DNA of 64,000 nt from Pararoseomonas sp. SCSIO 73927 (lineage in GTDB: Bacteria; Pseudomonadota; Alphaproteobacteria; Acetobacterales; Acetobacteraceae), in assembly GCF_037040815.1 (NCBI RefSeq), contig NZ_CP146232.1, forward strand, positions 930,001 to 994,000. The letters are read 5' to 3'. Of this stretch, positions 1 to 64,000 are shown one piece after another. The notes under the pieces are model-generated. The model saw nothing but the letters and a program-made list of their open reading frames with translations, did not search any database and was not told the origin of the DNA. Made by a program: the position numbers and the translations under genes. The stretch's first letter is position 1; the number at the start of each line of letters is the position of its first letter.

Positions 1-40
1 GCGCCCCGGCCGCCCAGGGGGATGGTGAGACGCTGGCGCC

Positions 41-523
41 CTACCCGCCCCGCACCCGCCACCACAGCGCGAGCGCCGCGTCATAGGGCAGCGCCGGCAC
101 CTCCCGCAGCCGCCAGCGCCACTCGGAGAACCCCGGCCCCGCCTTCGCCGCCGCCCCGCGCCCCACCCGCAGCCCCAGCAGCCGCAGCACCGCCGCACAC
201 CGAGGCAGGTGATAGCCGGAGGACACCGGATGCACCGTCCCCTCCCACTCCCGCAGCATCACCGCCACGGCCCGTGCGGAGGAGAGCGTATCGGTCCCCG
301 TCGGCTCCTCCTCGATGCGCGCGGGGTCGATCCCCCAGTCCCGCAGCAGCTTCGCCATCACGGTCGATTCCGCCGGCCCGTGCCGCCCCTGCCCGCCCGT
401 CGGGATGAACCGCGCCCCCCCGCCCAGCCGCTCCCCCAGCTCCACCGCCGCCGTCACCCGCCGCCGCATGGTCTCGCTCGGCCGCGAATCCGGCCGCACC
501 GCCGCCCCGAAGATGACGATCAC
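41..523 (-). CDS. YdcF/DUF218-family protein
   Basis: About 160 residues, matching the length of the DUF218 domain. The N-terminus is a hydrophobic beta strand (IVIFGAAV, residues 2-9), followed by PTGGQGRHGPAEST near residues 41-54 and GTDTLSSA near 73-80, the typical DUF218 core with its conserved Gly-Gly and Glu positions. The GTG start at 523 lies just after the upstream methyltransferase stop at 532, so the two are probably co-transcribed. An open frame extends further upstream but only overlaps the methyltransferase, so I did not use it. DUF218 proteins are usually linked to envelope metabolism; the substrate here is unknown. Confidence 0.8.
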   Translation of the reverse strand: MIVIFGAAVRPDSRPSETMRRRVTAAVELGERLGGGARFIPTGGQGRHGPAESTVMAKLLRDWGIDPARIEEEPTGTDTLSSARAVAVMLREWEGTVHPVSSGYHLPRCAAVLRLLGLRVGRGAAAKAGPGFSEWRWRLREVPALPYDAALALWWRVRGG

Positions 524-531
524 GGACCCGC

Positions 532-1776
532 TCAAGCGAGGGGCGCCGCCAGCAGAAGCCGGTTCATCGGCTCCATCGCCGCCCGCAGCGCCGCGAAGTC
601 GCGCGCCACCTGCGCCTCCGGCGCCGGCACCTCCGCCACCACCTCCGCCAGCGTCCGCTTCCCGTCGATCCGGTTCAGGATCGCCCCCGCCAGCGCCGGC
701 ATCGGCAGCACCACCCGCAGCCCGTCGAAGGTCACGGGCAGCCCGCCGTTGCGGATGCCCTTGGCCCACTCCGCCCCCGTCCCGCTCCGCAGCACCGGCA
801 CCGCCCCCGGCGTGTCCCAATCCGCCCGAACCTCCGGATCCCCCGCCCGCGTCAGATAGGCGATGTGGATCCCCATGTTGCCCGCCAGCGCCTCCGCCAG
901 CGCCGCCCGCTCGATCATGGACATGGCAGCCGTCCGCGCCCGCAGCTTCGGATCCGGCAGCAACGGATCAGGATCATACCGCAGCGGCTCCACCAAGCAG
1001 GCGATCCGCATCCCCGCCCCCGCCACCAGCTCCACCAGCTGCGGCACCGTGTAGGCCTGGTCCCGCGGGTTCAGCAGCAGGTCGTACAACCCCGGATCCC
1101 CGCCCCCCTGCGGCAAGGGCAGATGATCCGTGATCCAGGGATTCTTCCGCATCCACGCCGTTTCCGGCAGGTGCCGCATCACCCGCTTGGCGATGTCCAC
1201 CCGCGCAGCCGGCGCCTCCGTCGGCGGCGCGATCCGCCGCATCGCCTCCTGCAGCATGTACACGCCCGTGCGCCCGTGCGGCGCATAGACCATGATCCCC
1301 ATCCCGCCCCCGGGATTGAGCACCCCCGCAAGGTTCCGCAGCCCCGCATCCGGGTCCGGCAGGTGATGCAGCACCCCGCAGCAATCCACGTAGTCGAAGG
1401 TCCCGATCCCCTCCGGCAGATCGAGGATCGACCCCTCCACGAACCGGATGTTGGACAACCCCCGCGCCGCCGCCCGAGCCTCCGCCACCTTCCGCGCCGC
1501 GCCGGACCGGTCCAGCCAGACCACCTCCCCCGGCCGCCCCGCCCAGGCCATCTGCTGCGCCAGCATCAGCGCCCCGTCCCCGGTCCCGCCCCCCGCCACC
1601 AGCGCCCGCAACGGCAGGGAAGCCGCCCGCCGCGCCCCGAACACCCAGTGATCCACCTCCGCCAGGTGCGACGGGCTCCCCACGATCAGCCGCTTCGCCT
1701 CGTCCCGAGGGTCCCGCGCCGGATAGGGCAGCGCCTCGTACTGCGCGGCAAGCTGGGCATCGGTCGCATCGCTCAT
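532..1776 (-). CDS. Class I SAM-dependent methyltransferase
   Basis: 414 residues. A Rossmann-type SAM-binding motif AGGGTGDGA lies at residues 61-69, an acidic strand end follows (WLDRS), and DYVDCCGVLHHL near 129-140 is the post-II region typical of methyltransferase domain families. A C-terminal extension of about 170 residues ends in NRIDGKRTLAEVV, resembling the winged-helix-like tail of some multi-domain methyltransferases. The acceptor substrate cannot be deduced. I chose the ATG at 1776 because the extra 16 upstream codons are low-complexity and MSDATDAQ is a normal start. The DUF218 gene follows after 8 nt. Confidence 0.75.
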   Translation of the reverse strand: MSDATDAQLAAQYEALPYPARDPRDEAKRLIVGSPSHLAEVDHWVFGARRAASLPLRALVAGGGTGDGALMLAQQMAWAGRPGEVVWLDRSGAARKVAEARAAARGLSNIRFVEGSILDLPEGIGTFDYVDCCGVLHHLPDPDAGLRNLAGVLNPGGGMGIMVYAPHGRTGVYMLQEAMRRIAPPTEAPAARVDIAKRVMRHLPETAWMRKNPWITDHLPLPQGGGDPGLYDLLLNPRDQAYTVPQLVELVAGAGMRIACLVEPLRYDPDPLLPDPKLRARTAAMSMIERAALAEALAGNMGIHIAYLTRAGDPEVRADWDTPGAVPVLRSGTGAEWAKGIRNGGLPVTFDGLRVVLPMPALAGAILNRIDGKRTLAEVVAEVPAPEAQVARDFAALRAAMEPMNRLLLAAPLA

Positions 1777-1869
1777 GCCCCCGGAATAAGGCCCCCACCC
1801 CGCCCGCGAAAGGCCCGCCCCCACCGGGAACAGGCCCCCCGCGCCACGCCCCAGAGAGGAAAGCGCCCC

Positions 1870-2235
1870 CTACAGCAGCGCCTCCTTCGTCGCATTCACC
1901 GGCTTGTCCTCCCGCAGCGCCCGCTTCTGCCGCCGCAGCTGCTTCGCCACCCGCTCCAGCGCCACGGAGAACGCCGTGTAGGCGTTGCGCGGATCCTCCC
2001 CGTGCCCGTCGAAGAACAGCCCCCGCCCGGCATGCACCCGGACGTTGCACGCGAAACCCGCCCCCTTCCCGCCAGGGGAAAATGTCACGGTAATATCCTC
2101 CGCCCCATCGAAGTACTTGGCCGAGAGCCGGGTCGCCTGCTCCGTCACATGCGCCCGCAACGCCTCCCCCAGATCCACCTGGTGGCCCGACACGATGATC
2201 CGCCCCTCGTTCGTCACGTCCGCCGGTGCCGCCAT
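1870..2235 (-). CDS. hpf: Short HPF/RaiA-type ribosome hibernation factor
   Basis: 121 residues. The family fold is readable: IIVSGHQVDLGEALRAHV at the N-terminus, KYFDGAEDITVTFS in the middle and the basic helix VAKQLRRQKRALRED at the C-terminus. This domain binds the 30S decoding region and silences ribosomes in stationary phase. Alphaproteobacteria more often carry a long form with a second C-terminal dimerisation domain; here the protein stops right after the first domain and linker start. I saw no frameshifted remainder downstream. The ATG at 2235 starts at the conserved domain; the 30 codons upstream look non-coding. Confidence 0.8.
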   Translation of the reverse strand: MAAPADVTNEGRIIVSGHQVDLGEALRAHVTEQATRLSAKYFDGAEDITVTFSPGGKGAGFACNVRVHAGRGLFFDGHGEDPRNAYTAFSVALERVAKQLRRQKRALREDKPVNATKEALL

Positions 2236-2375
2236 GTCACGCCTCTCCTCGCTCTGAACAGAAGAACGCGATAACGCCCCAGCCCCGCCCCCCGTTGTCC
2301 CCCGCGTGAAGATTGCCGCCCCCATGCCGCAACGGCGGTTGAAGCCGCCCCCGCAGGAGGACTATCTCCGCGCCC

Positions 2376-2969
2376 ATGATCCGCCACGCCCCCGCCCCCG
2401 CGCTCGCCCTCCTCGCGGCGATCACCCTCGCCGCAGGCCCGGCCCTCGCCCAGCGCGGCGCCCGCCCGGCCCCGGAACAGCCGGCCCAGAACAGCGGCGG
2501 TGGCGGTAACCAGGGCGGCACCCAGAACAGCAGCGGCCCCCAGCGCCTCGGCACCTTCGGGGAATGGACAGCCGCCACCCACACCGAAGCCAGCGGCAAG
2601 GTCTGCTACGCCTTCACCCGCATGGAAGGCCGCGCCAACACCCTCCTCACCGTCACCCACCGCACCGGCGGCCGCGACCAGGTCTCCCTCCGCATCGGCC
2701 GCGCCTTCCCCCGCAACGCCGAGGTGAAGGTGGACGTCGGCGACAACGACCTCGACTTCTACACCTCCGGCGACAACGCCTTCGCCCGGGACGGCCGCGC
2801 CACCGTCGCCGCCTTCCGCTCCGGCCGCGAGGCCGCCGCCAAGTCCCCCGCCCCCAACAACCGCAGCACCACCGAGACCTTCTCCCTCTCCGGCTTCACC
2901 GCCGCCTATGAGGCGATCTCGAAGGAGTGCCCCCCCAGCGGCAACACCGGATCCACCCCCCGCCGATGA
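2376..2969 (+). CDS. Invasion-associated locus B (IalB)-like exported protein
   Basis: 197 residues. Residues 1-26 form a Sec signal peptide ending ALA-Q. A Gln/Gly/Asn-rich linker (about 30-55) precedes the IalB-type beta domain: [22 protein letters not shown], then RVG-like strands and a late Cys in SKECPPSG that could pair with the earlier Cys. IalB proteins are periplasmic and function as accessory factors of unclear mechanism in alphaproteobacteria. The stop overlaps the rlmN start by four bases (ATGA), so the two are translationally coupled. Confidence 0.75.
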
Positions 2970-4177
2970 ACGCCATCTCCGTGGAACCGAAGGTTCTCAC
3001 GCCGCCCATCCCGCCGGTCGCCTCCCTCACAGAGGCCGAGCGCGCCCGCATCCTCGCCAAGTCCGCCCTCTTCGCCCCCCCGGCGCAGGTGGACGCGGAT
3101 GGCCGCCGCGACCTCGTCGGCCTCTCCCGCGAGGAACTCGCCGCCGCGATCGCGGAAATCGGCGAGAAGCCCTTCCGCGCCAAGCAGATCTGGCACTGGA
3201 TCTACCACCAGGGCACCCGCGACTTCGCGGCCATGTCCAGCATCGCCAAGCCCCTCCAGGCCAAGCTGGCGAACCACTTCACCATCGGCCGCCCCCAGGT
3301 CACCACCGAGCAGACCAGCACCGACGGCACCCGCAAGTGGCTCCTCGCCATGCGCGACAACCAGCAGGTCGAAACCGTCTACATTCCCGATGACGACCGC
3401 GGTGCCGTCTGCATCTCCACCCAGGTCGGCTGCACCCTCTCCTGCCGCTTCTGCCACACCGGCACCCAGAAGCTCGTCCGCAACCTCTCCCCCGGCGAGA
3501 TCGTCGGCCAGTTCATGGCCGCCCGCGACAGCTACGGCGAATGGCCCACCCCGAACGATGAGCGCCGCCTCGTCTCCAACATCGTCGTCATGGGCATGGG
3601 CGAACCCCTCTACAACTACGAGAACCTGGCCCAGGCCCTGAAGATCGTCATGGACGGCGAGGGCATCGCCCTCTCCCGCCGCCGCATCACCCTCTCCACC
3701 TCCGGCGTCGTCCCCATGATGGACCGCGCCGGCGCCGAGCTCGGCGTCAACCTCGCCGTCTCCCTCCACGCGGTGACGAACGAGCTCCGGGACGAGATCG
3801 TCCCCCTCAACCGCAAATACCCCATCGAAGAGCTGATGGCGGCCTGCCACCGCTACCCCGGCGCCTCGAACGCCCGCCGCATCACCTTCGAGTACGTCAT
3901 GCTTGACGGCATCAACGACTCGGAGGCCGAGGCCCGCGAGCTCGTCCGGCTGCTCCAGGGGCTGCCGGCGAAGGTGAACCTCATCCCGTTCAATCCCTGG
4001 CCGGGGTCGCCCTATGCGACGTCGAAGCGGGCGCAGATCGAGCGGTTTGCGGGGATCCTGAACGACGCGGGGTATGCTTCGCCTGTGAGGCGGCCGCGGG
4101 GGAAGGACATCATGGCGGCGTGTGGGCAGTTGAAGACGGAGAGTGAGCGGCTTAGGAAGGCCGGCGTAACTCTCTGA
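2966..4177 (+). CDS. rlmN: 23S rRNA/tRNA adenine-C2 methyltransferase RlmN
   Basis: 403 residues, the usual length. The radical-SAM cluster ligands are C156-x3-C160-x2-C163 (CTLSCRFC). Cys149, seven residues before, and Cys386 near the C-terminus (MAACGQL) fit the second conserved Cys and the methyl-carrying Cys of the family. It methylates A2503 of 23S rRNA and some tRNAs. The start overlaps the IalB-like stop (ATGA). Oddity: the body uses C-ending codons heavily, but the last 150-190 nt switch to G/T-rich wobble bases just before the AT-rich island that follows. Confidence 0.95.
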
Positions 4178-4346
4178 TTTGCTGTGAGGACGCCTCGGAA
4201 GGCTCTGGCTTTTGGACCTCGGCTGGAGTGGTACTTCATTGTCCCAAGTCTTGAGGATCGAGGCGTCAGTCAGGTCAGATGCCCTCTCGACTTCGGCAGT
4301 TTTTTGTCTAACTCTGCACTGCCTACACCCAGCGAGAGGCTGAACG

Positions 4347-5609
4347 GTGTTCTACAAGATTGAAGTTGAGAATTTCCATTCCATCCGCGAACGCCAGACG
4401 ATTGACCTTCGCATTGCAAGAAATGCCCCCAAAAATCCGGAAAGATTCACAGATAACGTGGATCTGAAAGATGGAAGAGCTCCGAAAGTAGTTGCGTTTT
4501 TCGGAGCCAATGCCTCTGGGAAGTCTAACATCCTTCGAGCACTTACGGCCATTGAATGGTTTGTAGTGTTCAGCCACAAAGAACTTCACAGGGACAACAT
4601 TGCCGCAAAAAGTCAAAAAGGCTTTCAAAGATTCGATCGCTTCAGAGCGAGCAACTCTAAAGGGCCAACCCGTTTGGCAGTACACTTCTCTGCCCCGGAA
4701 GATTTTGAATTTTTGTCAAATTCCGAGAAGAACCCCAAGGAAGGGCGAGAGCGTCGTTTTGTGTACGAGGTCAAGTTTGATAACTCAATGGACAAACCAA
4801 GCGAAGTTATCCTAGAAAGACTTAGGGTTTTCTCAGAAACGGAACAGCGGTTTAGAAGTATTTTTGAAAGATCTCAGTCGCGCACACATTGGAGCGATCC
4901 GTCTTTTCATCTATCGTCGTGCGCAGATGCTTTGGAGAAATTACCAAAAAACTGCAGCCTCGTCTCATATCTCTCAGATTTAGGGCACCAGCCAGCCGAG
5001 CGGCTGCGAATGTATTTTTCGCGCATACTGTCGAATATTTACGTCGAGAAGATTTCGTTTCGGGACGACTTCATCATTAAATTTACCACTGACGAACGTC
5101 GACGCAAATGGTTCCTGGATCGGATGAATCAAGATTTGGAGAGATTCGATTTAGGTCTAGAAGCGATAGTTGTGTCGCGCTCGAGAAGGGGCGAAGTAAT
5201 CAAATTCAAGCATTCCGGATTGGATGAACTCTTACCTCTTGAACAGGAAAGTCACGGAACACGCGAGTTCATGCGCATCTTCCCACTACTCGTGACCGCT
5301 TTGATGTCCGGCGGGATCGCAGTGATCGACGAAATGGATCAAGCTATTCATGCTTTACTCTTGCCAGAAATCATAGGTTGGTTCTATGATCCCAAGCGCA
5401 ATCCTCACGGTGCCCAGCTTTGGATGTCTTGTCACAATCCTTTCTTGTTCGAATTCTTAGAAAAGGAAGAAATTTATTTCTGCGAGAAAGACAGCTCAGG
5501 CGCAACAACGGTATATGGCCTTAAAAATATAGGTGGCGTTCGACGTTCTGACAATATTTACAAGAAATATCTTGGTGGTGTTTTCGGCGCAGTTCCTCGT
5601 GTGGGGTAA
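4347..5609 (+). CDS. rloA: RloA-like AAA/ABC-type ATPase (AbiL-type defence pair)
   Basis: 420 residues. FFGANASGKSN at 51-61 is the Walker A, VIDEMDQAIH near 325 the Walker B with a D-loop, and WMSCHNPFLFEFL the H-loop/switch region, the layout of AAA_15/AAA_21 ATPases related to OLD and RloA. The GTG start has an RBS (GAGAGG, 4334-4339). RloB begins 11 nt downstream, so they form an operon. Known RloA/RloB and AbiL pairs are implicated in phage defence or abortive infection. The codon and base use is visibly AT-richer than the surrounding genome, which indicates transfer. Which defence outcome it gives is inference. Confidence 0.82.
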   Translation: MFYKIEVENFHSIRERQTIDLRIARNAPKNPERFTDNVDLKDGRAPKVVAFFGANASGKSNILRALTAIEWFVVFSHKELHRDNIAAKSQKGFQRFDRFRASNSKGPTRLAVHFSAPEDFEFLSNSEKNPKEGRERRFVYEVKFDNSMDKPSEVILERLRVFSETEQRFRSIFERSQSRTHWSDPSFHLSSCADALEKLPKNCSLVSYLSDLGHQPAERLRMYFSRILSNIYVEKISFRDDFIIKFTTDERRRKWFLDRMNQDLERFDLGLEAIVVSRSRRGEVIKFKHSGLDELLPLEQESHGTREFMRIFPLLVTALMSGGIAVIDEMDQAIHALLLPEIIGWFYDPKRNPHGAQLWMSCHNPFLFEFLEKEEIYFCEKDSSGATTVYGLKNIGGVRRSDNIYKKYLGGVFGAVPRVG

Positions 5610-5620
5610 GAGCACCAGCA

Positions 5621-6202
5621 ATGCCTCGAAGGGTAATCATACCTCCACGCAAACGCTTTTTTATAGGTTGTGAGGGAGAAAGCGAGCAGAGTTATGCTCG
5701 CTTGTTAGAGATGCTTGCTCGTGAAAAGTTAAAACTACACGTTACTTTCGACGCGCCTGTGCTTCGAGGTGGAGATCCTCTCGCTATTGTACAACGTGCT
5801 GTAGATGAAGTGAAGCGCGGGAGAGGACACGGAGATTATCTGTTTTGTGCAGTCTTACTTGACAGAGACAAGATTGGAGTCTCACCAGAGCGGGACAGAC
5901 TCATAACAGGCGAGGTAGAGCGGGCAGGCATTCATCCTATGTGGCAAGATCCCTGCCATGAGGCGCTTCTTATCCGTCACATCCCGACATGTTCTGCGCT
6001 TCGCCCGACAACCACTCAGCAGGCTTTGGAAATTCTAAAAGGCAACTGGCCACAGTATAGAAAGGGTATGTCCGCAAAAAATTTAGCCACCCGCATCGGT
6101 CTTGGAGAGGTGCGCTCTGCAGTCGCCAGTGACACCGCAATCTCATTATTTCTGAAAAAGGTTGGAATCTTACGAGAAGAAGACCTTCCCAGAATCTCCT
6201 GA
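5621..6202 (+). CDS. rloB: RloB-family Toprim-like protein
   Basis: 193 residues. CEGESEQSYARLL at 17-29 carries the Toprim-type catalytic Glu, LLDRDK near 80-85 the DxD motif, and QDPCHEALLIRH matches the downstream aromatic/Glu block of RloB proteins. Toprim folds cleave or nick nucleic acid, so it is probably the effector controlled by the ATPase. It is the second gene of a two-gene unit, with the same AT-rich base use as rloA. No terminator is obvious, but the 150 nt after the stop are T-rich and precede the DUF4096 gene. Confidence 0.8.
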   Translation: MPRRVIIPPRKRFFIGCEGESEQSYARLLEMLAREKLKLHVTFDAPVLRGGDPLAIVQRAVDEVKRGRGHGDYLFCAVLLDRDKIGVSPERDRLITGEVERAGIHPMWQDPCHEALLIRHIPTCSALRPTTTQQALEILKGNWPQYRKGMSAKNLATRIGLGEVRSAVASDTAISLFLKKVGILREEDLPRIS

Positions 6203-6356
6203 ATCGAACACCTTTCCATTTGGTTGACATTCAACAAGTCCACAATTTATAAGCTCAACGGGATAATAAGAAGATATTCTTTTTTGCTGTCTTTTTTCCT
6301 TGACCTTCCGACATGTTTGTGAAAGTGTGCGGGCGACGTTGGGAGGTGTCATCCAA

Positions 6357-6947
6357 GTGCCCCGCCTCACCCCACCCCGCCCCTTCGCCCACCTCACCGA
6401 CCTCCAGTGGCACGCCCTCCTCCCCTACGTCCTCCCCCGCTCCCCCCAGGGCCGCCGCATCCCCGATCTCCGCCACCGCATGAACGCCATCTTCCACCTC
6501 GCCCACACCCCGGGCGACGCCTGGAAAACCCTCCCCGCCGAGTACGGCAACGCCCAAACCGTCGCCCGCTTCTTCCGTCGTCTCACCCACGCCGGCCTCT
6601 GGCACCGCCTCCTCGAAGCCCTGCCCGCCCTCGCCCCCAACCACCCCCTGCGCCAGATCGAATACGCCATCTGCCGCGCCACCCGCCGCGCCGCCCGCCT
6701 CGGCGGCATGCCCCTCCTCCTGCTCATCAGGAAATTGGGCCTAAGAACCGCCCTCAACGGCCCGCCCTGGCTCCTGCCGGATCCCCTTTTGTCCGAAATG
6801 CTTGCCCGCACCCCGCCACCCCGCCTCGCGGCCACGAAAGCGGCGGTCGCGGCGGCAAAGCAGCACCTCAAATCCTTCGCCTGGCTCGCCAGGGCGGCCC
6901 TCGGCCGCAAATCCATCCCCCGGGTGGTCCGCTATGGCTGGCCGTAA
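6357..6947 (+). CDS. Stand-alone DUF4096 (IS4/IS5 transposase N-terminal-like) protein, copy 1
   Basis: 196 residues from a GTG with a strong RBS (GGGAGGTG, 6341-6348). Residues about 13-85 match DUF4096: [50 protein letters not shown]. No DDE nuclease domain follows. Instead there is a roughly 100-residue tail with [10 protein letters not shown] and [12 protein letters not shown], closely matched by the protein at 30261-30827. The gene is GC-rich with host-like codons, though its leader is AT-rich. A TTGACC box lies at 6300-6305, 57 nt before the start. It looks like a domesticated or accessory DNA-binding protein rather than an active transposase. Confidence 0.75.
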
Positions 6948-7082
6948 CGCCCACCGCCGGGAATCGCGCCCAACACCCCACCGTGCCGCGTCCTGCGTCG
7001 CGGGTGGGGCGGGACAACGCTGCGCGTTGCCCTGGTGCCTTACCCAGCCTCCAACGGGGCGGCAGCGCTTCGCGCCGCGCTC

Positions 7083-7133
7083 GCAGCGCTGCCGTCGCGG
7101 CAAGCCCGTGGCTTGCCCCAACGGCAGCGCTGC
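7083..7133. repeat. Long imperfect palindrome upstream of argG
   Basis: Outer arms GCAGCGCTGCCG (7083-7094) and CGGCAGCGCTGC (7122-7133) pair perfectly; inner arms GGCAAGCC and GGCTTGCC pair after a small bulge around CGTG. It could fold as a roughly 20-bp hairpin in either strand. It lies in the 227-nt spacer between the DUF4096 gene and argG, which otherwise shows nothing I recognise. It may be a REP-like element or a terminator without a T-run. Confidence 0.6.
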
Positions 7134-7174
7134 GGCACATCCGCCCCGATTTCTCCCGCGGAAGGCGCATTCCC

Positions 7175-8410
7175 ATGCCTGTAAAAGACGTGAAGAAGGT
7201 CGTCCTCGCCTACTCCGGCGGCCTGGACACCTCCGTCATCCTCAAGTGGCTGCAAACCACCTACAACGCCGAAGTCGTCACCTTCACCGCCGATCTCGGC
7301 CAGGGTGAGGAACTCGGCCCCGCGAAGGACAAGGCCCTCCTCCTCGGCATCAAGCCCGAGAACATCTTCATGGACGACCTGCGGGAAGAGTTCACGCGGG
7401 ACTTCGTCTTCCCCATGTTCCGCATGAACGCGCTCTATGAAGGCTGCTACCTCCTCGGCACCTCCATCGCCCGCCCCCTCATCGCCCAGCGCCAGATCGA
7501 GATCGCGGAGAAGGTCGGCGCGGACGCCGTCTCCCACGGCGCCACCGGCAAGGGCAACGATCAGGTCCGGTTCGAGATCGCCTACTACGCCCTCAAGCCC
7601 GACGTGAAGGTCATCGCCCCCTGGCGCGAATGGGACCTCACCTCCCGCACCCGCCTCATCCAGTTCGCCGAAGAACACCAGATCCCCATCGCCAAGGACA
7701 AGCGCGGCGAAAGCCCCTTCTCCGTGGACGCCAACCTCCTCCACAGCAGCTCCGAAGGTAAGGTGCTGGAGGAGCCGTGGGACGAGCCGCCGGAGATCGT
7801 CTGGCAGCGCACCCTCTCCCCCATGGACGCCCCGGACCGCGCCACCGAGATCACCATCCGCTTTGAGCGCGGCGACGCCGTCGCCATCAACGACGAAGCC
7901 CTATCCCCCGCCACCCTCCTCACCCGCCTGAACGCCCTGGGGAAGGAGAACGGCATCGGCCGCCTGGACCTGGTGGAGAACCGCTTCGTCGGCATGAAGT
8001 CCCGCGGCGCCTACGAAACCCCCGGCGGCACCATCCTCTACACCGCCCACAGGGCCATCGAATCCATCACGCTGGACCGCGAAGCGGCCCACCTGAAGGA
8101 CAGCCTCATGCCCCGCTACGCGGAGCTGATCTACAACGGCTTCTGGTTCTCCCCCGAACGCCGCATGATCCAGGCCATGGCCGACGCCTCCCAGGCATCC
8201 GTCACCGGCGAAGTCCGCCTGAAGCTCTACAAGGGCAACACCATCGTCACCGGCCGCCGCAGCCCCCACAGCCTCTACTCGATGAAGCACGTCACGTTTG
8301 AGGAAGACCAGGGCGCCTACGACCAGTTCGATGCCCAGGGCTTCATCAAGCTGAACGCCCTCCGCCTCCGCCTCGGCGCCATGGCCGGCCGCAAGGGCGG
8401 CGCCCTCTAA
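7175..8410 (+). CDS. argG: Argininosuccinate synthase
   Basis: 411 residues, normal length. The P-loop-like [15 protein letters not shown] at 12-26 is the ATP-pyrophosphatase motif; [14 protein letters not shown] and [17 protein letters not shown] are family signatures for citrulline/aspartate binding. It joins citrulline and aspartate in arginine synthesis. The start is the ATG at 7175 giving [16 protein letters not shown]; longer upstream reading is non-coding. A strong hairpin follows directly (8417-8446). Confidence 0.97.
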
Positions 8411-8416
8411 TGCCCC

Positions 8417-8446
8417 GGGCCGCGGGGCCGGATATCCCCGCGGCCC
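8417..8446 (+). terminator. Perfect GC hairpin after argG
   Basis: Arms GGGCCGCGGGG (8417-8427) and CCCCGCGGCCC (8436-8446) pair over 11 bp with an 8-nt loop, 6 nt after the argG stop. There is no U-tract, so it may act as a weak terminator or 3' end stabiliser. Its position argues against starting the next gene at the overlapping ATG at 8410. Confidence 0.6.
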
Positions 8447-8493
8447 CCCACCCCTCGCAAAGGTCCAAAGGCGCCCCCGGGCGCCACCCCCCG

Positions 8494-10281
8494 ATGCACG
8501 CCCCCGCTCTTCCCCCCCTCCTCCGCCGCTGGCCCCAGGGGTGGGACAGCATCGCCCTCGCCGCCCTCCTCGTCGCGGTCGCCGCCCTCCTCCTCGCCAT
8601 GCGCCGCCAGGGCATGACGGGGGACGAGCCCCGCTATCTCCTCTACGCCACCTCCCTCATCCGCCACGGCACCTTCACCATGCCGCTGGAGGAATGGTCC
8701 CCCATCCACCGCGCCCTCAACGGCGTCCCCGCCGCAGAGCTCCCCCCCAGCCTCAACGGGGGCGGCCCCAACGGCGGCACCGGCCCCTCGCACCCCGTCT
8801 ACATCCCCGCCCTCCTCTCCCCCTTCACCCTCCTCACCCCCCAGGCCCCCCGCCTCACCACCCTGGCTGTGGGCCTCGCCGGCCTCGTCGCGGTCCACCG
8901 CCTCTGCCGCCTCGCCGCCGGCCCCCGCCCCGCCATCCTCGCGGTCGCGGTCGCGGCCCTCACGATGCCGCTCATGCCCTACCTCCATCTCTTCTACATG
9001 GAGGCCTGGATCTTCTCCCTCACGGCGCTGGCCTGGTGGCGTCTCCACACCCGCCCCGGCCTCCTCGCCGCCGCCCTCATCGCCGCCATCCCGCTGGCCC
9101 ACATGCGCGGCTCCGTCGTCGCCGCCACCCTCTACGCCTTCCTCCTCTGGCCCCTCCTCCGCGCCGGGAACTGGCGCCGCCTGGCTACCCTCCTCATCCC
9201 CGGCCTCATCGGCCTGGCCCTCCTCGTCGCCCTGAACCTCGCCATCTACGGCGCCCTCACCGGCCCGGTGAACACCGCCCGCCCACCCCTCCCCTGGGCC
9301 TGGGCGGAGGTCCTGCCGATGCAGCTCTTCAACGTCCGCCACGGATTGCTGGCCTACGCCCCGATCTGGATCCTCGGCGCCGCCGCCCTCGCCGCCGGCG
9401 CCATCCGGGGCGCCCCCCTCGCCCGCCAGGGCCTGATCCTCCTGGCCGTCGCCGCCGTCACCGGCGTCGGCGTCAACCCCGGGGAGGGCTGGCCCGGCCG
9501 CTTCTGGGTCCTCTCCATGCCGATGCTCACCCTCGGCCTCGCCCACTGGATCGGGAAGGAGAAGGGGATTGCCATGCGCCTCCCCGGCGCGCTCCTCCTG
9601 CTCCTCACCCTCCTCAACACCGTCCTCTTCTTCGCCGGCCCCAACAACTTCCTGGACAACCGCCAGTCCACCGTCAGCTACGGCGTCCTCTTCGACGGCG
9701 GCGTCCCCTTCCACCTCGGCCTCCTCCTCCCGGTGGAGCTGAACGAGGCGGACCAGCGCGCGATGGTCGCCCGCCTCCTCCTCGGCTTCGCCGCCCTCTT
9801 CCTCCTCGGCGTCGCCGCCTGGCTCCGCCCGGGCTGGCGCCTGGCCCTGCCCATGGCCCTCCTCATCCTCGGCGGCGCGGAGCTCGCCCGCGTCACGAAC
9901 CTCCCCCGCACCGCCTACGCGCTGGAAACCGGGAACGGCGCCGCCCGCATCGCCTTCCCCACCCCCCAGCCCCTCGTCGCCCTGCAGATCGGCGACCCCA
10001 GGCAGATGTGGCACTACGACACGGACAACCGCCTGGACCTGCAGGTCACCCATCCGGACGGCAGCGTGACCCGCCTCGCCCACCTCCAGGCCCGCCAGCT
10101 CCTGCACCTGCGCTGCCTCGGCAGCATCGCCGCCGTCACGGTCACCAGCTCCACCGGCCTCGACATGGCTGCCCAGGCGGAATACCGCCTCCGCCTCTAC
10201 CGCCCCGCCTCCATGCTGGAGCGACTGGCGACGCGCCACCGGATCGGCTGCGGCGACCACCCCAAGAGGAACAGCCCATGA
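8494..10281 (+). CDS. Multi-pass membrane protein, GT-C glycosyltransferase-like
   Basis: About 595 residues with roughly ten hydrophobic segments. After the first segment comes [19 protein letters not shown], like the Asp-Glu loop that opens GT-C (ArnT/PMT-type) glycosyltransferases using lipid-linked sugars. The last 110 residues (after TAYALETG) look soluble and beta-rich. The acceptor is unknown. An in-frame ATG at 8410 overlaps the argG stop (TAATG), but the 28 extra residues are polar and sit over a strong hairpin, so I prefer the ATG at 8494. The stop overlaps pyrF by four bases, so it leads the pyrF-trpF operon. Confidence 0.65.
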
Positions 10282-10985
10282 TCCCGCGCCCGAACCGCGC
10301 CGGCATCATCGCCGCCCTGGACACCGGCAGCCCGCAGCGGGCAGAGGCCTGGGCGGAAGCGCTGTCCCCCCATGTCGGCTGCCTGAAGCTCGGCCTGGAA
10401 TACTTCGTGGCCAACGGCCCCGCCGCCGTCGCCCGCATCGCCGCCCGCGCTCCGGTCTTCCTCGACCTGAAGTTCCACGACATCCCCAACACCGTCGCCG
10501 GCGCCGTCCGCTCCGCCCTCGCGCTCCGCCCCGCCATGCTCACGATCCACGCCGCCGGCGGCCCGGCCATGGTGGAGGCCGCCCGCCGCGCCGCCGAGGA
10601 GGCCGGCCCGGACCGCCCGGCCATCCTCGCCGTCACCGTCCTCACCAGCACCGATGCCGCCACCCTCGCCACCACCGGCGTCTCCGGCGGCCCCGCCCAG
10701 CAGGTTCTCCGCCTGGCCCGCCTGACGCTGGAGTCCGGCGCCGACGGCCTCGTCCTCTCCCCGCGCGAGGTTCCGATGATCCGCGCCGCCCACGGCGCGG
10801 CCCCCCTACTCGTCGTCCCGGGCATCCGCCCCAGGGGCAGCGACCCCGGCGACCAGTCCCGCATCGCCACCCCGGAGGAGACGGCGGATGCCGGCGCCGA
10901 CTGGCTGGTGATCGGCCGCCCCATCACCGCCGCCCCCGACCCCGCCGCCGCCGCGGCCGCCATCGCGAGGTCCCTGCGCCCATGA
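10278..10985 (+). CDS. pyrF: Orotidine 5'-phosphate decarboxylase
   Basis: 235 residues. [10 protein letters not shown] opens the TIM barrel; the catalytic D63-x-K65-xx-D68 motif is readable in [12 protein letters not shown], and VVPGIRPRG with the phosphate-binding end [10 protein letters not shown] follows. It makes UMP in pyrimidine synthesis. It overlaps the preceding membrane-protein gene and trpF by ATGA junctions, so translation is coupled across the three genes. Confidence 0.96.
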
Positions 10986-11632
10986 CCCTCGCCAAGATCT
11001 GCGGCCTGAACGACACCGCCGGCCTGGACGCCGCGATCGCGGGCGGCGCCGACATGATCGGCCTCGTCTTCTTCCCGCCCTCCCCCCGGGCCCTCATGCC
11101 GGAAGCCGCCGCCACCCTCTCCGCCCGCGCCCCCGCGCAGGAGGATGGCGGCCCCCTCCGCGTCGGCCTTTTCGTGGACGCCACCGACGAAGCCATCGCC
11201 GCGGTCCTCGCCGCCGTGGACCTGGACATGCTCCAGCTCCACGGCGACGAGACGCCGGAGCGCGCCGCCGCCCTGCGGACCCGCTTCTCCCTCCCTGTCA
11301 TGAAGGCCCTCGGCATCGCCACCCCCGCCGACCTCGACGCGCTGGACGCCTATGCCCCCGCCGTGGACGCCTTCCTGCTGGACGCCAAGGCCCCGCCCGG
11401 CGCCCCCCTGCCCGGCGGCAACGCGGCCGTCTTCGACTGGTCCCTCCTCTCCGGCCGCCCGGTCCCCCGCCCCTGGCTCCTCGCCGGCGGCCTGACGCCG
11501 GACAACGTGGCGGACGCCCTCCGCACCACGGGCGCGCCGGGCGTGGACGTCTCCTCCGGCGTGGAAGCATCCCGCGGCGTGAAGGACCCGGCCCGCGTCA
11601 CGGCCTTCCTGCGCGCGGCACGGGGGGCGTGA
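10982..11632 (+). CDS. trpF: Phosphoribosylanthranilate isomerase
   Basis: 216 residues. KICGLN at 5-10 contains the catalytic Cys, [10 protein letters not shown] and [10 protein letters not shown] are family blocks, and the phosphate site reads [10 protein letters not shown] and GVDVSSGVE. It catalyses the third step of tryptophan synthesis. It overlaps pyrF (ATGA). The stop is followed by repeat R1 and an EamA gene before trpB, whereas trpF, trpB and trpA are usually adjacent in alphaproteobacteria. Confidence 0.95.
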
Positions 11633-11646
11633 GCGCCGCCGCCCTC

Positions 11647-11866
11647 GGGAGGCTCCGCCTCCCGGACCCTCCGCCGGGGGAAGAAGGAATTCTTCCCCCA
11701 GACCCCAATCATCTTTTTCTATCCACTGGTTCCAGGGGAACACGACCCGCGCCGAGGGTCCATGACCCTCGGCGAACCGCCAGCCCCGCATTCCGCGGCA
11801 GCCTCCCAGAAACAGATGAGGGGTGGGGTTCCAGGGGAGGGGAGAATTCCTTCTCCCCTCCCCTGG
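11647..11866. repeat. Composite hairpin repeat R1 (symmetric D-C-D form)
   Basis: First a small hairpin GGGAGGCTCCGCCTCCC (11647-11663). Then hairpin D, arms GGGGGAAGAA / TTCTTCCCCC with a GGAA loop (11676-11699), and a pyrimidine tail with ATCTTTTTCT (to 11720). Central hairpin C is GCCGAGGGTC-cat-GACCCTCGGC (11751-11773). Box CCGCGGCAGCC is at 11793-11803. A second, inverted tail and hairpin D follow, with perfect 16-nt arms around TTCC (11831-11866). The left D lies 43 nt past the trpF stop; the right D ends 10 nt before the EamA start. The same plan recurs at 42496-42690 and, with other ends, at three more sites. Confidence 0.85.
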
Positions 11867-11876
11867 GGCAGCCCGC

Positions 11877-12761
11877 ATGAAGCCCGCCCACATCGCCCTC
11901 GCGCTGCTCACCACCGCGATCTGGGGCTTCAACTTCGTCATGATCCGCGTGGCGCTGGATTCCGGCCTGCCACCGCTGCTGATGGCCGCGCTGCGCTTCG
12001 TGGTCGCCGCCCTCCCCGTGCTGTGGCTGCCCCGGCCGACGATCTCCACCGGGCGGCTGGTGGCGATCGCGGCCTTCCTCTTCGTCGGGCAGTTCGGGCT
12101 GCTCTTCACCGGCATGGCGGCGGGGATGCCGCCCGGACTGGCCTCGGTCACGCAGCAGTCCCAGGCCTTCATGACCGGGCTGATCGCCGCGGCGGTGCTG
12201 CGGGAGCGGCCCACGCCGTGCACGGTCGCCGGGATGGCGGTGGCCTTCCTGGGGCTGGCCCTGATCGCCACCACGGTGGGTGGCGGCGGGGTGACGGCGC
12301 TCGGGCTCGGCCTCTGCCTGTCGGCGGCCGCGAGCTGGGCGGTGGGGAACGTGCTGCTGCGCGGCGCGGGGGAGACCGGGGGCGCGCTGGCGCTGATGTC
12401 CTGGATGAGCCTCGTGCCGATCCTGCCCTTCTTCGCCATGTCCCTGGCGATCGAGGGGCCGGGGACGATCGCGCACGCGCTGACGCACCTGCAATGGGGC
12501 GGGGTGGCGGGGGTGCTCTACGTCGCGGTCGCCGCCACCTCCGTCGGCTACGGGATCTGGGGGTTCCTCATGGCACGCTACCCCGCCACCACGGTCGCGC
12601 CCTTCGCGCTGCTGGTGCCGGTCACCGGGGCGGCCTCGGCGGCGCTGGTGGTGGGGGAGAGCTTCGGGCCGATGCGGCTGGTGGGGATGGCCCTGGTGCT
12701 GGCGGGGCTGGGGATCGGGGTGCTGCGATGGCGGCGTGACCCCGCCCCCGCCGCACGCTAA
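11877..12761 (+). CDS. EamA/DMT-family exporter
   Basis: 294 residues with ten hydrophobic segments forming two EamA repeats (about 1-140 and 150-290); [16 protein letters not shown] and the Pro-rich helix ends are typical. Substrates of the family are amino acids and other metabolites; its place between trpF and trpB hints at an aromatic compound, but that is inference. I chose the ATG at 11877 because an upstream in-frame start would place coding over repeat R1. Its base use is less C-rich than trpF before it. Confidence 0.8.
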
Positions 12762-12814
12762 AGACCGCCTCTTCGCCCGCGCCTTCCGGGCCAACCACAC
12801 GGGAGACCGCCGCC

Positions 12815-14047
12815 GTGAACAAGCCCCTCCCCAATTCCCTCCGCCCCAACTCCCTGCGGAGCGGCCCGGACGCCCGTGGCCGCTTCGGCGATTTCGGCGG
12901 CCGCTTCGTCGCCGAGACGCTGATGCCGAACATCACGGAGGTGCAGGAGGCCTACGACGCGGCCCGGAAGGACCCTGAATTCGACCGGGAATGGCGGCGC
13001 CTGCTGAAGGACTACGTGGGCCGCCCCTCCCCGCTCTGGTTCGCGGAGCGGCTGACGAACCACCTCGGCGGCGCGAAGGTCTACCTGAAGCGCGAGGAGC
13101 TGAACCACACCGGCGCGCACAAGATCAACGCCGTGCTCGCGCAGATCATGCTGGCGAAGCGCATGGGCAAGACGCGCATCATCGCGGAGACCGGCGCGGG
13201 CCAGCACGGCGTGGCCACCGCCACCGCCTGCGCCCTGTTCGACCTGCCCTGCACCGTCTTCATGGGCGCGACGGACGTGGAGCGGCAGAAGCCCAACGTG
13301 TTCCGCATGAAGCTGCTGGGCGCGGAGGTGAACGCCGTCACCTCCGGCGCCGCCACGCTGAAGGACGCGATGAACGAGGCCCTGCGCTACTGGGTCGCGA
13401 ACGTGGCGGACACCTACTACTGCATCGGCACCGTCGCCGGCCCCGCGCCCTACCCGCAGATGGTGCGGGAGTTCCAGTGCGTGATCGGCGAGGAGACGAA
13501 GGAGCAGTGCCTCGCCATCGAGGGCCGGCTGCCGGACGTGGTGGTCTGCGCCGTCGGCGGCGGCTCCTCCGCCATGGGCATCTTCCACCCCTTCCTCGAC
13601 GATGCCGAGGTGAAGCTGGTGGGGGTGGAAGCCGCCGGGCACGGCATCGAGACCGGTGCCCATGCTGCGGCCATCAACGGCGGATCGCCGGGCGTTCTGC
13701 ACGGGAACAAGACCTACCTGTTGCAGGACCGCCACGGGCAGATCACGGAGGCCCACTCCATCTCCGCCGGCCTCGACTACCCGGGCATCGGCCCGGAGCA
13801 CTCCTGGCTGCACGAGATCGGGCGCGTGGAGTACACGGCGGCCACCGACAACGAGGCGCTGTCCGCCTTCCAGCTCCTCTCCAAGCTGGAGGGCATCATC
13901 CCCGCCCTGGAATCCGCCCACGGCCTGGCCGAGGTGATCAAGCGCGCGCCGACCATGCCGAAGGAAGGCATCATCGTGCTCAACCTCTCCGGCCGCGGCG
14001 ACAAGGACATCTTCACGGTGGCCCACCACATGGGGGTGGAGATCTGA
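12815..14047 (+). CDS. trpB: Tryptophan synthase beta subunit
   Basis: 410 residues from a GTG start. [12 protein letters not shown] holds the PLP lysine (Lys103); [13 protein letters not shown] is the substrate-carboxylate loop and [10 protein letters not shown] the PLP-phosphate loop. It condenses indole with serine. The stop overlaps the trpA start (TGATG), so the alpha and beta subunits are translationally coupled. Confidence 0.97.
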
Positions 14048-14913
14048 TGGGCGAGACAGCTCCTGCGGCGGCGGGCTGCGTCGAGCCCGTGCCCGGCGGT
14101 CGCATCGCCCGTCGCTTCGCGAAGCTGCGCACCGAGGGACGCGGCGCGCTGATGCCCTTCCTCGAGGCCTACGACCCCGACCCCGCGACGAGCATGGCCA
14201 TCCTGCGCGGCATGCCCGGCGCGGGCGCCGACCTGATCGAGCTCGGCGTGCCCTTCACCGACCCCGCCGCCGACGGCCCCACCGTGCAGAAGGCCGGGCA
14301 GCGCGCGCTGAAGGCCGGCGGATCGCTGGCCGGGGCGCTTGCGATGGTGCGGGACTTCCGGCGCGACGACGAGGACACGCCGCTGGTGCTGATGGGCTAC
14401 TTGAACCCCATCCTCGCCTACGGGCCGGAGCGCTTCTGCGAGGACTGCCGCTGCTCCGGCGTGGACGGCCTCATCGTCGTGGACATGCCGCCCGAGGAGG
14501 CGGACGAGGTCCAGCCCTTCGCGCAGGGGCTGGACATGATCCGGCTGGTGGCGCCCACCACGCTGGGAAACCGCCTGCCGACCGTGCTCGATGGCGCCAG
14601 CGGCTTCATCTACTACATCCCCATCACCGGCATCACCGGCACGCGCTCGGCCGATGCGGCGGATCTGGCGGCGGCCGTGCCGCGCATGCGGGCAGCCACC
14701 GACCTGCCGGTCGCGATCGGCTTCGGCATCCGCACGCCGGAGCAGGCGGCCGAGGCGGTGCGCGCGGCCGACGGGGCAGTGGTCGGCTCCGCGCTGATCG
14801 AGATCCTGGCGGGCACGCTGGACGAGGACGGGCGCGCCACGAAGGGCACGGTGCGCGCGGTGCTGGACGGGGTGCGGGCCCTGGCTGAGGGCGTGCGTGG
14901 GGCGCGGGAATAG
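14047..14913 (+). CDS. trpA: Tryptophan synthase alpha subunit
   Basis: 288 residues. The catalytic Glu is in LIELGVPFTDP and the catalytic Asp in DPAADGPTVQ; GIRTPEQA and VGSALIEI are the phosphate-binding loops. It cleaves indole-3-glycerol phosphate and channels indole to TrpB. About 20 unusual N-terminal residues (ETAPAAAGCVEPVPGG) precede the family start at RIARRFAKLR. The accD and folC genes that often follow trpA in alphaproteobacteria are absent; repeat R2 and a convergent GH13 gene follow instead. Confidence 0.95.
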   Translation: MGETAPAAAGCVEPVPGGRIARRFAKLRTEGRGALMPFLEAYDPDPATSMAILRGMPGAGADLIELGVPFTDPAADGPTVQKAGQRALKAGGSLAGALAMVRDFRRDDEDTPLVLMGYLNPILAYGPERFCEDCRCSGVDGLIVVDMPPEEADEVQPFAQGLDMIRLVAPTTLGNRLPTVLDGASGFIYYIPITGITGTRSADAADLAAAVPRMRAATDLPVAIGFGIRTPEQAAEAVRAADGAVVGSALIEILAGTLDEDGRATKGTVRAVLDGVRALAEGVRGARE

Positions 14914-14935
14914 GAGGTACCGGTCCTCCATATCC

Positions 14936-15179
14936 GGTCCGTGGCCAGGGAGAGGAACAAGGAATTCTTCCTCTCCCCGGACCCCTCACCATCATCTTCT
15001 TTCTCGAGTTGGTCTGGACATCGCTGACGGTGCGCCTCGGCTCTTGGAGCCGAGGCGACTGCAGGGGCAGGATCGGGCCCGATCACCAGCGCCACGCCTC
15101 AGGTCAGTCCCGCGGCAGCCCCATGCAAGTCTAGGAGGCTCAGCCTCCTGGCGGGGATCCAAGGGGCAGAGCCCCTTGG
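14936..15179. repeat. Composite hairpin repeat R2 (D-C-B-A form)
   Basis: It sits between convergent trpA and GH13 genes. Hairpin D: GGGAGAGGAA (14948-14957) with TTCCTCTCCC (14968-14977), enclosed by GGTCC/GGACC (14936-14940, 14979-14983). Tail CATCATCTTCTTTCT ends at 15004. Hairpin C: CGCCTCGGCTC-ttg-GAGCCGAGGCG (15033-15057). Box CCGCGGCAGCC is at 15110-15120. Hairpin B: AGGAGGCT-c-AGCCTCCT (15133-15149). Hairpin A: CCAAGGGGC-aga-GCCCCTTGG (15159-15179). D starts 22 nt after the trpA stop; A lies 6 nt beyond the GH13 stop. Confidence 0.85.
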
Positions 15180-15185
15180 GCACCC

Positions 15186-16850
15186 TCAGATCTCGCTGCG
15201 GCGGAGCAGGTAGTCCAGCCCGCCCACCCGGAACCAGCGGTAGCCGTAGGGCTCCATCAGGATGCGGTGGTGCCGGCCGTCCACCGGCCGGCTGTGGTCC
15301 TCCGCGAGAAGGTTGATCAGCAGGCTGTCGTGCGATCCGGCGGCGCCGGGATCGATGTCGATCTCCCGCGGCTCGTCGCCGAGGTTGTGGAGGAAGAGCA
15401 CGGAGTTGCCGCGCCAGTCGTAGCGGAGGGCGAGCACGTCCTTCGCGTCCGTCTGGACCACCTCGTAGTCGCCGCTGCCGATCTCCGGGATCTCCTTCCG
15501 CATGCGGATCACGCGCTCCGTCCAGTTGAGGAGGGAGGCGGGGTCGCGGCGCTGGGCGGCGACGTTCAGGTGCTCGAAGCCGTAGGGGCCGCCGGAGATG
15601 ACGGGGTTGGGCGGGCTGTCGTGCTTGGTGAACCCGCCATGCGGCTCGGTGGACCACTGCATCGGCGTGCGCGCGCACTCCCGCTCCGGCAGGGTGAGGT
15701 CGTCGCCCATCCCGATCTCGTCGCCGTAGCGGATCACCGGGGTGCCGGGCAGGGTGAGCATGAGGCTCGTCGCCAGCTCGTAGCGGCGGCGGTCGCCCTT
15801 CAGCATCGGGGCCAGGCGGCGGCGGATGCCGCGGTCGTAGAGCTGCATGGACTTGTCGGGGCCGAAGGCCTCGAACACGGCCTGGCGCTGCTTCTCCGTC
15901 AGACGGCCGAGATCCAGCTCGTCGTGGTTGCGCAGGAACACGCCCCACTGCGCGGTGGCCGGCTTGTCGCGCGTGCCCTCCAGCGCCTTGGCGAGCGGGC
16001 GGGTGTCGGCGCTGGCGAGTGCCAGGAACAGGTTCTGGTTCAGCGGGAAGTTGAACATCATGTGCATGCGGTGGCCGTCGGCGCCGAAGAACTCCTCGTT
16101 CAGCTTCGGCGGCACGTTCGCCTCCGCCAGGAGGATGGCGTCGCCGCGCCGCCACTGCAGGAACTCGCGCAGGTCGCGCAGCATGTCGTAGCGCGGCGCG
16201 GCCTTCTTCACATCCGCGCCCTTCGTCGCGATCACGAAGGGCACGGCGTCCATGCGGAAGCCGGAGACGCCGAGCTGCAGCCAGTACCCCATGATCTTCA
16301 GGATCTCGGCCTGCACGTGCGGGTTCTCCGTGTTGAGGTCCGGCTGGAACTCGTAGAAGCGGTGGAAGTAGTAGAGGCCCGCCTCCGTGTCGCGCGTCCA
16401 GGTCGTCTTCTGCACGCCGGGGAAGACGACGCCGTCCTCCGCATTCGCCGGGCGCTTGTCGGACCACACGTACCAGTCCCGGTACCTCGATCCCGGGTCG
16501 CGCCGCGCCTCCTGGAACCAGGGGTGCTGGTCCGAGCTGTGGTTCACCACGAGGTCCATGATCACGCGCATGCCGCGCTGGTGGCAGCCATGGGTGAATT
16601 CCACGAAGTCGCCGAGCGTGCCGTAGCGCGGATCGACGCCGTAGTAGTCCGTGATGTCGTAGCCGTTGTCCCTCTGCGGGGAGGGCTGGAACGGCATGAG
16701 CCAGATGCAGGTGACGCCGAGGCCCTGGATGTAGTCCAGCCGCCGCGTCAGCCCCTCGAAGTCGCCCACGCCATCGCCGTTGGCGTCCATATAGCTCTCG
16801 ACGGAGAGGCAGTAGACCACCGCGTTCTTGTACCAGAGGTCGTTGATCAT
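15186..16850 (-). CDS. GH13 alpha-glucan enzyme, trehalose-synthase (TreS)-like
   Basis: 554 residues, the size of TreS without a fused maltokinase. The start MINDLWYKNAVVYCLSVESY, then DANGDGVGDFEGL and NGYDITDYYGVD, match TreS. The three GH13 acids are readable: Asp in GFRMDAVPF, Glu in LLAEANV and Asp in FLRNHDEL. TreS interconverts maltose and trehalose; a related glucosyltransferase cannot be excluded. It is transcribed divergently from a LysR gene across a 217-nt gap, a classic regulator/target arrangement. The ATG at 16850 is chosen because the 65 codons upstream are low-complexity. Confidence 0.8.
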   Translation of the reverse strand: MINDLWYKNAVVYCLSVESYMDANGDGVGDFEGLTRRLDYIQGLGVTCIWLMPFQPSPQRDNGYDITDYYGVDPRYGTLGDFVEFTHGCHQRGMRVIMDLVVNHSSDQHPWFQEARRDPGSRYRDWYVWSDKRPANAEDGVVFPGVQKTTWTRDTEAGLYYFHRFYEFQPDLNTENPHVQAEILKIMGYWLQLGVSGFRMDAVPFVIATKGADVKKAAPRYDMLRDLREFLQWRRGDAILLAEANVPPKLNEEFFGADGHRMHMMFNFPLNQNLFLALASADTRPLAKALEGTRDKPATAQWGVFLRNHDELDLGRLTEKQRQAVFEAFGPDKSMQLYDRGIRRRLAPMLKGDRRRYELATSLMLTLPGTPVIRYGDEIGMGDDLTLPERECARTPMQWSTEPHGGFTKHDSPPNPVISGGPYGFEHLNVAAQRRDPASLLNWTERVIRMRKEIPEIGSGDYEVVQTDAKDVLALRYDWRGNSVLFLHNLGDEPREIDIDPGAAGSHDSLLINLLAEDHSRPVDGRHHRILMEPYGYRWFRVGGLDYLLRRSEI

Positions 16851-17067
16851 CCCTGCCGCCCTGCCTGCCAGGGGCGGAAACCGCCTCTCCGGGCCCGGGT
16901 TGCGCGGGCTGTTCCGCCCTTCGTCCGGGAGGGCAGGGCCTCGGCGAGGGCCCGCCGGCGGTGCGGCCCCGCACGGCGCGCCTCCCGCCTCCCCCGCCGG
17001 CCACGCGGCTTCCATCCACGCCGTGGATGCCCTACGCCTGCACACCCTCTCCCGCCGGAGTCATCCC

Positions 17068-17991
17068 ATGCCGCAGCGCAGCCTCGAGACCGGCCTCCGC
17101 AAGTTCGACCTGAACCTTCTCCCGGTCTTCTGGACGCTGATGAAGACCCGCAGCGTCACCCGCACGGGCGAGGCCCTGTTCCTCTCCCAGCCCGCCACCT
17201 CCGCCGCCCTCGCCCGCCTCCGCGCCTCCTTCAAGGACGACCTCTTCGTCCGCCAGGGCCGCACGCTGGAGCCGACCCCGAAGGCGGAGGCGCTGATGGA
17301 GCAGCTCGGCCCGCTGATGCAGGGCGTGGCCGGCGCGCTCGGCGAATCCATCCCCTTCGACCCGGCCACCGACGCCCGCACCTTCCGCATCGGCATGGCC
17401 GAGGACGTGGCCATGGCCCTGATGCCCGCCCTGCCCGCCATCCGGGAGGCCGCCCCGCACTGCCGCCTGATCTGCCGCGCCGCCAGCTACCGCACCATCC
17501 CCGAGATGTTCGCCACCCGGGAGATCAGCCTCTTCATCGGCCATGTGGAGGAGCTGCCCGCCAGCTCGAAGCAGCGCGTCATCCGCCGCGGCGGCTGGGT
17601 GGTGCTGCGGGACGCCGCCTCCCCCGGCCCGGTGGACCTGGACATGTACTGCGCCCGCCCGCACCTGCTGGTCACGCCGCGCGGCGACCTCATCGGCATC
17701 GCGGACGAGATCCTGGCGGGGCTGGGCCGGGAGCGGCAGGTGGTGCTGGGCCTGCCGGACTACGCCCTCATCCCCCGCGCCCTGCTCGGCACGGACCTGC
17801 TCTGCCTCGTCAGCGAGGCGGTCTACGACGCCCTCTCGATCCTGGACGACAAGTGCCGGCTGGCCGTGGACCCGCCGCCCTTCCCCTGCCCGGAATCTGT
17901 CACCTACATCGCCTGGCGCGGCGCCGTGGACCACGACCCCGGCGAGATGTGGCTCCGCGCCCAGCTCATCGCGGCGCTGGCGCGGCACTGA
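17068..17991 (+). CDS. LysR-family transcriptional regulator
   Basis: 307 residues. The N-terminal winged HTH reads FDLNLLPVFWTLMKTRSVTR, then TGEALFLSQPATSAALARLR, with the recognition helix near residues 35-55. The effector domain starts near 95 (TFRIGMAEDVAMALMP) as in the NodD/LinR-type branch of the family. Divergent from the GH13 gene, so it may control it; the inducer is unknown. A hairpin follows the stop. Confidence 0.85.
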   Translation: MPQRSLETGLRKFDLNLLPVFWTLMKTRSVTRTGEALFLSQPATSAALARLRASFKDDLFVRQGRTLEPTPKAEALMEQLGPLMQGVAGALGESIPFDPATDARTFRIGMAEDVAMALMPALPAIREAAPHCRLICRAASYRTIPEMFATREISLFIGHVEELPASSKQRVIRRGGWVVLRDAASPGPVDLDMYCARPHLLVTPRGDLIGIADEILAGLGRERQVVLGLPDYALIPRALLGTDLLCLVSEAVYDALSILDDKCRLAVDPPPFPCPESVTYIAWRGAVDHDPGEMWLRAQLIAALARH

Positions 17992-18006
17992 GGGCCGGGC
18001 CCGGCC

Positions 18007-18027
18007 GGAAGCGGCGGGTCCGCTTCC
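18007..18027 (+). terminator. Hairpin after the LysR gene
   Basis: GGAAGCGG (18007-18014) pairs with CCGCTTCC (18020-18027) over a 5-nt loop, 15 nt after the LysR stop and before the convergent aldo/keto reductase. No clear T-run. A CTCTCACCCCCGGC-like pyrimidine repeat follows at about 18075-18115. Confidence 0.45.
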
Positions 18028-18103
18028 CCGGGAACAGGACCGGGTCGCCGCGCCCCTCCATCGCGCCCAAGCCTCTCACCCCCGGCTTCTCACACCCGGC
18101 CTC

Positions 18104-19207
18104 TCACCCCCGCACGTCGGCGCCGCCGAACACGACCTGGTTGCGAACTCCTGGCTGGAGGAGGCCGTAGAGGAAGGTCTGGCCGCCCCCGCTCGCCGCG
18201 TCGAGCGCCTCCCTCTTGTCGGGTGCCAAGCCGAGGCCGAGCGCGGCCACGTTATCCGCCACCTGCTCGGCGCGGCTCACCCCCATCAAGGTGGAGGCGA
18301 CGCCCGGCCGTCCCACCACCCAGGCCAGCGCGACGCGCGCCGGAGTTTCGCCGATCTCCTCCGCGACGCGCTTCACCGCCTCGACAATGGCCCAGTTGCG
18401 CTCCGTGAACAGGGTATCGCCGAACGGGTTGTCGCCATCCAGCCGCTTGTCGCCCTCGGGGCGCGGCGGGCCATCCGCCTGCCCCTGGTTCGGCACGCCG
18501 CCCTGCCGGGGTACGGCGGCCTCGACGGCGGCGCGGTCGTACTTGCCGGTCAGCAGGCCGTAGGCCAGCGGGCTCCACGGCACCAGGCCCATGCCGAATG
18601 CCTGGCCCAGAGGGACGTGCTCGCTCTCGGCGCCGCGCTCGACCAGCGAGTAGAAGTACTGCAGCCCGACGGGCGCCGGCAGGCCCCGCAGCCGCGCCAG
18701 CGTGGCGAGCTGCGCGGCGTACCAGGCCGGCGTGTTCGAGATGCCCCAGTAGCGGATCTTCCCCGCCCCGATCAGCGCCGCCATGGTCTGGAGCAGCTCC
18801 TCCGCCGGGGTGATGCCGTCCCAGATGTGGATCCAGTAGAGGTCGATGAAGTCGGTGCGCAGCCGCCGCAGCGAGCGCTCCACCGCGGCCTGGACGTGCC
18901 GCGCGCCGTTGCCGCCCTGATGGAAGCCCTGGCCCGTGGCGAACCCCGACTTGGTGGCGATCACCATCCGGTCGCGCAGGCCGCGCTCGGCGACGAAGGC
19001 GCCGACCATCTCCTCCGAGCGGCCGCCCGAGTACACGTCCGCGGTGTCGATGAAGTTGCCGCCCAGCTCGACGTAGCGCTCGAAGATGGCTCGGCTGCCG
19101 GCCTCGTCGGCGCCCCATCGCGCGGTGCCGAAGGTCATCGTGCCCAGCGCGAGCGGGCTGACCAGAAGGCCCGAACGGCCGAGCGGGCGGTAGGTCTGAA
19201 GGTTCAT
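18104..19207 (-). CDS. Aldo/keto reductase
   Basis: 367 residues. The AKR catalytic tetrad is visible: Asp and Tyr in NFIDTADVYSGGRSEE, Lys in VIATKSGF, His in DLYWIHIWD; the NADPH site GVSRAEQVADN is near the C-terminus. An insert rich in Gly, Asp and Pro (RQGGVPNQGQADGPPRPEGD) lies near residues 245-265. Substrate unknown. It faces away from the LysR gene at 19305 across 97 nt, so it is probably that regulator's target. Confidence 0.85.
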   Translation of the reverse strand: MNLQTYRPLGRSGLLVSPLALGTMTFGTARWGADEAGSRAIFERYVELGGNFIDTADVYSGGRSEEMVGAFVAERGLRDRMVIATKSGFATGQGFHQGGNGARHVQAAVERSLRRLRTDFIDLYWIHIWDGITPAEELLQTMAALIGAGKIRYWGISNTPAWYAAQLATLARLRGLPAPVGLQYFYSLVERGAESEHVPLGQAFGMGLVPWSPLAYGLLTGKYDRAAVEAAVPRQGGVPNQGQADGPPRPEGDKRLDGDNPFGDTLFTERNWAIVEAVKRVAEEIGETPARVALAWVVGRPGVASTLMGVSRAEQVADNVAALGLGLAPDKREALDAASGGGQTFLYGLLQPGVRNQVVFGGADVRG

Positions 19208-19304
19208 CGGGCGGTTCTCTCCTGCGGGTCCGCCGGAGATGGACCGCAGCCCGCGGGTCGATTAGTGCCGCAGGAGCGCATGGGCTGCTGAAGGATCCTC
19301 AGGA

Positions 19305-20192
19305 ATGGACCGCGAGCTCTGGTCGGGCCTGGCCGTCTTCGCCGAGATCGTGGAGGCGGGCAGCTTCGCCAGGGCGGCGACCCGGCTCGGCCTGTCGGCC
19401 TCGGCGCTGAGCCACGCCATGCGGAACCTGGAGGACAGGCTCGGCATCCGCCTGCTGGACCGCACCACCCGCTCCCTCTCGCCCACGGGCGCGGGCGAGC
19501 AGCTCCTGCTGCGGCTGCGCCCCGCCCTCTCCTCCGTGGAGGAGGTGCTGGCCGAGCTCGACGGGGCGCGAGACCGCCCGGCGGGGCGGGTCCGCGTCAA
19601 CGCGCACCGGCCGGCGGCCGTCCATGTCGTCCTGCCCCGCCTCGCGGCGCTGGCGCGGCGCTACCCGGACGTCGCGGTGGAACTCGTCGTCAACGACGGG
19701 CTGGTCGACATTGTCGCCGAGCGGTTCGACTGCGGCGTGCGGCACGCCGGCGGCCTGCAGGGTGACATGATCTCCGTGCGGATCAGCGATCCCATGGATC
19801 TCGTCTTCGCGGCGGCCCCCTCCTATCTCCGGGCGCACGGCACGCCGGCGACGCCCGACGACCTCGGCGCGCACCGGTGCATCAGCTACCGCCACACCTC
19901 GTCGGGCGCGCTCCACCGCTGGGAGTTCGTGCGCGGCGGCGAGACCTTCGCGCGCGCGGTCCCCGAGACCTTCGTCACCAACGACGTCGACCTGATGCGC
20001 GACGCGGCGCTGGCCGGGCTCGGCGTCGTGTGCCTGCTGAGCCTCCAGGCCGCCCCGTACCTGGCCGGCGGATCGCTGACCGAGGTGCTGCCGGGATGGG
20101 CGCCGGTGCTGGCCGCCAACCACCTGTACTACCCGAGCCGCCGCCAGCCGAGCGCCGCGTTCCGCGCCTTCCTGGAGGTGATGCGGGCCTGA
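19305..20192 (+). CDS. LysR-family regulator (divergent from the aldo/keto reductase)
   Basis: 295 residues. HTH near 8-60: FAEIVEAGSFARAATRLGLSA, then SALSHAMRNLEDRLGIRLLDRTTRS, the usual LysR pattern. The effector half includes LVVNDGLVDIVAERFDCGVR, as in the AaeR/DsdC-like group that often controls neighbouring oxidoreductases. The start is the ATG at 19305. A G-rich octamer repeat begins about 11 nt after its stop. Confidence 0.85.
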   Translation: MDRELWSGLAVFAEIVEAGSFARAATRLGLSASALSHAMRNLEDRLGIRLLDRTTRSLSPTGAGEQLLLRLRPALSSVEEVLAELDGARDRPAGRVRVNAHRPAAVHVVLPRLAALARRYPDVAVELVVNDGLVDIVAERFDCGVRHAGGLQGDMISVRISDPMDLVFAAAPSYLRAHGTPATPDDLGAHRCISYRHTSSGALHRWEFVRGGETFARAVPETFVTNDVDLMRDAALAGLGVVCLLSLQAAPYLAGGSLTEVLPGWAPVLAANHLYYPSRRQPSAAFRAFLEVMRA

Positions 20193-20203
20193 GTGCCCCG
20201 AGG

Positions 20204-20235
20204 CTTGGGGGCTTGGGGGCTTGGGGGCTTGGGGG
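20204..20235 (+). repeat. Four CTTGGGGG octamers (G-quadruplex motif)
   Basis: The unit CTTGGGGG repeats exactly four times, giving four runs of five G separated by three-base CTT loops, a textbook intramolecular G-quadruplex sequence on the plus strand. It lies in the spacer just after the LysR gene and about 140 nt before the next start. An octamer array is also prone to slippage. Confidence 0.85.
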
Positions 20236-20375
20236 CGGGGTCCGCCCGCAGGAAGCGCGGTGCATCGAGCCCGCGCTCGGGAGGTACGCGGAGCGGCCCC
20301 GCCTCGGCACCTGCTTGGCGTCGATCCGCCGTTGGCCGATGCTCGCCTCCCTCACGACCCAGCGGGAGGGATGCC

Positions 20376-20669
20376 GTGGCCAGGACCGAGAGGGAGAGGG
20401 CCGATTTCGAGACGGCGATGGGCGAATCCTTCGCCGACGCCATCTGCCCGCCCATCCCCTTCGAGGAGGCCTCGCCGCACGAGTGCTGCGAGGCGATCCG
20501 GAGCGCCCTGGGCAGGGAGGTGACGCCCGAGCTGCTGGCGCGGCTGCCCGAGGCGCGGCTGGCCGAGTTGTCGGAGTCCATCGGGCACTACTTCGGCACG
20601 GCACCGCCGACGGTCGCGCAGATCAGGGCCGGGCTGGACGCTACCCTGGCCCGGTGGCCCGCCCGATGA
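20376..20669 (+). CDS. Small hypothetical protein
   Basis: 97 residues from a GTG at 20376 preceded by an RBS (GGGAGGG, about 20363-20369). The sequence is acidic and helical: ERERADFETAMGESFADAI, ECCEAIRSALGREVTPELL, AELSESIGHYFGTAPPTVAQI. I recognise no family. A longer frame from 20193 runs through the G-rich octamers and is unlikely to be the true start. Confidence 0.5.
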   Translation: MARTERERADFETAMGESFADAICPPIPFEEASPHECCEAIRSALGREVTPELLARLPEARLAELSESIGHYFGTAPPTVAQIRAGLDATLARWPAR

Positions 20670-20820
20670 ACGGTGCCCCGGCCCCCATCACCGCCCCGAT
20701 CACCGCCGCCATCGCGAGGCGCACCGGAACAGCGGCGGGGTGGGCCGGCGCCCCGTTCTTGCCGCCCCCTCGTACCGGCGCCAGGATGTCATCGGGACAT
20801 GACGCAGGGGCCGAGCCGCC

Positions 20821-21033
20821 GTGACCGACGAGCCGATCAAGGGGCCCGCCTCCTACTTCCCCTCGATCGAGAAGAGGTACGGGAAGCCGATCGCGGAATG
20901 GCAGGACCTGGTGCGCAGGAGCCTTCCGGCCAGGCACATGGAACTGGTCTCGATGCTGAAGAACGACCACGGCATGGGCCACGGCCATGCCAACGCGATC
21001 GTGGCGCACGTGCTGGCGGCCGAGAAGGGCTGA
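20821..21033 (+). CDS. DUF4287-domain small protein
   Basis: 70 residues from a GTG. YFPSIEKRYGKPIAEWQDLV and LKNDHGMGHGHANAIVAHVL match the DUF4287 domain, found alone or fused to DUF5655 modules; its function is unknown. The 253 nt after the stop hold a 16-nt direct repeat (GGACCTGATGCCCGGC twice, near 21059-21090) and no gene I can support. Confidence 0.75.
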   Translation: MTDEPIKGPASYFPSIEKRYGKPIAEWQDLVRRSLPARHMELVSMLKNDHGMGHGHANAIVAHVLAAEKG

Positions 21034-21286
21034 GCCGCCGCTCGCGGTCGAACCTCGATGGACCTGATGCCCGGCGGACCTGATGCCCGGCCGCCGCCGC
21101 GCACGGATTCCTGAGCCGCCACGCCCGACGCGCGCCTGAGGATCGGGAACCGGTCCCGGGCCGCCAGCGCCCCGTTCAGCGCCCCTCCGAGAGGCGCCGG
21201 AACGGCCGCAGGGCGAAGCCGCATCGGCGCCTCGCCCTCTCACCCGCGGCGAGGAGCCGGCCCGAACGCCGCCGGCCCCGCCGCTG

Positions 21287-22096
21287 CTAGCCGGCCACCT
21301 GCGCCTGCGCCGGCCCGCGCCGCTCCCGGAAGAAGGAGAGGCGGCGCTCCGCCGCCCAGTCCACCAGCTCGAAGCGCCCGTCGGCGTGCTCCACCAGCGC
21401 CGTGCAGCTCTCCACCCAGTCGCCGTCGTTCATGTAGGTCACACCGCCGATGTCGCGCATCTCGGCGTGGTGGATGTGGCCGCAGACCACGCCGTCGAAG
21501 CCGCGGCGCCGCGCCTCGTGCGCCAGCGCCTCCTCGAAGCGGTCGATCGCCTTCACCGCCCCCTTCACCTGCCGCTTCAACCACTGGGAGAGCGACCAGT
21601 AGGGGTAGCCCAGGCGCCGGCGCGCCAGGTTGAACAGCCGGTTCGTCTCCAGCGCCGCGTCGTACGCCCAGTCGCCCATCAGGGCGATGAACTTGGCGTA
21701 GCGCACCACGCTGTCGAAGGCGTCGCCGTGGATCACCAGCAGCCGCCGCCCGTCCGGCGTCACGTGCTCCGCCTCGGCCGCCAGCTTCACCCCGGCGATC
21801 TCCAGACCCAGCCAGTCGCGGAAGGCCTCGTCGTGGTTGCCGGGGATGTAGATCACCTCCGTGCCGTGCCGCGCCATGCGCAGCACCAGCCGGATCACCT
21901 CGTCGTGGTGCGGGTCCCAGAACCAGGACTTGCGGAGCCGCCACCCGTCCACGATGTCGCCGACGAGGTAGAGCTTCTCGCACTCCAGCCCGCGCAGGAA
22001 GTCCGCCAGGAAATCCGCCCGGCACCCCCGGGTGCCGAGGTGCACGTCCGAGAGGAACACGCTGCGATACCGCCGCGCCGTTTCGCTCTGGTGCAT
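21287..22096 (-). CDS. LpxH-like UDP-2,3-diacylglucosamine diphosphatase family metallophosphoesterase
   Basis: 269 residues. Metal-binding motifs in order: FLSDVHLGT (DxH), LVGDIVDGW (GD), IPGNHDE (GNHD), VIHGDAFD (GD region) and CGHIHHAE (GHxH). The WDPHHDEVIRLVLRMARHG stretch and length fit the LpxH-like branch seen in alphaproteobacteria, which may hydrolyse lipid A precursors or related pyrophosphates. RBS GAGGGGC lies just upstream of the ATG at 22096; an ATG seven codons upstream is possible. Confidence 0.8.
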   Translation of the reverse strand: MHQSETARRYRSVFLSDVHLGTRGCRADFLADFLRGLECEKLYLVGDIVDGWRLRKSWFWDPHHDEVIRLVLRMARHGTEVIYIPGNHDEAFRDWLGLEIAGVKLAAEAEHVTPDGRRLLVIHGDAFDSVVRYAKFIALMGDWAYDAALETNRLFNLARRRLGYPYWSLSQWLKRQVKGAVKAIDRFEEALAHEARRRGFDGVVCGHIHHAEMRDIGGVTYMNDGDWVESCTALVEHADGRFELVDWAAERRLSFFRERRGPAQAQVAG

Positions 22097-22276
22097 CGGC
22101 CCCTCTTCGTTTCCCACGGCCCGGCCTTACCCGCCGCGCCGGGGCGTTCCCGTGACGGCCGCGTGACGGTCCTGCGAAAGCAGCATCGTCCGGCGAAACC
22201 GTTGGCCCGCCGCACGGGGCCCATCCGGGCCGCACCACCTCCAAAATCCTCCTGCTGGCGGCCGGGGGCGTGCCGG

Positions 22277-23578
22277 TCAGGCCCTCCCCCGCCCGCGCGT
22301 CCCGAGCGCGAGCAAGGGCATCGCCAGCAGGGACAGGCCGGCGCCGAGGAGGAACGGCACCCCCGAGCCGAAGCTCTGCCACACCCATCCCGCCGCGGTG
22401 TTCCCGGCGAGCACGACAATACCCGTCACGAGGTTGAAGGTGCCGAAGGCGCTGCCCTTCAGCGCGTCCGGCGTGGCCCTGGCGACCATCGCGCCCAGCA
22501 ACCCCTGCGAGAAGCCCATGTGCAGGCCCCAGAGCACCGTTCCTAGCAGGTAGGCTGGCACCGTCGCGGCAAAGCCGAGGACCAGGTGCGCCCCGGCCAG
22601 GAAGCCGAGGCTCCAGAGGAGAAGTCCCCTCACCCCGATGCGATCGGACAGGCGGCCCACGGGATAGGCCGCCAGCCCGTACACCGCGTGCATGACCACC
22701 ATCGAGAGCGGCACCCATGTCGGGGAGAAGCCGGCCTCTAGCGCCTTCAGCAGCACGAAGGCCTCGCTGAACCGTGCCAGCATGATGACGGCCGCGACCC
22801 CGATCACCGCCCAGACCGCCCGGTTCAGCCGCAGCGCCTCCGACAGCCGGAAGCCCGGGCGCCGCCCGGCGGCACGCCCCGGCGCCTTCTCCGGAACCTC
22901 CCTTGGCGGCTCCCGCACCCCGAGGACGAGGAGCGCCACCGCCAGCGCCGCCGGTACCGCCGCCAGCCAGAACACGGCGGCGATATCCCCGGCGAGGAGG
23001 ATCATCGCCAGCACCGCGATCAGCGGCCCGAGGAAGCCGCCCACCGTGTCCAGGGACTTCCGCAGCCCGAAGCTCGCGCCCCGGATCTCCGGCGGGCTCA
23101 CCGCGGCGATCATGGCGTCGCGCGGCGTCCCGCGGATGCCCTTGCCCACCCGGTCCATGGCCTTGGCCGCGACGATCAGGTCCACGCCCGTGGCCAGCGG
23201 GAAGAACAGGCGGGACAGCGCCCCCAGCCCGTAGCCCAGCACCGCCAGCGGCTTGCTGCGGCGGCTCCAGTCCACGAACAGGCCCGAGAGGAACCTCGTC
23301 GCGGTCGCGACCGCGACGGAGAGCCCCTCGATAAAGCCGATGGTCATGGCCGAGGCGCCGAGCCCGCCCGCGAGATAGAGCGGCAGCAGGGTCGAGACCA
23401 TCTCGGAGGAGACGTCCATCAGCAGGCTCACGAAGCCCAGCATCCAGACCGTCGCCGGGATGGCCGGGCCGGAAGCGCCGGGCGGCACGATCGAGCGCTG
23501 CAAGGGGATCTCCACGAAAGCCGTCGGCCCGGGGCCGTTCCCCCGCCCTATGCCCAGCCGCCCCGCGCCGGACAACAT
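22277..23578 (-). CDS. MFS transporter
   Basis: 433 residues, twelve hydrophobic segments. LMDVSSEMVSTLLPLYLAGGLGA near the first helices and DRVGKGIRGTPRDAMIA in the loop are characteristic of an uncharacterised MFS group. A cytoplasmic loop with many Arg/Pro (REPPREVPEKAPGRAAGRR) divides the halves. Substrate unknown. The start may be further in (near Met46), since the first 40 residues are polar. Confidence 0.75.
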   Translation of the reverse strand: MLSGAGRLGIGRGNGPGPTAFVEIPLQRSIVPPGASGPAIPATVWMLGFVSLLMDVSSEMVSTLLPLYLAGGLGASAMTIGFIEGLSVAVATATRFLSGLFVDWSRRSKPLAVLGYGLGALSRLFFPLATGVDLIVAAKAMDRVGKGIRGTPRDAMIAAVSPPEIRGASFGLRKSLDTVGGFLGPLIAVLAMILLAGDIAAVFWLAAVPAALAVALLVLGVREPPREVPEKAPGRAAGRRPGFRLSEALRLNRAVWAVIGVAAVIMLARFSEAFVLLKALEAGFSPTWVPLSMVVMHAVYGLAAYPVGRLSDRIGVRGLLLWSLGFLAGAHLVLGFAATVPAYLLGTVLWGLHMGFSQGLLGAMVARATPDALKGSAFGTFNLVTGIVVLAGNTAAGWVWQSFGSGVPFLLGAGLSLLAMPLLALGTRGRGRA

Positions 23579-23683
23579 CGCGGCCGGGCGGCGAAGCTCC
23601 CTGCGCCACCCCCCGCACGGAAGCCCCTCGCCAACCCCGCACCCTCTCCGGCGTTTCCCGTCATATCACGGGAGAACCCGACC

Positions 23684-24088
23684 ATGTCCGACGTCTTCCC
23701 CACCGGCACCGACAACACCATCCGCCCGGAAAGCCCGAACCGCCTCATCGCCGCCGACAAGGTGGAGGGCACCGCCGTCTACAACCGCGCCGGCGACCGC
23801 CTCGGCACGGTCGAGGACCTGATGATCGACAAGGTCTCCGGCCGCGTCGCCTTCGCGGTGATGTCCTTCGGCGGCTTCCTCGGCCTCGGCGAGAACCACC
23901 ACCCCCTCCCCTGGTCCGTCCTCACCTACGACACGACCAAGGGCGGCTACGTGGTGGACCTGACCCGCGAGCAGCTGGAGGGCGCCCCCGCCTACGCCTC
24001 GACCGAGAGCATGGACATGTCCGACACCAACAGCCGCCGCGTCTACGACTACTACAAGGCCCAGCCCTTCTGGCTCGAGGTGTCGTAA
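23684..24088 (+). CDS. PRC-barrel domain protein
   Basis: 134 residues. RLIAADKVEGTAVYNRAGDRLGTVEDLMIDKVSGRVAFAVMSFGG is a PRC-barrel fold (about residues 20-85), followed by HHPLPWSVLTYD. Such proteins in alphaproteobacteria are abundant stress- or envelope-associated proteins of unclear role. The tail has DTNSRRVYDYY. It is followed by three palindromic tandem units. Confidence 0.85.
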   Translation: MSDVFPTGTDNTIRPESPNRLIAADKVEGTAVYNRAGDRLGTVEDLMIDKVSGRVAFAVMSFGGFLGLGENHHPLPWSVLTYDTTKGGYVVDLTREQLEGAPAYASTESMDMSDTNSRRVYDYYKAQPFWLEVS

Positions 24089-24092
24089 GCCC

Positions 24093-24172
24093 GGCGCGTT
24101 CCGTAGGAACGTCGCCCCCCGGCGCGTTCCGTAGGAACGTCGCCCCAGCGCGGTCCGCAGGAACGTCGCCCC
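24093..24172. repeat. Three 26-nt palindromic tandem units
   Basis: Units at 24093-24118, 24121-24146 and 24148-24172. Units 1 and 2 are identical and each contains CGTTCC-gta-GGAACG, a six-pair hairpin; unit 3 has two changes (GGTCCGCAGGAAC), one breaking the stem. They fill the space between the PRC-barrel gene and dapB, 68 nt before dapB. They could be operator-like iterons or a stacked 3' end structure. Confidence 0.8.
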
Positions 24173-24240
24173 GCGCCCCTTCCCCCCGCCCGCGTTCCCG
24201 CCGAAAACGCGGTGATCACGGGCGAAAGGGAGAGGGGCGC

Positions 24241-24993
24241 ATGGCCTCCATCGGCATCCTCGGCGTCACCGGCCGCATGGGCCGCCTCCTGGTCGAGGAG
24301 GTGGCCGCCGCCGGCGCCGTTCTCGCCGGCGGCACCTCCCGCCGCGGCGACGGCTGGCCCACCGACCCCGCCGCCCTCGCCCGCACCGCCGACGTCCTCA
24401 TCGACTTCACCACCGCGGACGCCGCCGCCCCCCACGTCGCCGCCGCCGAGGCCGCGCGCAAACCCCTGATCCTCGGCACCTCCGGCCTCAACCCCGCGCA
24501 GGAGGCCCGCCTCGCCGAGGCCGCCCGCCACATCCCGATCGTCTACGCCGCCAACTTCTCCCCCGGCGTGAACCTGCTGCTGGCCGCCGCCGAGCGCCTC
24601 GCCTCCGCCCTCCCGCCCGAGGCCTACGACGCCGAGATCGTGGAAACCCACCACCGCCAGAAGATCGACGCCCCCTCCGGCACCGCCCTCGCCCTCGGCC
24701 ACGCGGTGGCCCGCGGCCGCGGCACCACCCTGGAACAGGCCGGGGTCGAATCCGGCCGGGACGGCCACACCGGCGCCCGCAAGACCGGCGCCATCGGCTT
24801 CGCCGCCCTCCGCGCCGGCCAGGTGGTGGGGGAGCACACCCTCCTCTTCGCCGCCGGCACGGAGCACATCGCCCTCACCCACCGCTCCTTCGACCGCCGC
24901 ATCTACGCCACCGGCGCCGTCCGCGCCGCCCTCTGGGTCATCGGCAAGCCCCCCGGCCTCTACGGCATGAACCACGTCCTCGGGATGGCATGA
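24241..24993 (+). CDS. dapB: 4-hydroxy-tetrahydrodipicolinate reductase
   Basis: 250 residues. NAD(P)H-binding GVTGRMGRLL at 8-17 and the substrate motif ETHHRQKIDAPSGTAL, with the catalytic His-His and Lys, are clear. It makes tetrahydrodipicolinate for lysine and diaminopimelate. RBS AGGGAGAGGGG precedes the ATG. The DUF7002-like gene starts 20 nt after its stop. Confidence 0.96.
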   Translation: MASIGILGVTGRMGRLLVEEVAAAGAVLAGGTSRRGDGWPTDPAALARTADVLIDFTTADAAAPHVAAAEAARKPLILGTSGLNPAQEARLAEAARHIPIVYAANFSPGVNLLLAAAERLASALPPEAYDAEIVETHHRQKIDAPSGTALALGHAVARGRGTTLEQAGVESGRDGHTGARKTGAIGFAALRAGQVVGEHTLLFAAGTEHIALTHRSFDRRIYATGAVRAALWVIGKPPGLYGMNHVLGMA

Positions 24994-25012
24994 TCGCGCG
25001 GTCCCGCGCGGC

Positions 25013-25642
25013 ATGACGGCGGCACCGGAGGGCGCGGCCCGCTTCGCCGCCCGCTTCCCCCTCCTCTTCCACGTCACGGACCCGGAAGCCCTCCCGGGCA
25101 TCAGGCGCGACGGCCTTCTCTCCGCCGCCGCCCTCGTCGCCCTTTACAAGGTCCCGGAACCCGAACGCCCCGCCCTGCTGGAACACAACCGCGGCCGCGG
25201 CAACTTCACTCGCCTGCACCGCGACGGCCTCCCCGGCGCCACCCTCCGCGACCAGTGGATGCCCGACGCCCCCCTGGCCCAAACCCTGCACGGCACCTAC
25301 GCGAACAACCCCACCGCCTGGCGCCGCCACATCAACGCCCACGTCTTCTTCTGGCTCAACCGCCCCCAGGCCGAACGCCTCGCCCGCGTGAACCGCGCCC
25401 GCGCCCAGACCGTCCTCGCCTTCGACACGGCCCGCCTCCTCGCGGCCCATGCCGGCCACGCCTTCACCACCCCTATCAACACAGGCATCGCCACCGGCCT
25501 CTACGGCCGCCCCGGCTCCCCGCGCGACGAGACCACCTTCCAGCCCGTCGCCGCCTACCCCCGCCCGGACCGCCGCGCCCCGAAGGAACTCGCCATCCGG
25601 GACGGCATCCCCGACGCCGCGGCCTACCTGATCCAGCCCTGA
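25013..25642 (+). CDS. DUF7002-like protein (possible ADP-ribosyl-fold relative)
   Basis: 209 residues. LLFHVTDPEALPGIRRDGLLS near residues 16-36 resembles the opening of DUF7002 and of ADP-ribosyl-type folds such as DarT (LYHFT...LPSIL..GLL), where the His binds NAD. INAHVFFWLNRPQAERL and NTGIATG follow. The family's activity is not established to my knowledge, so an NAD-dependent transferase role is inference. It starts 20 nt after dapB and is probably co-transcribed with it. Confidence 0.6.
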   Translation: MTAAPEGAARFAARFPLLFHVTDPEALPGIRRDGLLSAAALVALYKVPEPERPALLEHNRGRGNFTRLHRDGLPGATLRDQWMPDAPLAQTLHGTYANNPTAWRRHINAHVFFWLNRPQAERLARVNRARAQTVLAFDTARLLAAHAGHAFTTPINTGIATGLYGRPGSPRDETTFQPVAAYPRPDRRAPKELAIRDGIPDAAAYLIQP

Positions 25643-25675
25643 CGGGGCCGGGACCTCCCCGGCCCCGCCCTCACC

Positions 25676-25840
25676 TCACAGACCGCCCCGCCCGAACAGC
25701 AGATAGACAAGCAGCACGATCACCAGCAGCCCGAGGATCCCCCCGAACCCGCCACCCCCGTAATACCCGCTCCGATACCCATAGTACCCGCCCCCGCCGA
25801 ACAGCAGGAACAGCACGATGATGATCAGAATCAGCGTCAT
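25676..25840 (-). CDS. Tiny Gly-rich double-pass membrane protein (DUF3309-like)
   Basis: 54 residues. A hydrophobic segment (residues 2-14, TLILIIIVLFLLF), a Gly/Tyr-rich middle (GGGGYYGYRSGYYGGGG) and a second hydrophobic segment (ILGLLVIVLLVYLLF) end in GRGGL. A strong RBS TAGGAGGTGGGG lies just upstream of the ATG at 25840. It resembles DUF3309-type mini membrane proteins common in alphaproteobacteria. It was too short for automatic listing but the RBS and bias support it. Confidence 0.65.
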   Translation of the reverse strand: MTLILIIIVLFLLFGGGGYYGYRSGYYGGGGFGGILGLLVIVLLVYLLFGRGGL

Positions 25841-26003
25841 CGACCCCACCTCCTAAATGCGGCACGGCGCGCGCCGCCTCACCCTCCAGCAACGCAGCAA
25901 CTCACCTTTCGTCGCGAAAACCCCGCCCCGCATCCAACCCCCGCCCCGCGCGTTCCGAGGCCGCCAGGCCACCCCCACACCCCCGGCCTGCCGGAGAAAC
26001 CCC

Positions 26004-26576
26004 ATGCCCGCGCCCACCCGCCGCGCCCTCGCCCGCCTCCTTCCCGCCGCCGCGGCAACCCTGGCCGCCCCCGCCCTCCTGCGCCCCACCCCGGCCCAGG
26101 CCGCCTCCGCCGCCGAGATCAACGCCGAGGTCAACGCCGCCCTCGTCTCCCTCCGGGAGCGCGCCGAAACCCGCAACCTCTTCGCCCAGGCCCGCGCCAC
26201 CCTCATCTTCCCCCGCATCATCCAGGGCGGCTTCGTCGTCGGCGGCCAGTACGGCGAAGGCGCGGCACTCCGCGGCAACACCATCCAGGGCTACTACAAC
26301 ATCGCCGGCGCCTCCTTCGGCCTCCTCATCGGCGCCCAGGCCGCCGGCCTCGCCATGTTCTTCATGACCGACGAAGCCCTCGGCGCCCTCATGCGCGCCG
26401 ACGGCTGGGAAATCGGCACCGGCCCCTCCGTCGTCGTGCTGGACCGCGGAGACCAGGTGAACTTCACCGCCACCACCCTCCGCGAGGCCGTCTACGCCGT
26501 CACCTTCAACCAGCAGGGCCTCATGGCCTCCATCTCCCTCAACGGCACCAAGATCTCCCGCATCAACCCGTCCTAA
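26004..26576 (+). CDS. Exported SYLF (YSC84-like) lipid-binding protein
   Basis: 190 residues. A twin-Arg-containing signal (TRRALARLLPAAAATLAAP) occupies residues 1-34. The SYLF domain follows: ARATLIFPRIIQGGFVVGGQYGEG, GYYNIAGASFGLLIGAQ and MTDEAL. SYLF domains bind phosphoinositides in eukaryotes; the bacterial role is unknown. The ATG at 26004 starts the signal peptide; the longer open frame upstream is leader. Confidence 0.8.
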   Translation: MPAPTRRALARLLPAAAATLAAPALLRPTPAQAASAAEINAEVNAALVSLRERAETRNLFAQARATLIFPRIIQGGFVVGGQYGEGAALRGNTIQGYYNIAGASFGLLIGAQAAGLAMFFMTDEALGALMRADGWEIGTGPSVVVLDRGDQVNFTATTLREAVYAVTFNQQGLMASISLNGTKISRINPS

Positions 26577-26593
26577 GTCCTGACAGGTCCGGC

Positions 26594-26648
26594 CCTAGGG
26601 GGCGCCGCCCCCTAGGAACCCCCGCCGGGGGGTGGACGCACCCCCCGG
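26594..26648. repeat. Half-copy R6 of the composite hairpin repeat (A-type hairpins)
   Basis: Leader TGACAGGTCCGG (from 26581) is shared with R5 (61942). Hairpin CCTAGGGGGC-gcc-GCCCCCTAGG (26594-26616) starts 17 nt past the SYLF stop; a second hairpin CCGGGGGGTG-gacg-CACCCCCCGG is at 26625-26648. The D, C and box parts of the full repeat are missing. Confidence 0.7.
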
Positions 26649-26669
26649 ACCCCGCGATCTAATGCGCGG

Positions 26670-27728
26670 ATGCCCAGCACCATCCTCGTCCCCGCCGAAA
26701 CCCTCCACCGCCAGCTCACCGCGGTCTTCACCACCTGGGGCATGGCACCGGACCACGCGAACACCGCCGCCACCATCATGGTGGACACCGACCTGACGGG
26801 CATCGACTCCCACGGCGTCGGCATGCTCCCCCACTACCAGCGCCTCTTCCGCGAAGGCCGCCTGGACCCCCGCGCCACCCCCACGATCGCGCGGGACCAC
26901 GGCCCCGGAATCCTCATCGACGGCCACGCGGCCATCGGCCACGTCCCCGCCCACCTCGCGGTCACCACCGCGATCGAGAAGGCCCGGGAATTCGGCATCG
27001 GCGTCGCCGCCGTCACCAACTCCAACCACTACGGCGCTGCCGGCTGGTACGCCCGCCTCGCGGCCGAACAAGGGATGATCGCCCTCTCCCTCACCAACGC
27101 CTCCCACCTCATGGTCCCCACCCACGGCACCCAACCCGCCCTGGGCACCAACCCCATCGCCTTCTCCGCCCCCACGCGCGACCCCGCCCGCCCCGTCCTG
27201 CTGGACATGGCCACCACCACCGTCGCCTACGGAAAAGTCTCCATCGCCCGCCGCGCCGGAAAACCCCTCCCCCCCGGCTGGGCCCTGGACGAGAACGGCG
27301 AGCCGGAACTGGACAGCGCCCGCGCGTCCGACGCCCGCCGCCTCGCCCCTCTCGGCGGCACCCGCGAACAGGGCGCCCACAAGGGCTACGGCCTGGCCCT
27401 GATGGTCGAGATCCTCTGCGCCACCCTCACCGGCGCCGGCGACGCCGGGCTTCGCACCGGCCACTTCTTCCTCGTCCTCAACCCCACCGCCTTCCGGGAC
27501 CGGGAAGGCTTCCAGGCCGACCTGGACGACCTCCTCGCCCGCCTGCGCGACAACCCGCCCGCCGACCCCGCCGCCCCCGTCCTTATCCCCGGCGACCCCG
27601 AGCACGACACCACGGTCGAGCGGCGGCGGGACGGGATTCCGATGGTGCAGACGCTGGTGGAGGAGGTGCGGGCGGTGTGCGAGGAGAGTGGGGCGGAGTT
27701 TCTCTTTGGCGCTTCGAAAGCCCACTAA
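26670..27728 (+). CDS. Ldh2/malate-lactate dehydrogenase-family oxidoreductase
   Basis: 352 residues. The family's GIDSHGVGMLPHYQRL (active-site His near 49) and SNHYGAAGWYARLA, plus TNPIAFSAPT and GYGLALMVEIL, are clear. These NAD(P)-dependent enzymes reduce or oxidise 2-hydroxy acids; the exact substrate is not readable. Oddity: the last 100-130 nt switch from C-rich to G/T-rich base use just before the AT-rich island, and the stop overlaps the convergent Beta-protein gene by four bases. Confidence 0.85.
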   Translation: MPSTILVPAETLHRQLTAVFTTWGMAPDHANTAATIMVDTDLTGIDSHGVGMLPHYQRLFREGRLDPRATPTIARDHGPGILIDGHAAIGHVPAHLAVTTAIEKAREFGIGVAAVTNSNHYGAAGWYARLAAEQGMIALSLTNASHLMVPTHGTQPALGTNPIAFSAPTRDPARPVLLDMATTTVAYGKVSIARRAGKPLPPGWALDENGEPELDSARASDARRLAPLGGTREQGAHKGYGLALMVEILCATLTGAGDAGLRTGHFFLVLNPTAFRDREGFQADLDDLLARLRDNPPADPAAPVLIPGDPEHDTTVERRRDGIPMVQTLVEEVRAVCEESGAEFLFGASKAH

Positions 27729-28864
27729 ATTAGTTCCAACTGCTCCGAAGCGTCAGTACGGCCAAATGGCAAATCAACACCATTGAGCTTGCCAAGTTCG
27801 CGAACCACGTGGGTAATATGATGTGTTGTGTTCACAGCACGCCAATCAGAGCTTCTGCCAGGACCCTTTGAGGTGCGGTGAGCCTGGCGAAAGATTTGCG
27901 CGTCGGCCTCTGAAAACCCACGGCCAGCGAAATGGCCGCTTTTTACAATGCGATCACAAACTGCTGTCATTGCTTCGCTCGTGTCATTTATGTCGTCTTC
28001 ACGAACGACATACCAGCCAGCCGACGTAGTATATCTATGGTGCCGAATAGGTCTCGCGCGGTTATTGCCCAACTTCAGGTCGGCGTAATCGGCTCCGTAG
28101 TCACCAAAAATCAGACCGCTCGACAGCCCTTCTTTGGGAGAAGCAACCTTCTTCCAAATTTCCCACTCGGCCCGCCTCACCAGGGCGATCTCGGATTTCT
28201 TCGCTGGATTGGTTTCAGGAAAGTTCGAAGCTTGGAAGATGATTTGGCGCCATGGAGCCGCATCTTGCAGGTCGCTGAAACGATCCTGAACGAAGCCGAC
28301 CACAGCGTCCTGTAGATCTAAGGTTGCGCCACAAAGATCAATCAGAGCAACGCATCTACTCGGCTCGAGACCCAGATCACTGATTGCCAGACGTGAGCGC
28401 GCGATCAACTGATTATCGAAATCGTATGGAATACGCAGCGCGACCTGTACGTCTGAACCACTAGCAGCAATAGCGGACTTAAAGGCAGACAAACGCAACG
28501 AATCAACTTTATCAACAGCAAAAACAGGGGTCATTTTCGCCCCGACCCTGCTTCCAATCTCGAAGATTCGCGGCAGCCAAGAGTCAATCTCTGCATCACC
28601 GAAATCTTCCAGAAGGTACCTAGGGTCGACTAGAGCTTCCCTCCCCGCCCAAGAACGGGCGATACGGTTCCCAATACCGCCGATTATTTCATCCTTGCGC
28701 GGAGCCCTCCCCAGGGTCGAATCGATCTCCTTCGGAGGCGGGATCAAAAAACGAGGCCGGATTCTGTCAGCAATATCCCTAGAGAGAGCATTAAGCCCAT
28801 CGAACTCTCCAGCTTTTGCTCGAAGAGCGGGATAGTACCAGTAGGAATCGTCAGTGCTCGACAT
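27725..28864 (-). CDS. Beta-protein (PF14350-like) family protein
   Basis: 379 residues, AT-richer than the host. YYPALRAKAGEFDGL near residues 9-23 matches the opening of the Beta-protein family; later come FVQDRF, SWLPRIFEIG, GDYGADYADL and DICDRIVKSG-like blocks. The function of the family is not established. It overlaps the upstream HTH-ImmA gene by 14 nt, so the two form a translationally coupled pair. The same pairing seen in other genomes would support a two-component system; the defence role is inference. Confidence 0.6.
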   Translation of the reverse strand: MSSTDDSYWYYPALRAKAGEFDGLNALSRDIADRIRPRFLIPPPKEIDSTLGRAPRKDEIIGGIGNRIARSWAGREALVDPRYLLEDFGDAEIDSWLPRIFEIGSRVGAKMTPVFAVDKVDSLRLSAFKSAIAASGSDVQVALRIPYDFDNQLIARSRLAISDLGLEPSRCVALIDLCGATLDLQDAVVGFVQDRFSDLQDAAPWRQIIFQASNFPETNPAKKSEIALVRRAEWEIWKKVASPKEGLSSGLIFGDYGADYADLKLGNNRARPIRHHRYTTSAGWYVVREDDINDTSEAMTAVCDRIVKSGHFAGRGFSEADAQIFRQAHRTSKGPGRSSDWRAVNTTHHITHVVRELGKLNGVDLPFGRTDASEQLELI

Positions 28865-30161
28865 CTTTATGCTCCGTCTGCTGAAAGAGATATTTCCTTA
28901 CCTGCCCTCTTCCAATTTTGTTGGAAAAAGTGGCGTAATCATTACGCTCCTTTTGAATGCGACCGTAAACAATCGCTGAGTGAATACCAATTTGACTGGC
29001 AAAGGCTTCTACCGGGGCGGCCGATTTGGCGATCCGTGCAGGTGCTCTTCGCCACCTCTCTTCAGGGATGAGGATATTGGACGCAAACTCGTCAGCCTCT
29101 GCCTCAAGTTCGTCTACCATCGTGGCTTCCGATTCGTCAAAGAAGCCGCTTGTTAAACCCGTCCTGTAATGCAAAATAACATGAGCGACCTCATGCATCA
29201 ACGTATACCAGAACCCATCCACAGTATCTCTTCGCACGGTAAGCCCAATAACAGGCACGCCGCCGACGAGAAACGCCGCGCCGTCAATTTTCATTCCCAT
29301 AATCTGTCGCTCAGCGACTAGCACGATGCCTTGTTGCAACAGCATAGCTTTTGCTCGTGCCGGCCCATCATCAAACTTACTCTGCTGGATCAGATCTAGG
29401 AGCCAGTTCACCGAAAGCGGACGATACTCAGGCTTGCTTTCCTCAATAACTTGCTCGGCGCGTTTCGTCACTCGGGCTTTCCAGGCCAAAAGAAGTAGGT
29501 CTCCCGTATGATCCTTAACATTCAGCCCGGTTCTTAGTAGTGAGGGGCTGCCGTGCCGCGACACGTGCTCCGAGATGTACCTATGAACGTAGTTGAGGCC
29601 TTCCGTCTCGTCTTCCGGCAGCTGTCCTGCAAACCATTTCTCGGACTGCGCATGCCGCAGAAGCTTTTTTATAGTCGGCATGGAGATTTGGTCAACGTAT
29701 CCCCACGGACTTCCTAGCCACTTGGAGAAGTTCATTTCCCAATGCACGTTTAGAGCACTTGCGATTTTCTGAAAATTCGCAAGACTGATCGACCGATATC
29801 TATCAAGTTCGTATCTTTGAATCTGCTGCTCTTTAAGTCCCAGCCTCCTTGCAAGATCCTTCTGGGAGAGCTGGTTTGATATTCGCGCAACGATCAAAGC
29901 CAGACCAGGGTCTGCCCCTGCTCGTTTTTTCAGGTCTTCATAGTCACCGCCTTTTGCCGCTTCATACGCTTCAATCAGCAAGTTGAGTTCTCGAGTATGA
30001 GCCTCTAAACTTCTCCGATAGCCATCAACTACTTGATGTGGCAATCCAGCAATTACGGAATCAAACACCTTCGCTGACGACAGAGCCGCCGAAATCTCGG
30101 CCTGAAGGGTGCGCGCTTCGCGAAGGTCACGCTCGTTGAGGATCAAATTAGGGAGTCTCAT
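28851..30161 (-). CDS. HTH plus ImmA/IrrE-type zinc protease-domain protein
   Basis: 436 residues. An N-terminal helical region (1-85) is followed by an XRE-type HTH near 89-138 (LSQKDLARRLGLKEQQIQRYE). The C-terminal ImmA/IrrE metalloprotease domain has HEVAHVILHY near 318-328 (HExxH) and the downstream acidic EAEADEFA. ImmA-type proteases cleave repressors in response to signals; here repressor and protease are fused. The palindrome at 30177-30190 lies 16 nt upstream of its start. It is the first gene of a pair with the Beta-protein gene and carries island-type base use. Confidence 0.75.
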   Translation of the reverse strand: MRLPNLILNERDLREARTLQAEISAALSSAKVFDSVIAGLPHQVVDGYRRSLEAHTRELNLLIEAYEAAKGGDYEDLKKRAGADPGLALIVARISNQLSQKDLARRLGLKEQQIQRYELDRYRSISLANFQKIASALNVHWEMNFSKWLGSPWGYVDQISMPTIKKLLRHAQSEKWFAGQLPEDETEGLNYVHRYISEHVSRHGSPSLLRTGLNVKDHTGDLLLLAWKARVTKRAEQVIEESKPEYRPLSVNWLLDLIQQSKFDDGPARAKAMLLQQGIVLVAERQIMGMKIDGAAFLVGGVPVIGLTVRRDTVDGFWYTLMHEVAHVILHYRTGLTSGFFDESEATMVDELEAEADEFASNILIPEERWRRAPARIAKSAAPVEAFASQIGIHSAIVYGRIQKERNDYATFSNKIGRGQVRKYLFQQTEHKDVEH

Positions 30162-30176
30162 GACCCTCCCCTAACA

Positions 30177-30190
30177 CAACAAAATTGTTG
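30177..30190. promoter_or_regulatory. Palindromic operator-like site CAACAAAATTGTTG
   Basis: Perfect inverted repeat (CAACAA-AA-TTGTTG) in the 99-nt gap between the divergent HTH-ImmA gene and the DUF4096 gene. It is a plausible self-operator for the HTH protein, 16-29 nt upstream of its ATG, and close enough to the TTGACA box at 30207 to affect the DUF4096 promoter too. Confidence 0.6.
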
Positions 30191-30260
30191 GGTCCAGCCA
30201 TCTCCATTGACACAAGGAATAAAATACTATATGGGATTATTGGCAGACCGAGGATGTTCT

Positions 30261-30827
30261 ATGCCCCACTCCCGCCCCTGGTCCCCCCTCACCGACGCCG
30301 AGTGGTCCGCCCTCTCCCCCCACCTCCCCCTCACCGGCGCGGGCCGCCCCATCCCCAACCCCCGCGCCCGGCTGGACGCCATCTTCCAGCTCGTCACCAC
30401 AACCCTCCCCTGGTGCCACTCCGGCTCCACCGCCGCCCCGGCCGATACCCTTCACCGCCAGTTCCGCCGCTGGGCCCGCGCGGGCGTCTGGTCCCGCCTC
30501 CTCCGCCTCGCCGCCCGCAAGCGCGCGCCGAAGCCCCTCCGCGCCCTGCTGGATTGGCTCTGCGCCGCCCACCGCCGCACCTACCGCCTGCTCGGCCTCC
30601 CCGTCCTCACCCTCGCCCGCCGCCTGAACCTCCCCCGCGCCCTCCCCGGCCCCTCCTGGCTCCTGCCGGATCCCGCCCTCTCCGCCCTCGTCTTCCGCGC
30701 GGTGCGCCACTTCCTCGCCACCACCCCCCTCACCCGCGCCGCCATCCCCCGCCTGCGGAACCTCCGCGCCCTCCTCAAAACCGCGTCAGGGCGCCGCCGC
30801 ATACCAGCCTGCCTCGCCCCCGCATGA
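30261..30827 (+). CDS. Stand-alone DUF4096 (IS4/IS5 transposase N-terminal-like) protein, copy 2
   Basis: 188 residues. Same plan as the 6357-6947 protein: LTDAEWSALSPHL, GRPIPN, RLDAIFQLVTT, RQFRRWARAGVWSRLL, then LTLARRLNLPRAL and GPSWLLPDPALSAL. No DDE catalytic domain. The gene body is GC-rich and host-like. A TTGACA box at 30207-30212, 54 nt before the ATG, with a TATATG-like hexamer at 30228-30233, could be its promoter. It is transcribed away from the island's HTH-ImmA gene. metK starts about 100 nt downstream. Confidence 0.75.
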   Translation: MPHSRPWSPLTDAEWSALSPHLPLTGAGRPIPNPRARLDAIFQLVTTTLPWCHSGSTAAPADTLHRQFRRWARAGVWSRLLRLAARKRAPKPLRALLDWLCAAHRRTYRLLGLPVLTLARRLNLPRALPGPSWLLPDPALSALVFRAVRHFLATTPLTRAAIPRLRNLRALLKTASGRRRIPACLAPA

Positions 30828-30929
30828 CCCCGCGCCTTGACCCCCCCTCCCCCGCCTGCAACACGGTCCCGGCCGCCGGAATCCCCCGGATTCGGCTTCC
30901 ACTCACGCGACAAGAGGCCGAACCAAGCC

Positions 30930-32117
30930 ATGCGCGACACGGGCGAATACCTCTTCACCTCGGAATCAGTGTCCGAGGGCCATCCGGATAAGGTGGCGGA
31001 CCGCATCTCGGACACGGTCCTGGACACCTTCCTGGAAGCCGATCCCTACGCCCGCGTGGCCTGTGAGACGCTGGTCACCACCAACCGCATCGTCATCGCC
31101 GGCGAAACCCGCGGCCCCGGCGACATCACGGCGGAGCTCCTGGCCCACAAGGCCCGCCTCGCCGTGCACGACATCGGCTATGATCAGGAAGGCTTCTCCT
31201 GGAAGAACGCCTCCGTGGAAGTCCACCTCCACGCCCAGTCCGCCCACATCGCCCAGGGCGTGGACGCCGCCGGCAACAAGGATGAGGGCGCGGGCGACCA
31301 GGGCATCATGTTCGGCTACGCCTGCCGCGAAACGCCCGATCTGATGCCCGCCCCCCTCTACTACTCCCACCTGATCCTCCGCCGGATCAGCGAGGCGCGG
31401 CGCAACAGCGACGTCACCGCCAAGGGCCTCCAGCCCGACGCCAAGTCCCAGGTCACGCTGCGCTACGTCGACGGCAAGCCCGTCGGCGCCACCTCCGTCG
31501 TCGTCTCCACCCAGCACGACGAGGGCATGACGCAGGACGAGGTCCGCGCCCTCGTCCTCCCCTTCATCGAGACCTCCCTCCCCCCCGGCTGGATGCCGGA
31601 GGCGTCGGAGATCTACGTGAACCCCACCGGCACCTTCGTCATCGGCGGGCCGGATGGCGATTGCGGCCTCACCGGCCGCAAGATCATCGTGGACACCTAC
31701 GGCGGCGCGGCCCCCCACGGCGGCGGCGCCTTCTCCGGCAAGGACCCCACGAAGGTGGACCGCTCGGCCGCCTACGCCGCCCGCTACGTCGCCAAGAACG
31801 TCGTCGCGGCGGGTCTCGCGGATCGCTGCACCATGCAGGTCAGCTACGCCATCGGCGTCGCCAAGCCCCTCTCCATCTACTTCGACCTCCACGGCACCGG
31901 TAAGGACGTGGACGAGGCGAAGCTGGTGAAGATCGTCAGCGACATGGTGAACCTCTCCCCCCGCGGCATCCGCGAGCACCTGCACCTCAACCGCCCCATC
32001 TACGTCCCCACCTCGTCCTACGGCCACTTCGGCCGCACCCCGGACGCGGAGAAGGGCACCTTCACCTGGGAGCGCACCGACCTCGCCGCCGACCTCAAGC
32101 GCGCCTTCGGCCGCTGA
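30930..32117 (+). CDS. metK: S-adenosylmethionine synthetase
   Basis: 395 residues. [15 protein letters not shown] and [19 protein letters not shown] are the diagnostic MetK blocks; [10 protein letters not shown] supplies the active-site His. It makes SAM, so it is linked to metH and to the SAM-dependent enzymes in the window. ATG at 30930. I looked for a SAM or SAH riboswitch in the 100-nt leader and saw none I recognise. Confidence 0.97.
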
Positions 32118-32128
32118 ACCCGGCCGCG

Positions 32129-32155
32129 GGAACGAAAAGGTTGCTTTTTTGTTCC
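32129..32155 (+). other. AT-rich hairpin after metK
   Basis: GGAACGAAAAG (32129-32139) can pair with TTTTTTGTTCC (32145-32155) over an 11-bp stem with two G-U pairs and a 5-nt loop, 12 nt after the metK stop. The palindrome AACCTAGGTT follows at 32159-32168. It may add to 3' end formation ahead of the stronger terminator at 32215. The rest of the 402-nt gap to trmB (32254-32519) is C-rich and holds nothing I recognise. Confidence 0.5.
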
Positions 32156-32214
32156 TGCTAACCTAGGTTGCCCTCACGGGCACCCCCAGGCCCGTCCGGC
32201 CCCCCAGCCGGCAC

Positions 32215-32253
32215 AAAGGGCCCGCCGCGAACCCCCTTCGCGGCGGGCCCTTT
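32215..32253 (+). terminator. Strong rho-independent terminator
   Basis: AAAGGGCCCGCCGCGAA (32215-32231) pairs perfectly with TTCGCGGCGGGCCCTTT (32237-32253) over a CCCCC loop; CTCTTT follows. Seventeen base pairs with A and T flanks make it a strong bidirectional terminator for metK. Confidence 0.85.
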
Positions 32254-32519
32254 CTCTTTGAACCGCACATCCGCCCCGGCTCCCCGCCCACCCCACCTCG
32301 CCCCCGCGCGCCCGCCCCTAAGCAGGCCGCAAGCCCCTGGAAGTGCCGCCGCCCCGGGCCACGTCCCGGCCGCCCGCCCTGGATACGGCCATGCCCGTCC
32401 GCAGCGCGCCCTCCGCCGGCCCCACCCCGGCCATTTGTCCGAAACCCGCCCGCACGCGCAGCACCCCCGCAATCCGGCAATTCCACCGGAACCGGTTCTG
32501 CCCTAACTCCCGCCCCACG

Positions 32520-33233
32520 ATGGCCTACGACACCACCCGCCCCGCGCCCCCCGCCGAGGGCATCCCGGACCGCCTCTACGGCCGCCGCCGCGGCCACCCC
32601 CTCCGCCCCCGTCAGGAACGCCTGCTGGAGGAGACCCTCCCCCGCATCACCCTCGCAACGCCCGAGGCCCCGCGCGATTCCTTCCCCGGCCTCCAGGGCC
32701 CCCTCTGGCTCGAAGTCGGCTTCGGCGGCGGCGAGCACGCCCTCCAGCTCGCCCGCACCAACCCGGGAACGGCCCTCATCGCCTCCGAGGTCTTCGAGAA
32801 CGGCCTCTGCTCCCTCCTCACCCACCTCGTCCCGGAAGGCGAGGAGGCCACCGCCCCCCTTCCCGCCAACCTCCGCCTCTGGCCGCGTGACGCCCGCCAC
32901 CTCCTCCAGGCCATGCCGGATGCCGCGCTGGACCGCCTCTACCTCATGTTCCCCGACCCCTGGCCGAAGGCCCGCCACGCCAAGCGCCGCTTCGTGCACC
33001 CGGCCCTCCTCCCGCTGCTCGCGCAGAAGCTGCGCCCCGGCGCCGAGTGGCGCATCGCCAGCGACGACCCCACTTACCAAGCCTGGGTGGACGAGGTGAT
33101 GGCCGCCCAGCCCCACTTCACCCTCGCCACCCACCACGCCTCCCCGCCCGAGGACTGGCCCCGCACCCGCTACGAGGCCAAGGCCCTGCGCGAGGGGCGC
33201 CACCCCCGCTACTGGATCTGGCGGCGGAACTAG
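32520..33233 (+). CDS. trmB: tRNA (guanine-N7-)-methyltransferase
   Basis: 237 residues. LWLEVGFGGGEHALQLA is the SAM-binding motif and LMFPDPWPKARHAKRRFVH the TrmB signature; DDPTYQAWVDE follows. It makes m7G46 in tRNA. ATG at 32520 gives MAYDTTRPAPP; the longer open frame upstream is low-complexity. Confidence 0.93.
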   Translation: MAYDTTRPAPPAEGIPDRLYGRRRGHPLRPRQERLLEETLPRITLATPEAPRDSFPGLQGPLWLEVGFGGGEHALQLARTNPGTALIASEVFENGLCSLLTHLVPEGEEATAPLPANLRLWPRDARHLLQAMPDAALDRLYLMFPDPWPKARHAKRRFVHPALLPLLAQKLRPGAEWRIASDDPTYQAWVDEVMAAQPHFTLATHHASPPEDWPRTRYEAKALREGRHPRYWIWRRN

Positions 33234-33234
33234 C

Positions 33235-33263
33235 TTGCCCCGCCCCCTGGCGCGCCCTATATG
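33235..33263 (+). promoter_or_regulatory. Promoter of the rimP-nusA-infB block
   Basis: TTGCCC (33235-33240), 17 nt, TATATG (33258-33263). The -35 starts 2 nt after the trmB stop. It would give a transcript starting near 33270, about 55 nt before the rimP TTG, with the attenuator-like hairpin between. Confidence 0.6.
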
Positions 33264-33293
33264 GAGGCCACGAGACAATCCGCCGATTTGGGG

Positions 33294-33325
33294 GGTGGCC
33301 TTAACGGGCCGCCTTTTTTGTTTTT
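33294..33325 (+). terminator. Attenuator-like terminator in the rimP leader
   Basis: GGTGGCC (33294-33300) pairs with GGCCGCC (33307-33313) over a 6-nt loop, then T6-G-T5. It lies between the only visible promoter and the rimP start, and the second T-run contains the TTG start. Leader termination here would control the whole nusA-infB block, as expected for NusA-related autoregulation. Confidence 0.65.
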
Positions 33326-33923
33326 GAGCGACGACACACCGCAGCACGAAGGGCCCGTCCACGACGGATTGGAAGCCCGTATCGCCGCCGCCATCGCCCC
33401 GGCCCTCGGCCAGATGGGTTACGAGATCGTGCGCGTCATGGTGCAGGGCAAGGAACGCCCGACCGTGCAGATCATGGCCGACCGCGCCGATGGCAGCCTC
33501 ATCAACGTCGAGGACTGCGAGGCGATCTCCCACACCGTCAGCGCCGTGCTGGACGTGGACGATCCCTTCCCCGGCGAGTGGAACCTGGAAGTCTCCTCCG
33601 CCGGCATCGACCGCCCGCTGACCCGCACCAAGGACTGGGTCCGCTTCATCACCCAGGTCGCGACCGCGGAGCTGAACATGCCGCAGGAGGGCCGCCGCCG
33701 GTACCGCGGCCGCATCCTCTCAGCGGACGAGAACGAGGTCCGCCTGAAGCTCGACGAGGGCGGAGAGGTGGTCCTGCCCCGCGGCAACATCCGCCGCGCC
33801 AAGCTGGTGCTGACGGACGAGCTGATCGCCGCCACCGCCCAGCCAGAACCTGAAGACGACAACGGCGAGCCGGCCCCGAAGAAGGCCCCCCGCCGCTGGC
33901 GTCCCCCTTCCGAGAGGAACTGA
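33324..33923 (+). CDS. rimP: Ribosome maturation factor RimP
   Basis: 199 residues. [24 protein letters not shown], then [23 protein letters not shown], and the [14 protein letters not shown] block are RimP signatures; an SH3-like C-terminal part follows ([14 protein letters not shown]). It helps 30S assembly. I start it at the TTG (33324-33326) giving [10 protein letters not shown]; upstream ATG use would read through the terminator hairpin. The tail ([14 protein letters not shown]) is basic. nusA starts 5 nt later. Confidence 0.88.
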
Positions 33924-33928
33924 GACCC

Positions 33929-35689
33929 ATGGCCGTCGATGTCGCGATCGCCCGCCCCGAGCTTCTCCAGGTGGCCGATGCCGTCGCCCGGGAGAAGATG
34001 ATCGAGCGCGAGGAGGTGCTCGAGGCGATGGAGCAGGCCATGTCCAAGGCCGGCCGCGCCAAGTACGGCCAGGAAAAGGACATCCGCGCCACCATCGACC
34101 GCCGCAACGGCGAGGTCCGCCTCTCCCGCTGGACCGAGGTGGTGGAGGCCGAGCCGGTCGAGAACGAGGACACCCAGATCCCCGTCCGCATCGCGGAGAA
34201 GATCAAGCCCGGCATCTCCGTCGGCGAGTTCATCGTCGATCCCCTGCCCCCGATCGACTTCGGCCGCATCGCCGCCCAGACCGCCAAGCAGGTGATCGTG
34301 CAGCGCGTGCGCGAGGTGGAGCGCAAGAAGCAGTTCGACGAGTACAAGGACCGCGTCGGCGAGATCATCAACGGCGTGGTGAAGCGCACCGAGTACGGCA
34401 ACCTCATGGTCGACCTCGGCCGTGCGGAAGCCCTCCTTCGGAGGGATGAGACCATCCCGCGCGAAGCCTTCCGCAACGGCGACCGTGTGCGCGCCTACAT
34501 CTACGACGTGCGCGAGGAGCAGCGCGGGCCGCAGATCTTCCTGTCCCGCACCCATCCCGGCTTCCTGGCGAAGCTCTTCGCCCAGGAGGTGCCGGAGATC
34601 TATGACGGCATCATCGAGATCAAGGCGGTGGCCCGCGATCCCGGCAGCCGCGCCAAGATGGCCGTGATCTCCCGCGACAGCTCCATCGACCCCGTCGGCG
34701 CCTGCGTCGGCATGCGCGGGTCCCGCGTGCAGGCGGTGGTGGCGGAACTGCAGGGCGAGAAGATCGACATCATCCCCTGGTCGCAGGACCAACCGACCTT
34801 CATCGTGAACTCCCTCGCCCCCGCCGAGGTGACGAAGGTGGTGCTGGACGACGAGGGCCGCCGTGTAGAGGTGGTGGTGCCGGACGACCAGCTCTCGCTC
34901 GCCATCGGCCGCCGCGGCCAGAACGTGCGCCTCGCCTCCCAGCTCACGCGCTACGACGTGGACATCCTGACCGAGGCCGAGGAGAGCGAGCGGCGCCAGG
35001 CCGATTTCGGCAAGCGCACCTCCCTCTTCGTCGAGGGACTGGACGTGGACGACATGATCGCCAGCCTCCTCGTCACCGAGGGCTTCTCCACGCTCGAGGA
35101 GATCCTGGAGACGGACGACGAGGAGCTCGCGGAGATCGAGGGCTTCGACGAGAACGTGGCGGCGGAGCTGAAGCGCCGCGCCCAGGCCAGCCTGGACCGC
35201 CGCGACGGCGAGCTGGACGAGAAGCGCCGCGAAATGGGCGTGGACGACAAGGTCGGCGAGACCGGCGGCTTCACCCCCGCCATGATGGTCGCCCTCGGCG
35301 AGAAGGGCGTGAAGACGCTCGACGACCTCGGCGACCTGGCCGCGGACGAGCTGATCGAGATCATCGGCACCGACAGCGTCGATGAGGAAACGGCGAACGC
35401 CATCATCATGGCCGCGCGCCAACGCGCCGGCTGGTTCGGCGAGGAGGAGCAGGCGGCCGCCGAGGCCGCCGCCGCCGAGGCCGCGGCCGCGGCCCAGGCG
35501 GCCTACGACGAGGTTGCCGGTGAGAGTGGCGAGGAGCTGACCGAGGAGACGGGCGAGGAGACGGGCGAGGAGACGGGCGAGGAGCCCGCCGACGGCGCCG
35601 AGGAGACCACCGGCGAGAGTGCCGCTGCTGAGGACGGCGCCGGGACGGACCCTGAGGCCGAGGGGGAGAACGGCAACGCCCGCGCCTGA
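33929..35689 (+). CDS. nusA: Transcription termination/antitermination factor NusA
   Basis: 586 residues. The N-terminal RNAP-binding domain starts [14 protein letters not shown]1 (about 135-200), KH1 and KH2 ([18 protein letters not shown] and [16 protein letters not shown], about 230-350) and two HhH-type repeats (about 360-490) follow. The last 80 residues are acidic with three EETG repeats ([16 protein letters not shown]). It modulates pausing and termination. It lies 5 nt after rimP in the conserved block. Confidence 0.96.
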
Positions 35690-35747
35690 TCCCGAATCGC
35701 CCGGCCTGACCGCCGAGGGCACCTCCCCCTCCGGTCAGCCCGAGGGC

Positions 35748-36647
35748 ATGACCGGCGCGGCCGGTCAGCCCGAAGGCATGACCGGCATGGCCGGTCAGCC
35801 TGACCCTGAGGAGAAGGGCCCGCGACGCCGCTGCGTGGCGACGCGGGAATCCCTGCCGAAGGAGGCGATGATCCGCTTCGTGCTCGGCCCGGACCGCGTC
35901 CTGGTGCCGGACCTCTCCGGGCGCATGCCCGGGCGGGGAATGTGGTTGAGCGCGCGCGGCGATGTGCTAGAACGCGCCCTGACCCGGGGGGCCTTCATGA
36001 AGGCCGCCCGCGGCCCGGTTCACCCCATCCCCGACCTTCGCGCGGCGATCGTCGAGGGGCTTCGGCGGCGCATCCGGGACGCGGTAGGGCTCGCGCGCCG
36101 CGCGGGCCAGGCCGTGGTGGGCTTCCAGCAGGCGCGCGAATGGCTGCAAACCGGCCGCGCCGCCCTGCTGGTGGAGGCGTCGGATGGAAGCGCCCCCGAG
36201 CGGGCGAGGCTGGTCGGGCACCACGGTGTTCCGGTCGTCTCGGTGCTGGCGGCGACGGAGCTGGGTTCGGTGTTCGGTCGCGATCACGCGGTGCATGTGG
36301 CGATAGCGCCTGGCCGGCTGGCCGAGGGCATCCTGGCCGAGGCCGGGCGGCTCTCGGGCATGCTGTCCTCCGCGCCCGCGCCGGATGTACCGGGTTCGGG
36401 GCGCGGCGGCCGTAAGCAGGGCAGGGATGCGGGGCGCAAGGCTGGTGCCGGCGCCCCGGACGCGCCACATCGGGCGGATCAGGCAGGGCCCCGCGGGGCT
36501 GGCCAGGAAGGGGCGTCCCGCAAGGGCGCCCGAGGGAAGGCGCCCCAGGGGGGCGCCGAGGGCCCGGCGCCCCGCAAGGGCGGCAGGCAGGGAACGCGCC
36601 CCCGGCGCGGAGGGGAGCCGGCCGTGCCAGTGACGCAAGAGCGATGA
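35748..36647 (+). CDS. YlxR/DUF448 plus L7Ae-like RNA-binding protein
   Basis: 299 residues. The YlxR part has RRCVATRESLPKEAMIRFVLG near residues 27-47. The L7Ae-type part starts at DAVGLARRAGQAVVGFQQ and continues through LLVEASDGS. The C-terminal 100 residues are a Lys/Arg/Gly-rich tail. The N-terminal linker repeats GQPEGMTG. It is the usual nusA-infB neighbour. The start is uncertain: the ATG at 35748 avoids a 71-nt overlap with nusA that a start at 35619 would create. Confidence 0.8.
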   Translation: MTGAAGQPEGMTGMAGQPDPEEKGPRRRCVATRESLPKEAMIRFVLGPDRVLVPDLSGRMPGRGMWLSARGDVLERALTRGAFMKAARGPVHPIPDLRAAIVEGLRRRIRDAVGLARRAGQAVVGFQQAREWLQTGRAALLVEASDGSAPERARLVGHHGVPVVSVLAATELGSVFGRDHAVHVAIAPGRLAEGILAEAGRLSGMLSSAPAPDVPGSGRGGRKQGRDAGRKAGAGAPDAPHRADQAGPRGAGQEGASRKGARGKAPQGGAEGPAPRKGGRQGTRPRRGGEPAVPVTQER

Positions 36648-36829
36648 GCCGCTAGTCGGCCGGATGGCGAAGGGGCGTGCGGGAGTGATCCCCGCCGCCC
36701 CTGGGGACGCGCGGACGGCGCGGCCCGGGATCTCGTGCCCCTCAGGCGCGATATAAACATGACGGGTCGCGCAGAGCGACCGGCACCTCTGGCCGGTGGG
36801 GTCGATGACCCCCGGCGGGTGCGTTGGAG

Positions 36830-40249
<3,420 letters not shown>

Positions 40250-40276
40250 TCCGCCCCTCTCCTCCGGGTTGAATGA

Positions 40277-40310
40277 TCCGCCGCGCCCCGTGAAAGCGGG
40301 GCGCGGCGGA
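40277..40310 (+). terminator. Terminator between infB and rbfA
   Basis: TCCGCCGCGCCCCG (40277-40290) pairs perfectly with CGGGGCGCGGCGGA (40297-40310) over a TGAAAG loop, then CGCTTTTAGG. Fourteen base pairs and a short T-run. It lies 28 nt after infB and 22 nt before rbfA, so rbfA may be partly uncoupled from the infB transcript. Confidence 0.75.
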
Positions 40311-40332
40311 CGCTTTTAGGGCTTCAGGAACC

Positions 40333-40767
40333 ATGGCCAGGGATGCCAAGAACCAGGGGGGCGCGGGTGCCCCCTCGCAGCGGATGCTCCGCGTGGCGGA
40401 GGAGGTGCGGCACGCGCTCTCCGCCGTCTTCCTGCGCGGGGATGTCAGCGACCCCGACCTCGCGGATGCGCGGGTGACGGTGACGGAGGTGCGGGCCTCC
40501 CCGGACCTCAAGCACATGACGGTCTTCGTCTCCCGCCTCGGGACGGCCGCCGATCCGGCGCTGCTGAGGCTGCTGAAGGCGAACCAGCCGGAGCTGCGGA
40601 AGCAGGTGGCACGGGCCGTGCGGCTGAAGTTCGCCCCGGAGCTGCACTTCCAGGCGGACACGGCGCTCGATTACGCCATGCAGATCGACGCGGTGATGCG
40701 CCGGCCGGAGGTGCAGCGGGACCTGACACCCCGCACCGACGCCGACAGGGACGACGACGAGACGTGA
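40333..40767 (+). CDS. rbfA: Ribosome-binding factor A
   Basis: 144 residues. RMLRVAEEVRHALSAVFLRGDVSDPDL, VTVTEVRASPDLKHMTVFVSRLG and KFAPELHFQADTALDYA are the RbfA fold. It matures the 16S 5' end. The stop overlaps the next gene (GTGA). The acidic tail RTDADRDDDET is normal. Confidence 0.93.
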   Translation: MARDAKNQGGAGAPSQRMLRVAEEVRHALSAVFLRGDVSDPDLADARVTVTEVRASPDLKHMTVFVSRLGTAADPALLRLLKANQPELRKQVARAVRLKFAPELHFQADTALDYAMQIDAVMRRPEVQRDLTPRTDADRDDDET

Positions 40768-41159
40768 GCGAGCCGCACCTGCCGCCCGAGATGGCGCCGA
40801 TGATCCGCACCATAGCCATGCCCGGGGACACCAACCCGGCGGGCGACATCTTCGGCGGCTGGCTGATGGGGCAGATGGATCTGGCGGCGGGCAATGCCGC
40901 CGCCCGCCGGGCCCGCGGGCGCTGCGCGACGGTGGCGGTGGAGGCGATGACCTTCCACAAGGCGGTGCATGTGGGGGACGAGGTGAGCCTCTACGCCCGC
41001 ATCCTCTCCGTCGGGCGCACCTCGATCCGCATCCAGGTGGAGGCCTGGCGGCGGGAGCGGCACTCCGACCTGCGGGAGCGGGTGACGGAGGCGGCCTTCA
41101 CCTTCGTGGCGCTGGACGAGGCCGGGCGGCCCCGGCCTGTGCCGGCCGAGGGGAGCTGA
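40764..41159 (+). CDS. YciA-like hotdog-fold acyl-CoA thioesterase
   Basis: 131 residues from a GTG. PGDTNPAGDIFGGWLMGQMDLAAGNAA is the hotdog core with the catalytic Asp, and VHVGDEVSLYARILSVGRTSIRIQVE completes the sheet. It cleaves acyl-CoA thioesters. Coupled to rbfA by a GTGA overlap and followed 10 nt later by a small membrane protein gene. Confidence 0.85.
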   Translation: MSEPHLPPEMAPMIRTIAMPGDTNPAGDIFGGWLMGQMDLAAGNAAARRARGRCATVAVEAMTFHKAVHVGDEVSLYARILSVGRTSIRIQVEAWRRERHSDLRERVTEAAFTFVALDEAGRPRPVPAEGS

Positions 41160-41169
41160 GGGGCCCGGC

Positions 41170-41427
41170 GTGGGGCTGTTCCTCTACGTCGTCCTGAAGG
41201 ACGCCCCCTTCTGGCTGCCGAGCTTCCTGGCCTGGTACTTCATCGTCCGCGGCGGGCCGGCCCGGCGGCGCTGGGCCGCCATCCTGTGGGTGCCGGCCGT
41301 TCTTCTCGCCTCGCTCGGCCCCTGGGCGGCGGGGCGGGAATTCGGGGACCTGATCGTGATGGTCCTCGTTGCCGCCGCGCTGGGCGGGCTGATGGGATTT
41401 TGGCAGCGCCGCATCAACCCGCTTTGA
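41170..41427 (+). CDS. Small hypothetical membrane protein
   Basis: 85 residues from a GTG. Three hydrophobic stretches: FLYVVLKDAPFWLPSFLAWYF, AAILWVPAVLLASLGPW and DLIVMVLVAAALGGLMGF, with a basic loop GGPARRRW. I know no family. It lies 10 nt after the thioesterase gene, so it is likely in the same operon. Confidence 0.55.
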   Translation: MGLFLYVVLKDAPFWLPSFLAWYFIVRGGPARRRWAAILWVPAVLLASLGPWAAGREFGDLIVMVLVAAALGGLMGFWQRRINPL

Positions 41428-41449
41428 GCCCCGGCGAACCAAGGGGCGC

Positions 41450-42487
41450 GTGACCCGTTCCCCCGGGATGGAACGCCGCATCGCCTGGGTCTGCCAATGG
41501 CTCGACCCCTCCCTGCCCACCAAGGAGCAGGCCGCGCTGAACCTGCGCGACACCACCGTGACCTACATCGCCAAGATGGAGCGCAAGGACGCGATCGCGA
41601 AGCTGATCGGCCTGGTTCAGACGAATGGCGAGACGCTGCTGGCCCAGATCGCCCGCACCGCCCGCCTGCCCCCTGGGCAGCGGGCCATGCGGATGGGCAG
41701 CAACGTGCTGCCGGTCTACAGCCACCCGGCCGTGCGGCCCCTCTATGACGACCCGGCCCTGCGGCGCACCGTGGAGACAAGCCTGGCCCCCGCCGCCCGC
41801 GCGGCGAAGGAAGGGGGCGTGCGCCTCTCCATGCATCCCGGCCAGTACACGGTGCTGGCGACGGAGAAGGAGCACACCCGCGCCGCCGCCGTGGCGGATA
41901 TCGAGTACCACACGGACGTCATGCGCTACCTCGGGCAGGCCGGCGGGTGGCACCCGAACGGCGCGCACATCAACGTCCATGCCGGCGGCCGCGCGGCGGG
42001 GATCGAGGCCTTCCGCTCCGGCCTGGCTCTCCTCTCCGAGGATGCGCGCAACCTGCTGACGGTGGAGAACGAGGAGACCGCCTACGGGCTGGACGACCTG
42101 CTGCCACTGGCGGACAGCCTTCCGATCGTGCTGGACCTGCACCACCACTGGGTCGTCACGGGCGAGTACATGGAGCCGGATGATCCCCGCATCGCCCGCG
42201 TGATCGAGTCCTGGCGCGGCGTCCGGCCCATCATGCACATCAGCGCGCCGAAGCCCGACCTGGTGCCCGGGCAGGACCCGGACGTGCTGCCGGACCGCGC
42301 TGCCCTGATCGCCGCCGGCATCTCCGCCCGCGACCTGCGCGCCCATTCCGCTCGCCTGTGGAACCGGCCCCACGCGGCCTGGGCGGCGCGGCACCTGGAA
42401 TGGGCGGATATTGAGGTGGAGGCGAAGGAGAAGAACCTGGCGAGCGCGGAGTTTGCGGCCGTGTGCTTCCCGGTGGTGGCGGCCTGA
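41450..42487 (+). CDS. uvsE: UvsE-like UV-damage endonuclease
   Basis: 345 residues. RIAWVCQWLDPSL at the start, then MGSNVLPVYSHPAVRPLY, VRLSMHPGQYTVLATE, INVHAGGRAAG and TVENEETAYGLDDLLPLA are the UvsE TIM-barrel blocks with the metal-binding His/Glu/Asp residues. Such enzymes incise 5' to UV photoproducts. The GTG start has RBS AAGGGGC; ATG at 41468 is possible. The stop is 8 nt before repeat R3. Confidence 0.85.
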   Translation: MTRSPGMERRIAWVCQWLDPSLPTKEQAALNLRDTTVTYIAKMERKDAIAKLIGLVQTNGETLLAQIARTARLPPGQRAMRMGSNVLPVYSHPAVRPLYDDPALRRTVETSLAPAARAAKEGGVRLSMHPGQYTVLATEKEHTRAAAVADIEYHTDVMRYLGQAGGWHPNGAHINVHAGGRAAGIEAFRSGLALLSEDARNLLTVENEETAYGLDDLLPLADSLPIVLDLHHHWVVTGEYMEPDDPRIARVIESWRGVRPIMHISAPKPDLVPGQDPDVLPDRAALIAAGISARDLRAHSARLWNRPHAAWAARHLEWADIEVEAKEKNLASAEFAAVCFPVVAA

Positions 42488-42495
42488 GCGGCCCC

Positions 42496-42690
42496 CCAGG
42501 GGGAGGGAGAAGGAATTCTCCCTCCCCCTGGAACCCCCACCCTCATCTTTTTCTGAGGGGCTGCCGCGGAATGCGGGGCTTGAGGTTCGCCGAGGGTCGA
42601 TGACCCTCGGCGCGGGACAGGTCTTTCCTCGACTAACTCGAAGAAGAAGATGATGGGGGTCCAGGGGGAAGAATTCCTTCTTCTCCCTGG
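42496..42690. repeat. Composite hairpin repeat R3 (symmetric D-C-D form)
   Basis: Lies between convergent uvsE and GH15. Left D: CCAGGGGGAGGGAGAA / TTCTCCCTCCCCCTGG, perfect 16-nt arms with a GGAA loop (42496-42531), 8 nt past the uvsE stop. Tail with CATCTTTTTCT ends at 42554. Box GGCTGCCGCGG is at 42559-42569. C: CGCCGAGGGTC-gat-GACCCTCGGCG (42588-42612). The right tail and right D (42661-42690, one mismatch) are inverted and end 26 nt from the GH15 stop. Confidence 0.88.
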
Positions 42691-42716
42691 CGGGGGCTCG
42701 GGGGCGGAGCTCCCGG

Positions 42717-44540
<1,824 letters not shown>

Positions 44541-44657
44541 CGGGACCCTTTCGTTCACATGGGTTAGACGCGCGTCGGGGGTGAACAGCGGAGGGGCGGC
44601 CCCGTTTGCGGCGGGGCGGCTTCACGCTTCCGGGCGCGCGGGTCCGGGCGCGCGGGC

Positions 44658-45470
44658 TCAGCCGTTGCCGACGAATTCGGGGTAGAGGCTCATCCCGCCA
44701 TCGACGAAGAGGGTGGTGCCGGTGACGTATTCGGCCTCGTCGGAGAGGAGCCAGGTGACGGCGCGGGCCACGTCCTCCGGCTCCCCGATGCGGCCGTAGG
44801 GGATCAGGCGCAGCAGTTTCTGCAGCGCCTCCTCCGTGCCCCAGGCGTCCTCGTTGATGGGGGTGCGGATGGCGCCGGGGGCGACGGCGTTCACCCGGAT
44901 GCGCTCCGGCGCCAGTTCCTGGGCCAGGGTCTGCATCATCATGCGCACGCCGCCCTTGGCCGCGGCGTAGTTCACGTGGCCGGCCCAGGGGATGATCTCG
45001 TGGACGGAGGACATGCAGACGATGCTGGCGCGGGCGCGGCCGGGGCGATCCTGCCCGGCCCGGAAGGCCCGCACCGCCTCCCGGCAGCAGAGGAACTGGC
45101 CGGTGAGGTTCACGCCGATCACGGCCTGCCAGTCCTTCAGGGTCATCTCGCCGAGCGGGGCGTCCTTCTGGATGCCGGAATTGGCCACGAGCAGGTCCAG
45201 GCCGCCGAGCGCGGCCACCGTCTCGTCCACCAGCCGGGCGGCCTCGGCCTCCTCCGAGACGTCGGCGCCGAGGGCGATGGCGGTGCCGCCGGTGGACCGG
45301 ATCTCCTCCACCAGCGCTTCCGCCGGTCCGCGGCTGGAGTGGTAGTTCACGGCCACGGCCGCGCCGGCGGTCGCCAGGGCCTTCGCCACGGCGAAGCCGA
45401 TGCCGGAGGAGGCGCCGGTGACGAGGGCGCGCCGGCCGGTAAGAAGGGGGCGGGTGGCGGGTTCGGGCAT
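44658..45470 (-). CDS. SDR-family dehydrogenase (glucose 1-dehydrogenase-like)
   Basis: 270 residues. NAD(P)-binding TGASSGIGFAVA near 19-30, NSGIQKDAPL, and the catalytic Ser-Tyr-Lys in SSVHEIIPWAGHVNYAAAKGG are clear, as is VNAVAPGAIRTPIN. Glucose 1-dehydrogenase annotation is common for this branch; the substrate is inferred. It lies next to the GH15 gene, consistent with sugar metabolism. It is divergent from purH. Confidence 0.82.
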   Translation of the reverse strand: MPEPATRPLLTGRRALVTGASSGIGFAVAKALATAGAAVAVNYHSSRGPAEALVEEIRSTGGTAIALGADVSEEAEAARLVDETVAALGGLDLLVANSGIQKDAPLGEMTLKDWQAVIGVNLTGQFLCCREAVRAFRAGQDRPGRARASIVCMSSVHEIIPWAGHVNYAAAKGGVRMMMQTLAQELAPERIRVNAVAPGAIRTPINEDAWGTEEALQKLLRLIPYGRIGEPEDVARAVTWLLSDEAEYVTGTTLFVDGGMSLYPEFVGNG

Positions 45471-45830
45471 GGGCACCTCGGCTGGCAGGGCGCATGGCCC
45501 GGGCAGGGGAACGCCCTGTCCCCGCCAGGGTTGACGAGGTGCAGTGCAACGGAGTGTTCCCGGCGGTCCGAGTCGGGGGCCGAACACATGCCGAACGCGG
45601 CCGGGCGGAAATGACCGGGAATCAGTAGGGTCGTCCGAGTCGCGCGAACGAATCGCTGACACGCGTTCCCGGGCGGCCAGCCACAAGATGTGGTGGTTCT
45701 GCCCCTAAGGTGGCCACAAGCGGGTTTACGGCCCGTTCCCACGCACGACTCGCCCCCGGGCGCGCGTCGCGGCAGCCCCGCGCCCGTTTCGCCTTCCGTC
45801 CGGGGCCGCCGCGCGCTATCCGCCCAGCCC
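45471..45830. other. Intergenic region between SDR and purH
   Basis: A 360-nt divergent spacer. It holds a TTGACG-like hexamer near 45531 without a clear -10, and a partial repeat of GGCCACAAG around 45676-45722 (GCCAGCCACAAG and GGTGGCCACAAG). No gene or RNA that I recognise. Confidence 0.4.
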
Positions 45831-47405
45831 ATGGCCAGCCTCCCGATCCGACGCGCCCTCCTCTCCGTCTCCGACAAGACGGGGCTGGTGGAGTTCGCCC
45901 GCACCCTAGCCGCCCAGGGGGCGGAGATCCTCTCCACCGGCGGCACGGCGAAGGCCCTGCGGGAGGCCGGGATTCCCGTGAAGGAGCTGTCCGACCACAC
46001 GGGGTTTCCGGAGATCCTGGACGGGCGGGTGAAGACCCTGGTGCCGGGGGTGCATGGCGGGCTGCTGTTCCGCCGGGACGTGCCGGAGCACGTGGCGCAG
46101 GTGGAGGCGCACGGGATCGCGCCGATCGACCTGGTCTGCGTGAATCTCTACCCTTTCGAGGCGACGGTGGCGCGCGGGGCCAGCTACGAGGACTGCGTCG
46201 AGAACATCGACATCGGCGGGCCGGCGATGATCCGCAGCGCCGCCAAGAACCACGCCCATGTGGCCGTGCTGACGGAGCCGGAGCAGCTGGTGACGGTGGG
46301 TAAGGAGATCGCGGAGACGGGCGGGACGTCCCTTGCCACCCGCAAGACCCTCGCCGCCGCCGCCTATGCCCGCACGGCGGCCTATGACGCTGCCATCTCC
46401 CGCTGGTTCGCGGGGGAGCTGGAGCAGGACTTCCCGCCCCGCCTCTCCGTGCCGGGGATGCTGAAGCAGACCCTGCGCTACGGCGAGAACCCCCACCAGA
46501 AGGCCGCCTTCTACGTGGACGGGACGCACCGCCCGGGGATCGCGACGGCCGAGCAGGTGCAGGGCAAGGAGCTGTCCTACAACAACCTCAATGACACGGA
46601 CGCGGCCTTTGAGGCGGTGGCGGAGTTCGAGGAGCCGGCGATCGTCATCGTCAAGCACGCCAACCCCTGCGGCGTGGCGGTGGCGGGCGACCTGAACGCG
46701 GCCTGGGACGCGGCGCTGCGCTGCGACCCCGTCTCCGCCTTCGGGGGGATCATCGCCGCCAACCGGGTGCTGGACGCGGCGGCGGCGGAGCGGATCACCT
46801 CCATCTTCACCGAGGTGGTGATCGCGCCGGACGCGGATGACGCGGCGCGCGCGATCTTCGCGCGGAAGAAGAACCTGCGCCTGCTGCTGACGGGCGGGCT
46901 GCCGGATGCGGCGGCACCGGGGATGACGTTCCGCAGCGTCGGCGGCGGGTTCCTGGCCCAGTCCCGCGATGCCGGGCGCGTGGCGGTGGCCGACCTGAAG
47001 GTGGTGACGAAGCGCGAGCCGAGCGCGCAGGAGATGCGGGACCTGATCTTCGCCTTCCGGGTCTGCAAGCACGTGAAGTCGAACGCGATCGTCTATGCGA
47101 AGGGCGGCGCGACGGTGGGCATCGGCGCGGGGCAGATGAGCCGGGTGGACAGCGCCCGCATCGCCGCCTGGAAGTCCGCCGAGGCCGCCAAGGCGGCCGG
47201 GCTGGACACGCCGCTCGCCCAGGGCTCCGTGGTGGCCTCCGACGCCTTCTTCCCCTTCGCGGACGGGCTGCAGGCCGCGGCGGCGGCGGGCGCGACGGCG
47301 GTGATCCAGCCCGGCGGCTCCATGCGCGACGGCGAGGTGATCGCGGCCGCCGACGAGGCCGGGCTGGCGATGGTCCTGACGGGGATGCGCCACTTCCGGC
47401 ACTGA
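45831..47405 (+). CDS. purH: Bifunctional AICAR transformylase/IMP cyclohydrolase
   Basis: 524 residues. IMP cyclohydrolase part: [49 protein letters not shown]. Transformylase part: [37 protein letters not shown]. It does the last two steps of purine synthesis. ATG at 45831 starts at the conserved domain. A GC hairpin follows before the convergent glycosyltransferase. Confidence 0.96.
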
Positions 47406-47415
47406 GGCGCCCCCC

Positions 47416-47436
47416 GGGGAGGGTCCTGCCCTCCCC
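47416..47436. terminator. Bidirectional hairpin between purH and the glycosyltransferase
   Basis: GGGGAGGG (47416-47423) pairs with CCCTCCCC (47429-47436), 10 nt past purH and 11 nt past the convergent gene stop. No T-run; position and symmetry suggest a shared 3' end. Confidence 0.55.
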
Positions 47437-47447
47437 GCTTCCCGGTG

Positions 47448-48689
47448 TCAGGCCACGGGCTGCGGCGCGAACATCGCCCCGAGCTGCCGCTGGATGGCCC
47501 GGGCATCGTAGCTGTCCTGCATGAGCCGCCGCGCGGCCGAGCCGAGCCGCCGGGCCTCCGCGGGGTGAGACAGCAGGTGCAGGCACGCCTCGGCGAAGGC
47601 CTGGTCGGAATCGCGGAGCAGGGCGTCGCGCCCGTCCTCGAACAGAATGCCGCTCGCGCCCATCCTGGTGGACACGACCGGCAGGCCGTAGGCGGCCGCG
47701 TCCAGGAGCTTGATGCGCGTGCCGCCTCCGTTCAGCATCGGGCAGACGAACACGGCCGTGCGGTCGTAGAGCGCCTCGATATCCGGCACGAAGCCGCGGA
47801 ACTCCACGCCCGGCGGGTTGCCGGTGGCGGGCCCCAGCTCCTCGCTTCCCTGCCCGGCGATGATCAGCCGGGCATCCGCCCGGCGCGCGCGTACCAGGGG
47901 AAAGATGTGCCGGACCATGCGCTCCGCCGCCTCGCGGTTCGGCGTGTGCCCGATGCCGCCGACGAAGGTCAGGGTGGGCTCGTCCGTCGGCTTGGCCGGG
48001 TGGGGCGGGATCTCGGCCGCGTTCGGCACGACGGTCACCCTCGGGAAGCCGAGGCGGGCGAGGTGCCTGCGGTCGGCCTCCGAGCAGACGAACATGCGCT
48101 CCGCGAGCGACGCGGCCTTCCGTTCGGCCAGGAGCAGCGCGGGAATGTGGGACAGCATCAGCGCCTTGCCCACCGATAAGGGCGGCGTCCGGCACCAGCG
48201 CAGGCGGACGAGGTGCTGCACGTCGTCCAGATCCGCGAAAAGGCGCTTCGGGCGCCTGCCCGCCTGAAGCAGGGCGCAGGTCGCGTGCAGGTTGTTGACG
48301 ACGACGAGATCGGGGCCGCTGTCCAGGAGGGCTCCCACGCCCTCGGCCTGCGCTGGCCCGGCCCAGGGGGCCATGGCCGGCTGGTTGCCGGCGGAGGCGA
48401 TGCCGCGGAGGTAGTAGTTCGCGAAGGTGGTGGGGTAGGCGCGCCGCCTGAGGAGGTGGACCCGGACCGGGAAGCCCCAGTACGCGGCCTCCGCTGCTTC
48501 CTGCTTCCGCGCGGCCGCCCCGAGATCGGCCGAGGGCGCCACCTCCGCATCGGTGACGTAGTAGGCGATCTCGACGCTGAAACCTTGCGCGTGAAGTGCG
48601 CGGACGTAGAGCGCGATGCGCTTGTAGGTTCCGTGCACGTCCACTCCCGGCCTTGGCGGCTGCAGGAGCGATAGGATCATGGCGCGCAT
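47448..48689 (-). CDS. GT4-like glycosyltransferase
   Basis: 413 residues. N-terminal acceptor domain: [21 protein letters not shown] and [14 protein letters not shown]-terminal donor domain: [65 protein letters not shown], with the conserved Glu position replaced by Asp in LLDAAA. It probably makes a surface or exported glycan; the sugar is unknown. ATG at 48689 has RBS GGAGGG. Confidence 0.8.
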
Positions 48690-48838
48690 TTCGGCCCTCC
48701 CCAAGAACTGGGAGATCCTGACGACCTCCGGCACGCGAGTACGCGCGACCTTTGTAGTCGAGCCGGTCGATCCGGGAAGGCAAGAAAGATGTCGGGCGGT
48801 CCGGCGGGTGCGGGCCCTGCCCTCCCCCGGCGCCCGCC

Positions 48839-50563
48839 TCAGCGCCGCGGCGGGCGGCGCGGGCCGCGGCCGGCCGGGATCGGCTGCATCGGGTCGATGC
48901 GGATGTGGGCGTCCTCGCCACCGGGGCGGCGGGCATTGGCCGCAAAGTGTGCCGCGGCGTAGGGGGCGATCTCTACCTGGCTCTCGTTGCCCTGGATGCG
49001 GATGCGGCCAATCTCCGCGCGGGAGACGTCGCCGCGCTTGCAGAGGAAGGGAAGCATCCAGCGCGGGTCGGCCTGGCCGTCGCGGCCGACGGAGACGCGG
49101 AACCACACGCCCTCGGAGGAGGAGGGCGGGCCGCCGGCGCCGCGGGGGGCGTCGTAGTCGCCCGGGGTGCGGCGGGGGCGGTCGGTGACGGAGGTCAGTT
49201 CCTCGGGGGCCGGGAGGGGGGCGCGGAGGAGCTTCACCAGGGCGGCGGCGAGGGCCAGGGGGTCCACGCCGGTGGGGGCGGCGCTGTCGGTCTGGCTCCA
49301 GCCGGCGCTGTCGTCCTTCGGGGTGCCCTGGAGGCCGGTGAGGGTCCGGGCGATGGCCAGGTCCTCCTCCGCGATCTCCTCGCCCAGGATCTCGGTGGCG
49401 CGGGCGGCGATGCGCTCGGCGTCCTTGGCGCGCACCTGCTCGGCGGAGGGGGCCGGGCCCCACTCGGCCTGGACGCGGGCGGCCTGGATCAGGCGCTCCG
49501 CGATGCGGCGGCGGGAGGGGGGGACGATGAGAAGGCTGGTGCCCTTGCGCCCGGCCCGGCCGGTGCGGCCGGAGCGGTGGAGGAGGGTCTCCGGGTCGCG
49601 CGGGAGCTCGGCGTGGATCACCAGGCCCAGTTCGGGCAGGTCGATGCCGCGGGCGGCCACGTCGGTGGCCACGCAGATGCGGGCCTTGCCGTCGCGGAGC
49701 GACTGCAGGGCCCGGGTGCGCTCGGCCTGGGACAGCTCGCCGGAGAGGGCCACCGTCTCGAAGCCGCGCTCCGTCAGGTTGCCGTGGAACCGATTCACCG
49801 CCGCGCGGGTGGAGCAGAACACCATGGAGATCGGCGAGTCCTCCAGGCGGAGGGCGTTCACCACGGCGCGTTCCACGTCGCCGGAGGAGACCAGCGCCGC
49901 GCGATAGGTGATGTCGCCGTGCGGCTCGTCCTTCGAGGAGACCTCGAGGCGCATCGCGTCGCGCTGGAACTCCTTCGCCATGCGGGCGATGGGCGCGGGG
50001 ACGGTAGCGGAGAAGAGGAGGGTGCGGCGCTCGGCCGGGAGGGCGCCGAGGATGGCCTCCAGCTCCTCGCGGAAGCCGAGGTCCAGCATCTCGTCGGCCT
50101 CGTCCAGCACCACGGCGCGGACGGCATCGGTGCGGAGGTTGTTGCGCTCGATGTGGTCGCGCACGCGGCCGGGGGTGCCGACGGCGATGTGAGCGCCGTT
50201 CTGGAGCGCGCGGCGCTCCGCCACCGGGTCCATGCCACCCACGCAGGAGACGACGCGGCCGCCGGAGGGGCCGTAGAGCCAGGTCAGCTCCGTTTTCACC
50301 TGGAGCGCGAGCTCGCGGGTGGGGGCGACGATGAGGGCGAGGGGGGCGCCGGGCGGGGGCAGGCGGTTTCCCTCCCCCAGCAGGTCGCCCGCCATGGCGA
50401 GGCCGTAGGCGACGGTCTTGCCGGAGCCGGTGCGGGCGGAGACGAGGAGGTCGCGCCCGGCCGTCTCCTCCGCCAGGACGGCGGTCTGGACGGGGGTGGC
50501 CGTGGCATAGCCGCGGGTGGCCAGGGCATCGCGCAGGGGCGCGGGAAGGGCGTCGAAGGGCAT
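48839..50563 (-). CDS. DEAD-box RNA helicase with DbpA-type C-terminal domain
   Basis: 574 residues. Motif I SARTGSGKT near 41-49, motif II VLDEADEML, motif III FSAT, motif V ATDVAARGID and motif VI HRSGRTGRAGR. A C-terminal DbpA-type RNA-binding fold reads VWFRVSVGRDGQADPRWMLP and GDVSRAEIGRIRIQGNESQVEI. Such enzymes unwind rRNA in 50S maturation. ATG at 50563; the open frame upstream is low-complexity. Confidence 0.93.
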   Translation of the reverse strand: MPFDALPAPLRDALATRGYATATPVQTAVLAEETAGRDLLVSARTGSGKTVAYGLAMAGDLLGEGNRLPPPGAPLALIVAPTRELALQVKTELTWLYGPSGGRVVSCVGGMDPVAERRALQNGAHIAVGTPGRVRDHIERNNLRTDAVRAVVLDEADEMLDLGFREELEAILGALPAERRTLLFSATVPAPIARMAKEFQRDAMRLEVSSKDEPHGDITYRAALVSSGDVERAVVNALRLEDSPISMVFCSTRAAVNRFHGNLTERGFETVALSGELSQAERTRALQSLRDGKARICVATDVAARGIDLPELGLVIHAELPRDPETLLHRSGRTGRAGRKGTSLLIVPPSRRRIAERLIQAARVQAEWGPAPSAEQVRAKDAERIAARATEILGEEIAEEDLAIARTLTGLQGTPKDDSAGWSQTDSAAPTGVDPLALAAALVKLLRAPLPAPEELTSVTDRPRRTPGDYDAPRGAGGPPSSSEGVWFRVSVGRDGQADPRWMLPFLCKRGDVSRAEIGRIRIQGNESQVEIAPYAAAHFAANARRPGGEDAHIRIDPMQPIPAGRGPRRPPRR

Positions 50564-50750
50564 GTGTGACAGGCGTCCGATGGTTTGGGGCGCCTGGACG
50601 CGGCAGCCCTCCTCGGTGGAGGGGCGTGGCGCGGTGGGTCGGCGCAGGAAGGGTGAGCAGGCAGGGTGAGGCACGGGCCTCACGACACCCCCCCATATCG
50701 GGGCAGGGAAGGCCCGCCGCAACCGGCGGCTTCGCATCCCAGCCCTGCGC

Positions 50751-52130
50751 CTACCCGGCGATGGTGATCCTCGTCTCCAGAAGGGCGCCCGCCTCCAGCA
50801 GGATGTCCTCCCGGTAGCGGCCGGCGACGAGCTGGACGCCGAGCGGCGCGGGGCCGGAGAGGTCGGTGGTGACGGCCAGGCCGGGCAGGCTCATCAGCGG
50901 CAGGCCGACCTGGGGGAGAAGGGCCTCGATCACCCGGTCGAAGGCCTCGGGGGATTCGAGGTCCAGCAGGTCGGGGAAGGGCGGCTCGGCGGAGACGGGC
51001 ATGAGGGCCACGGGGTAGCGCTCGAGGAAGAGGCTCCACTCCCGCAGGTAGCCGGCGCGGGCCTGAAGGGCGTCCTGAAAGCCGTTCATGTCCGGCTCGG
51101 GGCAGAGGCGCTCCATCTGCGCGAAGACGAAGTTGGCGTCGGGGTCGTTCTCCTCGGCCAGGGCGCGCTTCAGGCCGCGGCGGCTCTCGGCGAGCCAGAG
51201 CAGGGCCTGGAGGCGGGCGGGCTCCCGCATGGGGGGGACCGGGGTCTCGGCCACGGTCCAGCCGGCGTCTTGCAGGCGGCGGCCGGCGGCGCGGACGGCC
51301 CTCTCCACCTCCGGGGTGGTGGCCATGCCCTCGGGGCGCACGCAGAGGGCAGCGCGCTTGGGGAAGGGCGCGCCCTGCAGGGGGGCGGGCACCCACCAGG
51401 GGTCGCGGGGATCGGGGGCGGACATGGCCTGGAGTGCGAGGCGAATGTCGGCGATGGAGCGGGCGAGCGGGCCGGAGACGGCCATGAGCTGGGCCCCGAT
51501 CGCGCGCTCCGCCCCACCGGGGTTCCAGGCGGGGATGCGGCCGATGGTGGGGCGCAGCCCGTGGATGCCGCAGGCATAGGCGGGGTAGCGGACGGAGCCG
51601 CCGATATCCGTGCCGTGCCCGATGGCGCCGATCCCCGCGGCGGTGGCGGAGGCCGCGCCGCCGGAGGAGCCGCCGGGGGTGAGGGCGGGGTTGCGGGCGT
51701 TGCGCGTGTGGCCGTGCAGCGCGTTGCGGGTGAACCAGTGGAGCGAGAAGGCGGGGGTGTTGGTGCGGCCGATGATGACCGCGCCCGCTTTCCGCAGGTT
51801 GGACACCACGGGGTTGTCGGCCCCTGCGACCATGTCCTTCTGGATGCGCAGGCCGTTGGTGGTGGCGTGGCCCTTCTGGTCCACGTTCACCTTGGTGGTC
51901 ACGGGCACGCCGGCGAGCGGGCCGGGGTCCTCGCCGCGCGCGATGGCCGCGTCCACGGCGCGGGCGGCGGCCAGGGCCTCCTCCGGCATGAACTGGACCA
52001 CCGCGTTGATGGCGGGGTTGGCCCTGTCCAGCCGGGCCAGGGCGTCGCGCGCCGCCTCCTCGGCGGAGAGCTCGCGGGCGCGGATGCGGGAGGCCAGCTC
52101 GGTTGCGGAGAGGCGCCAGGAATCGGTCAT
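50751..52130 (-). CDS. Amidase-signature enzyme
   Basis: 459 residues. The Ser-cisSer-Lys triad is visible: Lys80 in VPVTTKVNVD, Ser155 in TPGGSSGGAAS and Ser179 in GHGTDIGGSV. LRPTIGRIPAW and the GatA-like spacing fit. Substrate unknown; stand-alone length argues against GatA. ATG at 52130 is used, with another start three codons upstream. It is divergent from the EamA gene at 52232. Confidence 0.87.
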   Translation of the reverse strand: MTDSWRLSATELASRIRARELSAEEAARDALARLDRANPAINAVVQFMPEEALAAARAVDAAIARGEDPGPLAGVPVTTKVNVDQKGHATTNGLRIQKDMVAGADNPVVSNLRKAGAVIIGRTNTPAFSLHWFTRNALHGHTRNARNPALTPGGSSGGAASATAAGIGAIGHGTDIGGSVRYPAYACGIHGLRPTIGRIPAWNPGGAERAIGAQLMAVSGPLARSIADIRLALQAMSAPDPRDPWWVPAPLQGAPFPKRAALCVRPEGMATTPEVERAVRAAGRRLQDAGWTVAETPVPPMREPARLQALLWLAESRRGLKRALAEENDPDANFVFAQMERLCPEPDMNGFQDALQARAGYLREWSLFLERYPVALMPVSAEPPFPDLLDLESPEAFDRVIEALLPQVGLPLMSLPGLAVTTDLSGPAPLGVQLVAGRYREDILLEAGALLETRITIAG

Positions 52131-52231
52131 GCCCGTCATTCCAGACCGGCAGGGCGGGCTTGTCCAATCACCGGGCTGCCTCGCGCGTCCGGGTGATGTC
52201 GCAGCGCAGCATTTCGTCTATGGGCGGGCGC

Positions 52232-53128
52232 ATGGACCGATCCGCGCAGGGCGTGCTGCTCGCCTTCCTGGCCTATGCCGCCTACGCCGTCAGCGATGCC
52301 TCCGTGAAGCTGCTGCACGGCTCGCTCTCGGCCTATGAGGCGGTGTTCTTCGGCGCCCTCTCCGGCATCGTCGCCCTGCCCTTCATCCGCGGGCCGGGGG
52401 AGAGCCTCTCCGGCGTGTTCCGGGCGCGGAACCGCGCCATGTGGGTGATGCGCGCCGTGGCGGGCTTCACCGGCAGCGTCGGCAGCGTCACGGCCTTCAC
52501 CCACCTCTCCATGGCGGAGGCCTTCTCCCTCCTCTTCCTCATGCCGACCTTCGTCACGATCCTCTCCGTGGCCTTCCTCGGCGAGAGGGTGGGGTGGCGC
52601 CGCTGGGGCGCAGTGCTGATGGGCTTCGCGGGCGTGCTGGTGGTGCTGCGGCCGGGCTTCCGGGAGTTGAACATCGGGCATCTCGGCGCGGTGGTCGGCG
52701 GCCTCTCCGGCGCCGTGACCGTAGTAATGATGCGGGCCTTCGGGCGGACGGAGACGCGCCTCTCCCTCTACGGCGCGGGCCTTGTCGGCCCCGTGCTCGG
52801 CGCCGGGCTGCTGATGCTGCCGGGCTTCGTCTGGCCCACGCCGATGCAGTGGGCGTGGATTCTCGGCTACGGGCTGCTGATGGCGCTGGCCAACGTGCTG
52901 GTGATGATGGCTTCCAGCCGGATCGAGGCAAGCCTGGTGGCGCCCGCGCAGTACAGCCAGATGATCTGGGCGATCCTGTTTGGCTACACAGTCTTCGGCG
53001 ACGGGATCGACGCGGTGATGGGCCTGGGCGTGGCGATCATCATCCTCTCCGGCGTCCTCACCTTCATGCGGGAGCGCGTGCGGCGGCCGCGCGGGTGGCG
53101 GCGGGCGCCACCCGTGCATCCGCAGTAA
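52232..53128 (+). CDS. EamA/DMT-family transporter
   Basis: 298 residues, ten hydrophobic segments in two EamA repeats. GVLLAFLAYAAYAVSDASVKLLHG opens; RAVAGFTGSVGSVTAFTHLSMAEAFSLLFLMP is a strong family block. Substrate unknown. The ATG at 52232 is chosen; ATG at 52220 is possible. Confidence 0.82.
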   Translation: MDRSAQGVLLAFLAYAAYAVSDASVKLLHGSLSAYEAVFFGALSGIVALPFIRGPGESLSGVFRARNRAMWVMRAVAGFTGSVGSVTAFTHLSMAEAFSLLFLMPTFVTILSVAFLGERVGWRRWGAVLMGFAGVLVVLRPGFRELNIGHLGAVVGGLSGAVTVVMMRAFGRTETRLSLYGAGLVGPVLGAGLLMLPGFVWPTPMQWAWILGYGLLMALANVLVMMASSRIEASLVAPAQYSQMIWAILFGYTVFGDGIDAVMGLGVAIIILSGVLTFMRERVRRPRGWRRAPPVHPQ

Positions 53129-53152
53129 GGGGGTGCGAGTGACTCCGGGGCG

Positions 53153-56100
53153 CTACACCATGAAGTACTTCGCCCGCGGGTGGTGCAGGACGATCGCGCT
53201 CGTGGACTGCTCGGGGTGGAGCTGCCACTCGTCGCTGATGGAGACGCCGATGCGGTCCGCGCCGAGGAGCCGCAGCAGCGGGACCTGGTCCTCCAGCCGC
53301 GGGCAGGCCGGGTAGCCGAAGGAGTAGCGGCCGCCGCGGTAGCCCTGCTGCAGCATGCGGTCCATGTCGCGGTCGTCCTCCCCGGCGAAGCCGAGCTCGG
53401 CGCGGATGCGCTTGTGCACGTACTCCGCCATCGCCTCCGCCATCTCCACGCTCAGGCCGTGGAGGTAGAGGTAGTCCTGGTAGCGGTTGTCCTCGAACCA
53501 CTCCCGCGCGATGTCGGAGGCCTTCTGGCCGACCGTGACCACCTGCAGGCCGATCACGTCACGGCCGTCCTCAATGTCCGTCACGAGGTCGGCGATGCAA
53601 TCCCCGTCCTCCTTCGGCTGGCGCGGGAGGTTGAAGCGCACGGCCTCGGTTACGCCGTCCTCCTCGAACAGGATCAGGTCGTTGCCCTGGCCGGCGCACT
53701 TCCAGTAGCCGTAGATCGCCTGCGGCCGCAGGATCTCCTGCTCCGCCGTGATACGCAGCATCCGCTGCAGCACGGGCCGCAACTCCTGCTTCGCCCAGCC
53801 CAGGAAGTCGTCCAGCGAGCGGCCCTGCTTCCGGAAGCCCCACTGGAACTGGTACAGGCTCCGCTCATTGATGAAGGGCACCACGGCCTTCGGCGCGGCC
53901 TCGATCACGCGGGCGCCCCAGAAGGGCGGCGTCGGGGCCTGCGTCTCCGTGGCCAGCCGGCGGCGGCGCGCTTGGGCGTAGGCCACGTCCACCGGGGCGA
54001 AGCCGCGCGCATCGGCGGTGCCGAGGGTGCGGCGCTCCTTGCGGGACTTGTCCACGCGCTTCGTCTGCAGCGCGGCCAGGTAGTCGTCGAAGCCGTTGCC
54101 GACGACCTTGTCCATCAGGTGCAGCCCGTCGAAAGCATCGCGCGCGTAGGCGACGCGGCCGGAGGCGTAGGCCTTCACGCAGTCGTCCTCCACGTAGTTG
54201 CGCGTCAGCGCCGCGCCGCCGAGCATCACGGGGATGTCGAGGCCGATGCGCGTCATCTCCTCCAGGTTCTCGCGCATCACGACGGTGGACTTCACCAGCA
54301 GGCCGGACATGCCGATGGCGTGCGCGCGGTGCTCCTTCGCCGCGGCCACCATGTCCGCCAGCGGCACCTTGATGCCGAGGTTGACGACCCGGTAGCCGTT
54401 GTTGGTGAGGATAATGTCCACGAGGTTCTTGCCGATGTCGTGCACGTCGCCCTTCACGGTGGCGAGCACGATGGTGCCCTTCTCCTGCCCCTCGGCCCGC
54501 TCCATGTGGGGCTCCAGATAGGCGACGGCCGCCTTCATCGTCTCCGCGCTCTGCAGCACGAAGGGAAGCTGCATCTTGCCGGCGCCGAAGAGCTCGCCCA
54601 CCACCTTCATCCCGTCGAGCAGGATGTTGTTGATGATCTCGATCGGCGCGATGCCCTTCGCCAGCGCATCGGCCAGCTCGTCGTCCAGGCCCTTGCGGTC
54701 GCCTTCGACGATGCGGTCCTTCAGGCGGCCCTCGACCGTCTCGGCCTTCTTCTTCGCGCCCGTGTCGGCGGCCTTCCGGCCGGCGAAGATCTCCAGCAGC
54801 TTCTGCAGGGGATCGTAGTCCTCGGTCCGGCGGTCGAAGATCAGGTCCTCGGCGACCTTCACCTCCTCGGCCGGGATCTGGTGCAGGGGCTTGATCTTGG
54901 AGACGTGGACGATGGCGCCCGTCATACCCGCCTTCACGGCGTGGTCGAGGAAGACCGAGTTCAGCACGTGCCGAGCGGCCGGGTTCAGGCCGAAGGAGAT
55001 GTTGGACAGGCCGAGCATGATCTGGATGTCCGGGAAACGCTCCCGGATCATGCGGATGCCGTCCAGCGTCCAGACGCCGAGCTTGCGGTCGTCCTCATTC
55101 CCCGTCGCGATGGTGAAGGTCAGGGGGTCGATCATCAGGTCGGACTGCGGCAGCCCGTGACGGTCGCAGGCGAACTCCACCAGCCGGGTGGCGATCCGCA
55201 GCTTGTCCTCGGCGGTCTTGGCCATGCCCACCTCGTCGATGGTGAGCGCGATCACGGCGGCGCCGAACTTCTTGGCGAGGATCATGCGGTCCGTCGCGTG
55301 CCCCTCGCCGTCCTCGAAGTTGATCGAGTTGATGATGGGCTTGCCGCCATGCAGTTTCAGCGCCGCCTCGATAACCGGCGTCTCGGTGGAATCGATCACC
55401 AGCGGCGCGTTCACGCTGCTGGTGAAGCGCCGGACCACCTCGTTCATCTCCTCCATCTCGTTGCGGCCGACGAAGGCGGTGCAGATGTCGAGGGAGTTCG
55501 AGCCCTCGCCGATCTGGTCGCGGCCCATGGTGACGCAACCGTCCCAGTCATGCGCCGCCTGCCTCTCCCGCCAGGCCTTGGAGCCGTTCGCGTTGCAGCG
55601 CTCGCCGATGGAAAAGTAGCTGTTCTCCTGCCGCAGGGGCACCGGGGCGTAGAGGGACGCAACGGAGGGAACCCAGACCGGGCTGCGCCGCACCGGCGCC
55701 GGCCGGTGTGCGGCCCCGCCGCGCTTGCGCAGCATCGCGTCCAGCGCCGCAATATGCGGGGTGGAGGTACCGCAGCAGCCGCCGATGAGGTTCAGCCCGT
55801 CCTCGGTGACGAAGCGCTCCATCCAGCTCGCCAGCTCGGAGGGGCCGAGCGGGTAGTGGGTCTTGCCGTCCACCAGCTCCGGAAGCCCGGCATTGGGCTG
55901 GCAGGAGAGCAGGCCCGGCCAGTTCTGGGAGAGCCAGCGGACGTGCTCCGCCATTTCCTGCGGGCCGGTGGCGCAGTTCAGCCCCATCAGGTCCACGTCG
56001 AGCGAGTGCACCACCGCCGCGGCGGCGCCGATGTCGGGCCCGACCAGCAGGGTGCCAGTCGTCTCCACCGTCACCTGCACGAAGATCGGGATGTCGGACT

Positions 56101-56644
56101 TCGCCTCGGCGCGCGCGATCTTGGCCGCGTTCACCGCGGCCTTGATGAAGAGCGTGTCCTGGTTCGTCTCGGTCAGCAGCGCGTCCGCCCCGCCCGCGAT
56201 GAGGCCGCGGCACTGGGTGAGGAGCGCCGCCTCCAGCGCGTCGTAGGTGACGTTGCCGAGGGAGGGCAGCTTCGTCCCCGGCCCGATATCGCCGATCACC
56301 CAGCGGTGGCGCCCGTCGGCGAAGCCCTCCGCCGCCTCCCGCGCGAGTTCCACCGCCACCTTGTTCAGCTCGAAGGCGCGGTCCTCCAGCTCGAACTCCC
56401 CGAGCGTGATGGGAGAGCCGCCGAAGGTGTTGGTCAGCACCATGTCGGCGCCGGCCTCGTAGTAGCCCCGATGGATCTCCCGCACGATGTCCGGGCGGGA
56501 GAGGACGAGGACGTCGGTGCAGTTCTCCCGGCCCCAGTAGTCCCGGTCCACCTCCAGATCCATGACCTGCACGCGGCTGCCCATCCCGCCGTCGCAGAGG
56601 AGCACGCGGTCGCGAAGGGCGTCGAGGAGATGCGGTCGGGACAT
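53153..56644 (-). CDS. metH: Cobalamin-dependent methionine synthase
   Basis: 1163 residues with all domains. Homocysteine domain (1-330): DGGMGSRVQ, TNTFGGSPI, zinc ligands in LNCATG and IGGCCGTSTPHI. Pterin domain (about 345-620): SIGERCNANGSKAW. B12 domains (about 640-890) with VKGDVHDIGKNLV near 732 (His ligand of cobalt). Reactivation domain (about 905-1163) ends YFMV with YSFGYPACPRLEDQ. It methylates homocysteine using methyl-THF. The neighbouring BtuB-like receptor imports its cofactor. Confidence 0.97.
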   Translation of the reverse strand: MSRPHLLDALRDRVLLCDGGMGSRVQVMDLEVDRDYWGRENCTDVLVLSRPDIVREIHRGYYEAGADMVLTNTFGGSPITLGEFELEDRAFELNKVAVELAREAAEGFADGRHRWVIGDIGPGTKLPSLGNVTYDALEAALLTQCRGLIAGGADALLTETNQDTLFIKAAVNAAKIARAEAKSDIPIFVQVTVETTGTLLVGPDIGAAAAVVHSLDVDLMGLNCATGPQEMAEHVRWLSQNWPGLLSCQPNAGLPELVDGKTHYPLGPSELASWMERFVTEDGLNLIGGCCGTSTPHIAALDAMLRKRGGAAHRPAPVRRSPVWVPSVASLYAPVPLRQENSYFSIGERCNANGSKAWRERQAAHDWDGCVTMGRDQIGEGSNSLDICTAFVGRNEMEEMNEVVRRFTSSVNAPLVIDSTETPVIEAALKLHGGKPIINSINFEDGEGHATDRMILAKKFGAAVIALTIDEVGMAKTAEDKLRIATRLVEFACDRHGLPQSDLMIDPLTFTIATGNEDDRKLGVWTLDGIRMIRERFPDIQIMLGLSNISFGLNPAARHVLNSVFLDHAVKAGMTGAIVHVSKIKPLHQIPAEEVKVAEDLIFDRRTEDYDPLQKLLEIFAGRKAADTGAKKKAETVEGRLKDRIVEGDRKGLDDELADALAKGIAPIEIINNILLDGMKVVGELFGAGKMQLPFVLQSAETMKAAVAYLEPHMERAEGQEKGTIVLATVKGDVHDIGKNLVDIILTNNGYRVVNLGIKVPLADMVAAAKEHRAHAIGMSGLLVKSTVVMRENLEEMTRIGLDIPVMLGGAALTRNYVEDDCVKAYASGRVAYARDAFDGLHLMDKVVGNGFDDYLAALQTKRVDKSRKERRTLGTADARGFAPVDVAYAQARRRRLATETQAPTPPFWGARVIEAAPKAVVPFINERSLYQFQWGFRKQGRSLDDFLGWAKQELRPVLQRMLRITAEQEILRPQAIYGYWKCAGQGNDLILFEEDGVTEAVRFNLPRQPKEDGDCIADLVTDIEDGRDVIGLQVVTVGQKASDIAREWFEDNRYQDYLYLHGLSVEMAEAMAEYVHKRIRAELGFAGEDDRDMDRMLQQGYRGGRYSFGYPACPRLEDQVPLLRLLGADRIGVSISDEWQLHPEQSTSAIVLHHPRAKYFMV

Positions 56645-56740
56645 GGGGCAATGGTCCTGCACGACAGTTCCGGAAGCGGCCGACGCCGCCCGGAACCGGT
56701 CCCGGCAGGATAATCAGGCCACTTCCCAGTCCCATACTCT

Positions 56741-56758
56741 CTTAAAGATATCCTTATG
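56741..56758. promoter_or_regulatory. AT-rich palindrome upstream of metH
   Basis: CTTAAAGATATCCTTATG is an imperfect inverted repeat centred on GATATC, about 97 nt upstream of the metH start and distinctly AT-rich in a GC-rich context. It resembles operators of ArsR-type methionine-cycle regulators such as SahR, but I cannot confirm that motif from memory alone. Confidence 0.5.
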
Positions 56759-56788
56759 TCCAGTGCCGGGCGCGTGCTGCTGGCCGGA

Positions 56789-57035
56789 CCAGGGGGCTTT
56801 GCCCCCTGGAACCCCCACCAGGAGGCTGAGCCTCCTGGACCTGCATCGGGCTGCCGCGGGACTGACCGGATGGGTCAGCCCTCCACGACCGGCACCCTTC
56901 CTGCCCCCGCAGTCGCCTCGGCTCCAAGAGCCGAGGCGCACCGTCAGCCGGGCAAAGGCCAAAGCCTAGAAGAAGATGATGGTGAGGGGTCCGGGGAGAG
57001 GAAGAATTCCTTCTTCCTCTCCCTGGCCACGGACC
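56789..57035. repeat. Composite hairpin repeat R4 (D-C-B-A form)
   Basis: Hairpin A: CCAGGGGGC-ttt-GCCCCCTGG (56789-56809). B: CCAGGAGGCT-g-AGCCTCCTGG (56818-56838). Box GGCTGCCGCGG is at 56849-56859. C: CGCCTCGGCTC-caa-GAGCCGAGGCG (56914-56938). Tail and D: GGGAGAGGAAGAA / TTCTTCCTCTCCC around TTCC (56994-57023), enclosed by GGTCC/GGACC. The D end begins 12 nt past the BtuB-like gene stop in sense orientation; the A end lies near the metH promoter. Confidence 0.88.
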
Positions 57036-57047
57036 GGAACCGAGGGA

Positions 57048-59042
57048 TTAGAACGTCCCGCGGATTCCTGCCAGCGCGCTCCGCCCCGGGATGACGAAGC
57101 CGTTTGCCGGCTCGTAGCGGGAGTTGCCGAGGTTCCGGATCTCCACGAAGCCCGAGACCTTCTCGATCACCGGCACCGTGGCGGTGAGGTTGAACACCGT
57201 GCCGGCGCGGTTCTTCCCCGGTGCCGTGATGGAGGTGCCGTCGTCGTTGTAGCGGGCGAAGGCGCCTTCGGGGGAGGGTCCGGTGTAGATCAGCTCGGGC
57301 ACCACGGTCACGCGGCCGCCCTGCGGCCCGCCCCAGGGCACGGGCGCGGAGAGGCGGGCGGTCAGGGTGGCGAGGTTGCGCGCGCGCCGGGCCAGGGGCT
57401 GGTCGTTGGTGGTGTCGCGCGCCTCCTGCACGGTCCAGGTGCCGGTGAGGGAGAGCCAGTCGGCGGGCCGCACCGTGAGGGAGAACTCCCCGCCGCGGAT
57501 CCGCGCGCGCTCGACGTTGAGCAGGGTGGTGAAGCTCGCGTCGTAGTTGATCAGGTTCCTCAGCCGGTTGTCGAAGTAGAGGGCCGAGACCGTGGCCCAG
57601 GAGGTCACGTCCGTCTCGATGCCGGCCTCCCAGGAGAAGCTCTCCTCCGGCTTCAGGTCCGGGTTGCCCTGGAAGAAGCCGGTGATGGTGCCGAAGCGCT
57701 GGAAGAGGGAGGGGGCCTTGAAGGCGGTGCCGGCGGAGGAGCGCAGGCGGGAGGCGATCTCGGGAAGGGCGAGCACGCCGCCGAGGCGCCAGCTCGTGAA
57801 GCCGTCGTAGTCCTCCGGCCCGTCGTGCCGCAGGCCGGCGTTCAGGTCCAGGCGGTCGAAGAGACGCCCCTGGGCCGAGACGTAGCCGGCGGCGGAGCGC
57901 TGGGAGGCGTCCACGGTCGTGCGGAAGAAGGCGGAGCCGTTCGCGCTGTCGGCGGTCTCCTTCTCCCACTGGCCGCCGAACAGCACCGCCACGTCGGTCA
58001 GGGCGCCGGCATTCGGCAGGCGCACGGTGTTGTCGAAGAACACCGCCCGCCGCTCGGCGCGGTAGAGGTCGTCCGCCGTGGCGAAGGGGTTCGCCACGTC
58101 CGGCAGGTTGGTGTAGCGGCGCCGGTTGTGGCTGCCGGAGAGGGTAAGGCGCGTGCTCCAGGCGCCGCCGAACAGGTCCGCCGTGCCGCGCAGGTAGCCG
58201 AACCAGGACCGGTCCTGGGCGGTGTAGTTCGGGTCGTCGTTCGGCACGTTGTCGAGGCCGAGCGTGTTCTCCCGGCCGCGCACGAAGCCCTCGATCCGGG
58301 TACGGCCAAGGAACTCGCCCGGCACCGTCTCGCCGAGGGTCAGGCCGAGCCGGGCCGTGCCGACGGCGGAGCGCAGCCCGTCCCGCTCCCCGAGGTTGTT
58401 CGTGAAGCGCGGGGCTACGGCGTTGCTGCCGCGGGTGGAGAGGCTCTGGCCGGTGAGCTGGTAGTCGAAGGCGCCGAGGGTGCCGCCCACGCCGGCGTGG
58501 CCGCGCACCGTGGAGCGGCTGCCGCCCGCGGCCTCAAAATAGGGCGCCGCGGCGCGGTCGGCCGGGGCGGCGCGGGTGATGAGGTTCACCACGCCGCCGA
58601 TCGCGGCGGAGCCGTAGACGGAGGAGGCGGGGCCGCGCACCACCTCGATCCGCTCGATGTCGCCCAGCAGCTCGTTGCCGAAGTTGAAGGCGCCGTTCGG
58701 GTCCGAGGGGTCGTTGATCGGCACGCCGTTCAGCAGCACCAGCACCTGGCGCGCGTTGGTCCCGCGCGCGAAGCCGGAGGCCTGCTGGCCGAGGCCGCCG
58801 GACTGCACGAGCCGGAAGCCCGGCACGACCGCCAGGGCCTCGGCGAGGGTGGTGTACCCGTTCTCCTCGATGGTCCGGCGGTCGATCACCGTGACGGCGG
58901 CGGGGATGCGCTCCTGCGGCGTCGGGACGCGGGTTGCGGTCACCACCACCTCGGGCACGGTGGCGGGGTTGGTCGAGACGTCCTGAGCGATGGCCGGCCC
59001 CATGGGAGCAATGGCGATCAGGGCGAGGATCCGGCGTTTCAT
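57048..59042 (-). CDS. btuB: BtuB-like TonB-dependent outer-membrane receptor
   Basis: 664 residues. Signal peptide 1-20 (MKRRILALIAIAPMGPAIAQ), TonB box region EVVVTATRVPTP, plug domain with NGVPINDPSDPNG and VEVVRGPASSVYGSAAIGGVVN, then a barrel ending in an aromatic residue (GIRGTF). A cobalamin riboswitch precedes it, so vitamin B12 is the likely ligand. It sits beside metH, whose product needs B12. Confidence 0.9.
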   Translation of the reverse strand: MKRRILALIAIAPMGPAIAQDVSTNPATVPEVVVTATRVPTPQERIPAAVTVIDRRTIEENGYTTLAEALAVVPGFRLVQSGGLGQQASGFARGTNARQVLVLLNGVPINDPSDPNGAFNFGNELLGDIERIEVVRGPASSVYGSAAIGGVVNLITRAAPADRAAAPYFEAAGGSRSTVRGHAGVGGTLGAFDYQLTGQSLSTRGSNAVAPRFTNNLGERDGLRSAVGTARLGLTLGETVPGEFLGRTRIEGFVRGRENTLGLDNVPNDDPNYTAQDRSWFGYLRGTADLFGGAWSTRLTLSGSHNRRRYTNLPDVANPFATADDLYRAERRAVFFDNTVRLPNAGALTDVAVLFGGQWEKETADSANGSAFFRTTVDASQRSAAGYVSAQGRLFDRLDLNAGLRHDGPEDYDGFTSWRLGGVLALPEIASRLRSSAGTAFKAPSLFQRFGTITGFFQGNPDLKPEESFSWEAGIETDVTSWATVSALYFDNRLRNLINYDASFTTLLNVERARIRGGEFSLTVRPADWLSLTGTWTVQEARDTTNDQPLARRARNLATLTARLSAPVPWGGPQGGRVTVVPELIYTGPSPEGAFARYNDDGTSITAPGKNRAGTVFNLTATVPVIEKVSGFVEIRNLGNSRYEPANGFVIPGRSALAGIRGTF

Positions 59043-59203
59043 CCCGGGGTGCCTCCGTTGCACGGTCCGCGTTTCGCCCCGGCCAGGGATGGCCGGAACG
59101 GGCTTGCGTCGTGCTCGCATGACGGAGGCGCGCCGGATGGCCGGCGCGCCCTGGGTCCGTTTACGCCGGTGCTCCCCGCCCGGCACGCGCGAGACAACAT
59201 CTG

Positions 59204-59392
59204 CGCCGGCCGGTCTCCTGGCTCGCGACGTGGCGGGCACGCGCCCGCCTGACGGTCCCGCCTTCTCGCGCCGGTGGGCGCAATGGCATCGGGGGCCGTC
59301 GCCGTCGCCTACAGTTGCGGGGGCAGCTGCGGATCGGTGGCGGGGATCGCCACGTCGCGCATTCCCGTTTCAGCCCTTCCGGGCCACCGGCG
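59204..59392 (-). ncRNA. Cobalamin (B12) riboswitch
   Basis: On the minus strand, about 160 nt before the btuB-like ATG. Conserved elements in order: GGGCTGAAACGGGAA, CCGCAACTGTAGGCG, GATGCCATTG, GAGAAGGCGGG and GAGCCAGGAGACCGGCC (the distal AGGAGACC loop). This is the B12-box architecture. It would repress the receptor when adenosylcobalamin is plentiful. The exact ends are approximate. Confidence 0.93.
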
Positions 59393-59560
59393 CATGGGGC
59401 GGAACCTATCGACACGAACGCGTGAAGTCCAGGGAGGGGCAGCCCGGCCGGAGTGGCGAGGCGCAGGCGCCACATGCCCGCGCACGGGCGGCACCGCGGC
59501 GGCTCCCGCAGCCGGAACGCGGTGGCACCGCGCAACTGGAACGCAGAGCCGCGACGGCGT

Positions 59561-59589
59561 TTGACACTGATAGCCATTCTCACTTACTT
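59561..59589 (+). promoter_or_regulatory. Promoter with Fur-box-like operator
   Basis: TTGACA (59561-59566), 17 nt, TTACTT (59584-59589). The spacer and -10 contain TGATAGCCATTCTCACT (59568-59584), close to the classic Fur consensus (GATAAT-N-ATTATC type). It lies 34 nt before the GTG of the siderophore receptor gene, so iron repression is likely. Confidence 0.7.
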
Positions 59590-59622
59590 CGCCGCCACAC
59601 GTCAGCGTGAAGGAGCGGCCTG

Positions 59623-61929
59623 GTGAGCGTAGCCCGTCGGCAGAATACAGCAGCCCAGGTCGCCCCTCCCGTCAGGGCGACAGGCACGACGGACGGCATC
59701 CCCGCGCCCTGTCCGCGCCCGGCGACGGGCACCAGGACCCTCACCGGCGCCGTGGTGGCGTGCGGCCTCGCCCTCTCGGTTCAAGCCCAGGCCCAAGCCC
59801 CGGCCCAGGAGGCGACCCGGCAGGTGGCCCAACAGGCGGCCGGAACCGCCACGGGGCAGGCCGCGGCCGGGTCGGGCGCCGCGCCCGTCGCCGTGCCGAT
59901 GGTGGATGTCACCGCCGCGGGGGCCCCGGGCACCCTGCAGCCGGCCTATGCCGGCGGCCAGGTCGCGCAGGGCGGGTCGCTCGGGCTGCTCGGCAGCCGC
60001 AGCCTGATGGACTCCCCCTTCAGCACGACGAGCTTCACGTCGCAGGTCGTGGAGGACCAGCAGGCGCGCACCATCGCCGACACGCTGATCAACGACTCCT
60101 CCGTCCGCCTCACCACCGGTGCCAACGGCTTCGACGACACCTTCTCCATCCGCGGCTTCCAGGTGGGATCCTCGGATGTCGGGCTGAACGGCCTGTTCGG
60201 GCTGATCTCCTCCAACCGCGCCCAGGCGCAGTACATCGAGCGGATCGAGCTCCTCCGCGGCCCCGGCGCGCTCATCAACGGCATCGCGCCCGGCGGCAGC
60301 ATCGGCGGCGCGATCAATGTCATCACCAAGCGGGCCGGCGACGACCCGCTGACCCGCCTGACGCCGGTCTTCATCAGCGACGGCAATTTCGGCATCCAGG
60401 CCGACCTGGCGCGCCGCTACGGCGCGAACAACGAGTGGGGCGTGCGCTTCAACGGGCTGTACCGCGACGGCGAGGCCTCCATCGAGGACGGCAACCTCCG
60501 CAGCGGCCTCGCCGCGCTAGGGCTGGACTATCGCGGGGACCGGTTCCGCCTGTCCGTGGACGGCATCTTCCAGCGTGACGACACCCGGAACTTCCGCCCG
60601 CAGCTCACCCTCTCCAGCGCCATTCCCTATATCCCCTCCGTGCCGGATTCGCGCAGCAACTGGTTCCCCGGCACCCGGCTGCGCCAGCAGGACAGCACCA
60701 TCGCTACCCGGGCCGAGTACGACGTGGCGGACTGGGTGACCGTCTACGGGGCCGTGGGCTACCGCGACGGCTGGAACGAGCAGACCTTCCCCGATTCCCG
60801 CCCGGGCGGCGCCAACGAGCTCGGCGACTTCCGGGTCACCAACGCCCTCTACGACTCCTACACGCGGGTCGTCAGCGGGACGGCCGGCGCCAACTTCCGG
60901 TTCAACCTCCTCAACGTCGGCCACACCCTCAACCTCGCCTATTCCGGCCTCCGGCAGGATGCGGGCAACGCCTACATCACCTCCGCCATCACCTACCCCT
61001 CCAGCATCTACAACCCCTCCTCGCTGCCGCCCATCACCGCCCCGCGCACCGACCCGCGCCGGGCCTCGATCACGGAGTTCTCGAGCTTCGCGCTGGCCGA
61101 CACGCTCTCCTTCTTCAACGATCGCGTCCTGCTGACCGGCGGCGTGCGCTTCCAGAACGTGCAGGTGAACAGCTACAGCACGGCAACCGGGGCACGGACG
61201 AGCCAGTACGACGCCGACGCGACGACGCCCCTCGGCGGCATCGTGGTGAAGCCCTGGCAGAACGTCTCCCTCTACGCGAACTACGCCCAGGGCCTGACCC
61301 GCGGCGAGATCGTCGGCCCCGGCTTCAACAACACCGGCGAGGTCCTCGCCCCCTACAAGTCCGAGCAGATCGAGGCCGGCGTCCGCGTGGACTGGGGCAG
61401 CGTCACCACCACCGCTTCCGTGTTCCAGATCACCCGGCCAAACGCCATCCGCACCGCGGCCAACAACCGCGCCTATGACGGCGAGCAGCGGAACCGCGGC
61501 CTGGAGCTCTCCGCCTTCGGCGAGATCACGCCTGGCCTGCGCGCCCTGGTCAGCGCGACCTTCATCAACCCCGAGCTGACAAGCCCCACCAACCCCGCCG
61601 AGCGCGGCAACGACGCGGCGGGCGTGCCGGACAAGACCTTCTCCGGCAGCCTGGACTGGGACGTGCCGGGGGTGCCCGGCCTCGCCCTCAACGGGCGCGT
61701 GATTCACACCTCGGGCTCTTACCTCACCACCGCCAACACGCTGCGCTTCGACGGCTGGACGCGGGTGGACTTCGGGGCCCGCTACAGGACGGAGATCGCC
61801 AACAAGCCGGTCACGCTGCGCGCCAACCTGGAGAACGCGTTCGGGGCGGATTACTGGCTCACCACCGGCACCTTCGTGACCGTGGGCTCGCCGCGCACCC
61901 TCATCGTGTCGGCAGCCTTCGACTTCTGA
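59623..61929 (+). CDS. TonB-dependent siderophore receptor
   Basis: 768 residues from a GTG with RBS AAGGAG. Signal peptide about 40-60 (VVACGLALSVQAQAQA) after an unusual 38-residue preamble. The plug carries SIRGFQVGSSDVGLNGLFGL and IERIELLRGPGALINGIAPGGSIGGAINVITK, typical of FhuE/FoxA-like ferrisiderophore receptors. The barrel ends SAAFDF. The Fur-like promoter and the downstream esterase fit xenosiderophore use. Confidence 0.9.
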   Translation: MSVARRQNTAAQVAPPVRATGTTDGIPAPCPRPATGTRTLTGAVVACGLALSVQAQAQAPAQEATRQVAQQAAGTATGQAAAGSGAAPVAVPMVDVTAAGAPGTLQPAYAGGQVAQGGSLGLLGSRSLMDSPFSTTSFTSQVVEDQQARTIADTLINDSSVRLTTGANGFDDTFSIRGFQVGSSDVGLNGLFGLISSNRAQAQYIERIELLRGPGALINGIAPGGSIGGAINVITKRAGDDPLTRLTPVFISDGNFGIQADLARRYGANNEWGVRFNGLYRDGEASIEDGNLRSGLAALGLDYRGDRFRLSVDGIFQRDDTRNFRPQLTLSSAIPYIPSVPDSRSNWFPGTRLRQQDSTIATRAEYDVADWVTVYGAVGYRDGWNEQTFPDSRPGGANELGDFRVTNALYDSYTRVVSGTAGANFRFNLLNVGHTLNLAYSGLRQDAGNAYITSAITYPSSIYNPSSLPPITAPRTDPRRASITEFSSFALADTLSFFNDRVLLTGGVRFQNVQVNSYSTATGARTSQYDADATTPLGGIVVKPWQNVSLYANYAQGLTRGEIVGPGFNNTGEVLAPYKSEQIEAGVRVDWGSVTTTASVFQITRPNAIRTAANNRAYDGEQRNRGLELSAFGEITPGLRALVSATFINPELTSPTNPAERGNDAAGVPDKTFSGSLDWDVPGVPGLALNGRVIHTSGSYLTTANTLRFDGWTRVDFGARYRTEIANKPVTLRANLENAFGADYWLTTGTFVTVGSPRTLIVSAAFDF

Positions 61930-61957
61930 TGGACCTGGGCCTGACAGGTCCGGGACC

Positions 61958-62200
61958 AGGGGGCGCCGCCCCCTGAAACTCCCGCCAAGGGCCTGAGGCC
62001 CTTGGATCCCCTTCTGGCTGCCGCCATGCCGTCCTGAGACGGTGTTTCCGCGGGACGGGCTCCTTCCTGCCTTTGCAGTCGCCTCGGGTCATCGACCCGA
62101 GGCGCACCGTCAGCCGAAAGAGACCAGCTACTAGAAAAAGATGATGGTGAGGGGTCCGGGGAGAGGAAGAATTCCTTCTTCCTCTCCCTGGCCACGGACC
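61958..62200. repeat. Composite hairpin repeat R5 (D-C-B-A form)
   Basis: Between convergent siderophore receptor and esterase. Leader TGACAGGTCCGG at 61942, then A: AGGGGGC-gcc-GCCCCCT (61958-61974). B: CCAAGGGCCT-g-AGGCCCTTGG (61985-62005). Box GGCTGCCGCC at 62016. C: CGCCTCGGGTC-atc-GACCCGAGGCG (62080-62104). Tail, then D: GGGAGAGGAAGAA / TTCTTCCTCTCCC around TTCC (62159-62188), enclosed by GGTCC/GGACC. The D end is 34 nt past the esterase stop in sense orientation. Confidence 0.88.
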
Positions 62201-62234
62201 GGAAGCGAAGGACGGGAACGAGGCCGTGCCGCGA

Positions 62235-63185
62235 TCAGCGCGACAGGATGAACCGCAGCCCGCGCTGCACGGCCACGGGGAAGGCGGACATGTGCCCGTC
62301 GTCCGGCAGCGTCTCGAAGCCCAGTTCCAGCCCGGGCAGGGGCCGCAGCCGGTCCGCGAGTTCGCGCGCCCCGTCCACCATCCGCATCATCTCCATGCGC
62401 GGTCGCCAAGCCGGGTCGTGCCAGGGCGCGAGGCTCTGCTCGTAGGCGCCCACGGTCATCAGCAGGCGCAGCGGCGCGGGGCGGTCCGTGCGGGCGATGA
62501 AGCGCTCCGCCGATGTCAGGACCGCGCTGTCCTCCCACCAGATGGCGGGGCTGCCGGCCACGTAATCCCGGAAGGCGCCGGGCCGGGTGAACAGGGCGTG
62601 CAGCGCGAAGAGGCCGCCGAAGGAGTGGCCGAGCACGGCGTGGCGCGAGGCGTCGATCGGCGCCGCGCGACGGGCCAGGGGCTTCACCGTCTCCTCGATG
62701 AAGTCGAGCAGCTCGTCCGCGCCGCCCGTGCGCATGGCGGGGCGGCCCTCGGCGGCCGGCATCTCCCGGCCGGGCGGCGGGGTGAGGTCGAAGCTGCGGC
62801 GGACGAGGTCGTAGGGGTCGTCCGTCCGGTAGCCGATGCCCGCGACCACGGCGGCGGAGCGGATCCCGGCCTCGCGCGGCAGGAAGGCGAGGACGCGGAT
62901 TGTGTCCACCACCAGGCCCATCACGGCGTTGGCATCGAGCACGGTGATCATCGGCCATCCCTCGGGCGGGGGCTCGCCGGCGGGGACGTGGAGGAAGACG
63001 CGGAAGGGGTGGCCGCCGCGCGATGCCAGCTCGTGCCGGGTGGTGCGGGGGATCGGCTCGGGCGCGGCCTCCTGCGCCCGCGCGAGGGTGGGGCAGGCCA
63101 GGGTGGGGCAGGCCAGCGCCGCGAGGAGGGGCGCGAGGCCGCGCCGGCGAAGGGGTACGGGGGGATGGAGGGTGGTCCGGATCAT
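62235..63185 (-). CDS. Exported siderophore (Fes/IroE-like) esterase
   Basis: About 316 residues. The signal peptide (about 1-37) contains CPTLACPTLA, a 15-nt tandem duplication. Alpha/beta hydrolase features: GHSFGGLFALHALF (nucleophile Ser), AGSPAIWWED, and the late His in DDGHMSAFP. These are the IroE/BesA-type esterase marks. It likely releases iron by cleaving imported siderophore esters, next to the receptor. An ATG at 63197 is an alternative start. Confidence 0.82.
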   Translation of the reverse strand: MIRTTLHPPVPLRRRGLAPLLAALACPTLACPTLARAQEAAPEPIPRTTRHELASRGGHPFRVFLHVPAGEPPPEGWPMITVLDANAVMGLVVDTIRVLAFLPREAGIRSAAVVAGIGYRTDDPYDLVRRSFDLTPPPGREMPAAEGRPAMRTGGADELLDFIEETVKPLARRAAPIDASRHAVLGHSFGGLFALHALFTRPGAFRDYVAGSPAIWWEDSAVLTSAERFIARTDRPAPLRLLMTVGAYEQSLAPWHDPAWRPRMEMMRMVDGARELADRLRPLPGLELGFETLPDDGHMSAFPVAVQRGLRFILSR

Positions 63186-63328
63186 GCGGCCACTCATGCC
63201 ACAGGGGGCCGCCCCCGTGACCGGATCGCCCCTGCGTTCGGGTGCGCGCGGCGGAACGCCCCTGCCGCGCGGCGCGGGGATGGAGAATCGGGTGCTGCGG
63301 CCGGGCCTGCCGGGTTAGGGGCTGCGGC

Positions 63329-63682
63329 ATGACGGCCTGGACGGCGCGCGGCGCGATGGAATGGATTGGCGGGGGCGGCCGCGCGCGCGCCGGCGGCATC
63401 GCCGTGCGGGTGGTGGCGGCGATCCTCGGCGGCTACGCGCTGGGGGCCTTGCTCTCCGCCGCACTGGCCGTGGCGCTGCCCCCTGCGTTGGCCATGGGGC
63501 GCGCGGACGCGGTGCTGACGGGGATGATGGCGGGGCTGGCCGGGCACGCCGCCGCCGCGATCTGGGTCTTCGCGGCGCGCAGCGCGGCGCGGGCCGTGGC
63601 GGGGCTGCTTCTCGCCGCGCTGCCGCTCGCGGCGATGGTCCTGGCCGGCCATTGGCATGCTACGGGGAGGATCCTGCCGTGA
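63329..63682 (+). CDS. DUF3649-like membrane protein of an iron-uptake cluster
   Basis: 117 residues. RVVAAILGGYALGALLSAALAVALP, then a mid TM segment with AGLAGHAAAAIWVFAA, and LLLAALPLAAMVLAGHWHATG. DUF3649 proteins usually precede PepSY-TM proteins in siderophore clusters. The stop overlaps the next gene start (GTGA). Confidence 0.75.
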   Translation: MTAWTARGAMEWIGGGGRARAGGIAVRVVAAILGGYALGALLSAALAVALPPALAMGRADAVLTGMMAGLAGHAAAAIWVFAARSAARAVAGLLLAALPLAAMVLAGHWHATGRILP

Positions 63683-64000
63683 AGACCGGCTTCCGGCAGT
63701 CCATGGCGTGGCTGCACACCTGGTCCGGCCTGCTGGCGGGCTGGATCCTCTTCGCCGTGTTCCTGACGGGCACGGCGAGCTATTTCCGGCCGGAGATCAC
63801 GGCCTGGATGCGGCCGGAGGCGTATCGCGCCGGCCCTCCCCCCGCCTCCGCCCAGCCGATGGTGGACGCGCTGGCCCGGATGGCGCCCGGCGGCTTCACC
63901 CTCATGCTGCCGGACGGGCGGGACGGGATGGCCAGCGCCTACTGGCGCGAGGCCGGGGCGGGCCGCCGCGGCTTCCGGGAGGCGGTGCTGGACCCCGCGA
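63679..64000 (+). CDS. PepSY-associated TM protein (partial, window edge)
   Basis: 107 codons visible from a GTG that overlaps the DUF3649 stop. FRQSMAWLHTWSGLLAGWILFAVFLTGTASYFRPEITAWM is the first TM helix of PepSY-TM proteins (HTWSG and GT...Y.PEI marks). Such proteins are thought to reduce ferric siderophores across the inner membrane. It runs off the window. Confidence 0.85.
   Translation, partial: MKTGFRQSMAWLHTWSGLLAGWILFAVFLTGTASYFRPEITAWMRPEAYRAGPPPASAQPMVDALARMAPGGFTLMLPDGRDGMASAYWREAGAGRRGFREAVLDPA

Follow-up and report, generated by a model that had tools for sequence, protein, structure and literature searches.

Palindromic intergenic repeats are common, and the matS or RacA sites, which are short protein-binding motifs, mark other chromosome domains. 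The repeat family described here, from Pararoseomonas sp. SCSIO 73927, shares with these sites the confinement of many copies to one chromosomal domain, but to our knowledge no protein binds it, and several congeners are without it. In the available parts of PMC3733652, the REPs are described as units of 20–40 bp with stems of 5–13 bp (GTAG type) or 8–9 bp (CGTC type) and a terminal tag. The CGTC REP has AT at the first and second stem positions, a loop of 4–5 nt and a terminal CGTC tag; according to the same parts, some REP families are restricted to core regions, the CGTC type has no dedicated transposase and CGTC repeats are missing in Acetobacteraceae. RIMEs are Rhizobium-specific intergenic mosaic elements, going by a title cited in PMC2873474.

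Like the GTAG- and CGTC-tagged REPs as portrayed in those parts of PMC3733652, the present repeat is palindromic, intergenic and patchy, but it is a unit of ~250 bp with C and D stems of 11–13 bp. A CGTC-tagged REP was rejected on these stem lengths, on a C stem that begins with CG/GC and on the stem ends, where no tag was seen. The repeat resembles the bacterial interspersed mosaic elements (BIMEs) and the RIMEs in being an intergenic, multi-copy, genus-limited composite of distinct palindromic modules, the likeness to RIMEs being one of description; unlike these, it resides in a genome in which no REP transposase was detected and its copies are concentrated around the origin. With the MITEs and the enterobacterial RU, as far as the available parts of PMC10969869 and PMC2759123 describe them, it has in common that it is short, non-coding, dispersed, presumed mobile and has candidate inverted ends, but no parent transposase was found and a candidate target duplication was seen at one site only. 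In literature mostly outside subscription journals, no report of such a repeat in Roseomonas was found. The repeat is best taken as a variant of known palindromic or mobile repeat kinds, with a restriction to the origin domain.

The window, i.e. the whole analysed stretch of 64 kb, contained the five copies R1 to R5 named in the first-pass annotation, all located by reading the sequence where that annotation had placed them (Table 1). Their shared plan was also recovered: a hairpin D with a GGAA loop, a pyrimidine tail, which is G-free in all five, and a hairpin C, followed in R2, R4 and R5 by hairpins B and A. In R1 and R3 the last hairpin is what had been called another D, which is in fact inverted. 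The box described as fixed, GGCTGCCGCGG, was exact in four of the five copies and reads GGCTGCCGCCATG in R5, and it lies on opposite sides of C in R3 and R1 when both are read from their own + strand D. A B-like hairpin precedes R1, and the partial unit has a repeat in common with 61940–61974. Since symmetric forms occur beside asymmetric ones, and a partial unit beside both, the family is a mosaic element in the sense of several distinct palindromes in variable order in intergenic DNA.

Table 1. Copies of the repeat in the window, their parts and their neighbouring genes.
Feature	Position	Strand	Form and basis	Spacer and neighbours
R1	11647–11866	+	symmetric form, D-type at both ends; both-strand model matches	trpF (10982–11632 +) / EamA transporter gene (11877–12761 +)
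R1 parts	D+ core 11684; C 11750–11774; box 11793–11803; inverted D core 11844	box on − strand		
R2	14936–15179	+	full D-tail-C-box-B-A element	convergent: trpA (14047–14913 +) / alpha-amylase gene (15186–16850 −)
R2 hairpin D	14936–14983	+	outer stem GGTCCG/CGGACC; sequence and DNA fold	
R2 hairpin C	15033–15057	+	sequence and DNA fold	
R2 hairpins B and A	15133–15179 (B 15133–15149; A 15159–15179)	+	sequence and DNA fold	
Partial unit	26578–26660	. (unassigned)	two A-/B-like hairpins, CTGACAGGTCCGG end, without D and C	
R3	42496–42690	−	symmetric form	convergent: UvdE-family gene (41468–42487 +) / GH15 gene (42717–44540 −)
R4	56789–57035	−	full element	tandem: behind TonB receptor gene (57048–59042 −), upstream of metH-like gene (53153–56644 −)
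R5	61958–62200	−	full element	convergent: TonB receptor gene (59752–61929 +) / esterase-family gene (62235–63185 −)

The expectation of many further copies, which a covariance model was to reveal, was borne out. The model gave 151 matches on the 5.47-Mb chromosome, and the 150 listed merged into at least 142 loci of the ~250-letter repeat, a lower bound since 150 of 9,016 candidates were scored; that only the five copies exist is thereby contradicted. A search with a 245-nt consensus, in which 40 of 237 first-look candidates were scored, found 40 full or near-full copies at 89–96% identity and 13 short matches, and the 12-mer AAGGAATTCTTC occurred 99 times genome-wide against none for a reversed-pattern control. 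The exact-core copies (n = 99) were found between convergent (53), tandem (43) and divergent (3) gene pairs, while convergent pairs made up 191 of the 1,153 gene pairs in those stretches, and 96 of the 99 adjoined at least one gene 3′ end. The stop of the D-side gene lay exactly 35 nt before the core in 19 of 73 cases. No exact core was inside a called gene, the one flagged exception being a solitary, degenerate D region at 1,734,500. CTGA-like and GGTCCG/CGGACC-like motifs were present near both ends of many copies, although not of all.

Among related Acetobacteraceae, strong matches were detected within the same genus only. Among 15 congeners, the own genome included, seven carried 36–171 exact cores and eight 0–4. 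Of the nine nearest loci with trpB, five were empty at the R1 site: there trpF runs directly up to, or into, the start of the EamA gene. In the window genome and in R. populi the site was occupied, with RTGA on each side. By this comparison of sequences, the element at R1 inserted cleanly where a stop and a start overlap. R1 is the one clean insertion found; two other comparisons between R. rosea and the own genome did not give clean empty sites, and the candidate target-site duplication RTGA likewise comes from R1 alone. An orthologous copy of R4 was present in G006, R5 was kept in G010 and decayed in G006, and a plasmid of R. mucosa carries a largely complete copy.

We consider the family to be a MITE/BIME-like mobile, non-coding and non-autonomous DNA element that sits behind stop codons, mainly in the origin-proximal third of the chromosome, with a probability of about 0.55. 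Counted in its favour are the number of loci, the R1 site empty in five relatives, the patchy genus-limited presence, the plasmid copy, the placement at gene 3′ ends, the CTGA-like ends, the zonal distribution and stems D and C without strand preference. Against it stand the single clean insertion, the target-site duplication from R1 alone, the lean towards G.T in the A and B stems (69 to 22) and the failure to find a transposase. The Y1_Tnp (PF01797) transposase had no match in the own genome with a search that detected it in five of 14 named controls, so that a RAYT-driven REP was rejected, and the sequence flanking five odd copies showed no autonomous version or parent transposon. The 89–96% likeness to the consensus could also come from selection or gene conversion. 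Phage carriage was rejected, there being no match in a phage collection, and integron attC sites were considered and dropped by eye. As a mobile element, the repeat would be moved by a putative enzyme supplied in trans and is predicted to insert into spacers behind gene stop codons, where the CTGA often found on both ends may make insertion harmless. The hairpins would act during copying as DNA structures, single-stranded or cruciform, and not as RNA.

The distribution along the chromosome was strongly uneven. The parS sites, mnmE-gidA-gidB and parB cluster at 1.656–1.663 Mb, and 125 of the 142 loci lay within 0.96 Mb of this locus, where 35% were expected. The zone has sharp edges and includes a near-empty stretch at 1.0–1.4 Mb. 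In the sequence sampled, an origin at parS gives the two arms GC skews of +0.025 and −0.013; an origin at dnaA (2.562 Mb) was rejected because both arms would then be positive. Convergent spacers were occupied in 40 of 135 cases in the sampled zone versus 2 of 94 in distal samples. Target availability was rejected as the cause of the clustering, since convergent pairs are about as frequent in the distal samples (94 of 662 pairs) as in the zone (135 of 866) and yet nearly all empty there. On parS-bearing contigs of relatives, exact cores exceeded expectation in G011 (19 against 6.6; contig C46, P = 5.8e-5), G001 (13 against 2.4), G002 (7 against 1.75) and G006 (3 against 0.64), where the contig end was taken at the last listed copy for the latter three, which flatters the enrichment. 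The covariance model found 25 copies in the first 200 kb of contig C46. The concentration around the predicted origin is not visible from the window alone. Confinement of the repeat to the origin-proximal third is unusual.

One tenable, though somewhat doubtful, account is that the zone is an old conserved core in which early-arrived copies persist where DNA turns over slowly, the distal part being a later acquisition or replacement; the pattern would then require no link to the origin, whether in space or in function. Core-only REP families are reported in S. maltophilia and P. syringae in the available parts of PMC3733652, and 186 of 193 orthologs from two repeat-dense contig stretches of R. 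rosea map to repeat-rich zones, with 7 in the distal samples (896 kb) and 0 in the gap (63 kb). These contigs were, however, selected by parS and repeat density, which makes the mapping partly circular, and gene density is alike in both zones. Furthermore, three element-bearing gene pairs of R. rosea are adjacent but element-free in the own distal part, so that there are conserved pairs in the distal part and such pairs are open to occupation.

In the stems, 98.2% of cells were paired (35 copies), and both-side changes affected 9 of 26 pairs and 33 cells versus 3.2 and 6.8 in shuffles, a level reached by none of 500 shuffles of these copies. The compensating changes noticed at first sight are thus beyond shuffle expectation. 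Of the two alternatives drawn from them, a folded RNA or a cruciform DNA under selection, the folded RNA was not supported as a consequence of covariation. Selection on RNA from one strand should favour G.U, but the leftover mismatches in the D and C stems showed no strand preference, with 39 G.T and 39 A.C (169 elements; 164 and 169 tallied). In the A and B stems G.T prevails (69 versus 22 A.C), although a single allele shared between copies seems to make up much of this excess. Equal counts fit DNA hairpins or template-switch correction of palindromes better than selected RNA, and either of the two accounts for the stem pattern at least as well as selected RNA does. That the compensatory changes reflect nothing but such correction, in which imperfect palindromes are mended by a mutation process without structural selection, we regard as rather unlikely. 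Two-arm swaps are indeed common and intermediates few, as in one C-stem pair with G-C 137, C-G 27 and five other cells, and the mismatches without strand preference agree with it, but the hairpins, tail and box are kept across species, which correction alone does not require.

An RNA role, in which the elements form bidirectional 3′-end structures between genes and there either halt transcription or shield the ends of mRNAs, is improbable, and an RNA-only reading was rejected for want of strand bias in D and C. It could draw on the 3′-end placement, the stable RNA folds (z = −5.54) and the G-free tail behind D, but the D and C stems have no G.U excess, rpsO has its own hairpin and T-run terminator before the element, and repeat-free related species still have the orthologous genes. 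U-tract terminators (a GC-rich hairpin with an immediate T run) were searched for within R1, R2, R4 and R5 and none was found, on which intrinsic termination was rejected. In Rfam, the whole window at gathering score gave only a cobalamin riboswitch, and in the R4–R5 stretch at a relaxed threshold the repeats matched only mir-671 (E = 0.43, far under the cut-off); the remark that no named repeat has this form thus agrees with Rfam for the window. Also improbable are architecture sites of the origin domain, with gyrase, SMC, a nucleoid factor or the like as the candidate binder between convergent genes, for which the sharp-edged concentration around parS and the core excess on the parS contigs would speak, since near-closed congeners with 0, 1 weak and 0 matches show no general need for such a site and the stretch at 1.0–1.4 Mb inside the zone is near-empty.

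For the mobile element, copies within the origin compartment may exchange sequence with each other and could be junctions for the rearrangement of gene blocks. Gene pairs flanking the repeat had changed their arrangement between species more frequently, but controls of matched length did not set this apart from operon borders; the breakpoint association is not secure, and this counts against the junction step. More speculatively, and in our view unlikely, the origin region would be a self-contained macrodomain with the repeats as its joints, the DNA hairpins behind gene ends serving as recombination junctions and blocks being swapped inside the compartment only, so that the spread of the repeat and the shuffling of genes each keep the other within one third of the chromosome.

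That G.T and A.C are equally frequent is a warning that covarying hairpin repeats in bacteria need not be functional RNA. A family with such sharp edges in the origin-proximal third, and with enrichment on the parS contigs of relatives, would naturally mark out one domain of a bacterial chromosome, and it makes it testable whether the spread of such elements is limited to DNA nearby in space and whether they are joints for changes in gene order.

The five copies of the repeat described in the first-pass annotation were confirmed at their positions in the window. Two architectures occur among them, one running D-tail-C-box-B-A and one bounded by two D hairpins inverted relative to each other, where the letters denote hairpins and the tail is a pyrimidine stretch. 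The first is the common form; the double-D form made up 5 of 99 copies when a second D core was searched for strictly. Hairpin D carries an outer GGTCCG/CGGACC stem. The box was regarded as fixed on first reading, and is exact in four of the five window copies but not in the fifth. R2 folded as DNA (z -4.67) and R5 folded as RNA (z -5.54) were both far stabler than shuffles. Rfam gave no match to the repeats at gathering score, in line with the first-pass annotation, which knew of no named repeat like this.

Coordinates of repeat copies and other features (window, counted from its start; C1, 5.47-Mb chromosome of the same genome)
Feature	Coordinates	Remark
R1	window 11647-11866	D at both ends
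R2	window 14936-15179	D-tail-C-box-B-A
R3	window 42496-42690	D at both ends
R4	window 56789-57035	D-tail-C-box-B-A
R5	window 61958-62200	D-tail-C-box-B-A
Long ORF	window 36830-40249 (+)	
111-nt tandem repeats	window 37626-38064	within long ORF; repetitive protein segment
metH-like gene	window 53153-56644 (-)	B12-dependent
TonB receptor gene	window 57048-59042 (-)	
Cobalamin riboswitch	window 59191-59406 (-)	directly upstream of TonB receptor gene
Zone edges	C1 0.70 and 2.55 Mb	
Sparse stretch	C1 1.0-1.4 Mb	within zone
rpsO locus (L032)	near C1 1,520,700	repeat behind rpsO terminator
parS-like sites	C1 1,656,636 and 1,660,241	one and two mismatches to consensus used
Last dense copy	C1 2,553,772	
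dnaA	C1 2,562,274	right zone edge
R. pecuniae locus (L155)	L155, about 8084-8190	behind trpA

The exact 12-mer core of hairpin D, AAGGAATTCTTC, occurred 99 times in the 5.59-Mb genome and its reversed control not once. A covariance model built from 35 copies and spanning D to C gave at least 151 matches when 150 of 9,016 candidates were scored; the 150 matches listed all lay on the chromosome and merged into at least 142 loci, a lower bound skewed toward the best matches, which bears out the expectation of many genome-wide copies. In the 35 copies 98.2% of stem cells were paired, and pairing fell to 49-58% when partners were slid along. Of the 26 pairs, 9 were changed on both sides, as were 33 cells, the cell count being inflated by inheritance within subfamilies; shuffles gave 3.2 and 6.8, and none of 500 reached the observed level. 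Further pair types were less striking (20 against 17.7, reached by 13 of 500). Some positions show several pair types, and the orthologous R1 of R. populi has a stem swapped relative to this genome; both points speak for more than a single event, though copy-to-copy gene conversion could give the same pattern. Covariation, as first claimed, does exceed that of shuffles. The D and C stems show no preference for an RNA strand: in 169 elements, drawn from this genome and from R. rosea, their leftover pairs were 39 G.T and 39 A.C. The same test on the A and B stems gave 69 G.T and 22 A.C, a surplus much of which looks like a single common CCAGGGG/CCCTTGG allele. For the stem constraint, DNA is the best-fitting level, with template-switch correction as the alternative.

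Genes were called by a simple codon-usage script, with rough starts and firmer stops. The pairs flanking the 99 cores were convergent in 53 cases, tandem in 43 and divergent in 3, compared with 191 convergent pairs of 1,153 overall in the stretches around cores, and at least one gene 3′ end adjoined the core in 96 of 99 copies. The D-side gene ended exactly 35 nt before the core in 19 of 73 cases; CTGATCC stands at this place in many copies, and TCAG at the matching place on the right end of many. The 19 stops (16 TGA, 2 TAG and 1 TAA) do not clearly over-use TGA, which overall accounted for 1,503 of 2,047. At the R4 locus the C-terminal end of the TonB receptor is unchanged in four relatives' loci; the D core lay inside the 110 nt after the receptor stop at loci L316 and L332 and was not found within that distance at L333 and L334. 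R4 itself sits between the receptor gene and the next gene, metH-like. At L032, rpsO has its own hairpin and T-run terminator.

The copies are concentrated around the predicted origin, where parS-like sites are located together with mnmE, gidA, gidB and parB. With the origin at 1,658,400, 125 of 142 listed loci were within 960 kb, against 35% expected. The dnaA gene lies about 8.5 kb past the last dense copy and about 0.9 Mb from parS. In sampled sequence, the GC skew of the two arms differed in sign when the origin was set at parS and agreed in sign when it was set at dnaA; with the latter origin, the copies would instead fill a single arm. In whole blocks within 1.40-2.557 Mb (940 kb in total) the convergent, tandem and divergent spacers with a copy numbered 40 of 135, 42 of 595 and 2 of 136; in 37 distal samples of 20 kb they numbered 2 of 94, 0 of 476 and 0 of 92, respectively. 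The parS contigs of four relatives agree with this concentration, with 19 exact cores against 6.6 expected in G011 (full contig, 203,661), 13 against 2.4 in G001, 7 against 1.75 in G002 and 3 against 0.64 in G006, the last three expectations running only up to the last listed copy, which flatters the test; the comparison leaves out the repeat-rich G010 and G013. R. rosea genes were taken from two contigs, in stretches rich in the repeat (25 copies within 200 kb and 12 within 160 kb), and of 193 with orthologs in the sequence examined, 186 mapped to repeat-rich zones, 7 to distal samples and none to the sparse stretch, of which only a small part (63 kb) was covered; the mapping is partly circular because the contigs were picked for parS and repeat density. 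The sparse stretch may be inserted or moved DNA.

Gene order within the zone was strongly altered between species. Of the pairs flanking a copy, 12 of 15 were not neighbours in the other species, versus 26 of 132 pairs lacking one; in the reverse direction the counts were 8 of 11 versus 9 of 116 (p 0.03 and 1.4e-4 when stratified by orientation, the two directions not being independent). Convergent pairs alone gave 11 of 12 versus 6 of 9 (p 0.27), spacers of at least 150 bp a stratified p of 0.61, and the 9 mappable of 30 further loci were broken in 4 cases and adjacent in 5. Because these controls speak against it, a use of the repeats as rearrangement junctions is offered only as a hypothesis.

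Among 15 congeners including the host, seven contained 36-171 exact cores and eight 0-4, and the covariance model gave 0, 1 weak and 0 matches in three near-closed congeners. A search of 249 family genomes, with stricter filters and 13 candidates scored per genome, found 14 with matches at 1e-6, the host included; strong matches were confined to its genus, the others reaching at most 57.5 bits. Roseomonas sp. KE2513 and R. aerilata carried a variant at 98-100 bits. Kinship of the host was inferred from trpB. Among the nine trpB loci nearest to its own, out of 80, the R1 site was empty in five, where trpF abuts or overlaps the start of the EamA gene, and three were not comparable. R. populi has the element at this site with RTGA on both sides, as in the window. 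R4 is common to this genome and G006, its closest relative. R5 survives in G006 as a decayed remnant and is kept in G010. In the latter draft genome (contig C21, L317) the R5 copy is broken by a long C run, which probably arose as an artefact when the hairpin was sequenced or assembled. A plasmid copy in R. mucosa, behind an SDR gene, was near complete by eye; the search matched 51% of the query, at 86% identity. For two R. rosea copies the corresponding gene pairs are adjacent here and lack the element; these spacers did not align as clean empty sites. At the place of R2, R. pecuniae has an intergenic palindromic repeat of another kind, with the sequence GAGCATTTTC...GAAAATGC.

The repeat is best read as a mosaic, palindromic, non-coding DNA element, similar to a MITE or a BIME. 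No RAYT, the Y1_Tnp transposase of REPs, was detectable in the host genome, and the element is likely mobile and would be moved by some enzyme. Its restriction to a compartment may reflect spatial limits on spread, a domain function or merely the age of that DNA. For other bacteria, one published account (PMC3733652) reports REPs confined to core regions. We read the present element as tolerated just downstream of genes; most of its copies lie in a single compartment of the chromosome.
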